Source: Tubiluchus corallicola
Taxonomy: Eukaryota; Priapulida; Priapulimorpha; Priapulimorphida; Tubiluchidae
Assembly (NCBI GenBank): GCA_030141605.1
Contig: JAQGDQ010000007.1
Location: forward strand, 421,173 to 485,172
Direction of reading: 5' to 3'
DNA length: 64,000 bases
Shown in pieces: positions 1 to 64,000 of this stretch (positions are counted from its first letter, which is position 1; every line of letters begins with the position of its first letter). Below the pieces are notes generated by a model that ran no database searches, was not told where the DNA came from, and saw only the letters and a list, made by a program, of their open reading frames with translations. A program made the position numbers and the translations under genes.

Positions 1-269
1 GGACATGACAATACGATACAATACATATTTATTTTATCAACTTTTATTAGAATAAGGTGTACAAATAAAAATTAAAACTCACAAAACATTTTATTTGCAT
101 TTTTTTGCATTTTTCTTGCTTTGTGACTTATGTATATTGGCACTTGTATGACTATTCTTTGTATTTGTCACATTAATAGTACAAAGCAAGGATTTGCTTT
201 ATATCGTCATGCTGAAATTTATTATTTGTTATTTAGTATTACTATTAATTTTTTTGTTTTTCTCACAAG

Positions 270-410
270 CATTTTTGCCAGGAGACACATTTTGGGATGG
301 ATTATTTTCGGATGGTTGCTATTTCACCAATATGAGTTTTGCAAATTACACCATATTGGAGTTAACATCGATGTCACCCACAATGTGCATCCACTTTTGC
401 TATGATTTGG
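270..410 (+). CDS. Cassette 1 exon A: first half of split WSC domain
   Basis: 47 codons, AG acceptor at 268-269, GT donor at 411. It starts AFLPGD and ends with the Cys pair MCIHFC. It is the longest A exon: about five extra residues precede the first Cys (SDGCY), where other copies have a short xTGC. Three Cys as in all A exons. The preceding exon is outside the window. Confidence 0.82.
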
Positions 411-3400
411 GTATGATTTAAATTTAGATTCACTCTTTAGTGCAAGCGGTTAAGAAACTGAACAAATCACTGCAGGCAAAAACTAGTATAAGGTTTGGAG
501 AAGGTTGTGTGCCTATTTTATAGCACTTTGAATTGTTTTATATGTAAATATTACCAGGTCACTATCACATCATTTGCTTCGTCAAATCATGTTGTCTTCT
601 TAACACATCGCAGAGTTTCATGTCCGTTAGTTAGTCAGGTGTGTCAAAAAGGGACTTGAACAATTTGAGCAGCTTTGAGAAGGAAAATATTTCTCAAAAT
701 ATATTATTTAGCACTCTGACTTTTGTCAAAATAAAAACATTTGTGCATGATTTCTTAATGTTAAAGTCACCTGTAAACGTTTTTATTTTAAATTTTTTGC
801 TTACATGTCAACCATTAATGGTAAGGGGTGTTCTCCCAAAGCAATGTAATGAATACACTGCACTTGGCATTTACTTCAAATTTTGGTGTACTCACTTTTT
901 GTTGATTGTGTGGCAATATCGTCAGCATAGGAGATTGCTAGAAAAGATCGTTCATACTTGGTAAATTTTACTGTTCATGTTGTTGGGACACCATGCAGTG
1001 TCCCTCTGAGCCACTAAACTCAGTGAGGCATGATGATTGTCAACCGCTGCTTTATTTTTCGGCATAAACAGCTTGTCAATGTTGTTAGCAATGTTCGTTA
1101 CTGTATTTTACAGGGGAAAATTTTGCCATATTACCCAGTTACGATGAATGCATATGTACACCCACCTTACAGCCATATTTTCGGTCTCAAAATGAGAAGT
1201 ATTGTGCTCCTTGCAGTGGAGCTTTTTCCGGACGTAACAATAATTTTGGCGTTTGTGGTTCTAAAGTCACTAGTTATGCAGGAATTTATACTGTTTATGG
1301 CGGTAAGTAAGCTTTTTGTAAGTCTTTTAATAATGAATTAGGTCTATGTCCCAACTGTAACATTTTTTGAAATTGGGATTTTTATGGATGATTTAATTAA
1401 TTTATGCTTTTTTGTGCATCTTTAGTTTAATTAGTTAGATTTAATACTTCAGCCTGCCTAGTTCAATGCAGGATTAATACTATTAATAATTATTATTTAT
1501 TATTGGCTATGACTCATTGCTATATTTAGTGTGGAAATCAGGTCGTCATGACTACAGAGGATGCTGGGATTTTAGTAATGTCACTGCATTTGCAAAGTCC
1601 TATTCTGGTGTGAATTCAGCTTATGAGTGTGTCTCTCGGTGCCGATCATTTAGCAAAACAGTGCAGTCTACTGGCACTTTTGCACTGATGGGAAAAAGTG
1701 GTGCAAATTACGTCTGCTATTGTGATGATTCAGTTGGGCCTGGAAAAGCTACAGCTGCTGCAATTTTGCCATGTGAAAAATGTCCCGGGGATGTTGATGA
1801 TGGTTATTGTGGAAGTAATGGAAATGTTTATGCAGTGTACGACACGGGAGGTAGTACTTTTTTGCTTTCAATATTTAATGTAAAAATCATGCTTCCCATT
1901 ACAGTTTGTCACACATTTTTACAATCTAATTGATTAATTTTTATTTCAACTTTAGCACCACATGAGTATCAAGGATGTTTTGCATACTATAAGCCTGAGA
2001 TGTTCTTTCCGGTTGCACACTCACTAGGAAATCAATCCACTACTTTAGATATTGATTGCATGAATGCATGCAGGGATAGAGGCTATTTGTTTGGAAGCCT
2101 GTATAATTCGCCAAACATAAGCGTGGTTGGATACGATTGTTTTTGTGGAAATGGGTTTCCATACAACAAGTTTGTGTGGAATTGCCCACGCTGTGAAAAA
2201 GTAGGCCAGGCATCTGGAAGTACTGTAATGGGGACATGTCCTAGAGATGATGTAGTGGCTGTTTATGCTACTCAAAGTAAGTATGATTTCACTGATTAAG
2301 TCTTGAATGTTGTGTGCTATTTAATATTAAAAATGAAACTTACAATAATACATGCACTGATTCTTCATGTTTTATCCTAATGTAAGAAATTGCTTTTTTG
2401 TATTTGAAGAATTTATCAATATTCTGTACTAACACAACATTAATTTGCTTTACAAGTTGTTGCATTCCTTGTTCTTCTTGTTCTGTAGAGAGCACATAAT
2501 GTTTAACTAATGACTGTTTTGCCACAGTTTTAATTTCTCTTTAGATTTTGCAGTTGACTCAGATTTCTTGGGCTGCTGGCGTGATAAATCTTATCTTGCA
2601 ACAAACCCTGACAACCTTGGAGATAGAGACATGCCTGAAATCAGTTTTTTGTCTGGCATGTCACCGGAGAAATGCAGGGCACATTGTCTAGAGCTTAATT
2701 ATGTTTATTCGGCATTACAAGCCGGGAATGAATGCTTTTGTGGAAACACATATGGACGATATGGGCCTGCATTAAATCCTTGCGATAGAGAATGTGATAC
2801 AGCCGGCGCAAAATGTAATATATATGACCCGAATTGTATTTCTTGTGGCGGATCTTGGGCACTGGCAGTTTATCGTACAAATGGTAGGAACCAGCATATT
2901 GTTAATAATATGAACAAATTATAGTGAATACGTTTACATCCAACAAAATGTATTTAATCTTTTTTTAGGCATATTTGTGAAACAAATTTTTACTTATGTT
3001 ATATGCTATTTTAAATAGACCCGAGAGATGCATTTAGCTTTGCTTAATGTCCAGTAAACATGTGGCATGTGGCAACAGTCACAGAATTTCACACATAATA
3101 CAATATTTTTTCAGTTGATGAATTATCTTGTTTCATCTTCTTAGGATAAAGCAAAATTTAAATGGGATTTATTAATAAAAGAGCTTATCTCATGTTAGCA
3201 AGCTGAAATTTAATTTGGATAGCAAAGTACAAGTACAATTATACTTTATGAAATTTTCCTTTATGGAAGAAAGATTATCTTTCAAGATCCTAGCTTTATC
3301 TGATTGATGTCAGTCAATGAAGTCGGAGAGGACGAAAGCTTCTCAAGAAAAAATGAAGAATTTTGAGAATTATGGGCACTTTTTAACTTTTTTTTTACAA

Positions 3401-6400
3401 ATATGGGATATGTGCGTATAAGAAAATTTTCCATTAGGGGTTAGGAGGCAAAAAAACGAAAAATAGGGCCAAGAAGAAAAATGCGCCTAGGGTCAAGCAG
3501 TAATACCATGCAGTATGTCAAAGGAAAATCTCGGTGAGACGAACTGAATGGCATAGGTTACAGTCAGAATAGTTAGCCTGCGACCCCAAGCGGGGGAAAA
3601 ATAACGGCAGAGGAGAAAATGCTTTCCAGTGTCATCCAAAACTAGGTTGTACTATATCAATAGAAAGGTCTCAATGAGTATGAGCTACTATTGGTTGATC
3701 TCTGACTCTAGTAGGGGGTCAAAAACCGGAAAATGGAAGTTGGGAACAGAAATGCATGGAGTGTCCAGGAGTACCATTTAGTATATCAAATTAAAGGTGG
3801 AATGGTTGAGGCAAATCGAAAGTCATAGGTTACAACGAGAATGTTAACCTGCAACCACTCTAGGAGACAAAATAGAGGCTGACGAAGCAAATTTATTACA
3901 GTGCCAACCGAGCCAGCTTGTATTACACTAATTGAAAGGTGTTAATGAGACAAATTGAATTGTATCTGTAATGACAAGATTGGTTGACTGATGACCCATG
4001 GGTCATGGGTTGAAAAGTTATGAGTTGAGATTTCATTGTAAAGTGCAGTTTCTACGGAATCAAGCATAGTGAATTTGATCAAATCAAAGTCACAACTTTC
4101 AAACAAAAGGCTGGCATCTTTTCATGAGTCAATTCACTGTACTTTGCTAAAAGTAAATGAAATAATAATTATACATAGTTAATGTCATCAATAAAGTGAT
4201 AAGTCATGTTGATTGTAATTTATTAAGTTTACAATTTAGCATTTACTTATATTGATTATTTTATATTGTTAATTGATTATTATTTAACCGAATCATTATT
4301 GTAATCAAATATTAATTTTTGATAGCTTTACTTACTTTATTTTTTGGTACTTTTTTGGTATCACCTAAGGGAGCTGTGCAACCAGCCAATTGAAAGAAAC
4401 TGTCTTTGGCAAAGTTCATGACTAATTGACATTAAGTAATTAACTAAGTTAATCAATTTTGTTACTTCTCGTTAACTTTAATGCAAAATACAATTTCTGA
4501 TTGATTGGTGGCAGTGTAGAACAGTGAACATTTGTTAAGCATGAGGATGTACATCAACTCATTTTTATGTAGATGGCTATGGCAAAATTATGACATCAGC
4601 AAAATCAATACTTATCAGTACTTTCCAACGCTTAGATTTCTCGGGATATTTTTTAAGCAGATATTCATGAGATTAGATTATTTAAAAAGGATTCTATTTT
4701 GCTATTTGTGTGATGTTCATTCCTTATTTTTAACAAAGTACCTAGATTGCTTAGGTTGTAGTCAGTTTCTATGGTCTTTTTAATTTACTCCAACGACTTC
4801 CTTGTTGCAAACTTTGATTGCAGAGGACTACTTGGGATGATCAATGGAACTGAGTATGTTATATTTAAGAAGGAGATTAATTATGTTTGCTGTTTGTAAT
4901 ACAAGGTTTTATGGTCACATTGCTTATTTTTCAAACATTAGTTTATCAAAGCCAGTGGAGAGGCAAGTAAAGCAATGCAGATAAACAGCAATATCTTATT
5001 TACTGTTAGTAGTTTTCTGTTGCACATTATCTTTTGCGAGTGACACTATAACAAATCAGGTATTTTATATATTATGATTAATAATAAGTTTCGTTTTTTC
5101 CAGCATTTGTACCAGGAGAGGAAGTTCAAACTGGTTGCTTCAAATTCATTCAAGAATTCTCAAGTTCCAATGTATTAAATCGCATGACAATGACTCCTGC
5201 AATGTGCATTCGTTTTTGTTATGATTTGGGTATGATACAGACTTATTAATTACATTCAATAAATTTAATTTTAATACATTATGAATATGTTAAATAATAT
5301 TACGGTTACTTGTTTTGTAGCACAACCGGGTAGTTTGTCAAAAAATCTAGTCTTCATCATCATATTTTAATCATGCAGACAACTTTTTGCTTAACGTATA
5401 TATGTATGTGTTATTACTTACCATTTGGACCTATTAATGTATTCAAAAAATAAAACATTTTAGCTGGGATAAATTATCACTCTCATAAATGTAATTAGTC
5501 AACGTCATCTAACTTTTTGCTGCAAACTTGCATGTTTAATAGATTTCATCAATTTACATTTTACGTAGCCGTTCCTCCAGCTTCCTCTTTTGGTGCCACA
5601 TTTTACAATGTTTTGTGGTTAGCAAGAAAAAATTGATTTCTCATTTTGTAAACATTAGTTTTGGACATGTTCTAACTTTTAGTTGGTTAGTTTTGATTGG
5701 TAACTCATTTGACAGATACGTATTGTTTACCATCTGCATTTGTCCTATTTTGGATTACATATCATTAGTTTTGGATCCATACATACCAGCAAAAGAACTT
5801 CCAAAAACAGGAGATATCTTTGATCAGAGTGATGAAAACTCATCTGCAACTGGTACCGCAACACTAGTAGTCATACAAAGACACCCTCTACCAAATGGCA
5901 CAGCAACACATTTTATGTCAGCCTTTAGAGACTATCATTTACTCTTCACTAAACCATCCTTATCTTTTTTTAACCACACATACTAATCACATTCCACACC
6001 TGTTTTACATTCCTTATTTATGTATTTTATGCTAACCTCATTTGCCCAGTTCTATTCACTTTAATATTTTCTTTGCCTGCTCACACACATGCCTGTAGTT
6101 TTCAATTTAATGCTTTGCCAACATCAGCATAAATATTATCATAGCTGATTATAAATACAGATAGTTCTTAAACGTTTAGCTTGCTTAGTTAATTGAAAGA
6201 GGCAAGAGTTTGTAAACTGTTGAGAAATTTTTCTTTTCGTATTGGGTTCCCTCAATAATGTTTTCAAATGATTTTATATTAATCACATTTATCTTATTTT
6301 TCCAGTTTAATTTGTCGAAAATTACAACTATGTTCGATTAGCCTGGACAGTTTGAGTTAAGGCATCAAATTGATTTGAATTTAATTGTTCTACTGGGTCA

Positions 6401-9400
6401 CTAAGAAACGTGAATCTGCTGAGATTGTGTCAACCTGAGCTGTCCAGAGACTAAATGAATGACTTGGCATATGACTTGATAGTGAAGATTATAGTTTGTC
6501 CCCCAGTTACTAACTTCATTTCTTTTTTTCAGATCAAGATTTTGCTGTGTTAAACAATTACGATGAATGTACATGTGGAGATTGTTTAACACCTCAGACT
6601 ATGCATGACCAGAGATATTGCGCTGCCTGTGGTGGAGCATTTATCAGCCGTAATAATTATTTTGAGCTGTGCGGTTCAAAATCAACAGGCTATAGTAGCG
6701 TTCAAAGAGTTTATTCTGGTGAGCAAAACTGATTTCAAACTTTGATACAAAGGGCTTATATTAACAATTTACCTTACATTATATTGTGTTTATTTAATTT
6801 TTAACTCATGAACTTGTTAAATAAACTTGTGTTTATTTCCTTATAATCAGTGTATATTATAAACTTATACTTGTATGGCAGAATACACTTAATAGATATG
6901 TGATTAAACCATTACATAAGCTGTCTTGGAGACTACAATTTGCAAGTGTAGAATGAGGTGGTCTTTATCTTTATAAATTTTTTTCTTAAACTTTAATAAA
7001 AACTGTTTTACTTTTTGTCACTGCTTTGGGGAATTGCAGAATCACTTTTGATATTCAATGAAGTTTTTGCTGGCTAATGGTGTGCTGGATTTTTATTGAA
7101 ACAAGTGCAAAACTGAAGTTTAAAGCTCAATTGTGGCACTTGTTTGAATTACACGATCAGTTCATATTGCATTACTTGATACTCGTATCAGTTAAGATAT
7201 TTACATTGTGTTGGGTATGAATATTTAATATTTAGTTGTTCTGATACAAAATTTGTTTAAACTGTTGAGCTTCACAGTGGTCTTAGTCTTTATAACGATT
7301 GCTTACGTATAGTGTGGAAAACAGCTCGTCATGACTACAGAGGATGCTGGGATTTTGGAAATGGCACTTCGTTTGCAAAATCAATCCCTGGTGTGAATTC
7401 AGCTTTTGAGTGCGTCTTTTTGTGCCGAACATTTAGCAAAACAGCACAGTCTATTGGTAGTTTTGCATTGGTAGAGAAAAGTGGTGCAGACTATGTCTGC
7501 TATTGTGATGATTCAATAGGGACAGGAAGAGCTTCTGTAGCTGCTAATTGTGGTTTTACGCCGTCAGCTCATCTGTCATGCCAGAAATGTCCGGGTGGCA
7601 ACGACGGTTTCTGTGGCGGTGACAATGGTTATGCAGTATATGACACAGGAGGTAGTAATTCTGTTTTTAATCCTCGCAACATCATATTGTTTTTTGTTTT
7701 TTTTTGTAAATCATTCATTTATTCAATATTGCACATTTGTGAACAGTTCCCATGACTGATAAGCTCACCTTAGGTTGGTATACAATTGTTAACAACAACA
7801 TAAGTCCATTTGTAATGGTTGCTAATGTAAAGAAAAAATACTGAATATAAAGAGCAGCAATAAATAATGCATAATAAAAATTATTTAAAATGTTTTATTC
7901 CATCAATATATTGTTGTGTTATCTTAATGTAAATAAACATTTTGATCTTCAGTCGATAAAGGGCTGCTTGAATGCAAAATGCAAATTTTGACCTTGTATT
8001 TAATAACTGATGACAAAGAGAGAGAATTAGATAAATAAAATCTTTTTAAATTAGCTGAAAAAAACATAAATTATTTTGATCGTGAGTCAATGAGGGCTGA
8101 ACATATGCAGAGTAGAAATTTTGACCTGCATATTTAAATAATTGATGTCAAAAGAAGAGAATTAGATAAATAAAGGCGCCTTAAATTCTCTGCTGTCAAA
8201 AAATGACATTATTATTTATTTCCCATTACATTTTTGTATCTGTGACTATTCAGATGTTCATTTATTGGGAGAATCACACTCTTAAACCCCTGTGATGTAC
8301 AGAGTTGCTATGTGTATTTGATGGAATAAACAATATTTGTTATTGAGGTTTACCAAGCATTTCTCTATGTAATATACCCCTTTTTGTTTTAGCACCACAT
8401 GAGTATCAAGGATGTTTCGCATACTATGAGCCAGATATATACTTCCCTGTTAAAGAATCACTTGATCAAGGATCTACTTCTTTAGATGATGATTGTCTAA
8501 CAAAGTGCAGAAATAAGGGATACTTTTTTGGTAGTGTCTATTATTCGTCAGTTGCTGAGTATGCATGTGCTTGCGGAAACGGGTTTCCGTTCCCCAAATT
8601 TTCACTGAATTGTGCATACTGTATGAAGACAACCAGTGGAACATGTCCCGGAAAAAATGCAGTTTCTGTTTACTCTACTGAAAGTGAGTATAATTACTGA
8701 CTTGTAGTATTACAGGTCACAGTGGTGGTTGTGGTGTTATGGTTATGCAGGTTATAGTGGGGATGTTGATGGTGTGGTGGTTGTTTAGCAACAGGAACAA
8801 TAATATTAACAATATTAACAATGTAATTACTCTGTGCAAAGGTTAGCAGTTTAAATCAATAAATCTGCCTAATTCAATGACAAAAGTTTATTGAATTTGA
8901 CATTTAAAAGACCATAAGGGCATCTCTTGAACTCGTCGACCTCGCTTTACAGGAATGAGAATTTTCCGCGGATACGCGGAATTCCGAGTTTTTGGAAGAC
9001 CAATAGTGCCATTTTTGTAAATCGCGTAAATTTGTTGAGAAAATTTTTACGGACCCAGTACATACAACCAGCTGACCACTAGTTGGCAGGCCGTCACTTT
9101 GTTTACATCACATACATCAGTGTAACCACGTGTATATCTGTATGTATAAAAATATAGAATCAATTGTGTGGAGTTATTTGAGTCAATTGCAGACAGTTTT
9201 TATATACTTTTGCATCGGAGCGGCCAGTACTTAGAGGCATTTTTGAGACAATTAGGTATCATGTATCCTTGATAGTTGGGTATTTTAAATTATGCATGAA
9301 ACAAAGTAATTGATATTTTAAGTCCACTTAGAGGCTCTCTATGGTCACAAAATTGCAATTTGTTGCTGTCTCCAAGGGGGCTTCGCCCCGTTGAACCCCC

Positions 9401-12400
9401 ATGGGGGCCTACGCAGCCTCCAAACGCTCGGTCTGTTTCAGAGTTTTTTGCAATTTGTCATTCTCATCCCCGGCTTTACTGTCACTCCGCTCCTGTACTT
9501 CTTTCACACTAGTGCACTGCATCACTGCAAGACAGCGCATCAGTAGCTGCAGCCTTTACAAAATTGCAAACAACAGTGACATTAGTGGTTATTGGTATTA
9601 GTATGTTTTCAGCCTCAGTAAGTTATATCATTTTACACTTTGCTGTATTTATAAAAGAGTTTCTCTTTAGCACCTCAATCGTCTTTCAGAAGTCAGTGAA
9701 CACAGAGCATTGTTTTATATAAAGTTATTTAAAACAGAATGCTACTTCACAATCCCAGATCATAAGGTGTTGTTTACTGACATTTTGCATAGTGAGTTTA
9801 GAGCTACAGTTTGCTGTCTTTTTATATTTTTCAGATTATCCAGTGATGTCAGACGTCTTAGGTTGTTGGGAGGAAAAACGTCCTGGTGCATCTGGGATGC
9901 ATGATGGAGAAAGAGACATGCCATATGAGGCACCAGCAATTGCTAATTTAACACCAGAAAAATGCAGGGCACATTGTTTAGAGCAGAATTATGCTTATGC
10001 GGGTTTGGTATCTGGAACACATTGCTTTTGTGGGGACACATATGGGAGATACCATCCTGCATTAAACCCGTGCAACGCTAAGTGTGGTACGTCCGGTAGC
10101 GGGCGCGAACTATGCAATTTACATGACACGTCTTGTTCTACATGTGGTGGAGACTGGGCATTACAGGCTTACTCTACAAATGGTGAGCTTGTAGTTTGCA
10201 AACACTTTGCAGCTAATGAGTTTATGTTTTGAGTTTTGTTTTAGTCACTCAATCGTAGAAATGTAATAAGTTATCATACTTTGAAGCGACATTGACACAT
10301 TTTTGGACAGTGTTTACTTTTTTAAGTGTACCACTGTTCTTGTACACCTTTTCAAGCATACAAGATAGTAAAAAAATTAATTTAGTCTAATGTAATGTAT
10401 TTTTGGCCAGTTACGTTTGGTCTTTGGTTTGCAGGCTACAAAGTTGTAGGTGGTCCTGAATTGGGTCATTGTTCTTTCTCTGCTAAGACTCCCTTGAGAT
10501 TACTTTATGAATTACATTACACTCAGTTTATTTTGAAATATTGGTCTGGTATTTCAGCAGAAAGTATGAAGGTGAACTATGGGAACTAAAGTGGCAGCAG
10601 TAGCTGCATGTTTGTTGCATTTCTCTAGTTTTGTAATAATCAAATGATCAAAGTATTACTGACAAACTAGTGCTTATGTTTTTAAATTTGTCTGAATTTG
10701 AGCCTAATCACTACACAGAACTAATGATGTAAGGGCTGTTACCTAATATGAGTGATGTTATTATATTGCTTTAATAATCTGGCCCGTAAACATTTCAGTA
10801 TCAATTGCAAATGTTTATTTTTTAACTAGATTCTAAATTGATACAGATTCAGTTATGAAGTTAAAACCAACATTCATATATACAATAAAAAGGAACATAT
10901 ATAAGATGTGGTCCTTTCTACATGAGTATGCACAGTTTGTATTTTAAATCAACAGATATAAATAATCTGCTAAAGTCATAAAACTCTCAGTGCATTGAAT
11001 GACATTTTTGTTATTTTTTGTTTAAGCCTTTTTGCCAGGAGATGCACTTCGAACTGGTTGCCTCAGACTCAGTCAGAACTTCGTCAATCAGAGTTTTGGT
11101 AGCTTAAATCGGATGACGATGTCTTCCGCAATGTGTGTCAAGTACTGCTACCAGTCTGGTATAATTTCAGTTTTGGATTTACAGTTATTTACGATTTTAT
11201 AGTAATCTGATATTGGATCCAACATTTACAAATTGCATTTTTATTGTTATTGTACAAACGGCTATCGGGTAATTTCATTAAGCAGTATTTCAAATGGGGA
11301 TCAGCATTGAAGTCCTGGTTTGGTTTGAAACCAATTTAATAAGTGTAATTTTAGAAATGCATTATTGCAGAACTATGGTTATGCATTTTAATACTTCTGA
11401 ATGTTCAGGGTTTTCATGAGTTCATTTATCTTTTATTATTGGCCTAATGTCTTTAAAGATTTTTAAAAATGTCTTTTTTGTAATTTGCCTATGTTGAACA
11501 ACTCATACATGTCAATAAGTGTTTTCCATATTCCAGGGACATTTTGACGTCATTCATCAACTGAAGAAAAGCAGTGCACTGTTAATTTCCGTCAAAATTT
11601 AAAAAAAAAAGATTTACAATCTTTCAGCATCAATAAAGTTGCCGTAATACTAATTATATCTTTAAAAAAGCCATAAGATAACTAAGGTTTATTAATTCTG
11701 ACTAATCACAGTGAAAACATCTCTTTGAGTGAGTTAATTCGCAGTTAATTGATTAATAATTTTTTAATCATTTTGCTCTCAAGGTGATATTTACAGCCTG
11801 GTAAATTTGCAATTTTGGGTGAAATTACAAGTAGTTAGATACAACTGTTAGCACAGAATGCATTATTTAGTCATGTAAACTATAAAGTGATACTTCACGT
11901 CTTGCTTCTCTGAGTTTACAGTTTTTTATGTTAATTATGTTTATGGTAATTAGGACCAACTTAAAAAACAGTACAGTGCCTTAAGTATTTAGTGGTTTGT
12001 CAGAATTAGTTTTTAATGTCATACATACAAAGAAGCTTTTTACCTGAACATTCATTTTTTATATTGTTTGGGACTGTGCAAACTAGTAATGATAAGTAGT
12101 GCTATTTTTGTTAAAATGTGTCTTCATCACTCTCAAATTGTTGATTGTCGTAATGCCTATGTGTGAATGCTCACTATAAGAAATTGTATCTTTCAAAAAT
12201 GTTTTTATGCTATTTTTTGCATTTGTATTAGCTCATTTTTGTGCTGCTATGGACCTGAAACTGATAGTCATGGTAGTCATTAACTAAAGTTTCATCTATA
12301 GGAGTCTGTGTCTCTGCTGAACTGGTCTTTTTTGCCAGGGAGCTGATCTTTTGTACTAGTTTGATTCATATGTTGACTTTGAAGCTATCAACACACATGC

Positions 12401-15400
12401 AGTAGAGAGTGCCAATGAAATTACCTGCAGTAAACTAAGCTTAAATACTTGAATGCTTTGTTTTTTCCATCTTATTTCTAATGTAAACAAATTTAACACT
12501 ATCATGCAAAGTTATATGTCACAGATGGCATTATTTGTGTTTTATTAACGTGATTTTGATTATACTTCGAGCTAACGTATGATGATCAGAAAGTTTCAAG
12601 TTTTTTGAGTCAGTATTAACTGTACGTTCTTGAGTATATATATATATATATGTGTGTATTATGCACACAAATAAATTTGCTATTTCTAAAATATTTAGAA
12701 TCAATTTATAAAACAGTAAATGTATATCTGAAATTCCAGAAGTTACGAGTAGAATTATGCAAGACGAATCAAAACTTTCTGTTAATTTGGAGCAGGAAAT
12801 ATAATAGATTTTGTCAATAAATTATTGTTGTTACAAGAAACGGTTAATATTTGCAGACCAGGATTTTGCTGTATTAACCAGCTACGATGAATGTACATGT
12901 GCTCTCGGCAATATTCCTATAGAAGCCGTAGTTGAAACAAAGTATTGCGCTGTCTGTGGTGGAGCTTTTACAGGACGTAATAATTACTTTGATCATTGTG
13001 GAAGTAAAAATACAGGTTATGCCATGGTATACAGGGTTTATTCTGGTGAGTAATGTGTGTTTAAAGTGTGCCAAGTAGTGTAAAGCTAAAGCCACACTGA
13101 CCCATCATAGATTTTGGTCAGATTTTATTTTAGTTAATGAAACAAGAAAATATTTAGCTTTTTGCTGGTTGGGCAGAAACAACAATTCTTGTCAAATTTA
13201 AAGTTTGGTGGTTGAAATTTTTCAAATTTTCTGGTCAACATGAAGTTAGCAACACCAATATCATATTAATATTCTTTTTCTTCTTCTTCTGGTGTCATCT
13301 CCCTAGGACGTGGACTGTCTAGATTTTCCTGTTTTCTCCTTTCTACACATTCTGGATTTGATGTTTCCATCTGTTACTCCTGTAGAAAATTTCTTTTTTT
13401 GTCTTCCTCTCTTGCGTTTTCCATCGATAATTACAACAATATACTTCGCATCCTGTTGGGACTAAGTGACCGAAAAAGGATAATTGCTTACTAGTAGAAA
13501 TTAAAGATTTCATCAGCCATTCTCGAAATTTCTTCATTTGTTTTGTGGTCTTTTGAAGCGATAAGAAGCATTCTCCTTCATATCCATATTTCAAAAACTT
13601 TTATTTTAGGTACAAGATTTTGATTCACTGTCCAGGTTTCAGATGCATAAAGTGATAAAACACATCCCTGGTGAGTTTCACGGTAGATCTGAAAGCTTTC
13701 TGATAAACCATGTTGAAAGCGAATTACTGTAGTTTGATTCCAGTATACGTTCTCTGTCAAGTATTTATCACTAGCATTTATATCAATGCCTTCCAGACAT
13801 TCCACAATGCAGTTGTGGTAGACATGGTCGAATGCTTTCTCATAGTTGTTGAAGCTTTTCTGCTTTTTGAGACAATTCTCTAGGTTCTGTAATAAAAATG
13901 TCTACCCATCATTTGCGTAAAAGTTTGCCAGTCATTAATTTTTCTTTCTATTTTTGCATCATTCTGTAATTTGTAATGCTTAATAATAGTTTCAATAATC
14001 TTTCAGTGTCACATTAGATAGCATGTTAGTCAACATTAGTCAAGTCTGTATGATGTGGGCTTATTTACATTGGACCTTGTATGATAAAGTAACTAAGCTT
14101 GGGAAAGCTAAAGCTGCACTCGGGGGAGGTTTCTTGTTATGGTCATTCGTCTGCGTTACTTCCTCTTACCATGATTTGACAAGATAGCTAACATTTCCCA
14201 TAACAGAATTGTCCTAAAATTATTTGCATTAATGTAGCTAGCTCGTATCAGATTTAGTATAGATTTTTTTCTATAATTGTTTTTTATATTGTATGTGCAG
14301 TGTTGGAAGTTGACTACATTAATAAACTTTAATCTGACAAGGTTTCAATGAGATTAATAAATCAACAAGTGTCTGCATTTCGTCTATTACAGTGTGGAAT
14401 GAAGCTCGTCCGGAGTACAGAGGTTGCTGGAATTTTTCCTTTGATATTACCTTTGCAAGCTCATCAAATGTGAGTTCAGCTTATGAGTGCGTGTCACATT
14501 GCTCATTGTTCAGCAGGATAAGTGGATCCTTGGGCAGTTTTGCTTTGCTGGAAAAGAGCGGCACAAACTACATTTGTCATTGTGATGATACTACTGGTAC
14601 AGGAAGAGCTACTTTTGCCTCTGACCTACCATGTGAAAAATGTCTCGGTGGCAGTAATGGCTACTGTGGCAGTGGTGCTGGCGTTTATGCTGTGTATGAC
14701 ACTGGAGGTAATGACTGTTGCATTCTAATATCTCTATTAACCATTAGTTAAATAATGTTCACTTTTTTCATGTGTACACATACATTTTATATGAATTATT
14801 TTTTCAGCTGTTGAGGTACTCAAGATAAAACAACTTTGTTTTAGAAAATATTAAAAGTAGAGAGAAGACCCATAAGATCATAATAATTACAGATGAAACT
14901 GTGAAAGTGCTATATTTTAACTTCCAACATTATTCATGATAATAGATGTCACTTTGCTAAATGCTAGATAGAGGCAAGACATCACCTTGACAAAACCCCT
15001 GGAATGTATTACACTCAATAGAAAACTCGGCGAGAATATAAAAGGTTTTTCTGGTGTTTACCTAGAAACGTGTACAGAACAGCAACAGCTCTCTAAATCA
15101 CCATAGATACAGAATTTTTCCTTAGCACTGCTACACTGATTAAATTCAGTTAACGATATTTCACTCATTTGTGATCACTTGATGAAATTTATACTGACTG
15201 GTATTCTTAGTGTACATATATGTAATGGCAAATAAATAATTGTATTTGATCAGACTTTCTGCTGTTCCTGATTTAGTCTTTAAGGCTGTATTGTTTTGTT
15301 ACGCTAATCCAGTGAACAGTAATTTTTGTGCAATCAGAACTTTGAATTATAGAATCTATAGTAGCAGATTTTAGATGAAGGCATAAGTTTTCACTATGTT

Positions 15401-18400
15401 AACAGAATTTTGACTGAATTTATTTTGACCGATAGGCAGTGACTCTTTAGTAGTATTTAGTAATAATTTAAAATAATTTATATTGTTTAATTATAAATAA
15501 CGCTATATTTCATAATTATATCAGTTTGACACTGTCAATGGCTCTCAATTCTTAATGAATATACTGGTTTTCATATATTTACAAGTAACCCATATTATTT
15601 TTATCTTTTTCTTTAGCACCACATAAGTATCAAGGCTGTTTTGCATATTATAAACCTGACATATTCTTTCCACAAACGGAGTCGCTCGTGCAAGTTACCA
15701 ACGATTTAGATATTGTGTGTGTAACAATGTGCAGGGATAAAGGATATTACTTCAGCGGCTTCTATCCTTCTCTAACTGATGAATACATCTGCAGATGTGG
15801 CAATGGATTTCCATTTGATAAATTTTCCTTGAACTGTGAAAGTTGCACAAAAACAACAACTGGAACATGTCCTGGAAAAAATGCTATTTCCGTTTACACT
15901 ACTGAAAGTGAGTATTTTTTTACTGACTGTTGTTATTGTGATCAATATTGAAGTCTTTGGCAGTAATATTTCTTACTTCTTGAAAGGTTGTCGTTTGCAA
16001 ATCCCAAGTAGACAGTTTTCATATTAGCCTGGTAGAACTGGTAGCCATTCTGTTTCACATTAGTCTGTTACATGTCTAGTAAATGTATCTATGACTTTCT
16101 AATAAGCTGCAGTGACAAGGTTTTTTCTTTATTGTAAATGTTTTCTGTTAAATTTCATAAACATTGCTATTAAACTTCATTACCAAATACAGGAACTTTG
16201 TTAGTAGAAGACCGGACGATTGTGTAGACTCAATCTCATTTTAATCTACTGTCCAAAATAAACATTCTCTTGCCTATAAAAGTTAACAATTGTTCCTTAT
16301 GTTTGAATAATTAGCTTAGAAAGTTAATTAATGGCAACCGAACACAGCTATTGTATTGCTTGCGTCACAAACTAACCACGGTTCATGCAATGGCAGGCGT
16401 CTTCCCTGTCAAGCACATTTGCATAGGTGTTACAGTACTGCTTAGATGCATGATGTCATGAAAAATGGGCTCTAGATCATATAGACGTCAGAAACTAATA
16501 CCGCAGTTCATGGTCATGCTTATCACGGTACCGTCGTCTATTTGTCGGTCACGCGAATGTGAAAAAAAGGTGCCGCTGCCAATCTTAGTAGATTCACTGA
16601 GCCGTGCTTAGCTTTGAAAGTTTAACGAAATTTGAGTATCCGAGGTAATTATTATTTAATTTAAGCTTTGATTTAAAATAAGCTATTGCAGTTTTCAATA
16701 TTTTAGAGCATTCTTTATTCTGAACTCGTGTTTACACAATCATCCGGTTTTCCTTTAATAAGCTTTCACTGGGAAATATGAAGCAACAGCTTTAACATGA
16801 GTTCCACACTTTTTGATTGCACATTAACAAAAATTTTTGTGCTTTAGAAAAATTGTGTTTCTTTGCGATTTTTGCTAGATTTTTGTTTTGTACTTGTTTG
16901 TGAAAATGTGCAATTTTCAAGTAGCAAATAGAAATACATAGTCAGTGATTAATATACGATTTGGTTGCAACACGTATAACTTTGACAGCATATGCAGTTG
17001 TACTGATGCTTCTACACTAACTTTACTCTAGTATATCCAGTTTTGACAAACCTATTTGGTTGCCATTAGAACAAGAATTGGGTCAAAACACTCATGTCAC
17101 AGTGAGTCTGTCAAGCATAACCATAATTTGAACGAGCATTAGGATTTGCTAGCAATTTATTGTTATTGGATTATTGTTTGGTTCTACCTACAAAGTATAA
17201 AAATTTAAATAAAAATCTGTGCTCGATCATTTCTGATATTAGATTGCTTCACTTTCTATATTTAAATTACAAATCTAATTTAAAGAAAAAAGCAGCAAGT
17301 TTACATGCATTTACAAATCTGATTTAAAGAGAAAAACAGTAAGTTTGCATATGTAGTTGTGAATTTGTATACCAAGATTTTAGAACATCAAGAGTTTAGT
17401 GAAAGCACACTTATCATTACACTGCCATAACTTAAATGCCATGTACACTCGATCTCCTTCTTCCACCTATCTTCTGCCTTATTGTCTTATAGCGCCAAAA
17501 TTAGTATCTAACGAAATTGAAGATTCTAAACTAAATTTAAAACAATTTTACAATATAGACTGAACTCAACAAGTGCTAATCGAGTTTTTCTTAGATAATT
17601 ATTTTTATTCATATAACAGCTTTCTCCTCTAGCTTGTGAATTTTAAGGTCCCAACTTCTAGGGAAATTTGACTGAGGTAACATATGCCTGCTCAGAAACA
17701 ACAAAGAAAATTTACTTTTTTGAGCTATGCAACAAGTTTGCTTTACTATTGTGAACAATTCTTTTTTGTAGATTATGCAGTCGAGTCAGACATCTTAGGT
17801 TGTTGGGAAAATACAGGCCTGAATGCAACAGAAAGAGATATGGTTTATCGTTCATCTGGAATAGTAAACTTAACACCAGATAAATGTAGGTTGCATTGTG
17901 CTGAACTTGATTATGCATATGCTGGCTTGGAAAATGGTACAATCTGTTACTGTGGAAATACATATGGAAGATATGCACCTGCTAGAAACCCTTGCAATCT
18001 CAAATGTGGAAGTGAAAGTGAACAGTGTAATTTATTTGACGAATCTTGTTTCACTTGTGGTGGTTCGTCGGCAATAGAGGTGCATCCTACAAACAGTAAG
18101 TGCATTAGCAATTTTAATATTCAAGGCTAAATAGAAATATTTTTAGAAACATAATCGGTGCATTTTTAAAGTGTTCAGCCAAAAAAAGGCTAAAGGTGCT
18201 TGTGGTACTCAACTTGACTATAGGAAAAGTGGCCATTTGAACTCATTTTTATAATTTGGACGACTTCCAAAATGTGTAAGAAAACCTGTCTGATGTAGGC
18301 AGTTAGGTAATACTGAACTAAGATGATCTTACAAAAAGGCAAGTAAGAAAGCTTATTGACGAGTGGTTGTCGAATTCTGATCTCCACAGATGCCTTACCC

Positions 18401-21400
18401 ACTTATAATTGATGCCATGTTGAGGTAACTGACTGATCAATTGGCTTCATGAATAACTAAAGCAGAAAAATATTTGGAAGGGTATCAGTACAGTTGCTTA
18501 TTTTTTCGATCTTAAATTTCTAGAGAAGATTTTGAATTAAGCACACGTTGGAACTCATATTTTACTTGTACAAGATTTAAGGTATATTTATACAAAATTT
18601 AACATCATCGTTATCGTCATCATTGTTGTTGATGTCTTCATCGGCATCATCATCATCACCATCACCATCATCGTCATTATTGTCAAAAATCAGTCACTTG
18701 ATCCTTCATGTTGTGGTATTTAGAGCAATGATTTTTTTTATAGTTTAGGTACCATTTTTATGTTATCATTTGTGGTAAATATTTAGATGGTGCTTTAAGA
18801 TATTATCTCATGCTTTTTACTTTCTCTCGTTTTAATACTAGCTGCTTTTTTAGATTCAGAGTAATCCAGGGCGGTAATTTTTTTCTAATCTACTATTTGT
18901 TAAATGCCTTTGTTTAAGTATTCCAGCCTGGGGAAAAACTAAGAACTGGCTGCTACAGCTCCAGTCCAAGTTATAATTTGAACGATTCTACTACTGAGAT
19001 GCGATTGAGCATGACGCCCAAAATGTGTGTGCACCACTGTTTTGCATTTGGTAGGCACTTTTTTCCTTTTTGTATTAACCATTACTATGTTTGTGTTGCT
19101 GTTAAAAGAAAATTTGCGTAAAAATTAATTGCACTGTTTCTTTTTTGCTTTGTACTGATCTAAACTAAATGTAGATTATTAGTTTATGATGTAGTGCAGT
19201 TTTCATAATTTGAAATTATGTAAATTTTATACAGCACATGACTTTGCTGTGTTAACGAACCACGATGAATGCAAGTGTGCAAGCAATGTGGAATTTCAAG
19301 ATGCACAGGACACTAAACATTGTGCAAAGTGCATTGGTGCTTGGACTGGCAGAAACAACAATTACTTTGGTTTTTGTGGAAGACAAGCTTACATTAGCGT
19401 ATATAGGGTGTACTCTGGTATGCTCAATTATTTTATTTTTCTCAGCTATATTTAAGATGTAATATAATGTAATATTTTCACTTTAGACTAGTTCTTATTT
19501 AATGATGGTACCACCTTCCAGGAAGATCTGTCATTTAGTGAAACGTTGCTAAACGAAACAATGCCTTCCCTAAGATTTAATGTAAAAATGTTTAGTTGCA
19601 TTCTAGGAGCAAAAAACAGCATTGCTTGGTTAGGTAAAATGGCTAGCTGCTTTCAGAAAAGTAAAAATCCCTGAAGCGTGGCTATGTAAAAGTGATCAGT
19701 TATGTTACAGGAAAAAAAGCAATAACATTTTGCTTCTAAGTGAAACTCCATATCTGATTTATTGCTCACAGTTCTACATTACGTTTTTGTTTGTTTAATT
19801 GAAAAGCAATGAGTAACTGTAGTATGAAAATTAAAATCTAAATTTGAAAAATAAGTGCTTCCTCCTCAGGTTGCTTTCCTTTACATACTTTTCCTCCTCC
19901 TTTCTCTTTTTTCATAAAAAGTCCAACATTTCTTAATTAGATGTTTCCGTTTTTAGTCAGCACTTTCTTAGAACACTGCATTTTGCTTTTACTACGTCTT
20001 GTCGTACTTTTGACTACATTGTCTATCAGGGTCATTTGCAATGTTGTCTTTGTAACATCTAAAATGCGAATCAGACAAATGCGGCAATTAACTATGTAAC
20101 TTGGAAGTTTTCTCAACCAGAGGAATTTTGTCTGAATGTGGGAAAGCAATGAATCATTGCGGTCAACCTGGACAATCTGACTGATATGGCTGACTGCCTG
20201 CTATCAATTTATATTAACCTTGCATGACTAATTATTTTCCATGTAATAACCATTATTACCAGAGTAATAACCATACGGTGATCTGGGTTAATTATTGTGC
20301 TTCCTTTAGAGTGTGAGAGCAGTAAGCAGGATTTTGTGCTTAATGTAAGAAGTAAGAAATGGTCACGAAAGCGAAACGTGATATTAAGTGAAAAAAAGCT
20401 ATCAGAAGATTAGCATCGTTAAAACGAAACTTTGCTAGGTGGGGCTTTGCAAGCTATATAGCAAAGTGCAGCCTACTAGCAGGATGCACATGTTAATGTT
20501 TGATCAGTTAAACATAGAATGTTTATGTGAAGGTTAATGGTTACAGCACGTTCTCCTCTCTCAGTATTGGATCTTTACATGTTACAGACAGTGCCACAAT
20601 GCAGTATCTTAATGATCATTTTTTATGAATACTATGGTATGTTGACAATTTTTTAATTTGTGACTCACTTTACATTCTAGAATCAATGCTCACGTTTTGT
20701 ATTACTTTTATTTTCTACTTTACTTTTATTTAGTGTGGAAGCGAGCTGCTGACGATCATGAGTACAGAGGATGTTGGAGGTTTGCCCCGAATGTTACATT
20801 TTCATTGTCATTTTCCAGTCAGTCGGCTTTTGACTGCCTGTCCCAATGCCGACAGCAGCAACTTAGGGCTCCATTTGCTTTGATTGGGAAGGTAAACAAT
20901 GCATACACATGTTTTTGTGATGACTCCTTTGGTACAGGGAAAGCGATTGCTGCTTCAGGTGTTGCATGTCCAAGATGCCCTGGAGAAAACAGCGGTTTCT
21001 GTGGAGATCGTAACAATGTTTATGCCGTGTACGATACTGGAGGTAATGTAATAATAACCGTAATAATAATTTCTTCACTATTTACAGTGCTAAAATGTAT
21101 AAATAGAGAATGTAATAATAGAATATTACATCATTGCTAGCATTATCCTTTAGGAATTTAGGGATTCTGAAGTGCAGAAGGACCTTCTAAAAATTCCGTG
21201 TCATCATAGCATTAGAATTAGCTCGCATTAGAAATAATAACAATTAAATAGAAAAGCAATTTTTGGTAATTCGAAACAGTAGCAAGATTGAAAATCAGTT
21301 GCTTTGCAAGTTTATGCTGCTTTCTATCTGTGTGCGTTATTTCCTTCATCAGTGAGGCTGTATTTTCATCGCCTTTAGTTCGTTTGTTGGTTATGTTTCT

Positions 21401-24400
21401 GTCTGTACGCATTTTCTTGTTTTTCCTTTTGTTGAATTTTTTCTTCTTTTAGCACCACTTGAGTATCAAGGATGTTTTGCATATTATAAACCAGAGATAT
21501 ACTTCCCAGTTACTGAATCACTTGGAGGCGAGAACAATAACTTGGATAGTGTGTGTGAATTGTTATGCGAAAATAAAGGATATTTCTTTGGAAGCCTGCA
21601 CTATTCACAGATTGATAAGTACACATGTAGATGTGGCAATGGATTTCCATTCAGAAAGTTTTCACTAAATTGTCTTAGTTGTCAAGATACGGTTACTGGA
21701 GTTTGCCCTGATGGAAATGCAGTCCTTGTTTACGCTACCTCGAGTGAGTCTTTGTTGAGGATCTTAATGTACTAAATCAATAGGAGTTCCAATCTGTAAG
21801 AAAAATGAACTTTGACCAATGAAAAAGAAGTAGTATTAGTATTCTTTGATGTAGCCAGAACAAAACAATTTATTTTTTAATTACCATTACTTTCGTTAAT
21901 TTGCTTCTACGTGTTAGCGTTGCCTTGATACATTAAATACCTTTGGGATTAAAAGACTTTGCAAATGCATATTATGTGCTTTAGAGTTATTATTGTTTTC
22001 CTTCCTATATATACTAACCTTCGTATTGATCATGACCTGTAATTTTACTATTTACGTTTACTCATGTTTAAAATGTATGAACTCATTTTTGTACCTAATA
22101 AACAAATAAATAAAAGAAATATACTATTTGCCTGCATTATGGAATTTTCTAGATTATGGCCATGCATCAGATGTTTTGGGCTGCTGGGAAGATAATGTGG
22201 AAAGAGACATGGCATATATGGCAGTAACTATATTTGTGACACCAGAAGCATGCAAATTACATTGTTGGGAGCTCGACTATGCATTTGCAGGCTTGCAGAA
22301 TGGAACAGAGTGTTTTTGTGGAAATTCGTACGGAAGATATGGACCTGCCAGGAATCCGTGTAACATGAGATGCGGCAATGACACTGAGCTATGTAATGTG
22401 CATGATAATACTTGTTTAACTTGTGGCGGTGAATGGGCATTACTGGTGTATCCTACAGATGGTGAGTAAAATATGAATTTAAATGCATTCATCAAAAATG
22501 AAATTAATATTGTGAGTATTTTAAATGATATAAAAATCTTGTTACTGTCAAAAAAGTAAATAGGAGGTGTACTTTATTTAGGGCAGATTTTTTGTCAGAT
22601 AACAAAGATCAGTGTAACACGACTGTATCACAGCACTTTGCTTGGACTCAAAATGTGACTTTTTATTAACATTTATTTAAAATAATTGTTTAAAAAAAGC
22701 AAATTTTCAGTCAAACCCAGGCAAAGTGTTGGGACCCAGTCGTGTTACATTGACCTTTGCTGTCTGATAAGAAAATTGGACATTAATAAAGTACACTACA
22801 CATTTAATTTTTCAACACTTCGCTGGCTGCTTTAAAATTTGACTTGCTTGCATATCTGGTTAAATCTATGTGTATTAGCTGTTTGATTATATTTTTTACG
22901 TGATTGCATTGAAAATAATAACAGATTATTATTTCCACAATGTTGCAAATGTTAGTAACTAAAAAGTGTTAACTTAGTGTATTAATAAGTGCGAATAAAT
23001 GGTATATTTAAATAAATAGACACAAATAATTATCCATAATTACATGCTTAAAAATATTGCATTAACATGTAAAATACTAAGGAGATTAAAATACCAGGTA
23101 AAAATCTATAACTTAACAAATAATTGATGCTTGATACTAAGTTCACTCTGTCAGTAACTTAACAAATAATTGATACTTGATACCAAGTTCACTCTGCTAG
23201 TAACTTAACAAATAATTGATGCTTGATACCAAGTTCACTCTGCCACTAACTTAACAAATAATTGATGCTTGATACCAAGTTCACTTTGCTAGTAACTTAA
23301 CAAATAATTGATGCTTGACACAAAGTTCACTCTGCTAGTAACTTAACAAATAATTGATGCTTGATACCAAGTTCACTCTGCTAGTAGCTTAACAAATAAT
23401 TGATTCTTGATACTAAGTTCACTCTGCTAGTAACTTAACAAATAATTGATGCTTCACACTAAGTTCACTCTGCTAGTAACTTAACAAATAATTGATACTT
23501 GATACCAAGTTCACTTTGCCAGTAACTTAACAAATAATTGATGCTTGATACCAAGTTCACTGTGCTAGTAACTTAACAAATAATTGATGGTTGATACCAA
23601 GTTCACTCTGCTAGTAACTTAACAAATAATTGATGCTTGATACTAACTTAACAAATAATTGATGCTTGATACTAACTTAACAAATAATTGATACTTGATA
23701 CTAAGTTCACTCTGTTAGTAACTTAACAGATAATTAATGCTTGATACTAAGTTCACTCTGCTAGTAACTTAACAAATAATTGATACTTGATACGAAGTTC
23801 ACTCTGCTAGTAACTTAACAAATAATTGATACTTGATACGAAGTTCACTCTGCTAGTAACTTAACAAATAATTGATGCTTGATACCAAGTTCACTCTGCT
23901 AGTAACTTAACAAATAATTGATGCTTGATACCAAGTTCACTCAGCTAGTAACTTAACAAATAATTGATGCTTGATACTAAGTTCACTCTGCTAGTAACTT
24001 AACAAATAATTGATGCTTGATACTAAGTTCACTCTGTCAGTAACTTAACAAATAATTGATGGTTGATACTAAGTTCACTCTGTCAGTAACTTAACAAATA
24101 ATTGATACTTGATACCAAGTTCACTCTGTCAGTAACTTAACAAATAATTGATGCTTGATACCAAGTTCACTCTGTCAGTAACTTAACAAATAATTGATAC
24201 TTGATACGAAGTTCACTCTGCTAGTAACTTAACAGATAATTAATGCTTGATACCAAGTTCACTCTGCCAGTAACTTAACAAATAATTGATACTTGATACG
24301 AAGTTCACTCTGCTAGTAACTTAACAAATGATTGATACTTGATACCAAGTTCACTTTGCTAGTAACTTAACAAATAATTGATGCTTGATACCAAGTTCAC

Positions 24401-27400
24401 TCTGCTAGTAACTTAACAAATAACTGATGTTTGATACCATAAAGCATTTGGTTTTTCTGACTGATTGGAAGAGTATGTTCACCTGCCACCACTTTCTATA
24501 TTTGAATTTTAAATTTGGTGTAATTTGCCTACAAAAATTTTGCGTTGACAATTTCATGTTTATGACACAAAGCAGGTGCTTAGACATCATCATAAATTAC
24601 AACAGTGGTGTGTTTAAGGCACTCCTTTGAAGGTGGCATTTGAAGTCAGGCAGTTTGTCTAATTTTCATAGTTCACTTTTCATTTTCTTCGTCAAAATAC
24701 TGATATTTTCTCTGAAATTTTCCTTGTTGTTATAATCCCATGGTCAGTACAGTTAAATACATACATTAATACACATAATGTCTACCTTTGTGGAAACAGT
24801 GACCGTCAAATCATTTATACAAACAAGTCATATAATACGTTATCAATCAATCAGTTTCAAAACAAAAATGTTAAAAAAATGATCACAATTTCTGTAACAG
24901 ATTAAACAACTGACTGTGAAAAAAGGTCAAAAATATCTAAACAATGCACATAGTAGCTTAAAGTTGACAAGACTATGACTAAGTAATACTGTATATTAGT
25001 GATTGAATCAGGTCTTTATTTTTGGCATTTGTTTAGAAAATCATCGAGATTTATGAACCTAACTACTTGACTGCTAAACCAAGAATGTTTTGTATTGTTG
25101 AGTTAAACTGCATTTGGTTTTACTTTTTTACATAAGCATTTATGTTCGGAGAAGAACTGGGATCTGGTTGCTATAAACAAAATGATGCATACGTCTTTGA
25201 TGAGTCTACGATGTTAAGAAGAAAAAGCATGTCGGCAAGAATGTGTGTGAGTCACTGCTATGGATTGGGTATGTTTCATTTGCTAAACTATGCCATATAA
25301 TAAATGTCAATATGTGGGATAGGTGGCAGCATGGTATGCTATTTTTTGTTTCATATCATGCCTCAGTAATCGCAGAGTGCAAGTTTATAATGAAAAATAT
25401 CTCTTTTGGTGTATAAAATCAACATTGGTGTTCCTCAGGGCCCTGTTTCCTAGTTTGCTTTTAAGCTTGCTATTTATGATGATGATAATACTCTATAGCT
25501 ATGATATTTACAGCAAACATTCATTTAACAACTCCTGGTTAGGGACTGTGAATTGGTTTTGAAGTGGGGCCGAAACTGGATCGCCACATTTAATGCAAAG
25601 AAAAAGCTTTCTTGCCATTACACATTGCTCTGGATTTCTTTGGGGCATTTGTCACAAAATGAGCCTTATTGGGAGCAATTACTTCAATGGTACATTTATG
25701 TCACTCTAAATAAAAGTTTTTCCAAAAATAGTTTTTTCCTAAAAATCAAAATCAAAGCAGGTTTGCATTTAAAAAAAATCCACCTTCATATTTTTATCAG
25801 GTAAATAAACTATCTATATTATAATTGTACAGAGTGTTGTTCATTACCTAATTAATTTTGTTCTAAAAACACACAATTTGCTTTGAGCAGCTAATTAGTA
25901 ATTAATAACTTCCCTAGCTAAGAGCAAAGGATTGTGATGAAATCTGGGACACAGTTTAGTTTTTATCTCAAGTGGTGAAGTATACTTAGTTTCTGATCTC
26001 ATTACATTTTCTCATGTTTATTGTTCATGTCTGATCATTCATGCAATAAACTACTAGGTGATTATTTATATTTATGCAGGGCACAATTTTGGTGTGTTGA
26101 CAAGTTATGAAGAATGCAAGTGCACGAGTAGCGTAACCTTTCAAGATGAAGTTGACTCTTCCAAATGTGCAGCATGTGGTGGTTCGTGGAATGGGAGAAG
26201 AAATCACTGGGGTTTTTGTGGGAGGAAAGGTTATATTGGTGTATACAAGACCTATTCAGGTAGGTGTGAGATAAAATAACAAATAACTAAATCACTATTT
26301 GGTGACGATATTTTAATCAGTTGCTTTAAAAAAACTTTTGGAAGTTTGATATAACAAGCCTCAAGTTAAATTCTGAAACGTGTTGGCCTACTACAGTAAT
26401 GATATTTTCAAACTGCCCAGCAAGTTATAGCTGAAAACATCAGTCACCTACTCAAGCAGTTTTTAAAACAAAAATAATGTTGTATACGTTTGTCTGTAAT
26501 TATATATTTTTTGGTGTTTGGTATTATTTAGATTGACTTCATATGATTGTTTATTTTTCTACTTTTTTTAAGTTGCTATAATTATCTTAGAGTAGATTTC
26601 TTGTTGGAGAGGAGTATTTCAGAGGTTCAGTGTCTTTTTCGAAATTATAACTGATTTACTGGAGAAATCTTGGCGGTATTGGAGGGGTGGGTGGGGTGAT
26701 ACTTCAAGAAGAGCTATTGTTGAATAACAAGTGTTCCTTATTGTTGTAATGATAGCCTCTCAACATCGGATGAACCCTGCAAAACTGACTAGAATGATTG
26801 TATTGATAATCATTAGGTCTCCACAGGTATACGCATGCTTATATCTGACTGATTTCATGAGTCTCATGCGCTTATTTCTTAATCATTTTTAGCCGTATGA
26901 GCTAGGGTGACGAACTTCAGAGGGTCTATAGTTCTGAGTGGGGAAGGGCAGTAGCGTGGTAACCTTTGACCTCTGGTCAAGAGATCAGGACTGATGGTGT
27001 GATTTCGTTTTTCCGTAACTCTGTATCTCCTCTTAGGGCCTTTACTTTTTTCAATTTTTTTCACAAGTCTTCAGTATTATTCGGTGGATGTTTGCCTGGG
27101 GCTTTAAAAAGCTGGGACTTCCCAGGCTGGATATAGGAGCAAAATATGAAAATTAAAGGATCAAAGGTCACAGCGACAGTAGCAATTGGGACCAATGACC
27201 TTATCATTCAGTTCTCTTACAGTATTGAACCAAGAGTCTTATGTTTTTGCATGTGTGGATAGCTAAGTAAAGGTAGATGTGCACTAGGTATTTATCTGAA
27301 AGTGGGCATGGCCAGGCCACATGGCATGTGAAAAACTGTTATAGTAGAATTTTGTCAATAACTGGAAAAGTAAACAGGCTGGAATCACGAAACTTGCGAG

Positions 27401-29260
27401 GGCAGGTACCTTGCATGCAGTCTAACATTGTATTGGACATGTTGCATAGCTAGCATCGAAACACTATCAAATGAATGAGTTATTTGTAACAAGACTGTTG
27501 ATTTGACCCTGGTGATCTTATACAATACTGTTTGGTTTGATAAAAAGAATATTTAAAATCAGTAGTTTTTTAGTTGTATTCGCTAATTTTCTTATGATAA
27601 TGTTTTTTGGATGGGGTGTTTATCTACTGCTGCTTGTTTTATTTCTTTGTAGACTTTAAACTTCATAAGTTGCAAATTTTTGTCGCGGTTCGTAAAATGC
27701 TTTCTGTGCTTTTTATTATGTACAGTGTGGAGAGAAGCACGATATCAGTACAGAGGATGCTGGAGGTTCCCCCCTGGCATCACTTTCACAAAGTCGTTTA
27801 ATGGTGAAAATTCAGCGTATAGGTGCATGTCTCGTTGCTGGGCTGTCAGCAGGAAAGCAAAATTTATTGGCAGTTTTGCATTGATAGGAAGGAACAATAA
27901 TAATTATATTTGCCATTGTGATGACACCTTTGGAACAGGAAACGCTATAGGTGCTTCCAATGTGCCTTGTGAAAAATGCCCGGGTGACAGTGATGGTTTC
28001 TGTGGCACCACTGCTGATATCTATGCAGTCTATGACACTGGAGGTAATGTTTTGTTAAGTTATCTTCCCGATAGGTATTAGTGATGAACATTAAAATTTG
28101 AAGTATACAAAGAGGAAATCAGAAGGCTGCTCCTAATCTTTTTTCAACTGTGTTTTTGCACTTTTGAATAAATTTAATAGTGATAGGAGCTTTTAAGAGG
28201 GACTTAGCATGGTTACTGGTACATATTTCCAAGAATGGTGTATCCTGGTGGTCCTGGAATATTGAACTGTGATCATTAGAAAAATGTTATATGTTGGCAT
28301 GGTTATTAAAGCATTTATTGATTCTAGTAGACATAGTACACATATTTACAGCACATGCATGTTTTCTCTTTCAGCACCACATGAATATCAAGGATGTTTT
28401 CCGTATTATCGTTCAGTTACATTTTTCCCAGTTACGGAAAATCTCATGCAGACATCCAATACACTGGATGCCGACTGCGCTATAAAGTGCAGAGATCAAG
28501 GATATCTCTTTAGCAGCCTATTTTATATACAGACTCAATTTAGTTGTAAATGTGGAAATGGATTTCCTTTTCAAAAATTTTCTTCTGATTGCGGCAGTTG
28601 TACAAGGACAACAATTGGAATTTGTCCCGGAGAGAATGCGGTTACTGTTTATTCTACGGAAAGTGAGTATTTGACAATTACTGCAATAAGTAGTTAAATG
28701 CTGATGACGATAACAATGACAATGATAACTACAATGTCGATGGAACATCAATGACATTAACAAATAACAACTTTAAAACTGCATGTGGTGCCAGTCTATG
28801 GTACTCGTACAGGTTATTCTAACAGGTTTTTGCAAAATTTTTGTCTTTTCTTTGATACTCTATGTGCAGAGCCGGCTCTAGGTAATTTGATGCCCTAGGC
28901 AAAATTATTTTTAGCACCCTCTCCTTAATGGTCAAACCCTTTCCTCACGGTCCTTACAGCACTCTCCTAATATTGAATTTTTCTTGTATACATTGTAATA
29001 ATATACAACGACAGGTGCTTATTACGGGCTTATACATGTATTATAGTGTGCTAATTACTGTAGTTTTTACCTACAGCTGGTGCTGATTACCTTTGTAATT
29101 AAGTTATAACTTCTTGAATTTGAATTTGGATTGATATATGACTTGTCTCTTCCCATTTTTACCTTTCCTTTCCTTTATTCCATCCCCAAGACTTCGATTC
29201 TTAATGGTTTATCTTACACAGTTAGATAAATGCTATTGTGAGATTTTTTTATTAACAGAA

Positions 29261-29304
<44 letters not shown>

Positions 29305-32300
29305 TATAAGCATTCTAGAAACTAGGGAATATAGCAGGGTAACGCGTCAGTAATGTCTGCGTGAAATCATGTAATCTTTGGAATCCAGATAAAGCAAAAC
29401 TAGAAAGTGTTTTGCTGGGGGAAGACACTTGCTGACATCGGTTAGTCACATTTTGAAAAGAAATTAGTTCGTTTCATTTAATTAGTGTGATGCACTTAAG
29501 GAATTACACTATGCTATTACTTACACTAGGCTTAGAATTTAAAGAATTACTTTCAGAATTTGGCATCCAAAATATTTTGCTCCCGAGGCAACTGTCCAGT
29601 TTGCCTAGTGGTAGAGCTGGCCTTGTCTAAGTGTGCACTCTGAGGCAGCTGCCTAGTTTGCCTAGTGGTAGAGTCGGTCTTGTCTAAGTCAAACCTGTTT
29701 TGATAAAATGTTTTTATTTTTGGCAAATTTATTGTGGCAACAGGGGCATCGCTAGGGTTGGTGTCACCTGTGCACTTGAGCTCATGTACTGTATTATACA
29801 AATTTTTTATGCCCCACACAAACATGCGATTTTCAGTTGTGCAATTAAATATTGCAAAATCTGCAAATAACTAAAGTCGATGAGAGTGCGCAGATATATG
29901 CAACTAAAAATTGTGCAATTAAAAAATTGCAATCTGTGCTCCAACTTTTAGTTACAGAACTGTTTTGTAATGTACTGTTTTCAAGAGAGTGTGGAGACAT
30001 GCAATTTTTAATTGTACAACTTCTAATCAAGACACATTGGTTAGAGAAAAAAGAAAAACAAATAAATGGCGATAAATCATCGTACAATGTCTGCTACTAT
30101 TTTTCAAGAAATTCAGCCACACATTCAGAAAATGGAAAGCACAATACGAAGTTTTGAATTGCGCACACATATCAGTGCTATGAACACATTTCTACTGTCA
30201 CTGCTGATTACTGTATCATGTACTTGCATCAGGCAGAAGATTTACATCTTCCAATACATTACAAAAATAGAACTTTAAACTGTTAAATGCATGTTGTATA
30301 TTTAGCCGTTTTATGTTAGCTTGTAAAAATTATTTGGATTCGAGTATTTTTTAAATTAACTATTTTCTTTGTGTAATGTTCCAAGGGCTATTACATTCCT
30401 AATTTTTATATAATGGTTATTAAAATATACTACATGCATATTTATGGGTTCGTCTGCTGTTTTTAAGGCTATTTAGTTAAAAACAAAACAAGATGAAACA
30501 AATTTTAAAGCTATAATTATTACAAAACAAAAGAGTACAATAACAAGTCAACAATAAGAGTTCAAAATTATTACTAATGGCTTGCTGTGAAAACCAACAA
30601 GGAAAGACGAGGATAGGAAAATGAATGCGCATAACTTATCTTTATGTTCATGATGATATTGTTGACAATACAACGATCCTTCTCCCACATTGACAATGCT
30701 GACACAGGCAATCCTTCATGAGTCATAACAATGTGGATGACAACAACTAACCATCAGCTTTCAGCAACCCTCTTGTCTACAATAGCAACATACCCACTGG
30801 AATGGAATAACATCACACTCCTGTGGCTTGACCAGCTCTTCAAACCATGTAACAGCATTGGGACTGAGAAAGACAGGCTATGTAACAGGAACACTGTCCT
30901 TTTGCCAAAACAACATTTAGCTCAGCTCTCCATGGTAAAGAAGTTATATCACAGATCATGTACCAGCCTTTCCAGACAAATACGTTAACTACAAGTTTGC
31001 TGGAACATGGCCACTGGCCAAACCAACATTAAACGTCTGCACCAGTGGAAATTTTCAACTGAACTGTTCAAAACAGATGAAGCACTCCAACAGGTAAGTA
31101 CAAACCATTTTAAGTGACAGGGGTGAGGAGATGATGAAATGAAAAAACACATGAAGCAAAGTGTGGGGTGTATGTTGCTAATAGCTAAGCAAGCCATTTA
31201 CTATCAAAATTAGCAACATACACCCCACACTTTGCTTCTTGTATTTTAATTGGTTTATACAGGAAATTACAAAATGTATAAATAACATGGACATACAATA
31301 AACTGCTTATTTTGTTCGTTATTCCATTCATCATTTTTAAGCACTTTTTGTGCACAAGATAAAGAGTGCTTATTTACAGTGCTGCACGAGTTTAGATTTT
31401 TGCATAGATAGGACTCGTTAAAACGACTGTGCAAACTCTTACAGAAATAATTTAATATCTGCGTAGACTTAATAATTATGTAGTACTTTAAGTAACTGAG
31501 AGTCACTGCTGTGTCGGAATGTTTTTTCTGCAGCTAATGTTCCTATACCTGATGAATGGTCAATAATACACAACAGTTCATCAAAACTATTTGGATTCAT
31601 CTAATAATAAACTAAGGAATTTGCTCCAAAGTGCCTGTAAATTGCTATATTACTTGTAAAGTAGCCCTTTTAATAAACCCTGACTAGTTATTGTGAGGGC
31701 CCAATACTTCCGGTGTCTCTTTGTCCGTGAATTAATAATGCGCAAATTGAAGCATGTCTTCAAGATCCACACCGTCAGTTGCACAATGTAAAATTGCATG
31801 TCTGTGTACCGGATTTTGGTACAAGAATAAAATTGCTGAAACTTTCAGTTGTGCAACTTTTAATTGTTCAATTGAAAAGTGCATGGCTGGAGCCTAAGTA
31901 ATATCTGATGTATGTAGTTAGCACTGCCTACATGACGATTAGGAGAAACATCATCTAGACACATCATTTTGTTTTTCATCCTATTGAGTTAAAGAACACG
32001 TTGGTATATTGGCAAGTTTCTTTTAAAATGAAACTTTTAATATTTTTATTTTTTTATGAGACATTTTCACATTTAATGAGAAGCAACACTTTTAATCATA
32101 TGAAAATACACTACTTAGTCGAATTTTCAAAAGAAACTGCCATTAAAACACAAACTATTCCCTAAATTTAAATGATAACAATCAAAACTTTCCTTTCCTT
32201 GACTTCATTGCTGCAAGTTTCAATTACATCTTCAAAATAAATTACTGTTGCTAAGCCACATTCAACTGATAGGTCAGATAGCTTTGGCTGTCCCACTGTA

Positions 32301-35300
32301 GATCGCATGTGGTTTTTGATTTGTTTAAGCTTTGAAAAGCTTCTTTCACATAATGCCACAGAAACACCGGTAAGGAAACACAGGATGGTGTCATCCTGTG
32401 TTTTGACACCCAAGAGCAAATACTGTAAATCCTCGCTGAATGACTCGCCTCTTAGCAACGTTTTGTTCTAATGTCGCTGAACATTTGTCACATTTTTTCA
32501 CTTAACGACTCACGTTTCATTGACAATGTTTTTACTTTGCTAAAAGCCAATTTTTTATTTTATCAACAATTTTGTACCTAATTTGAAGCATTAAAATAAC
32601 ATGTATTACATTATTCTGTTCTAAAAATCACAATTAAAACAGAACAAATATTATGTTTGTTATTGTTTCCTGGCTGTCTACTAAACACTAGCCGTTTGCA
32701 TCAAGTGAGATATATTTGCAATTTATACGCTTCCAATTGATAGACACCTGGGTGTAAACTTCATACAAGGAATTTTGCCTACAAACCTGTTGCTAAAACA
32801 ACCAGACTAGCCAAAATTGTCTCTTAATTGCATCTTGAAACTGATGTCTTTGAGGTTTTTGCCAATAATAAAAACATTTCTTTTTTCTGTGAAGAGACAA
32901 ATGAACTGGAATTTTTTACAACTTATGCCACAAATACCGCATAAAAATATCAAGATTGGTAGTCTGATCTTTTTCGATGCCTTTGAGAAGATAAAAAAAT
33001 TTCTGGATATTTTTCTAGGTTTTGCTTTGCAGCTATGATTTTCAAAAATTTTTAGAATTGTGTGGGGTATAATTTTCATAATCTCTTCCTCATTTTTTGC
33101 CATGTGCTAAGTAAGGATTTGATGAGAACTATTATTCTTTATTGTTGATTTCTAGATTACGCTGTAGAGTCAGACCTGCTAGGTTGCTGGCGTGACAAAA
33201 GTCCTATTGCAGATCATTCATATTTTGGAGAAAGAGATATGTCACATTCTGCTGGTTTACAAACACGAGATGATTGCAGGTCATATTGTCGTTTGAATTC
33301 TTATACTTTTTATGGGATAGAAGCTGGAGCAGAATGCTATTGTGGAAACAGTTATGGGCGACATGGACCTGCACTAAACCCCTGCAACGTGAAGTGTAGC
33401 AAAAACTATACTGATGACATATGCAACTTGTATAACACATCTTGTCGTACTTGTGGTGGAGCTTGGGCATTGCAGGTTTATTACACAAATGGTAAGAATT
33501 ATACAGTTTTGGTACAGGAGAAATTATACATACATTATACATTAGCTGAAATAAGTGACATGATAGTTTTTACAATTACAAACCCTTTTTTACATCAGAA
33601 ATTGGGATTATTTTAAGGGTATGATTAAAAAGGTTAATGTAACTTGTTTTACGTAAATTGGATAAATTACTTAGCTTCTGACCATTGTTAACTTGTACGA
33701 ACTTTTGTACGTTGCATTAAGATCAAGTTGTTGTATTTTGCAAATTAGTTTTTTCTGTTGAGAGCCCTTATTAATGCTGTTGTGTACTCATGAATAAAAC
33801 AGCTAAGACTTTTCTTAGTTGCACAGCATTATTTTTACTCATTGACAAGCTGTAGTTTCAAGCCACAGTTGAATAAAAAAACATGATGGATAGCATGTAT
33901 AACAGTTATAATCAGTATAATTGTACAGAACAATACAGAAAATATAACAGTACAGAAAAAATCAGGTACAAAAAAGCAAGCGGTCATCCACCCAATATAT
34001 ATGTAGTCACAGTGTTGTTTAACTTTCAGCAAAAATTTAGCAGACAAAAGATTATAATAATAATGCAAAACTAACAGTAATGCTACTTACAAAAAAACGT
34101 GCATATTTTGAGCAAACACTACCTTTCATGGAAACAAACTCATGGAATTACAGTATATTCTTGAATCTTAGAAAAAAGCATTCAAAACATTTATGAGATA
34201 CAATTTACCAAGTCAACTAACTTATTAACCAAGCAGGACTAGCTAACAGCAAAACTACCTATCCATGTGAATCAAAAAGCAAGAACAATTCACACACGGC
34301 TTCTTACACAATTTACATATGCAACTTGCAAAATAGTTTAACCAAACGGGGGGTAGGCAGTGATAGGTAAGGTCAGCCAGAGGTAACAAATATATTTTGT
34401 TAAATGAGAACATTAACTCTTTGTCTATCCAGCAACGCAGTACATAGATTTAGCAAAGTAAACTATAAACATATCAGCTTTTGATATTTTAAATGATGGT
34501 TGCATTTTTCATTGGGTTTTGTGGAATTATCGTTTACCAGATGCATGTAGTTCTTGTTACTAATTAATGCTGCTCAACTGCTTTTAGAAAAAGTATGCTC
34601 TTTCCGTTTTGTGAGAGAAATCTCAGTGGCCCTTCTTAGAATTTATAAGATAAATATTTTGTACTATATACTGAAGTAACAAAGGCGATTGTGGTTTTAA
34701 GACCTTTGATGAAAAAGATGGTACTTGTAAGACATTTTTGATTTTTCTTGTGTGAAACTTTAACATTTTATAGATCTGAAGTTTAGACTCTTCAGCTATT
34801 GATTAGTTAACTGCTATGCTAACAAAACCAAGCAGTTTTAGATTATGCTGAAAAGAGTTTTTTGTGCTTTTGGGTGGGAGGTTAAAACAAGAAAACGCAA
34901 AAATGTGTTTTTGCTGTTTGTTACTATGTATAAAAATGACAAATGTTACAAAAAATCATAAAACACAAAAGTAAGGCATTAAAATGCACATTTTTTAAAT
35001 TAAAAACTTTGGTATAATAATTATTATTTAGATATGATTTGGATTGACTTTTTCATTTTTGTTAAAGCTCTTAGTCCTGGAGATGAACATCAAACTGGTT
35101 GTTATAATGCCAGCTGGGATTATGAGACCTTTGGCAGTTTAAAACGGATAACGATGTCTTCCAAGATGTGTATCAGTTATTGTTACCAATTAGGTATCTA
35201 TTGAGAAATTCTTGGATATTTTGTTAATAAGGATACATATTAAAGGATAAGAAAAGAGGTCTTTGAAGTGATTTTGACAAAAATTGCCCTAAAAATATAT

Positions 35301-38300
35301 TAGTTTGTAGCAATCTTAAGCGCATATCGTACTCACGTTAAACGAAAATCCTATTCGCTTTCATTTTAAATCTCCCGCGATACTGTTCCGACTGCGTCAT
35401 TATGTCACATCACACAGACACACACAACGTAGGTGTAAATCGTACATGCACAGTTAGCAGGCCTAGTGCAGCTGAGTTTAAATACTCTAGGTTGTTCGCA
35501 GTGTGCGTACACACTGTTGTACAGTACTTCCTGCAGCTTCACGCATAAGTTTCATCAATTTTTGATTGTCTAAAACCATTTATTGGTGGCGGGTTGAGTT
35601 GCTAATTATTAATAAGGACTCTCGCTTCATTAGATGTCCAGGAGAAAATAGTAATAGCATCCCATCTGTGATTCAGACAGTAACATCAATTGAAATTCGT
35701 TTTCAGTTTCAACCTAAAAAGGGCGTCCTTAGAATGGCAGCCGCTGCATGTGAACTTGATTCTAGTAACAGTGAAAGTCCTGACAAAAAAAGTTTTATGC
35801 ATTAACCCTTTATATTAACTTATTGTTAGATCTTGCACTTATAATTGCAAAAAATGTTATTGTAGGCTCCCTTTACCACACCTAGATTTATAACTACTAG
35901 GCTTAAAGTTTTACCCGAGGAAGCACCTTTTTAATTTGATATCGATGCACATTACTAACGTGTATTTACTTTTCAACATTTTCTAGTTTTTTCATAAACC
36001 ATTATATTAACTTAACTGCACCGACCAGGCAGCATTTATACATATAATTTTACTTGTCTGCCTGTGTTCTGTGTTCATCTATGTAAGCAGTCATTTTTTT
36101 CATGCTCCTATTAGATCAAAACTTCAAATGATGCGATCAGCCTGTTTGGCAAAAATTCTTGACAAATTAACACACCTGAAGATACACCTTAAGAATTTTT
36201 TTATAAAAAAATAAATATTTTTAACTAATACACTGTACACATGCAAGACAAAACGAGATTGATTTACATGGTTGTAACAAAAGTGTCCAATTAAATGTCA
36301 AATAAAAATTAATGTACCTATAGCCTAATAATTTTGGTTGCCACTAGACTTGTGTCATCTAAACTAGAACCAACAATATCAACAACTGTGTATTTTTACA
36401 CATAAGGTATTATTCAAGCATTTATATTATTCATGATTGGTTGATAAGCATGTGTGAATAAAATAGGAATGTGTAAACAAATGTGATACATACTGTATGA
36501 GTTTGGAAATTACAAACACTGTGACATATGCATATGCTTAAATGATCACTGAGCGGCTTTGTCGCCAAAAACCAAAAACTTGTTACATGTAAGCACACAA
36601 TTTTGTAAATAAATCTAGGACCTAAAAGTGGACATGCAAATCTATTTGAAGCCTTATTTCCTTTGCTGATATACAGTGTGTGGCATATATATGCTGACAC
36701 ATCTATTTTAAGATTTAGGCGTATTAGCCCTACATATCAATTAATACAGTTTCTGCAGAAATAGGTAGTCCAATAAAAAGAAGTGTCATTTAGAATGGCC
36801 AGGTTTAACATTATGCTATTTAACATGCTAACAACATACATGGTGAGAATGATGTGCCTCTAAGATATCCCACGAAACATAACTCTGACTCGTCACATGC
36901 CTAATGTATTTCATGATGTAGTACTTCATAATTATATCACTGACACTGCAATGCACTGCACAAATTTCATTTTATCAAAACATGACAATACACAAAACGA
37001 GGCTAGCGTTCACACACTGACTAGCAGTTTTCACACTTTGCAGGAGTGTAAAATTTTTTTTTACTTAACCAAAAACTTTATGCAATAGTCTACAGTCAAC
37101 ATATGCACTGAAAATGCAAGTAAGTATACATTAGTTGAATAAATGAGTAAAACAGAAAACTGTAGTACAACATACATTCACTGTTACAAATCGAATTGCC
37201 GTAAGCATTATTATACAAATTTAAGTCTGTTGATGGTCAAAACAGAAAACTTACAAATTTTGTGAAAAGAATTATGACTTTTGTTAAAATCTACAAATGC
37301 TTTGAAAAACTATTTTAATAAATTGCTGGTTGATAGTCTTTTAAAAGGGCAAAAGCTAATGGGCAAATTTCACAGCAAATTTCGAAAACATTCAAGTTAT
37401 CTTATTGATTTTCCGTACCGTGACAAGTATGGAAAATCACTATGATATCAGTATAGCAAGCACTGAATGACAATAAAATCAATTACAATTACAATTAAAT
37501 GTGAATGTGATGTCATGTCATGTGATCAGTCACATGCTGGCTTATCAATTGATGGTCTAAAAGAAACATGTCTGCGCATACGTAGGTGATATAATTTTTT
37601 AATGCGAGTTTTCTGAAATTTACTTTATTCTGCCCTTTCCTTGTCCTTTAAAGGACAAGAAAAGGCCTAGTTAAAGCAAGTTTCAGAAAATTTTCGTTAA
37701 AGAATTATAACGGTTAGAGGCAATCTTAATCATACTCACGTTTATCATACTCACGGTAAAAGAATTTCCAGTTTGTTTTCATTTTAAATACTCCTGAAAG
37801 ACTGTCACGGTAGTGCCATATTAGATTGCGTCACAGAACCACAACACATATCTTTATAGTACACATGTTCAGAACTCACTGCGACTGCGTTCGAGTGATG
37901 TCATGCCATGCGATCCGTCACATGTTGGCTTTTCATTTGGCGGACTAAATGAAACGTGTGTGCCAACGTTTACTGAAGCGGTTGAAATATTTTACGAAAA
38001 TTGGAGTAAATGCGAAAACGTGAGTACATTATTCGCTTAAGATTATACTTAGGTGATATAATTTTTTATTGCGAATTTTCTGAGGCTTACTTTGGTTGCC
38101 ATTTTCTTGTCCTTTAATGAGAAGTTAACTTTCTGGTTATTAGCTTTTATATGAGTTTCAAGTTTCTTACAATTTAATAAAGTTCTGAAAGAGAACATGC
38201 AGTGAGATTGTTGAATTTAGAAACATGATGATGATTCCATTTGGCAAACATGAAAAAAAATAAGCCAAATATGAAAAAAAACTGAAAATTGCAACATGGT

Positions 38301-41300
38301 ATTATATGTGTATTATGTTCAGTAAAATTTGCACTTCCTTTAACTACTTTATTTATGAATTTATGAACTCTTGTTAATAATCTTGTTGCATTTGTAGGCA
38401 TTAGTTATGGTTGCCATATTTTTTTATACATTGTGAGCTAGAATCCTGCATTAAACTACAAATGTGCATTAATTTACAAGCTCTACTCAATGGCGGTGTT
38501 TGTGAAAAGACTGGAATCCTCTAAGATGAGGCACTGAACCAGTAGAGGTGTCTCAGCTTTAATATACTCTCATGAGGTAAACAGCCAGAATCAGTTTGGC
38601 AAAGGTTTCCCAGAATGAGTTTCAGACCTATTCACTGAATAACCTTTATGCCTTTTAACTTTGATTGTGAAGCACATGTGCCATGACCACTTGGCTATAT
38701 ATCTTGCTTCATTTTCATGTGATGTTGATTTTCATCTTATTGGTCTCTTGCTTGTAGGTAGAGATTTTGCCATATTAAAGAATTATGATGAATGTACATG
38801 TGGAAACGGCAGCACAGCATTTCAATTTGTAGATAAAAAGTATTGCGGTGCTTGTGGTGCAGCATTTACAGGGCGTAACAACTATTTTAGCCTATGCGGA
38901 GATAAAAACATTGGTTATGCAGCTGTGTACAAAGTTTATCAAGGTAAGTATATTAATATTAATGATTTTTAAGTGTTTAACATTGTTTTTTGTTTAATAA
39001 TTATTTGTCTTACTTTAACAGTTTTTGTCGGCAAGTGGTTATGTGTTATTTAAATAGATCTACCACAACTAGTTGTATTTTTTGTATTTGCAATTAATTC
39101 TTAACAGACAAAAATGCATTTGCTTTTTATTCACAAGGTGAATTTTTTACTTTTATTTGTGTAGAGTGGACTGAGGCTCGTCTTGAGTACAGGGGCTGCT
39201 GGAGTTTTCCATCTGCTTTAACATTTGCAAAGTCATTTCCTGGTGTGAATTCAGCTTACGAATGCATCTCTTTATGCAAGGCATTTAGCATGACATCATC
39301 GCCTGGTAGTTTCGCATTGATGGGGAAGGACAGTGGCAATTTTGTCTGCCATTGTGATAACTCCAGTGGTATTGGAAGAGCTACAGGTCCCACTTCTGTA
39401 CCATGTAAAAAATGCCCAGGAGGCAACGATGGCTACTGTTGTGAGGCTGCCGATACATTTGCGGTGTACGATACTGGAGGTAGTACTTTCCTTGTGAATT
39501 ATGTGGCTGGAATTGTGATTTTTAACTTTTGTTACATTTTCTGTTGTATGCTTCGTAATAAATGCAGATTTTTATTTCTTTTTTAGCACCACATGAGTAT
39601 CAAGGATGTTTTTTACATTTTGAGTCGGAGATGCACCAACTAGTTTCCTATTCCCTAGTGCAAAGTGGTACTGCTTTAGATACTGAATGTCTAACAATGT
39701 GCAGAAATAGTGGATATTTTTTTAGCAGTATCCATTACACGCAGTATGATGAATACGTGTGTTACTGTGGTAACTCATATCCTTTTCAGAAATATACATT
39801 CAGTTGTGCAAGTTGTACAAAGACAAGAGTTGGAACGTGTCCTCGAAGGAGTGCAGTCTCTGTTTACACCACTGAAAGTAAATGTACATTATTATCTTAC
39901 TTTGAGAAAGAATAACACCTTGTGATGAATGCATATTTTGGAAAGCCAAACGTCACTTAGATTTTTCATCCAGTTGTTTACTCACCCAAAAGCAAAATTC
40001 CTGCATCAATACGAAATCAAGAAACAACGGTCAAATAAATCTAGGAAATAAAGAACAATTTTTGCTTGGCACTAAAACTGTTCATTCAGTATCCTAACTG
40101 AGTTGAGTGGTTACCCGGAAACTCCAGTTTATACATATAGTCACCAATAAATTCTATTAGTAATTGTTAGTTGGATTAAAATGTAAAATTCAAAACACAT
40201 TAAAAATAGCATTTGCTGGTAAAAGAAGTCACAGAGTCTCAGAAGAGCATTTTCTTATTTGCAAGCAACAATTGCTATGTTATTAAAGATTTATTGTATG
40301 CAACTTTGTTATTTAGATAAATTGTTTCCTCATAATGTGCATAATGGTTGGCAGCTGTAATTAATTTAGTGTTTTTCATGCATTTTTAGATTATCCAGTA
40401 ACATCAGATATCTTAGGCTGTTGGAGGGAAGATAGAAACATGCCGTATAAGGCACCAACAATGGCTAATTTAACACCAGAGAAATGCAGGGCACATTGTT
40501 TTGAGCAGAATTATGATTATGCGGGTTTGGTATTTGGATCAGATTGTTTTTGTGGGAACACTTATCCAGGAGTTTATCCTGGAGCACACCCGTGCAACTA
40601 TAAATGTGGTATGACTGGCAGTCAACATGAAGTATGCAATTTACATGACACAACATGTTCTACTTGTGGTGGAAACTGGTCAATAGCAGTTTATCCTACA
40701 TACAGTGAGAGCTTTACAGTTTTTTTAGCTTGGAATTAAATTGTAGTTGATAACTTTTTACTTAATGTAATGTAATAAAACTGTGTTACATGTACGTAAA
40801 TTAGTCGAACAGTGTAACTTTCTGTGAGTTTGAAAGTTGCAGAACACTGTTTGTTGTGAGCAAGTTGTAGAGTAGTATACGGATTCATTTTGATGTTTAT
40901 GGGGGAATCGGTTACTGTAAGAAAAATACCGAATAGTTTTGTTAAACTAGGCAAAGTATGTAAAAAATGCATGAAAAACTAGTCGACGAAGACTTGCAAA
41001 TAACAGACAGGCGGGTAAGTGGCATTATAAGATGATGTGGTATCAGAGCTGCATGAATCTAACTAATCTAGAGTTTCAGTGGCGATATCTGACCAATTCT
41101 TATGAACTCGACTTTAATTGTTGGCTTAACTAGAGTTGAAAGTCTGGTGTACACTTGCATGATCGTGCACACAATTTTATTGATTGCCTGGTTGCTACAG
41201 TCCAAGAGAACCATCTGTTGTACAGAGTTCCAAGCAAGGTCAACCGATCAGCCGGGGAAAAAATAAAGTCGTATCATTTTTTAACAAAAATATTTCCCTA

Positions 41301-44209
41301 AAAATAGAGTATACTGGAGGCCAAAGTGTATCACAGTTGAAATTTTCTGCATTATCTGATTTCTCACAAGTGATACTATACATTGTTGCAGTGCAAACAC
41401 TGCAGTTACTGAAAGCTTATTTCAATTTTTTCGTCTAAAATTAATTTTTAATTTGTCTAAGGTCAGCTGATATATTTCATATATAATTTTTTGTGAAATC
41501 CATTGCTTGGGGAGTAGAAACCTAGAAAATTATCAAGTATAACGTAATCACTGCTTAGTGAGAACAGTTCTTCACGAACCCATAAAAAGGTCAGACATCT
41601 CAAGGAAATTATTATTTTTGTCTTTTTGTACAAACTTTTATTTTTCGTCTGTTTCCTCAATGGGTAATGTTGAGAAGGTGTCTCACGAATTCTATTGCTG
41701 TTTGCTCTGTTTAGCTTCGTTGATAAATTTAATAATTGCATCATCTGCCCACACACTATTGCTGCTTGTAATAAGCACTCTAAACCCTGTAGCAGAAGGA
41801 GGGGAAAAAACCAGCTTCACAGATTGTGGTGGATGTTTTAACACTTTACTAGAGCTTCTGTGTACCCCAAACTAACAGCTAATACCAGTAAATACCGTCA
41901 ATTGAAGGTACTTGTTATTTATAGTTTGTGTACAAGTAAACTAATAATTCAGATGTCAGCTCAATCTCTCAATAATTCAATAACTCAAGAATATTTCTTG
42001 TCTATTTCAAGTTTCTGTTCCGGGAGAAGAACTAGGGACTGGCTGCTATAGAAAAAATCCAAATTATAATGCCACATTAATGCCATTCCATGCAGGCTTG
42101 ACACCTAAAATGTGCATACGTTACTGTTTTGAACTCGGTAAGCAGCTTTGTTCACTGGCAGTCACGTGAGTATGTTATTGCCAATAGACATTGGTATGTA
42201 TGAATTATGTACGCTAAATAATATTTAATAAATGTGTGCATGACAGTTAGCACATTTTTGAGTTTTTTCTTGAACAATCTTGTGTTTAGACTAGACTGTG
42301 CGATGGTCAAATCTATTCTTGTTGGCCTACGGCATCTAAAATAGTAGGGATTTTAGTACTGGATTGTCTTGTTTTTAATTTGTTGTTTTATTTCAATTTG
42401 TTTGTTTTTATTTACTTGTATTTGTCATAGCATACCTGTAACTTGTCCAGAAATCATTAATGAGTTATTTACTGCTCTGACACATTTGTACTGATGTTAA
42501 TATATACACTGTTATGTTTGCTTTAGCTATATGTTCGTTTAATAATAGCACTTTGTACTGCCTCACATGCAGTATTCCAACTGGCTTTTATTTTTGTTAA
42601 AGTGCATACAGTGGAGCAAGTAAATTGACCATAAAATTGAGCCTTAATTTTTTTTAAGGTTATGATTTCACCCTGTCGACTAGTTCTTGGGAATGCAGGT
42701 GCACAAGTGAGAAAGCTTTTGAAAGTGAAACTAATATTAGATACTGCGTATCATGTTTTGGTGCCTTTACTGCTCGAAATAACTACTATGGCTTATGTGG
42801 GAGAAATGATCACATTGGCTTGTACAGGGTTTACTCTGGTAGGAATATTTGCTTTTGTAAAATTAATATTTTTTCTATGCTATATAAAAATAAAAAGTAA
42901 GGATTTATAACATTCTTATGTGAAAGTTTTTGTTATCAAAAAATCATGGTAATAATAGCCAAGAATTATCTGCTCATCTGTCATTTTAACAATTATCTGA
43001 AATTCTCCTGGCTAACACATGATGTAAAAAGTTGAAGTTTTAGAAATGTGAAAATAATACTAAAACAGTTTTTTATACTGATTAACTTCAGGCCAAATCT
43101 TTGAGAGTGCGTCATAAACCTGATGACACAGTACTATATAAGGTTATCAGGAGCTCTGAGGTTGAACATTCTTTACAGGCAGATCCTCTCAAAATTAACA
43201 ACTACTGCAGGGCAAACAAGTTAGCTCTTAATGCCTCAAAAAACAAGCTCATCATCATTACTAGAGACTCTCACCTTGATGCCATTAAATGTACTATCGA
43301 TGGTGAGGCTATCAAGAAAGTGCAGACTTATAAACATCTTGGAGTATATCTGTCCAAGGAGGATGCCTGTTTGAATTTATTTTAGAACATGTCGGGGTTC
43401 CAACTCTGAAAACTTTAGAGTATTGTATTATTCACTGGTTTGGCCAATTCTGGAGTACACTGCCAGTGTTTGGTCTCCGACATTGTCTGTGGCATTTATA
43501 AACTAAAAAAGACGACAGTATATTTACCTCCTAGACCGTAGACTGATGCTTAAGTACAATAATAGCCTGCAAACTCAAATTTATGAGTCTCAAATGCAAC
43601 TCTTAAAATTATAAGTCTCACATGCAGAAGGCACCTTCCCTCTCTTGTATTTGGATATTAGGTAAAGCGCAGTTTGTTCCTTCACCAATTAGATAGCTTA
43701 TGGATATTTTCAAGATCAAGCCGTATGCAGAAACAGAACCATTTTATAACAGATTTCCGTGCTTGTGGAACGAATTACTTGCATGGCATCATTATCTTCT
43801 TTCAAACAGGCCATCTTCTGTGATTTACTATCCAAGAGCACTCATTTTAATCCTTTGGCCTCATACGTGCTTCATTTATTTTTAGTGTTTAGTCCTATTT
43901 GTAGATAATTTTTGTATTTTAAGTAATTTGACTTGAATATTTTGTGTAATTTTTATTTTAGTTCTATGTGCCTACTACTGTATGGATGACAGGGAGTGAT
44001 CTGTTCGAGGATTTAGTTCATTACTGTCATCCATGGCACACAGTAGTAGGCACAACTTCGTGTTGATCATGACTATAGAATTTTACTGTTTACATTTACT
44101 CAAGTTTAAAATGTTTATATTTATTTTTCTGCCTAATAAATAATAAAATGTGATGATGATGATGATAATAATAATAATAATAATAATAATAATCACCATC
44201 ATCATCATG

Positions 44210-44242
<33 letters not shown>

Positions 44243-47200
44243 TTGTCAGCGTTTTTATTCACAGGCATATTATTCTACCTGACTCTGAAAAATGACTCTT
44301 ATAGTTACTGAAAATGATATTATTAATAGAATCACCAATTTTATCTTCCTCATATCCAGTACAATTTTTCTGTTCTTTTTTATCTAGTTTGGAAAACAGT
44401 ATCTGCTGGCGATAGTGAATATAGAGGCTGTTGGAATTATTTATCCACTGTGACTTTCCTCCACTCAATCAGTGGCATAAATTCTGCATATGAGTGCTTG
44501 TTCCAATGTAGACTCTTTCAGAAACAAACAAAAGTTTTGATTCATTTTGCTTTGATTGGTAAAAAAGATGGTGATTACATGTGTCATTGTGACGATTCTT
44601 CGGGTGTGGGCAAAGCCATTGCTGCTACGGATGTAGCCTGTCCTAATTGTTCTAGTGGAAATAGCGGATTCTGTGGAGGTGATAACAATGTTTATGCAGT
44701 GTACGACACTGGAGGTAAGTTGTGAGATTTGTTTTGGAGTCTAAAGAGTGTGATTTTGTTGCCCTTTTCCTTGGAACTTTTTCTCATAGTCTACTATTCA
44801 TAAATTTTCCAATCGTATGAAATTAAAACTTGTAAGTGTCTTTCAAGGCTGCTTCAAGCTTTACCATGGGTATTAAAATTTCATTTATATGACACGGCAG
44901 GTTGCAAGGTTGAAACATTTGCTGTTTATTTAATGTAATAACATTATGTCTTTCTAGAGTAGAACTTGCAAAAGAGAGTAGAACTTGTAAAATAGAGTTG
45001 CTCTGGTGCAAGTATAAAATGCCTGCTCTAGTACTGCTTGTTTTAGGTTTGAACATTAGCAAAGTTATAAAATGATTACTATGATTGGGCGATAATCATT
45101 GTTATTTGATTTTCATTGCAAATTTTTAAAACTTTACTCTGAGAAACAAACCTGACTTCGGTTGATAAGACTAATTCAAATTGATAAGACTTGATTCAAA
45201 TTTGGTGGAAATTATTTAGGTAGTTTTTTCCAATTGATGTTTTAGTACATTTTGCTATAATGCAATTTTAGCCCACTAGCAGTTCTCTCTTTAGTGAACT
45301 TGTCTCTTTATGATACAGTGCTGATAGAACTTGTCATTATTTAGTAAAAATATAACTTTTAATTCTTTGAAGCAGTGCTTCTTTCTCTCAATTGCTTTGC
45401 ATGGTTACTCGCTTCTATTTTCTTGCATTACTTAGATTTTGTTTTGCCATGACGTTGGCATTGTAGTGTGTCTATTTACTGAATGCTTTTACACTTTCAG
45501 CACCACATCAGTATCAAGGGTGTTTTGGTCGTTATAAAACAGCGATGTATTTCCCAATTACGGAATCACTCAGCACACAAGGATCTGGTTTAGATGATGA
45601 ATGTGTAGCAAAATGCAGGAATCAAGGTTATTACTACAGCAGCCTCCATTACACACAGACTGGTGAATATGTGTGTAAATGTGGCAATGGATTTTCTTTT
45701 ACAAGATTTTCATTAAATTGTGCAAGTTGTGCTAAGACAACAACTGGAACCTGCCCTGGGAAAAATGCAGTTTCTGTGTACTCTACTGAAAGTAAGTGTT
45801 ATATATTTTTATTTTGGCATTTTAGAAACTTTGTCGAAGATAATTTTGTGACACTTCTTATAATGTTAATCAAACAGACATTAAATGCCAATTCAGCCTC
45901 ACAAAGAAATGGCTTAGTCTTTTTTGAGGTGCATAGATAGTTAGTTATCAGTGTGTGGTGCAGTTACTGCATGTGCAAAAGCAATGTGAATGGGAAGCAG
46001 ATGAATGATAATGTCACACCACCTAAGTTTGATGAAACAAACAAGGTTTGAAACAGACAGTTTTAGCAACTGATATATGTTCTTTCCTAGTGGGAGTGAA
46101 ACATATTAGGTAGAGATGCTGAAAGATGGTGACTACAGTTTACAAACAAATGTTGCAATAAATGTAAACATTACCGTGTGTAAAAAGAGTAACATTGTTA
46201 TAACTACTGAAAGCGCTTAGTGTTTGAAATAAAAGACTGCACTAATGCAATAGTTTAAGTGTTCACAGAATTATCTGAAGAAGTAGAGCTCCCATGTGGG
46301 AACTGGTGTACAAGTTCATTTGTTGTAAGATTGTAAATATTTATATTGAAAGCAGTCAAAAGTGCACAGATTCGTAAATAAGGCATATCTTATCTGGTGC
46401 AAAAGAGTGTGGCTAATTAAGTAATGACCATCTGTTTCATAAGTTGAACCACGTTGACAAGTTGAAAGTACTAGAGATCTTCATATTTTTTACATCTTTT
46501 GTGCTATAAATCGTAATTAAGTTGACTTTATTGTCTTATAAAAAGATTTGATGCTGTTCTACCAGCCTTTGGGACAGCTTGTTGAATTAAGAATTTAGAA
46601 TTAAGCTATTTTTTCCTTTTCTAAGTATTATTCTAAGTATTTCTACAGTATTTGCATTTCTCCCAGGATTCAATAGTTTCGTGTTGTTTACAATATTTAT
46701 CAGATTTTTCTTTGGCCTGATTTGGAAGTTTTTAAGAGAAAGTTGGCTTCAACAGCTGTCCTGCTCTTTTGTCTTCTGGCTCAATAAGTTTTATAGCATT
46801 TATTAATTCTGTCTGTCAGATGGTATGATTCACGGTAATGTACATTGAACCTCTCCAAGGTACCTATTTTGTGGTGACATAATCTATGCATTATAATATA
46901 TAGCTTGAATGTGTTATTATAAATTACTGGTGTAGTCGTTACTTGTTTGCATCTTTTTTGAAGTGTGTTTTAGCTTGGAACATAATTTGTGATAATGCAT
47001 ATTGTGAAATGGTAGCTATAACTAATTTGTTGTTTTTCATGCATGTTTAGATTATGCAGTGATGTCAGATGTCTTGGGTTGTTGGGAAGAAAAACGTCCT
47101 GGTGCATCTGGGTCACATGATGGAGAAAGAAACATGCCATATGAGGCACCAGCAATTGCTAATTTAACACCAGAAAAATGCAGGGCACATTGTTTAGAGC

Positions 47201-50200
47201 AGAATTATGCTTATGCGGGTTTGGTATCTGGAACACTTTGCTTTTGTGGGGACACATATGGGAGATACCATCCTGCATTAAACCCGTGCAACGCTAAGTG
47301 TGGTACGTCCGGTAGTGGGCGCGAACTATGCAATTTACATGACACGTCTTGTTCTACATGTGGTGGAAACTGGGCATCAGAGGTTTATCCTACATACGGT
47401 GAGAGTTTACAGTATTTTCCTAAACCAATTGATAGTTGGTAACTTATGGTTAATGTAATGGGCTTCTTTAACATAATTTTTCTATTAATAGAATATTTTT
47501 ATTTTTATGTATCAGTATTTGTACCAGGAGAAGAACTGCGAACCGGGTGCTTTAAGTTCGCCCAAAATTTTCAGGGTATGGGTGGATTAAAACAGATAAC
47601 AATGTCTTCCACGATGTGCATCCATTATTGCTATGCTTTAGGTATGATTAAAGTTTTGTTTCTATAAATGCTTGAAAATTTTGAGATGTTTAGCTAGAGA
47701 AAACGAAGTTGAGCTAACTTTTAGGTTATTGTTTGCATTTGCTTTAGCTTGCTTATTAGCTTGCTTATTTGCTTGCAGTACTACAAAATAGTACTGCATC
47801 AACATCAGTTATAGTAAGCAATTGTTCGAATAATTTGTTATTATAAGCATTTGTAATTGGAATTACTGTACTGTTCAAATAACCGATAAGTGTGAAATCA
47901 TTCGAATTGTTGGATTAAAAGTTTATGTGTCATTAGCATTCATAAGGTAGTATTTTGTCCATTGTCTTGTTCACTTCTTGTTTTTCAATTTTCTTAATAA
48001 ATTACTTTCTAACATTCTTTTACTTTTGGGCTTGTCTTCCCATAGCTTCCCTGTTGCCATAATAACTTGTTTTGTGGAGAAATATGTGATTCTGTCAGTT
48101 TTAACTGAAATTTATTTTGTAGGCCATCTTATTTATGATCATGGTGAGAACTTATAGGGAGTAAGGATTTTATATGTTTGATAATTTTTTTGAGTTACAA
48201 GGTAACAACTTTATCATGTCATTGTTTTTTGTGTTCATTCTCAAAGTGTCCATTGATTTCGAAAAGTATTTGTTAATTGTTATAAGACCCCGTTTCATTC
48301 ATAAATCTTGTGAATCACATTACATATCTATTGTTTTTTATTGTAAGTTTGGAAACAATCTAGTCTGTAGTGTGTGCCATGTTTGGCTCTCTGTAATTTT
48401 CTGAGTGTTTCGAGAGTTCTGTATAAAGAAAAATATGAACTTAGGAGCCTCTTCTGATAGTCTTTTGATGTTGTACCTATTATATTTAGTATGTTACGTA
48501 ACTTATTTGTTTTAAGTAATAATTTGTTATTAATTACTTGACGAGTTCACTGTTGTTGGTGTCACTTCTGCGTAAAATAGGTTCATTTATTCTGACCTTG
48601 TATCTTGACATGTAACAGAATATTATTATCATTGCCATCAATGTTTTCGTTGTCATCGCCATCATTGTAGTCATCATCATTACAGAGATAGCCTTATTGT
48701 TTACAGATCAAGGTTATGCCGTATTAACAAATTACGATGAATGTAAGTGTGCAACAGTCGGCACCTTACCACTTCATACTGCAGAGGAAAAGCACTATTG
48801 TGTAGCTTGTGGTGGCGCTTTTAATGGACGTAATAATTACCTTAGTCTCTGCGGAAGTAAATACAGAGATTATGCTGCTGTCTATAGAGTTTATTCTGGT
48901 AAGTAGTTATGATCCTAAATTTGTTTAGCCACAGATGTTAATTACATGTTATTCGTAATGTAGTGGATTTCCTCAAATTATCTTTGATGACAGCTTTTGT
49001 GAATGCGACTGTAGGTATTTCACTCGTGCAAGGTTTGATTATGGAAATGAATTTACTCGGCTTAGTCTCTATAATGGCAAAATACGAGGCAGCAGGAACT
49101 GACTAGAATACTCTCGCAAGTAATGTTATTGTACATAAACATAAAAGAATTACTTTTCTCTGCATTCAGTTTAATTTCTTTGGTTGGTTTTGTTCAAAGT
49201 TTTATCGTAAGGTGTGGTACAAAGCGACTTACAAAAATGTTATGATAGCAACCCGTGAAAGTATGATATCACTGACCTTGAACAACTGCAAGAGTTTCTG
49301 AGTATTGAGTTAATTCAGATATGCAAAAATAGGCTATGAGCAGTTTTTTGTGCATATCTTAAATAATGCCACATTTGGCACTTTTTAAGATTTCTAAGAT
49401 CCTGTGAAACATGGTCATCCAGTATTCCCAAGACTGGTAAATTTTCAATATGACCATTGGACCGCAGTTGTCTTTTTTTAATATCAATGCAATTTTGAAA
49501 ATTAATAAAGATATAAGAAATTTTAACGCTGCACATATTTCTATTATTCCTTAAGTTTTGAAGTTTTCAGTTGAAGATTTGAGTTAAATCTCAGCAATTT
49601 GATTATTAACCAAATAGGTCTAATTGTATTTTTACCACTCCTCTAATATGTTTTATTGTTTATAGTATGGAAAGAAGCCAGTCACGAGTACAGAGGATGC
49701 TGGAAGCTCCCATATGATGCCACTTTTGCAATATCATTCAATGATGTGAATTCAGCTTATGAATGCATGACCCATTGCTTGTACTTTCGCCCGTCTAGGA
49801 TAGGTAGTTTTGCACTGCTGCAGATGAAAAATTCAAGATTCGTTTGCCACTGTGATGATAGCACAGGTACCGGAAGAGCTACAGTTGCTGCAGATTTGCC
49901 ATGTGAAAAATGTCCTGGTGGCAATGATGGATACTGTAGTGTAACTGCCAATACCTTTGCGGTGTACGACACTGGAGGTAATACTTTTCTATTAGCTACT
50001 AATGTTGTATTAATGACGTTAAATTTTTATTACTCTTCCAAGACTTGTTGATGATAATGCATGCTTTTTAATTTTATTTTAGCACCACACGAGTATGAAG
50101 GATGTTTTGGACATTATAAACCTGAGACATACTTCCCAGTTACTAAATCACTTGCACAGGACTCTGATGCTTTAGACAATGAATGTGTAACAAAGTGCAG

Positions 50201-53200
50201 AGATGAAGGATATTTGTTTGGCAGTCTCCATTATTCACAGGCTTATGAATATGTATGTAAATGTGGCAATGGATTTCCTTTCATGAGGTTTTCATTAAAT
50301 TGTGCAAGATGTACAAACACAACAACTGGAACTTGCCCTGGGAAAAATGCAGTTTCTGTTTACTCAACTGACAGTAAGTGTTTACTATTAATTTGCATTC
50401 TTGTCAGTGTAAACTACTAATATTATATTATTAGTCAAAATGCTAATTATTATAAGCTTTAAAACTCTTTAACATTTCTAGCTGATTTGTACATGTAACA
50501 CGTTTCATATTTCTTTAAAGGTTGTCTTACCTAGTGCAAGAGAGAAGCATAATCAATAGACCTGTGGTGGCCAAATTGATCACTGGCTTTTTTCACTTTT
50601 TATAAGATCATTAAAATGATCTGCAGAGAATGAAAAATGAACTTCTTTTACACTGTTTGGCATTCTGTAAAAAGTTGTCCAGAATTTGATGGCAGGGACA
50701 GCGTAACGTTGACGGTTGTGCTGGGACTAAAATTTAGTTACTTATCAAGGATTATCTTTAAGATAAAATGCATAGATGTGTATACTTTTTCCTTTAACAA
50801 TGGAAATTGCCAGGAGCAGTGTTGTAGCTATGTGAGACACCCAGAAGCAGTTTTCCCAGTGGCCATTCATTTATTTACTGAACAAGCTTAGTGTTGTTTA
50901 ACTTTGGTCGCTGAGCACAACTTAGCATGTTTCAGTTACTTGCCTTGTTCCAATGTGTTTTTCTTTTAGATTATCCAGTCGAGTCAGACATCATGGGTTG
51001 TTGGAAAGACAAAGGTTTGACTGAAGCAGAAAGAGATATGGTTTATCGTTCATCTGGAATAGTAAACTTAACACCAGATAAATGTAGGTTGCATTGTGCT
51101 CAACTTGATTACGCATATGCTGGCTTGGAAAATGGTACAATCTGTTACTGTGGAAATACATATGGAAGATATGCACCTGCTAGAAACCCTTGCAATCTCA
51201 AATGTGGAAGTGAAAGTGAACAGTGTAGTTTACATGACGAATCTTGTTTCACTTGTGGTGGTTCATCGGCAATAGAGGTGCATCCTACAAACAGTAAGTA
51301 TGTCATCAGTTTTGAAATTTGAAGTTAAATGGAAATAGTATTTTAGGAGTTAAAATGGGATTGTTTATACTAGTATGTTGTACGTGTTAGCTATTTGATA
51401 GTGTTGTCTCCTTAAAACCGACTTCGAAATTTCCATTTGTTAATAGCTATTTGCCTCTTTCACATATTTAACCAGTTCATACTGGATATTTATATTACAG
51501 CTTGATTTTTTCTGTTGCTGTTTCTTTGTGTATCTTTTGCTGATTGTTTGTTTTCTTCACAGTGAGTTATTACGGTTTAGTTCACTATTAATCAATAAGT
51601 AATTTTTAATGATAGGAATTTCCAAATATACCTTTTTTCTTATCTATTCATGGTTTTTGTATTTAAGTATTCACTCCGGGCGAAGAACTACGATCTGGCT
51701 GCCATCTCTCAAGTCAGACTTATAACTTAAATGAGTCTACAACGTTAAAGCGCTTAAGTATTTCTTCTGAAATGTGTGTGCACCACTGTTTTGCCCTTGG
51801 TGAGCAATTTTTAACAAGTAATTATTTCGTATGTTTTAAAATATATGTTGTATTTTTTGCGTATTTTAAACTGGTGTAGCTGCGATATCAAAAGTAGTTT
51901 ATTGCATCGTTGGTTTCCTTTTTTCATAGTCTTAGTTATTGGTAGGATTAACGTTTTAGTAAGAAACAATTTTTGCTTGCATTAAGTTTGATACATTTTA
52001 TGTCGACAAGTATTAAAGTGTTTTATAATGAATGAACTGTATGCTGAATTGTTGATTTATAATTTTGAATGATATTTGTATTAATCAAAACTGATTGCAT
52101 ACTTTTTTTAATGCACGTGTGCAGTTAAGTGAATACATTAAGTAAATTAGATTGTATCTTAATTTTTTGCAGATCATGACTTTGCTGTTTTAACTAAATA
52201 TGATGAATGCAAGTGTACAAGCAATGTGGAATTTCAACTAGAATCTGATGTTAAATACTGTGGAAGATGCGCAAGTGCTTGGACTAGCGGAAACAATTAC
52301 TTTCGTTTGTGTGGAAGAAACAATTACTATGCCGTAAATAGAGTATACTCTGGTATGTCTATTTATCAATTGTAGCTGTTTATTTCTATTATTTTTATGC
52401 AAAATGAAAGGGTTATTCGTTATTTTTATTTACCAAGTTACATTTATGCACTAATGGTAGATGTGTTAAGCTCAATATATTACATATTCCATCAATGAAA
52501 CAAAGTCAGAAAATGTGAAAGTTTTAGCCTGGATGTTGAACTGTAGACTCTGAATTATTATTATTGTTGTTGTTGTTGTTGTTGTTATTATTATTATTAT
52601 TCTGTATCATTACAAAACTACAAAACAAAATTATCCAAAATTAATCTGCTCAGAATTTGTCCAGGAATTGTCCCAGAATTTTCAGGCCATTAATACATTG
52701 CTTTAATCTGCAGCATCTCCAGCAATTTTACATATGTAGGAAGTATTAGAGATCAAGACTATATCACAAGTATATATAATTAGTGCATAAGTCTTATCAC
52801 AGTAATGCACAATATGTATGAAGTGTACTACAGATGGTAATCCATTGCAACAAATAATAATGACAATTGTTAATAATGATTATATATGTAAATCAACACA
52901 TATTTAATATGTACCAGTTAGCTTACACTGTAATGTAACCAAATATCTAGCTTTCTCAATAGAGGCATTCAGAAAAAATGCACTCATTTAATACGGACTC
53001 AATATCACATTTAGTATCGGGGCATTCCACGAGAGACTGGTACAGAGTTTGTAGCACTAAATTACAAAAATTACAAATTCTATTTTGTCTAGAAGTCTTG
53101 CCCATCTTTCAGTTTCAATTCTAAGATGACCAGTACGGTACCTTGTAAATGTTTTACTATAATACTCAATCAGAATGCAATTATTATAAATATTTTGCAA

Positions 53201-56200
53201 ATTCAGCCTAGGGTTGCAGATATAACATCTAAAGTTTCTAAACTATTGTACCATGTGTCTTACTTTATGAAGATAGATCTTCCTTTTAACGGATTAACTG
53301 TTCAACCTATCCAAGATTTTCAGTGTATTGACCTATTTTATTACATAACTAGGTAAACTTTGTAGTCCTTGAGTAATTGATAAGTTATTGTGTTTTATTG
53401 TTGTCTGCCAATATTTTTTCCTGTTGGATATTATGAAAATCTGTCAGAAATATTAATAGTAAAATTTGCTGGATTTGAGTATTTATTTCACCAATTATTC
53501 TCAGAACATACGTTCTTTTGACTACCATATTATTTAACTTGGTATCACATTTGTTTTCTTGTTAATGTTTTTACCTAATTTTCTTACTATATATAGTGTG
53601 GAAACGAACTGCAGATGATCCTGACTACAGAGGCTGTTGGAAGTTTTGGTTTGGAACTGCTTTCTATAAGTCATTCAGTGGTGTTAGTTCTGCTTATGAA
53701 TGCTTGTCACTGTGCCGAAATCTTGGAAAAGGAACACAAGTTTCCATATTTTTTGCACTGATTGGGAAAAAGAACAACAACTACATGTGCCAGTGTGACC
53801 GCACATTGGGCACAGGAAGAGCCGTTGTTGCTACGGATTTATCCTGTCCAAGATGTCCACTAGGAGATGAAGGATTTTGTGGAAATCAAGATGATGTTTA
53901 TGCCGTTTATGATCTTGGAGGTAACATCAAAATATTTATATCAAGGTTGCTTTGATGTTTCACATGGAACCTTTCTTTTTTCTGTTGCAGCTATTAGTCT
54001 TTAAGAAATATTTTTTCAATTAAAGTACAAGCAAGCAGACAAATAAAAACAGCCTATTTTACGTCCTGGCAGTATTGAGGCAAAAAGCTTGTTTTTATCG
54101 TTATCGTATCGATATTATTCTAATCTAGTTACCAGCTCGAATTTGGCACATATCGTTGCTTATCGCATACCTTTATAAAATCATTTCACTTTGCTTTTCT
54201 ATTTATCTACAGTAATGATAAAAAGTTTTTATCTACAGGATAAAAAGAATTATTTAAAATTATACGTTTGGCAGACGCCGAAATATTTTCTTGTACCTTT
54301 GCCTGGCATTAATGGCTATCTTCATTCTGAATTATACTAACAAAGTGTAGAGACCCCTTTATACTTTGATACTGATGTGTGGATGCCAAATACACTGTAC
54401 CGTGTTTTAATGTCACTACCGGTCATGTGCAGCTCGCATAGATAAATATTTTTATTGTAATAATATGTTTGTCTGCCACAGCTTACTTATTTATGAATAA
54501 TTATGACAAACAAACCTGTATTTCAAAACTGGCAGCCATTTAAGTATACAGCTCTGAACACCCTGAAGCACTTAATAGTTTTAATTGTTAATGATATTGA
54601 TGATACGATAAATTATTTCGATTGCTAAAATGGTACTGAATTTAGCAATTTGATATGCTACTACAGTGCTAAAAGAAAATAAGCCTAAATTGCTTAGACT
54701 TGGCTGCTAAGTATATGCAGGGTGTAAGGAAATGACATATTATGTTTACAACTAAGTTAAGATTTCAAAGTAAATCCTGAAATGTGTTACAACATGTGCA
54801 ACTTTCCATGATGCATTTTGTTTCCCTTTTCTTCAATAAGCCTTTTCACAGATTTACTATGTGTACTCAGAGTTGCTGTTGGTCAAAGCAACGTATCTTA
54901 ACTGCAACTGTCACGTGACCTTATGCACATAACTGCAGGTAGGTGAAACAGGTAAAATGCATTTTTATTACATACTACACATGTATAGTTATAAACTAAC
55001 ACGTTATACTTTTGCCCGAAAACATTTAGCGGTAGTTCACGTAAAATAACAACAGCATGCATGGACGGTTGAGGAGCGTTGTTAAGTATAAACAAACGTG
55101 TTGTTTGGTTCAGATGAAGTTGTTAGGTTCCCTTAACCTTTGGCCATTGGTTGAGGAGCGTTGTTAAGTATAAACAAACGTGTTGTTTGGTTCAGATGAA
55201 GTTGTTAGGTTCCCTTAACCTTTGGCCATTGGCGGCTCAAGTATAGGTATTGTGGAACTGCGGCACTCCCTATTTTCATTCAATATTATCAACAATATTC
55301 AGTCTCATAAGTTTTTTTCCTTAATTCTTTCTTTATACTTGTACAGAACCAGAGCACGCGAGGGTAGTACTGTTTGCTTCACAGCCTAGCACAGTTTGCT
55401 TTAACAATGCGCGATTTGGCTATTGTGCACATGCGGCCATGCGTAGCAAAAGCACTGTCGCTCACACAGTTTGTTGTCAGTTTCGCGTGCTTACCGTAAA
55501 TGGATCAAGCTTGAACTGCGACAATTTAGGCTATTAGTAAGCAAAAAATATATGTTTTGTTTAGAATTTTATCAAGTTTCGATGAAACATTCATGTTTGT
55601 TTGTTTAAAATTACAATTACAAATTACAACATTGCATTTACATATGTTTGCCTCGTTTTACGCTGTATTAAACAGTGGCTAAAATTTTCTGATGCAGCAC
55701 CCCCCTAATTTTAGCAAAAAGCTGCCCCTGCCTTTGACCTTTTCACGATCGTCATCAATCGCTAGAACTGTGAAAAGGCTTATTTAAAGGAGTAATGCAA
55801 TCCTTGAATAAGATTGTAGTTCCTGCTAATACAAATTATATGTGCAAGAGTTGGCAAAATATACCATCTTCTATTTCTCTATTTCCACAAACTTCATCAG
55901 CATTTGTGTAATTTTAGCCCCACTGATTGTTCCTGAGACAATAATTGAATAGCTGAGATATGGTAGGTAATATGCACTGAAACAATTTTTGTGGCTACTC
56001 AACTTGTTTGTTCACATCAATTAACTCATAACATCTGAAGTTAAATCAAAAGGGCGACGCAATTCCTTTATGTATTTAGAACAAAATTAATTTGAAGTTG
56101 CACAAAATAATTTTATGACGATATTATGATACTATTACACATAAAGTTGTTTTGTCGTTTAATCAAAATATTATACGAAAACTTTAAGCGTACACTCGGC

Positions 56201-59200
56201 CTTTGTGTACAGATGTGGTGACTGTCATACAATGATGCATTCAATTTCCTGGTAGATTAAAATGGAAATATTTGAAGACCAAATTGTAAAAAATTTGTGG
56301 TCTTGTAAATGTGGCACTTTTGTTTATGATAGTAAATTCTTTTAATTTTTTTAGATGCACCTAACCATCAAGGATGCTTTGCATACTACAAGCCAGACAT
56401 ACACTTTCCAGTTACTGTACCTCTCAGTGGAGTAAATGATTTAGATGATATTTGTTTGATAAACTGTACAGATAAAGGCTATTACTATGGCAGTGTACAT
56501 TGTTCACAGAACGGAGAATTCTCGTGTAAATGTGGGAATGGATTTCCTTTTAGGAAATTTTCATTGAATTGTGCAAGATGTGTAAAGACAACAACTGGAA
56601 CATGTCCAGGAAAAAATGCAGTATCTGTTTACTCTACTGAAAGTAAGCATTTTTGGATATACACTGTTAAGCAATTATTCCTATTCTAATCAAGAAAGAA
56701 ATGTGATTGATTACTACATCCAAATATCTGTTCCATAAAATTATTTTGTTTTCCAAGACAGATCATATTCTCAATGTATTTTGCAGCACTCTTACTCTTA
56801 GTCTTTCTTACTCTGAGTATTTTTTAATTTACATTATCTTTATATACATTATTTTTATTCGTACTTTATTTTGTACACCACTTTGGGTTAGTTAGTTAAG
56901 TTAAACATAAAAAACAACAACACTATTTACATACACATACAAACTATATATTTGTTATCAGTATTTGTATGCAAATACTAAACAGTTGCTAAGTAACTTA
57001 TGATTATTTCATTTGTTCATTACTTTAGGTGTTCGTCATATGTACCTTCGATCCCATATAAACATTCCTTGATTGTAATGACATAGACAATTAAATTAGC
57101 GATACAACGCTCCATAAAAACGTCTAAGTTCAGTTTCTTAAACTAAAAAATATGTAAACACTCAAATGTCTTACATTAAATCTGATAATGCTTCTAGCAT
57201 CACTATACACAGTTTTTCATATTGCGATTAATAGTAAGTCTTATTCATGTTTTTTCATTATGGGTAAGAAAACACTATGATTGGCTGCCGTTAACCTTGT
57301 ACTTATAGGTCACATAAATAATGCAAAACATGCATATCATGCAATAGTGAAAAAAAAGTGAATTTCAATTTACAAATTACAAAATTACTGAATGTCAGGT
57401 GTTTTTAGCAGAAATATTCATAAATCTGATGAGATGATAGCAGTAAACAATTCAGTGTTTAAAAAAACAAAGCCAGTGTGACAGTTGAACATAGTACTTA
57501 AATTAATGTATACAAACTAACTGTTAAAGCATCTGATAGTTTTTTGATAAACTTTCCTTCTTATAATTTAAGTTTGTGCATGTTTTTTGGCAATTTGCAC
57601 TAGTTTAACAGCGTGACAAATTATTCTTCAGCTCTAAGTGTCGTTTTTGTTTGCTTGCATAAAAAGTTAAGAAATATCTTTTTTCCAGCAGTGCTGCCAT
57701 TCATAATTCTGTAAGAAAATACATTTTTAATTAGCATATTGAAGTTATAAAATTAATGTGAATACACATGTTTGGTTTATCAGGTTTGTTTTTAAAGCAT
57801 TGATTATTAAATGTCATGTTTAGATAACTGGCACCTTTGCTTTAAGCAGTAAGCTTTTCTGTGATTAGTTTTTTCTATGTACATTTTTATCTTCTAGATT
57901 TTGAGTTTACTTCGAAAATCTTGGGATGCTGGGAAGATAGAGATCCTGATGCAGAACAGCCTCATAATGGAGAAAGAGACATGTCATACCTGATTACATT
58001 TCAGAATTTGACACCTGAAAAGTGCAAGCTGCATTGTTTGGAACTTGATTATGCATTTGCAGGCTTACAGAATGGAACTGAGTGTTATTGTAGTAATTCG
58101 TATGGGAGATACCAACCTTCCAGAAACCCTTGTAACATGAAATGTGGCAGTACTAGTGAACGTTGTAATTTGCATGATAAATCTTGTTTAACTTGTGGTG
58201 GTGAGTGGGCATTAGAGGTTTATCCTTCAAGTGGTGAGTATTTGTGTAAATTTGTAATTTTGAAATACACCCATATCTCGGTTTGCTGGACCTCGCTTTT
58301 ATGGATATCGGAAGACTCGGGCAAAATCTGGACCCCTAAAATGTCTCACATACTACGGACACAGTCTGTTGTTTTGCGAGCTGACTGCTAGTTGGTGGGC
58401 TATCACTTTGTTTACATTATTACATCAGTGTAAACAAGCAGTGTGTAATGAAATGTGTGTTGCTCGTATTGTTTCCAAGACTACATAAAAATAGTAAAAG
58501 CTGATTGGTCACACACAAAAGTATCTTATTTAAGCATATGCAGAAATATTATACAGTCAATTACACAGAGTTATTTGTGTCAATTGCCAACAGTCTTTAT
58601 ATACTTTTGCATGGGAGCTATCTGTACTAGATGTTTTTGAGACAATCAGGCGATTTATTCTACATTACTGTGAGTCTAATACGCAGCGCTAACTGTGTAT
58701 TAGCTTTGTATCGGTAAATACGGACAATTGGAACTTCATATTTTGCAAACTGAGATATGAGTGTATGTGTTAGCTCTGTTGGTATATGTAAATTATCTGC
58801 ATTTACTAATTTGTTTATAAGTATAGTTTTAGAGACTAGCACTGCTGCCACTTCACTATTCTTGACAACTTATACATCTAATGAAGCATTTTAATTTTTG
58901 TGTATTAATTCTCATTGAAAATTTAATTTTACATTGGACTCACAGAAGGAGGAACAGAAGGTGAAAACCTGAAAATACATTATTCATCACATTTCAGTCA
59001 GGTTCCAAGTTCCGAGTTTAGTTAAATTAAAATTGATTATTGAATTAAATTAGTAAAACCAAGTAAATAAAACACTACCTGTAACATTTGTGCATTATTT
59101 ATTATACTAATTTCAATTTAATCCAAATGTTACACATTGTGCTTTTGTAGCCTTTTGCTTACAAATGTAAACTAGTTAATAATTGATTTGTACCATTGTT

Positions 59201-62200
59201 GCATTTGTGTTGTTGTTGTTTGTTGTTGTTGTTGTTGTTGTTTGCTGTTGCTGTTGTTTATCAAAAGCAGCATCATTGCTGTTGCTGTTGTTGATGAAGA
59301 TGTTGACTGTGATTATCTTGATGATAACGATAACAGTGACAATGATGTTTTCCTGTTAGAAGAAAATTTGGAAGGAAGTTTAGCCAGAAATTTTTGTATT
59401 CAAGGATTTTTTTGTATTCCTCAAATATTTTTAGGGTTTTGCTACTCTGATAATTAATATTATAAGTACTTTTTTGTTGCTATTGTCTCAAGGCTTGATT
59501 AACTCATTTTTTACACTTTTCAGCTTTAGTATCAGCAGCTGTTAATGAAACTGATTAACTTCATTAAAATCACTAACATTGCGTGTATTGTGTTAGAATT
59601 TTTTGCATTGTCTTTCCTTTTTAACCTGTTGAAAAATAGCCATGGGCTAATGTTGTCCTTAGTAAAATTTTAACAATAGATAAAATTTTTACTACTTGCT
59701 ATTACTACAAGTTTTTATTTTGGTTATTCTGCCTTGCCTAACCAGTGTTTAATTTTTTCTATTGTTCTAGACTTTGTGCCTGGAGAAGAACTGGGAACTG
59801 GTTGCTTTAGACAAATTCAAACAGATGCTTTTGATGAATCTACCATCTTAAGAAGACAAAGCATGTCGGCAAGAATGTGTGTTGGTCACTGCTATGAACT
59901 GGGTATATGTTGTTTAATTTACTTGCTTTACAATTATTCTGGGTGAAATCTACAGTCAAAGTTGTGGTAAATTAGAAAAATTAGTATAATTTCCAAAAAA
60001 AACATAACTTTTGGACACTAAGCATTTATTAATTTCTTTTCTCAAGTCATGATACTACCCTGGTCTCTAATGTGAATTATGCAAGACGTCGTATGTCTAA
60101 TTTAATTAAAAAATGGTATTTTTTCTGTGCTTACCAAAATTATATTGTATTTTACATTGTATTTTAAAAAAGCTTCACACTCATTAAATAAGTCACTTAT
60201 TCCATGCTATGCATCTAATACACTTTTCGTCAGAATATTTGTATGCTCTGTGCAACATTTTCACTGTGGGAATGTGCAATCGGTTGTATTTGTTTAACAT
60301 TTTTAGGTGCAGTAGAGCATGTTGGCTTTGTGCAGGAGAAGTTTCAGTTTAAGTAAAACAAGACCCAATTTGCAAAGTGTTAAAAGAGTTATTGCGTAGA
60401 CCAAAAGTTACATTACAGATTTAGAATTTATAGTTTGCAATGTTTCATGACAGTCACCAATTTCCATTAACTGACCACCTTCAGAGCTTGATGCTGTAAC
60501 CATTGAGTCCCTGTTCTACTTGTAATTTCTTCTTTTATTTTGGAATCCTAATTAGTACAGATATTTGTCAGAAAACATTGCAGTTGTGCAGTAGCAAATA
60601 TTTTGTTTGGATAGTTGATCCTTATTCTCACTCTCATGTGTCTCTGTCTATTTGTCTTTCTGTTTTTATTTTTATTTTTACGCAGAACATGACTTTGCTG
60701 TGTTGACTAATTATGATGAATGTAAGTGCACAAGCAACACAGTTTTCCAAGCTGAAGGTGACACTAAACACTGTGCACCGTGCGGTGGTTCCTGGAATGG
60801 GAGAAACAATCAGTACGGTCTCTGTGGAAGGAAAGGTTACGTCGGCGTGTACAGAGTTTATTCTGGTAGGTTAAGATAGAAATTAAGAAAATATAATTTA
60901 TTGTTTTGCTTCATTCTACTAAATTGCTAAATCAAAGTATTCTAAAATAAACTATAAATCACGGGTTGAGTGTCAGATCCAGCTGTATTTGGATCTTCAA
61001 GTTTTTCACGTTTAAGAGGTTTAAACAATAGTCAGAGACTTTGACTGCTGTTCATCACAGCATATGAACTAACTTGCTTTGCTGCACTCGATTTATGATG
61101 TATGTGACGAAGCTTGCTATAATTCCTGTACAGAGTTATTTAAAAAGATAAAAAATAGCTTATTAAGCAAATTTAACTGCTTTGTTGTACGGAAATTTAT
61201 CTTATTATTGTAACTTGTATAGATTTACTGCATTTGGATTCTTGGAATCTACCGCGTATAGAACGTCCAGTTTATTCAACATGCACTTTCCAAAGTGCTA
61301 ATAAATGGATAAGTTCATCTTCTAGTAGGCATCGTTAATATTTGTATAATCCATACACTTAGCTGATTCTTGGAAACTGTTACAAACTGATCAGATCCAG
61401 TTGAGCCCCACACAAATGCCAATAAGTAGCTCCTCATGATGCTGTTTATCATTGTATTTTTGGCTTTAAAAGCTGTGCTGTAATTCATACGTAATGTCAA
61501 TGTAATCCATTTCAAAAAGCTGTTTTTCAGCTCAGAAATGCTGCAACTATGTAAAACTGGTTCAACTGTGACAAGCTGAAAATGCCTGATTTTGAATATC
61601 TACAACTTTTGAATCACTTTAAGCATTTCACTTATCTGTTGAACTCCACTGAGCTTACGTGTCTTTTCTTTGCAGTATGGAAAGAGGCTCGTCATGAGTA
61701 TAGAGGATGCTGGAGATTCCCATCTACTCTCACTTTTGCGACATCTTTTATTAATATAAATTCCGCCTACGAATGTCTATATAAATGCAATGAACTCAAA
61801 ACAACTCAATCTGAACATTATTTCGTACTTCTTGGCCAACAAAATGGTGACAGCGTCTGTCATTGTGACGACAACTTAGGAACAGGAAATGCTATTGCAC
61901 CTGCTGATTTTTCTTGCAGTAAATGCCCTAATGAAGAAAGTGGTTACTGTGGCATGGATAAAGATGTGTATGCAGTGTATGACACAGGAGGTAACATGCA
62001 TTGACGGAATTATTCAGTATTATATGTAAACTATGTATTTAGTTGTGTATAGGCAATGTTGAGTAGTAAGAATGAGATTTAATATGCTACTAAAATATGC
62101 TATAGGTTACTTACACTTTTTTATTTTGTGTCAAATGTTGGTGAACCCAAGAGTGGATGATATTGCTCACTCATCGGGAAGGTCCGTGTTTCCTTCCGAT

Positions 62201-63090
62201 TCTTGTCAAAATCTATTTTTTGTTTTTGGTTTTTTCATTGCAGAAGCTCGTTCTTATCATGGCTGTTTTGCAAATTATAAAACGGAGTCGTACTATCCTT
62301 TTACTGTGTCACTTGCAAACTTTACCTCTGACTTGGACACTGAATGTCTCACGCTATGTCAAAATAAAGGTTATTACTTTAGCAGTCTTCATTATTTGGA
62401 GACAGACAACTACACTTGTAAGTGTGGCAATGGTTTTCCATTCAAAAGGTTCTCATTAAACTGTGCAAGCTGTACAGAGACAACTCATGGATTTTGTCCG
62501 AAGAAAAATGCAGTTTCTGTTTATGCTACAGAAAGTAAGTTTTGGTCCAGTGTTACTGGGTGTTTATTAAATTTATTTTGAATAAATATTGCACTGGAGT
62601 GTTTACATGTTGATATGCAGTAAATAATTTTGATAGTTTGTGATTTGGCTTATTTTCACTTAACGTAATAATTGTTTTGTTTATTTCTGTTTGGGAAAGC
62701 AGTCTCTAGTAAAATTCATCATAATTTTTTGTGTTTTTATTGTAGATTTTCCAGTTGACTCTGACATGTTAGGCTGCTGGGAAAACAAAGATTCAAAACA
62801 ACCAGACCTGAAAGATAGTCACTTTGAAGTCAAAGACATGACACCAGACAAGTGTGAAACCCACTGTTCTGAAGAGCTGTATGGTTATGCTGGCGTACAG
62901 AATGGTACGCACTGTTACTGTGGCAATATATACGGACATCAGTTGCCTGCAAAAAACCCTTGCAACTATGTCTGTGGTTATGAGAAATATGGCAATTGGA
63001 TCTCGCATGAAACAGAAAACTGCAGTGTTTATGAACAAGACTGTATAAGTTGTGGTGGTAGATGGGCTCTGCAACTACACCCGACCAATG
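270..63090 (+). CDS. Internal part of a giant poly-WSC-domain gene (50 exons, ten A-B-C-D-E cassettes)
   Basis: Fifty exons of five recurring types occur in strict order A-B-C-D-E, ten times. All are flanked by AG/GT splice sites in phase 1 and all lengths are multiples of three, so they join into one open frame of about 4,200 codons. Exons C, D and E each encode a full WSC-type domain (GC[W/F] start, paired Cys, CxCG-like centre, CxxC, aromatic V/A-Y end); A plus B encode a fourth split by an intron. Linkers between domains are only a few residues, giving a tightly packed string of about 40 domains with about 340 cysteines. No initiator, signal peptide, membrane segment or stop is visible, so both ends lie outside. 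Known: WSC domains are extracellular and linked to glycan binding. Inferred: secreted or cell-surface matrix, mucus or adhesion protein. The alternative of several adjacent genes is disfavoured because no first or last exon is seen between cassettes. Individual exons are listed below. Confidence 0.85.
1114..1302 (+). CDS. Cassette 1 exon B: second half of split WSC domain
   Basis: 63 codons. It opens NFAILPSYDEC and carries five Cys, ending in SGRNNNFGVCGSK and IYTVYG. It replaces the usual CGGAF with CSGAF and ends VYG rather than VYS. Donor GTAAGT. With exon A it completes an eight-Cys domain. Confidence 0.82.
1530..1850 (+). CDS. Cassette 1 exon C: complete WSC-type domain
   Basis: 107 codons. 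VWKSGRHDYRGCW at the start, ECVSRC, VCYCDD in the centre, CEKCPG, and AVYDTG at the end; eight Cys. It is followed by a very short (105 bp) intron, a trait shared with cassettes 6 and 8. Confidence 0.88.
1956..2276 (+). CDS. Cassette 1 exon D: complete WSC-type domain
   Basis: 107 codons, the longest D exon (the others have 96-97). APHEYQGCF start, CMNACRDRGY, CFCGNGFPY, NCPRC and GTCPRD. About ten extra residues lie in two places: the PNISVVGYD loop, and the segment after the CxxC pair. Ends VYATQ. Confidence 0.88.
2545..2883 (+). CDS. Cassette 1 exon E: complete WSC domain, 10-Cys type
   Basis: 113 codons. VDSDFLGCWRDKS start, SPEKCRAHC, CFCGNTYGRYGPALNPC, CISCGGSWALAVY end. Ten Cys rather than eight. 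Its GCWRDKS opening is closest to that of exon E of cassette 5. It is followed by a 2.2-kb intron. Confidence 0.9.
3420..4020. repeat. Degenerate tandem array, period about 140 bp
   Basis: Recurring blocks of the form 'ACC-ATxxAGTATATCAAA-AAAGGT', 'CATAGGTTACA-GAGAAT-GTTA' and 'CTGxGACC-GGGGxCAAAAA' follow each other in the same order. The last block recurs near 3437, 3580, 3708, 3850 and 3988, giving four to five diverged units. It is more GC-rich than the surrounding intron. No coding frame persists through the units. Confidence 0.6.
5104..5229 (+). CDS. Cassette 2 exon A: first half of split WSC domain
   Basis: 42 codons. FVPGEEVQTGCFKF start, RMTMTPAMCIRFCYDL end; three Cys. Acceptor CAG at 5101-5103, donor GTATGA. 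Too short to stand out as an open frame; recognised by similarity to the other A exons and by phase. Confidence 0.82.
6533..6718 (+). CDS. Cassette 2 exon B: second half of split WSC domain
   Basis: 62 codons. DQDFAVLNNYDECTCG start, YCAACGGAF, RNNYFELCGSK, VQRVYS end; five Cys. The acceptor has a strong pyrimidine tract (TTTCTTTTTTTCAG). Donor GTGAGC. Confidence 0.87.
7313..7651 (+). CDS. Cassette 2 exon C: complete WSC-type domain
   Basis: 113 codons, the longest C exon. YRGCWDF, ECVFLC, VCYCDDS, CQKCPGGN and AVYDTG. An extra segment (NCGFTPSAH) sits just before the CxxC pair and adds a ninth Cys. Otherwise closest to exon C of cassette 1. Confidence 0.88.
7940..8207. repeat. Two-copy diverged tandem duplication, period about 134 bp
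   Basis: Copy 1 starts TTTTGATC at 7940 and copy 2 at 8074. Shared blocks include GAGGGCTG/AAGGGCTG, ATTTTGACCT, ATTTAAATAA-TGATG and GAGAATTAGATAAATAAA, in the same order and spacing. Confidence 0.65.
8393..8683 (+). CDS. Cassette 2 exon D: complete WSC-type domain
   Basis: 97 codons. APHEYQGCFAYYEPD start, DDDCLTKC, CACGNGFPF, NCAYC and GTCPGKNAVSVYSTE. It lacks any ATG, so methionine-initiated ORF finding misses it. Acceptor TTTTAG at 8387-8392, donor GTGAGT. Confidence 0.88.
8917..9260. mobile_element. Dispersed repeat, second copy of the TA-flanked MITE at 58268
   Basis: It shares, in order, GACCTCGCTTT-A-GGA, ACTAGTTGG, TCACTTTGTTTACAT, CATCAGTGTAA, GAGTTATTTG-GTCAATTGC, TTTATATACTTTTGCAT-GGAGC and TTTTTGAGACAAT with 58280-58650. 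The ends are not sharply defined here; the left end reads AGGGCATCTC after ATA. Confidence 0.6.
9373..9500. repeat. GC-rich block with two nested short hairpins
   Basis: A sharp GC-rich island in AT-rich intron. It contains the palindromes GGGGCTTCGCCCC (9377-9389) and CCCCCATGGGGG (9396-9407), then a pyrimidine-rich stretch. It looks like part of an inserted repeat next to the 8917 element. No RNA gene is recognised. Confidence 0.45.
9835..10182 (+). CDS. Cassette 2 exon E: complete WSC domain, 10-Cys type
   Basis: 116 codons. VMSDVLGCWEEKRPG, ERDMPYEAP, TPEKCRAHC, CFCGDTYGRYHPALNPC, CSTCGGDWAL. Potential N-glycosylation at ANLT. Nearly identical to exon E of cassette 7 (18 differences in 348 nt by hand count), although 37 kb apart. 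Confidence 0.9.
11027..11158 (+). CDS. Cassette 3 exon A: first half of split WSC domain
   Basis: 44 codons. FLPGDALRTGCLRL start, FGSLNRMTMSSAMCVKYCYQS end; three Cys. The FGSL segment is shared with exon A of cassette 6. Donor GTATAA is weak beyond GT. Confidence 0.8.
12857..13045 (+). CDS. Cassette 3 exon B: second half of split WSC domain
   Basis: 63 codons. DQDFAVLTSYDECTC, YCAVCGGAFTGRNNYF, HCGSKNTGYAMVYRVYS; five Cys. The segment between the CxC and YCxxC pairs is one or two residues longer than in cassettes 4, 5, 7, 9 and 10, as it also is in cassettes 2 and 8. Confidence 0.87.
13330..13890 (-). mobile_element. Decayed LINE reverse-transcriptase fragment
   Basis: On the minus strand, around 13808-13860, the translation gives NNYEKAFDHVYHNCIVE, the RT motif with FD. 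It continues through a GVLS-like QGCVLS, then YASETWTVNQ and, near 13500, a block resembling FGHLV. This order matches the RT core and C-terminal part of non-LTR retrotransposons. Stops and frameshifts break it. It lies antisense in the B-C intron of cassette 3. Confidence 0.7.
14393..14707 (+). CDS. Cassette 3 exon C: complete WSC-type domain
   Basis: 105 codons. VWNEARPEYRGCWNF, ECVSHC, ICHCDDT, CEKCLGG, YCGSGAGVYAVYDTG; eight Cys. The usual CPG after the CxxC pair is CLG here. Confidence 0.88.
15617..15907 (+). CDS. Cassette 3 exon D: complete WSC-type domain
   Basis: 97 codons. APHKYQGCFAYYKPD, CVTMCRDKGYYF, CRCGNGFPF, NCESC and GTCPGKNAISVYTTE. The mid loop is SGFYPSLTDEY instead of the common SSLHYxQxxEY. 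Eight Cys. Confidence 0.88.
17772..18095 (+). CDS. Cassette 3 exon E: complete WSC domain, 10-Cys type
   Basis: 108 codons. VESDILGCWEN, ERDMVYRSSGI, TPDKCRLHC, CYCGNTYGRYAPARNPC, CFTCGGSSAIEVHP. From 17831 to the donor it differs from exon E of cassette 8 at only six positions by hand count. The split codon at its end uses A, not G. Potential N-glycosylation at VNLT and ENGT. Confidence 0.9.
18604..18690. repeat. Imperfect CAT/ATC trinucleotide microsatellite
   Basis: A run of ATC/CAT triplets with interruptions (CATCATCATCATCACC) inside the E3-to-A4 intron. Confidence 0.8.
18919..19050 (+). CDS. Cassette 4 exon A: first half of split WSC domain
   Basis: 44 codons. IFQPGEKLRTGCYSSSPSYN, STTEMRLSMTPKMCVHHCF; three Cys. 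The first codon is split A|TA (Ile), matching the A that ends the preceding exon E. Closest to exon A of cassette 9. Confidence 0.82.
19235..19417 (+). CDS. Cassette 4 exon B: second half of split WSC domain
   Basis: 61 codons. AHDFAVLTNHDECKC, SNVEFQDAQ, HCAKCIGAWTGR, FCGR, SVYRVYS; five Cys. It shares the CKCxSNVEFQ block with exon B of cassette 9. Confidence 0.86.
20734..21042 (+). CDS. Cassette 4 exon C: complete WSC-type domain
   Basis: 103 codons, the shortest C exon. WKRAADDHEYRGCWRF, DCLSQC, CFCDDSFGTG, CPRCPGEN, FCGDRNNVYAVYDTG. The ADD insertion before YRGC is shared with cassette 9. The loop after the third Cys is shortened (RQQQLRAPFAL). Confidence 0.88.
21453..21743 (+). CDS. 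Cassette 4 exon D: complete WSC-type domain
   Basis: 97 codons. APLEYQGCFAYYKPE, VCELLCENKGYFF, CRCGNGFPFRKF, NCLSC, GVCPDGNAVLVYATS. The end reads ATS instead of STE, but the codon is still split after A. Eight Cys. Confidence 0.88.
22024..22113 (+). mobile_element. 5-prime-truncated LINE 3-prime tail
   Basis: The sequence GATCATGAC-T-AATTTTACT-TTTAC-TTTACTCA-GTTTAAAATG followed by CCTAATAAA and an A-rich tail closely matches 44064-44150, where it follows LINE coding remnants. Only the last ~90 bp is present. It ends about 40 bp upstream of the exon E acceptor at 22152. Confidence 0.65.
22153..22461 (+). CDS. Cassette 4 exon E: complete WSC domain, 10-Cys type
   Basis: 103 codons, the shortest E exon. 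SDVLGCWEDNVERDMAY lacks the loop found between GCWED and ERDM in other copies. TPEACKLHC, CFCGNSYGRYGPARNPC, CLTCGGEWALLVYP. Closest to cassette 9. Its acceptor lies about 40 bp past a LINE 3-prime tail. Confidence 0.9.
22566..22797. mobile_element. Foldback MITE with ~80-110 bp inverted arms
   Basis: The left arm (TGTACTTTATT, CAGA-AACAAAG-TCA-TGTAACACGACTG, CACTTTGC) recurs in reverse complement at the right end (GCAAAGTGTTGGG, CAGTCGTGTTACA, AATAAAGTACA). The whole element can fold into one long hairpin. No coding capacity; target duplication unclear. Confidence 0.65.
23110..24439. repeat. Minisatellite, 46-bp unit, about 29 copies
   Basis: The unit runs AACTTAACAAATAATTGATG, then CTTGATACCAAG and TTCACTCTGCTAGT (46 bp). 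It repeats head to tail with few substitutions (C/T after GATA, GCTAGT/GTCAGT, GATGCTT/GATACTT). Two units near 23641-23692 are shortened to about 25 bp. It lies wholly within the E4-to-A5 intron. It is not a CRISPR array: there are no unique spacers. Confidence 0.95.
25137..25268 (+). CDS. Cassette 5 exon A: first half of split WSC domain
   Basis: 44 codons. FMFGEELGSGCYKQ, FDESTMLRRKSMSARMC, HCYGL; three Cys. It shares the FDEST-LRR-SMSARMC block with exon A of cassette 10. The usual PGEE is FGEE here. Confidence 0.83.
26080..26259 (+). CDS. Cassette 5 exon B: second half of split WSC domain
   Basis: 60 codons. GHNFGVLTSYEECKCTSS, KCAACGGSWNGRRNHWGFCGRKGYIGVY; five Cys. Closest to exon B of cassette 10 (GGSWNGR and CGRKGY are shared). 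The YC of the YCxxC pair is KC here. Confidence 0.87.
27726..28043 (+). CDS. Cassette 5 exon C: complete WSC-type domain
   Basis: 106 codons. VWREARYQYRGCWRFPPG, RCMSRC, ICHCDDTFGTGNAIGAS, CEKCPGDSDGFCG, YAVYDTG; eight Cys. The GTGNAI block is shared with cassette 10. Confidence 0.88.
28375..28662 (+). CDS. Cassette 5 exon D: complete WSC-type domain
   Basis: 96 codons. APHEYQGCFPYYRS, DCAIKCRDQGYLF, CKCGNGFPFQKF, DCGSC, GICPGENAVTVYSTE. The common NC before the CxxC pair is DC. Eight Cys. Followed by the largest intron in the window (4.5 kb). Confidence 0.88.
28867..29625. mobile_element. hAT-like non-autonomous element with 8-bp target duplication
   Basis: The left end CAGAGCCGGCTCTAGG is matched by an inverted right end TAGAGCTGGCCTTG (11 of 14). 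The flanks TCTATGTG (28859-28866) and TCTAAGTG (29626-29633) match 7 of 8, the size expected for hAT insertion. The interior is non-coding and includes a TA microsatellite. The right end is repeated once more about 60 bp downstream (to about 29690). Confidence 0.7.
29263..29302. repeat. (AT)n microsatellite, about 20 repeats
   Basis: An uninterrupted AT dinucleotide run inside the hAT-like element; likely length-polymorphic. Confidence 0.95.
29583..29691. repeat. Two-copy tandem duplication of the hAT-like right end
   Basis: GAGGCAACTG-CCAGTTTGCCTAGTGGTAGAG-TGG-CTTGTCTAAG occurs twice about 57 bp apart with a few substitutions. Confidence 0.7.
29824..31884. mobile_element. Candidate DNA transposon with ~37-bp terminal inverted repeats
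   Basis: The left end starts ATGCGATTTTCAGTTG; the right end in reverse complement starts ATGCACTTTTCAATTG. Over 37 bp, 28 positions agree by hand count. Related motifs recur just inside the left end (near 29897 and 29999). I see no clear target duplication and no recognisable transposase; short frames (30731-30988, 30985-31197 minus) have no family I know. Confidence 0.45.
31153..31238. repeat. Perfect 30-bp inverted repeat with 26-bp spacer
   Basis: The arm starting GAAGCAAAGTGTGGGG at 31153-31182 is repeated exactly in reverse complement at 31209-31238. It would form a strong hairpin. Confidence 0.9.
32168..32375 (-). pseudogene. hAT transposase C-terminal (dimerisation) fragment
   Basis: The minus-strand translation contains VSVALCERSFSKLKQIKNH followed by MRSTVGQPKLSDLSVE, the signature of the hAT-family C-terminal dimerisation region (xSCERSFSxLKxIK...RLxxL). 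Only the C-terminal piece survives. Upstream the frame runs into unrelated repeat sequence at a small palindrome (ACACAGGATG-GTGT-CATCCTGTGT near 32378-32401). Confidence 0.75.
33156..33491 (+). CDS. Cassette 5 exon E: complete WSC domain, 10-Cys type
   Basis: 112 codons. VESDLLGCWRDKSP, ERDMSHSAGLQTRDDC, CYCGNSYGRHGPALNPC, CRTCGGAWALQVY. TPEKC is replaced by TRDDC. The GCWRDKS opening matches cassette 1 best. Ten Cys. Confidence 0.9.
35068..35193 (+). CDS. Cassette 6 exon A: first half of split WSC domain
   Basis: 42 codons. ALSPGDEHQTGCYN, FGSLKRITMSSKMC, YCYQL; three Cys. Closest to exon A of cassette 3. A TTAA-bounded repeat starts only about 50 bp past its donor. Confidence 0.8.
35244..37647. 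mobile_element. TTAA-bounded element I (2.4 kb, piggyBac-like ends)
   Basis: Left flank TTAA at 35240-35243, then AGGATAAGAAAAG; the right end CTTTCCTTGTCCT is followed by TTAA at 37648-37651. The subterminal regions on both sides match those of element II (ATCTTAA-CATA-TACTCACGTTAAA on the left; GTGATATAATTTTTTA-TGCGA-TTTTCTGA on the right). The interior (about 35560-37490) shows no transposase; the short frame at 35566-35805 is unrecognised. Confidence 0.6.
37652..38113. mobile_element. TTAA-bounded MITE II (462 bp), abutting element I
   Basis: It starts AGGACAAGAAAAGG after TTAA (37648-37651) and ends TTTTCTTGTCCT before TTAA (38114-38117). The inverted arms extend about 80 bp (AGGACAAGAAAA, TTTCAGAAAATT / CCTCAGAAAATT, ATCTTAA). 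The middle TTAA is shared with element I, making a near-perfect palindrome at the junction. No coding capacity. Confidence 0.72.
38758..38943 (+). CDS. Cassette 6 exon B: second half of split WSC domain
   Basis: 62 codons. GRDFAILKNYDECTCGNGS, YCGACGAAFTGRNNYFSLCGDK, YAAVYKVYQ; five Cys. It ends VYQ rather than VYS; the next exon is still joined in phase 1. Confidence 0.85.
39165..39479 (+). CDS. Cassette 6 exon C: complete WSC-type domain
   Basis: 105 codons. EWTEARLEYRGCWSF (the first codon is Glu, not the usual Val), ECISLC, VCHCDNSSGIG, CKKCPGGNDGYCC, FAVYDTG. YCCE replaces YCGx, giving nine Cys at 39437-39442. Similar to cassette 8. Followed by a 107-bp intron. Confidence 0.86.
39587..39877 (+). 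CDS. Cassette 6 exon D: complete WSC-type domain
   Basis: 97 codons. APHEYQGCFLHFESE, ECLTMCRNSGYFF, CYCGNSYPFQKYTFSCASC, GTCPRRSAVSVYTTE. The strongly conserved GNGFPF is GNSYPF here. Donor GTAAAT is weaker than in sister copies. Confidence 0.87.
40390..40704 (+). CDS. Cassette 6 exon E: complete WSC domain, 10-Cys type
   Basis: 105 codons. VTSDILGCWREDRNMPYKAP lacks about eleven residues present between GCWEE and ERNMPY in cassette 7. TPEKCRAHC, CFCGNTYPGVYPGAHPC, CSTCGGNWSIAVYPTY. The flanking intron sequence on both sides resembles that of cassette 7. Ends with a split A. Confidence 0.89.
42012..42137 (+). CDS. Cassette 7 exon A: first half of split WSC domain
   Basis: 42 codons. ISVPGEELGTGCYRKNP, HAGLTPKMC, YCFEL; three Cys. 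The first codon is A|TT (Ile), consistent with the A left by the preceding exon. The most divergent A exon in its middle (NYNATLMPFH). Confidence 0.8.
42659..42838 (+). CDS. Cassette 7 exon B: second half of split WSC domain
   Basis: 60 codons. GYDFTLSTSSWECRC, SEKAFESE, YCVSCFGAFTARNNYYGLCGR, GLYRVYS; five Cys. The conserved NYDECxC is SSWECRC and CGGAF is CFGAF. The acceptor TTTTTTTTAAG is strong. The frame is intact despite the divergence. Confidence 0.82.
43084..43960 (+). pseudogene. Decayed LINE reverse-transcriptase fragment
   Basis: One frame from 43101 gives PDDTVLYKV (a degenerate form of the YADD catalytic block), then NNYCRANKLALNASKNKLI and YKHLGVYLSKE, the order seen in the palm and thumb of non-LTR RTs. 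After 43385 the frame shifts several times but traces persist (SLVWPILEY in another frame near 43430; a final frame at 43700-43885). Catalytically dead. Confidence 0.75.
43968..44053. repeat. Inverted repeat in LINE 3-prime region
   Basis: GTGCCTACTACTG-TATGGATGACAG at 43968-43992 pairs with CTGTCATCCATGG-CAGTAGTAGGCAC at 44024-44053, with a small bulge. It probably belongs to the 3-prime untranslated part of the LINE copy that precedes it. Confidence 0.75.
44060..44152 (+). mobile_element. LINE 3-prime tail
   Basis: GATCATGAC-ATAGAATTTTACTG, TTTACTCAAGTTTAAAATG and CCTAATAAATAATAAAATG match 22024-22113. The tail leads into a microsatellite, typical of LINE 3-prime ends. Confidence 0.65.
44153..44240. 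repeat. Compound palindromic microsatellite (GAT)n(AAT)n...(ATT)n
   Basis: GAT and AAT triplets run into CACCATCATCATCATGG and then TTA triplets, so the two halves are reverse complements and can fold back. Confidence 0.9.
44388..44714 (+). CDS. Cassette 7 exon C: complete WSC-type domain
   Basis: 109 codons. VWKTVSAGDSEYRGCWNY has an insertion before YRGC. ECLFQC, MCHCDDSSGVG, CPNCSSGNSGFCGG, VYAVYDTG; eight Cys. It shares HFALIGKK and CPxC with cassettes 4 and 9. Confidence 0.87.
45501..45791 (+). CDS. Cassette 7 exon D: complete WSC-type domain
   Basis: 97 codons. APHQYQGCFGRYKT, ECVAKCRNQGYYYSSLHYTQ, CKCGNGFSFTRF, NCASC, GTCPGKNAVSVYSTE; eight Cys. GFPF is GFSF here. Confidence 0.89.
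47051..47398 (+). CDS. Cassette 7 exon E: complete WSC domain, 10-Cys type
   Basis: 116 codons, same length as exon E of cassette 2 and nearly identical to it, with a long central run differing at only one or two bases. VMSDVLGCWEEKRPG, TPEKCRAHC, CFCGDTYGRYHPALNPC, CSTCGGNWASEVYPTY. Its ends and flanking introns resemble cassette 6 instead, suggesting gene conversion. Confidence 0.9.
47516..47641 (+). CDS. Cassette 8 exon A: first half of split WSC domain
   Basis: 42 codons. VFVPGEELRTGCFKFAQNF, GGLKQITMSSTMC, YCYAL; three Cys. Separated from the preceding exon E by only 117 bp, the shortest E-to-A intron in the window. Confidence 0.83.
48707..48898 (+). CDS. Cassette 8 exon B: second half of split WSC domain
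   Basis: 64 codons, the longest B exon. DQGYAVLTNYDECKCATVG, YCVACGGAFNGRNNYLSLCGSK, YAAVYRVYS; five Cys. The extended stretch before the YCxxC pair resembles cassette 3. Confidence 0.87.
49666..49977 (+). CDS. Cassette 8 exon C: complete WSC-type domain
   Basis: 104 codons. VWKEASHEYRGCWKL, ECMTHC, VCHCDDSTGTGRA, CEKCPGGNDGYCS, FAVYDTG; eight Cys. The usual YCG is YCS. Followed by a 105-bp intron as in cassettes 1 and 6. Confidence 0.88.
50083..50373 (+). CDS. Cassette 8 exon D: complete WSC-type domain
   Basis: 97 codons. APHEYEGCFGHYKPE, ECVTKCRDEGYLFGSLHYSQ, CKCGNGFPFMRF, NCARC, GTCPGKNAVSVYSTD; eight Cys. YQGC is YEGC. Donor GTAAGT. Confidence 0.89.
50970..51293 (+). CDS. Cassette 8 exon E: complete WSC domain, 10-Cys type
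   Basis: 108 codons. VESDIMGCWKDKGLTEAERDMVY, TPDKCRLHC, CYCGNTYGRYAPARNPC, CFTCGGSSAIEVHP. From 51029 to its donor it matches exon E of cassette 3 except at six positions by hand count; upstream of that point the two diverge. Ends with a split A. Confidence 0.9.
51668..51799 (+). CDS. Cassette 9 exon A: first half of split WSC domain
   Basis: 44 codons. IFTPGEELRSGCHLSS, YNLNESTTLKRLSISSEMCVHHCFAL; three Cys. The first codon is A|TA (Ile). Closest to exon A of cassette 4 (YNLN-STT and MCVHHCFA are shared). Confidence 0.83.
52173..52352 (+). CDS. Cassette 9 exon B: second half of split WSC domain
   Basis: 60 codons. DHDFAVLTKYDECKCTSNVEFQ, YCGRCASAWTSGNNYF, LCGRNNYYAVNRVYS; five Cys. Closest to cassette 4. 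CGGAF is CASAW, and the GRNN motif is SGNN. Confidence 0.86.
52553..52601. repeat. TTA/TTG trinucleotide microsatellite
   Basis: TTA triplets flank a run of seven GTT units within the B-C intron of cassette 9. Confidence 0.92.
53597..53920 (+). CDS. Cassette 9 exon C: complete WSC-type domain
   Basis: 108 codons. VWKRTADDPDYRGCWKF, ECLSLC, MCQCDRTLGTG, CPRCPLGDEGFCG, VYAVYDLG; eight Cys. It ends DLG where all others have DTG. Closest to cassette 4 (WKR-ADD, CPRCP). Confidence 0.88.
55067..55230. repeat. Exact 82-bp tandem duplication
   Basis: The segment starting GGTTGAGGAGCGTTG at 55067 is repeated with no difference at 55149. Absence of any change implies a recent duplication or an assembly artefact. 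Confidence 0.93.
55227..55730. mobile_element. Nested hAT-like MITE (about 504 bp) with 8-bp target duplication
   Basis: The left end CATTGGCGGCTC and the right end (reverse complement CAGGGGCAGCTT) agree at 8 of 12. The flanks CCTTTGGC (55219-55226) and CCTTTGAC (55731-55738) match 7 of 8. Non-coding interior. Confidence 0.55.
56355..56642 (+). CDS. Cassette 9 exon D: complete WSC-type domain
   Basis: 96 codons. DAPNHQGCFAYYKPD (one extra residue before AP), ICLINCTDKGYYYGSVHC, CKCGNGFPFRKF, NCARC, GTCPGKNAVSVYSTE. An unpaired-looking ninth Cys sits in the VHCSQ loop (56501-56503) where sister copies have Tyr. Confidence 0.87.
57898..58233 (+). CDS. Cassette 9 exon E: complete WSC domain, 10-Cys type
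   Basis: 112 codons. FTSKILGCWEDRDPD, ERDMSY, TPEKCKLHC, FAGLQNGTECYCSNSYGRY, CLTCGGEWALEVYP. The CxCGN motif is CYCSN. Closest to cassette 4. Potential N-glycosylation at QNLT and QNGT. Confidence 0.9.
58268..58763. mobile_element. TA-flanked MITE (Tc1/mariner-type), 496 bp
   Basis: The left end CACCCATATCTCGGTTTGC and the right end (reverse complement CACTCATATCTCAGTTTGC) agree at 17 of 19. TA lies on both sides (58266-58267 and 58764-58765), as expected for Tc1/mariner/pogo insertion. No transposase. A related copy is at 8917-9260. Confidence 0.75.
59203..59295. repeat. GTT-rich trinucleotide microsatellite
   Basis: GTTGTT runs interrupted by T and GCT units, in the E9-to-A10 intron. The long Cys/Val frame across it is an artefact of the repeat. 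Confidence 0.88.
59771..59902 (+). CDS. Cassette 10 exon A: first half of split WSC domain
   Basis: 44 codons. DFVPGEELGTGCFRQ, FDESTILRRQSMSARMC, HCYEL; three Cys. Nearly the same as exon A of cassette 5 in its second half. Confidence 0.84.
60686..60865 (+). CDS. Cassette 10 exon B: second half of split WSC domain
   Basis: 60 codons. EHDFAVLTNYDECKCTSN, HCAPCGGSWNGRNNQYGLCGRKGYVGVYRVYS; five Cys. Closest to cassette 5. Acceptor TACGCAG, donor GTAGGT. Confidence 0.87.
61676..61990 (+). CDS. Cassette 10 exon C: complete WSC-type domain
   Basis: 105 codons. VWKEARHEYRGCWRFP, ECLYKC, VCHCDDNLGTGNAI, CSKCPNEESGYCG, VYAVYDTG; eight Cys. Shares GCWRFP and GTGNAI with cassette 5. The middle (NELKTTQSEHYFVLLGQ) is divergent. 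Confidence 0.88.
62244..62534 (+). CDS. Cassette 10 exon D: complete WSC-type domain
   Basis: 97 codons. EARSYHGCFANYKTE replaces the usual APHEYQGC opening, then ECLTLCQNKGYYFSSLHY, CKCGNGFPFKRF, NCASC, GFCPKKNAVSVYATE; eight Cys. Potential N-glycosylation at ANFT and DNYT. Confidence 0.88.
62746..63090 (+). CDS. Cassette 10 exon E: complete WSC domain, 10-Cys type
   Basis: 115 codons. VDSDMLGCWENKD, VKDMTPDKCETHC, CYCGNIYGHQLPAKNPC, CISCGGRWALQLHP. It carries an extra stretch (EKYGNWISHETE) between the seventh and eighth Cys that no other copy has. Donor GTAAGA at 63091. No exon A follows before the window ends. Confidence 0.89.
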
Positions 63091-63217
63091 GTAAGAATAG
63101 CTCACTGATTTTTACAGTGTTTCACATTTGTGAAAAGCAGCTTGCAGGAAATATTTTGCCCAGTTTGACGTAAATGTATTTAACTATTGTATTTCGAATT
63201 TGCTATAACTAGTAGAA

Positions 63218-64000
63218 ATGATGGTGCCTTGCTCCAAGATCTCAAGGGGATTCACATTGATGGGTTTATACCAGAGAATTAATACTTATAAGCAGTAGTA
63301 TTAATAATTATACTTACAGGCAGTAGAGCTCTGGGTGCCTTGATTGGTAAATATAAAAAGTTAAATGGGCTGGGTTATTATTCTTTTACTAAGTTATTCA
63401 ATGCAGGTGTATGTCCTATACTTGATTATGGTTCAGAAGTATGGGGATATAACAAGTACCCTAAAATTGATACTGTCCAGAATAAGGCATTAAGAATATT
63501 TCTTGGTGTTCATAATTTTGCTGCTAATCAATGTATACAGGGTGATATGGGATGGTCACCATCTTCAGTTAGAAGAAAGTTATCTATGATAAGGTATTGG
63601 AATCGTCTTTTAACATTTGATAATTCTAGACTTGTTAAGAGAATATTTCTTTGGGACCGTAATGCCAACGTTGGTTGGTCATATGAAATTTCTAAAGTAC
63701 TAGAGGAAGCAGGGTTCCAGCAAGCTTTTGTTAATATGGATACTGTACCTCTTAGCAGAGCATGGGCACAGCTGTATGAGAAACACTGTGTTGATTGGAA
63801 AGCAAAAAATGCAGATTACCCCAAACTTAGAACATATATATTGTATAAGAACAGCTTTGGAGTAGAACCATATGTTTATATTAATATGCAAGGAAAATAC
63901 AGGTCTGCGCTTGCAAAGCTAAGAAGTGGTACTCTTCCCCTGGAACTGGAGCATGGTAGGTTTAGAAATGTTAAGGTTGGTGAACGTTTGTGTAAGATAT
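63218..64000 (+). mobile_element. LINE (non-LTR retrotransposon) RT C-terminal fragment, cut by window edge
   Basis: A frame open from 63292 to the window end reads GSRALGALIGKYKKLNG, GVCPILDYGSEVWG, VQNKALRIFLGVHN, IRYWNRLL, KYRSALAKLRSGTLPLELEHGRF and ERLC. This is the thumb and C-terminal region of a LINE polymerase after the catalytic core. An upstream in-frame remnant (NDGALLQDLKGIHIDGFIPEN, near 63218) is separated by two stops. It lies in the intron after exon E of cassette 10, same strand as the gene. Confidence 0.85.

Follow-up and report, generated by a model that had tools for sequence, protein, structure and literature searches.

The 64,000 nucleotides analysed here (the window) very probably represent the middle part of one gene of the polycystin-1/REJ family, of at least 122 kb, in which the 50 WSC-type exons of the window encode ectodomain of a membrane receptor-channel. 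The array is read in this way because exons for REJ, GPS, transmembrane, PLAT and polycystin-channel segments come next on the same strand, and all exons would be spliced into one transcript. The giant extracellular glycan-binding or matrix protein that had been proposed in an earlier note on this DNA is not borne out, since a secreted protein should have no membrane part and co-directional GPS, transmembrane and channel exons lie downstream, although a secreted isoform may exist.

Polycystin-1, a protein linked to kidney disease, has been proposed to sense force or ligands by its ectodomain. In a natural relative with an ectodomain that consists mostly of a single type of repeated domain, possibly glycan-binding and arranged in countable cassettes, the role as a tether would be set apart from the contributions of PKD repeats, LRR and C-type lectin. 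Such a relative would also illustrate how a giant receptor can arise when exons are duplicated cassette by cassette, and the WSC family gains an extreme case for testing avidity.

The exon array in the window

A search of the window with profiles made from three to five hand-picked copies of each exon type yielded 50 exons, all on the + strand and in the strict order A-B-C-D-E ten times over, with reverse-strand matches below 10 bits. The same 50 in-phase exons in ten cassettes had been described earlier, with identical count and end points (270 and 63090). Profiles rebuilt from these exons, which match the window's own 50 exons by construction, gave 60 raw forward matches of at least 15 bits, cross-type overlaps included, and none in reverse; in five block-shuffles of the window they found nothing at 15 bits or above, the best score being 11.6 bits. 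The cassettes, all located with profiles, are as follows.

Cassette 1, 270..2883, + strand: A 270-410, B 1114-1302, C 1530-1850, D 1956-2276, E 2545-2883; start of A moved by hand from 282
Cassette 2, 5104..10182, + strand: A 5104-5229, B 6533-6718, C 7313-7654, D 8393-8683, E 9835-10182; start of A moved by hand from 5116
Cassette 3, 11027..18095, + strand: A 11027-11158, B 12857-13045, C 14393-14707, D 15617-15907, E 17772-18095; start of A moved by hand from 11039
Cassette 4, 18919..22461, + strand: A 18919-19050, B 19235-19417, C 20734-21042, D 21453-21743, E 22153-22461
Cassette 5, 25137..33491, + strand: A 25137-25268, B 26080-26259, C 27726-28043, D 28375-28662, E 33156-33491
Cassette 6, 35068..40704, + strand: A 35068-35193, B 38758-38943, C 39165-39479, D 39587-39877, E 40390-40704
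Cassette 7, 42012..47398, + strand: A 42012-42137, B 42659-42838, C 44388-44714, D 45501-45791, E 47051-47398
Cassette 8, 47516..51293, + strand, 117 bp past cassette 7: A 47516-47641, B 48707-48898, C 49666-49977, D 50083-50373, E 50970-51293
Cassette 9, 51668..58233, + strand, 374 bp past cassette 8: A 51668-51799, B 52173-52352, C 53597-53920, D 56355-56642, E 57898-58233
Cassette 10, 59771..63090, + strand: A 59771-59902, B 60686-60865, C 61676-61990, D 62244-62534, E 62746-63090; the gene continues outside the window

Joined, the 50 exons comprise 12,606 nt with 344 cysteines and 4,201 complete codons without a stop, in agreement with the more than 4,200 codons given earlier. All exon lengths are multiples of three and all edges are in phase 1, where AG/GT borders and phase 1 were requirements of the search; the acceptors of the A exons of cassettes 1, 2 and 3 were shifted by hand 12 nt upstream to fit the other A exons. 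The edges are credible because the homologous position is the same in nearly every copy. Median dN/dS among copies, with saturated pairs set to 0, lay between 0.11 and 0.26, depending on the exon type. A cassette codes for four domains of the WSC type, one by A and B together and one each by C, D and E.

Among the non-coding parts of the window, the intron between E4 and A5 holds a minisatellite with a unit of 46 bp (22971-24570, about 1.6 kb, or some 35 units by length), and that between C9 and D9 a perfect tandem duplication of 82 bp (55067-55230). Open frames at 63292-64000 and beyond, in an intron of the gene, resemble what we take to be pieces of a non-LTR retrotransposon reverse transcriptase.

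Assignment of the repeats to the WSC family

When the array is extended beyond the window (see below), its 49 domains all align on eight cysteine columns, of which seven are kept in 49 of 49 domains and one in 48. A profile search against the Pfam WSC model, as had been suggested earlier, is clearest for the E exons of the window, with 10/10 matching at E<=0.1 and all ten above the curated cut-off in a search of the genome, and for the joined A+B exons, with 10/10 at E<=1 (best 2.2e-9). By Pfam the matches are weak for C (6/10 at E<=0.1, best 6.7e-6) and for D (5/10 at E<=0.1, best 4.8e-4). The curated PF01822 cut-off of 27.8 bits was also passed by two upstream E exons and by the one A+B domain compared in bits (32.2), while the C and D exons so compared stayed under it. 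Seven upstream single-exon domains were scanned, and six matched at E<=0.01; the remaining one, a C exon, gave no Pfam WSC match.

Against PDB chains, the E profile matched Kremen1 (9.1e-10) and yeast Wsc1 (chain 7pz2, 0.0055). Profile-profile comparison of E gave a probability of 94 with A+B and middling values of 61 and 64 with C and D. The structural model of exon C (pLDDT 80.4) aligned with Kremen1 at Z 11.3 (rmsd 2.8, 94 residues), with yeast Wsc1 at Z 8.6 (rmsd 2.8, 89 residues) and with glyoxal oxidase at Z 8.6 (rmsd 3.0, 93 residues), the next rows being at Z 5.7. A Foldseek search with this model gave no match under E 0.001, the best being yeast Wsc1 at E 0.078. The model of exon D was too poor to use (pLDDT 56.9). 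A PAN/apple-like WSC fold is predicted by modelling for exon C, and for that exon alone.

Extent of the array and its 5' end

The flanks were examined over 30 kb upstream and 60 kb downstream, using window numbering throughout (contig position = window + 421172, contig C1831). Further WSC-type exons were found on both sides.

-19494 to -19183, + strand: upstream single-exon domain X, end set by hand
-18881, + strand: upstream C exon, from exon profiles
-12943, + strand: upstream D exon, from exon profiles
-10526, + strand: upstream E exon, from exon profiles
-9643 to -5283, + strand: upstream whole cassette A-B-C-D-E, with its last E at -5591 to -5283, from exon profiles
66650-66781, + strand: downstream A exon, from exon profiles
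67897-68076, + strand: downstream B exon, from exon profiles

The full array thus has 61 exons (9 upstream and 2 downstream of the window) that add up to 15,396 nt, 5,132 codons and 49 domains, so that the earlier count of at least 40 tandem WSC-type domains in one coding string holds with 40 in the window and is exceeded in the extended array. The shortest introns between an E and the next A exon are 117 and 374 bp, the last is 3,559 bp, and the largest gap, 5,552 bp including a stretch of N, lies just upstream of the window. Separate genes are unlikely at the two joints of 117 and 374 bp because these introns are so short. Between the exons at -5283 and 270 there are 1,759 bases of N and, on the reverse strand, frames at -4469 to -2035 that presumably derive from a non-LTR retrotransposon reverse transcriptase.

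The window had also been described as free of start, stop, signal peptide and membrane segment, which is right for an internal slice of a gene, except that an in-frame ATG at 209 is followed by a strongly hydrophobic run straight into exon A1. This ATG could be an alternative start that gives a shorter form. Such a form, with its own signal peptide, 41 domains and the polycystin part, might even mean that there are two genes or promoters, with the nine WSC exons farther upstream being part of a different gene or of a longer isoform, and the position of the largest E-to-A gap directly upstream would fit. We nevertheless consider this unlikely: the same hydrophobic pattern precedes at least 6 of the 61 exons when judged by eye, because polypyrimidine tracts translate to hydrophobic residues, and the upstream exons keep the same cassette order and phase up to the E exon at -5283. 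A single gene running through this position is preferred.

Extension in both directions for a signal peptide and a C-terminus, as advised earlier, gave a stop codon at the 3' side (see below) and no signal peptide above background at the 5' side. The best upstream candidate, at -23436 to -23373, was rejected, as 2 candidates in 8.6 kb compare with 20 in 86 kb when nested ones are counted, and we therefore propose no start.

Polycystin-1-type exons downstream of the array

Over 122 kb, the order on one strand is WSC, REJ, GPS, PLAT, polycystin domain and channel. The downstream features are listed with the limits of open frames, which are not exon edges, in continued window numbering.

68853-69584, + strand: REJ, weak (Pfam 0.11)
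73561-73791, + strand: REJ (Pfam 6.2e-6)
74626-74979, + strand: REJ (Pfam 3.3e-10)
86610-87629, + strand: 340-residue open frame, very rich in Cys, located after the REJ and before the GPS exons and unmatched by any Pfam family
89411-89596 and 90394-90636, + strand: GPS, split over two frames, the latter with the first hydrophobic segment (Pfam 3.2e-7, joined by hand)
91433-91639, + strand: PLAT (Pfam 9.5e-7 alone, 7.8e-20 as three exons joined by hand)
99918 and 101099, + strand: weaker polycystin-domain pieces (Pfam)
101475-102722, + strand: polycystin domain and polycystin channel (Pfam 2.4e-20 and 7.3e-19)
102723-102725, + strand: TAG stop at the end of the channel exon, about 39 kb past the window

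Two of the REJ frames score 25.5 and 39.6 bits at a Pfam cut-off of 25, and the genome search has REJ matches at C1831:492225 and 495810. The Pfam PKD repeat was not matched in frame 68853-69584, the sole frame before REJ that was scanned. The GPS motif, located before the first transmembrane segment, reaches 31.2 bits (cut-off 22.5) with its two exons joined by hand; in the exon-wise genome search none of the 13 GPS matches was on C1831, and the frame on the transmembrane side was unmatched by itself, as would be expected because the motif is split over two exons. It carries the sequence HLT, which we take to be the predicted cleavage position.

The channel exon matched the PDB chains of PKD2L1 (1.6e-23), polycystin-2, PKD1L3 (9.6e-21) and polycystin-1 (2.2e-7), and a second transmembrane frame matched human polycystin-1 (E 0.0012). 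Compared with the eleven transmembrane segments of the polycystin-1 family, the six open frames scanned contain 13 hydrophobic segments, or 11 if one that is likely intronic and one inside the polycystin domain are left out by hand. In the alignment the channel exon has IRN where the pore of PKD2L1 has LGD, presumably the position of the selectivity filter, a difference that weighs against our reading. Downstream of the gene there is a pair of 1.2-kb repeats that are 99% identical (106037-107229 and 113347-114539).

These features also bear on the possibility that the array encodes a secreted multivalent WSC lectin or matrix protein, with the polycystin-like gene as a separate neighbour. The 3,559-bp length of the last E-to-A intron could be taken as a sign of separation. 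Against this, the last B exon sits 0.8 kb before open frame 68853 on the same strand, the WSC exons are stop-free, and WSC is a known N-terminal part of polycystin-1, as far as the available text of PMC5318412 goes. Together with the arrangement at other loci, described below, this makes two neighbouring genes very unlikely, and a single receptor-channel gene remains our reading.

Other loci in the genome

The genome searched (343.5 Mb in 2,344 contigs) gave at least 85 WSC, at least 78 REJ and at least 55 channel matches. Among the matches listed, 13 of the 38 contigs with WSC also had REJ or channel, and 25 had neither, which would suit a secreted WSC protein. The order WSC-REJ-channel on one strand, which argues for one gene, is found on C1831 and on seven other contigs (C862, C1882, C859, C1705, C485, C198 and C2172). 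WSC lies upstream of REJ, with no channel match listed, on C2250, C2025 and C911, and upstream of a channel match, with no REJ listed, on C2160; on C1226 the order is reversed, the channel match being on the wrong side of the WSC match.

Cassette arrays occur elsewhere too. The one on C1176 has 26 exons, i.e., five whole cassettes plus an A exon, and occupies most of this 38.4-kb contig, while those on C354 and its mirror C2254 contain three D exons each. The array on C2254 ends with E-A-B, as does that of C1831, and has no REJ or channel match listed, which also favours the secreted alternative and makes it doubtful that arrays of this kind are always attached to a polycystin. In the 30 kb past this array, 5,854 bases of which are N, the exon profiles gave no additional WSC exon.

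Five contigs (C1882, C1923, C198, C2172 and C1930) have REJ and channel matches in single open frames of 2,437 to 2,748 residues, and their polycystin-1-like genes are apparently intronless. Equal-scoring matches across contigs and mirror-image pairs within one contig were seen for C1787/C2264/C2138, C354/C2254, C2160 and C2061, which suggests that the assembly holds uncollapsed or inverted duplications there. The genome further has eight loci that we take to be of the Hox type, including labial-, pb-, Hox3-, Dfd- and Antp-like homeodomains and another that bears a UbdA-like tail, a set that hints at a protostome. Searches for COX1, GFP and mollusc haemocyanin gave no match, the last two being silent in every control genome as well and hence no sign of absence.

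Origin of the array

In a tree of the domains, several nodes of which are weak, the domains group by type and not by cassette, so the duplication unit is the whole cassette. Judged from these sequences, the array appears to have grown by duplication of a four-domain cassette, and a block of five cassettes was probably duplicated as well: cassettes five apart have a mean identity of 0.58, more than expected and a value reached in 26 of 20,000 permutations of cassette order, with the likeness coming from exons E and A+B while C and D contribute little.

Two pairs of E exons stand out, E2-E7 (9835-10182 and 47051-47398) with 93% and E3-E8 (17772-18095 and 50970-51293) with 91% DNA identity, while the identity of the other domains of cassette pairs 2-7 and 3-8 is 0.39 to 0.62. 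Since dS of these E pairs is about 0.09 and the stretch that is alike covers about 380 bp round the exon, local gene conversion is suggested and seems likely.

For same-type exon pairs the median identity is 0.39 to 0.58 by type; 62 of 225 pairs have saturated synonymous sites, and dS exceeds 0.4 in all but 4. In view of this low identity and high dS, an assembly artefact is an unlikely source of the array, even though the assembly elsewhere has duplicated and mirror-image matches.

Proposed function

The predicted product would expose about 49 WSC-type domains, a REJ region and a Cys-rich stretch outside the cell, followed by a GPS (self-cleavage) site at the membrane and by a membrane-spanning part that includes a PLAT domain and the core of a polycystin channel. 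The WSC string may bind an extracellular glycan or matrix, weakly per domain and tightly as a whole. Tension on this tether, or its occupancy, could act via the GPS-proximal stalk on the channel, which would probably be shared with a partner of the polycystin-2 type.

Cleavage at the GPS might instead free the WSC-rich part as a soluble multivalent lectin or ligand, and both the HLT sequence in the motif and the proposal, in the available text of PMC9672506, that an N-terminal fragment of polycystin-1 is a soluble ligand are compatible with this. The sequence gives nothing that favours release over tethering, and we regard a soluble function as doubtful; a tethered ectodomain is assumed in what follows.

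A more far-reaching possibility, which we put forward tentatively, is that these proteins form a distinct polycystin-1-like class in which a string of about 49 WSC domains replaces the mixed ectodomain, binds glycans by avidity and may provide a tether longer than 0.15 micrometre (our estimate at 3 to 4 nm per domain). The lineage might then have several such genes with differing array lengths, and the sensing range might be tunable by cassette number.

Comparison with known systems

Comparisons with published proteins refer to the text of the cited papers as far as it was available. In fungi, yeast WSC domains have eight cysteines, and a single WSC domain has no obvious ligand cavity (PMC9024836). 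The three WSC domains of SiWsc3, a fungal beta-1,3-glucan lectin, together appear to form a site for this glucan (PMC9024836), and tandem domains that apparently act together are what it has in common with the array described here; it differs in having three domains, in being a cell-wall protein and in lacking a membrane channel. Yeast Wsc1 and Kremen1 share the fold of the exon-C model, but each has just one WSC domain, set in a different context. A venom protein of an annelid that has two such domains (PMC5336659) was dismissed as a relative, being without a polycystin part in the text available. In titles and abstract openings of the papers listed by literature searches, with most subscription journals outside the scope, no animal protein with a comparable WSC array was found.

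Vertebrate polycystin-1 has WSC, REJ, PLAT and channel in the same order, plus GPS (PMC5318412, PMC9672506). According to the same available text, its WSC domain is single and accompanied by LRR, C-type lectin and numerous PKD repeats, as opposed to about 49 WSC domains here. Wnt binding is reported for its WSC and C-type lectin domains, and it is proposed that the GPS stalk and the channel signal upon engagement of the ectodomain (PMC9672506).

Other animals have related proteins. In sea urchin, the REJ-family members SpREJ6, 7 and 10, like human PKD1, carry a WSC domain (PMC1934368); the available text speaks of "a WSC domain" and does not mention an array. Of the sea urchin proteins, just SpREJ2-7 and 10 are described there as having PKD repeats (PMC1934368), which means that family members can lack them. 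Among cnidarians, a REJ skeletal protein of Acropora digitifera has the arrangement WSC-PKD-REJ-GPS-PLAT (PMC4890752), and WSC, REJ and PLAT are shared with it and with the Polycystin 1-like protein of Nematostella, GPS being named for the coral (PMC4890752, PMC8846589). The cnidarian proteins differ by the presence of PKD domains, and a WSC array is unmentioned in the available text. A figure legend in a planarian paper holds that the complex N-terminus of PKD1 is restricted to chordates (PMC11448475), which is contradicted by the cnidarian papers. Polycystin-1 relatives that bear WSC are thus already known from vertebrates, sea urchin and cnidarians, and it is the 49 copies that are new.
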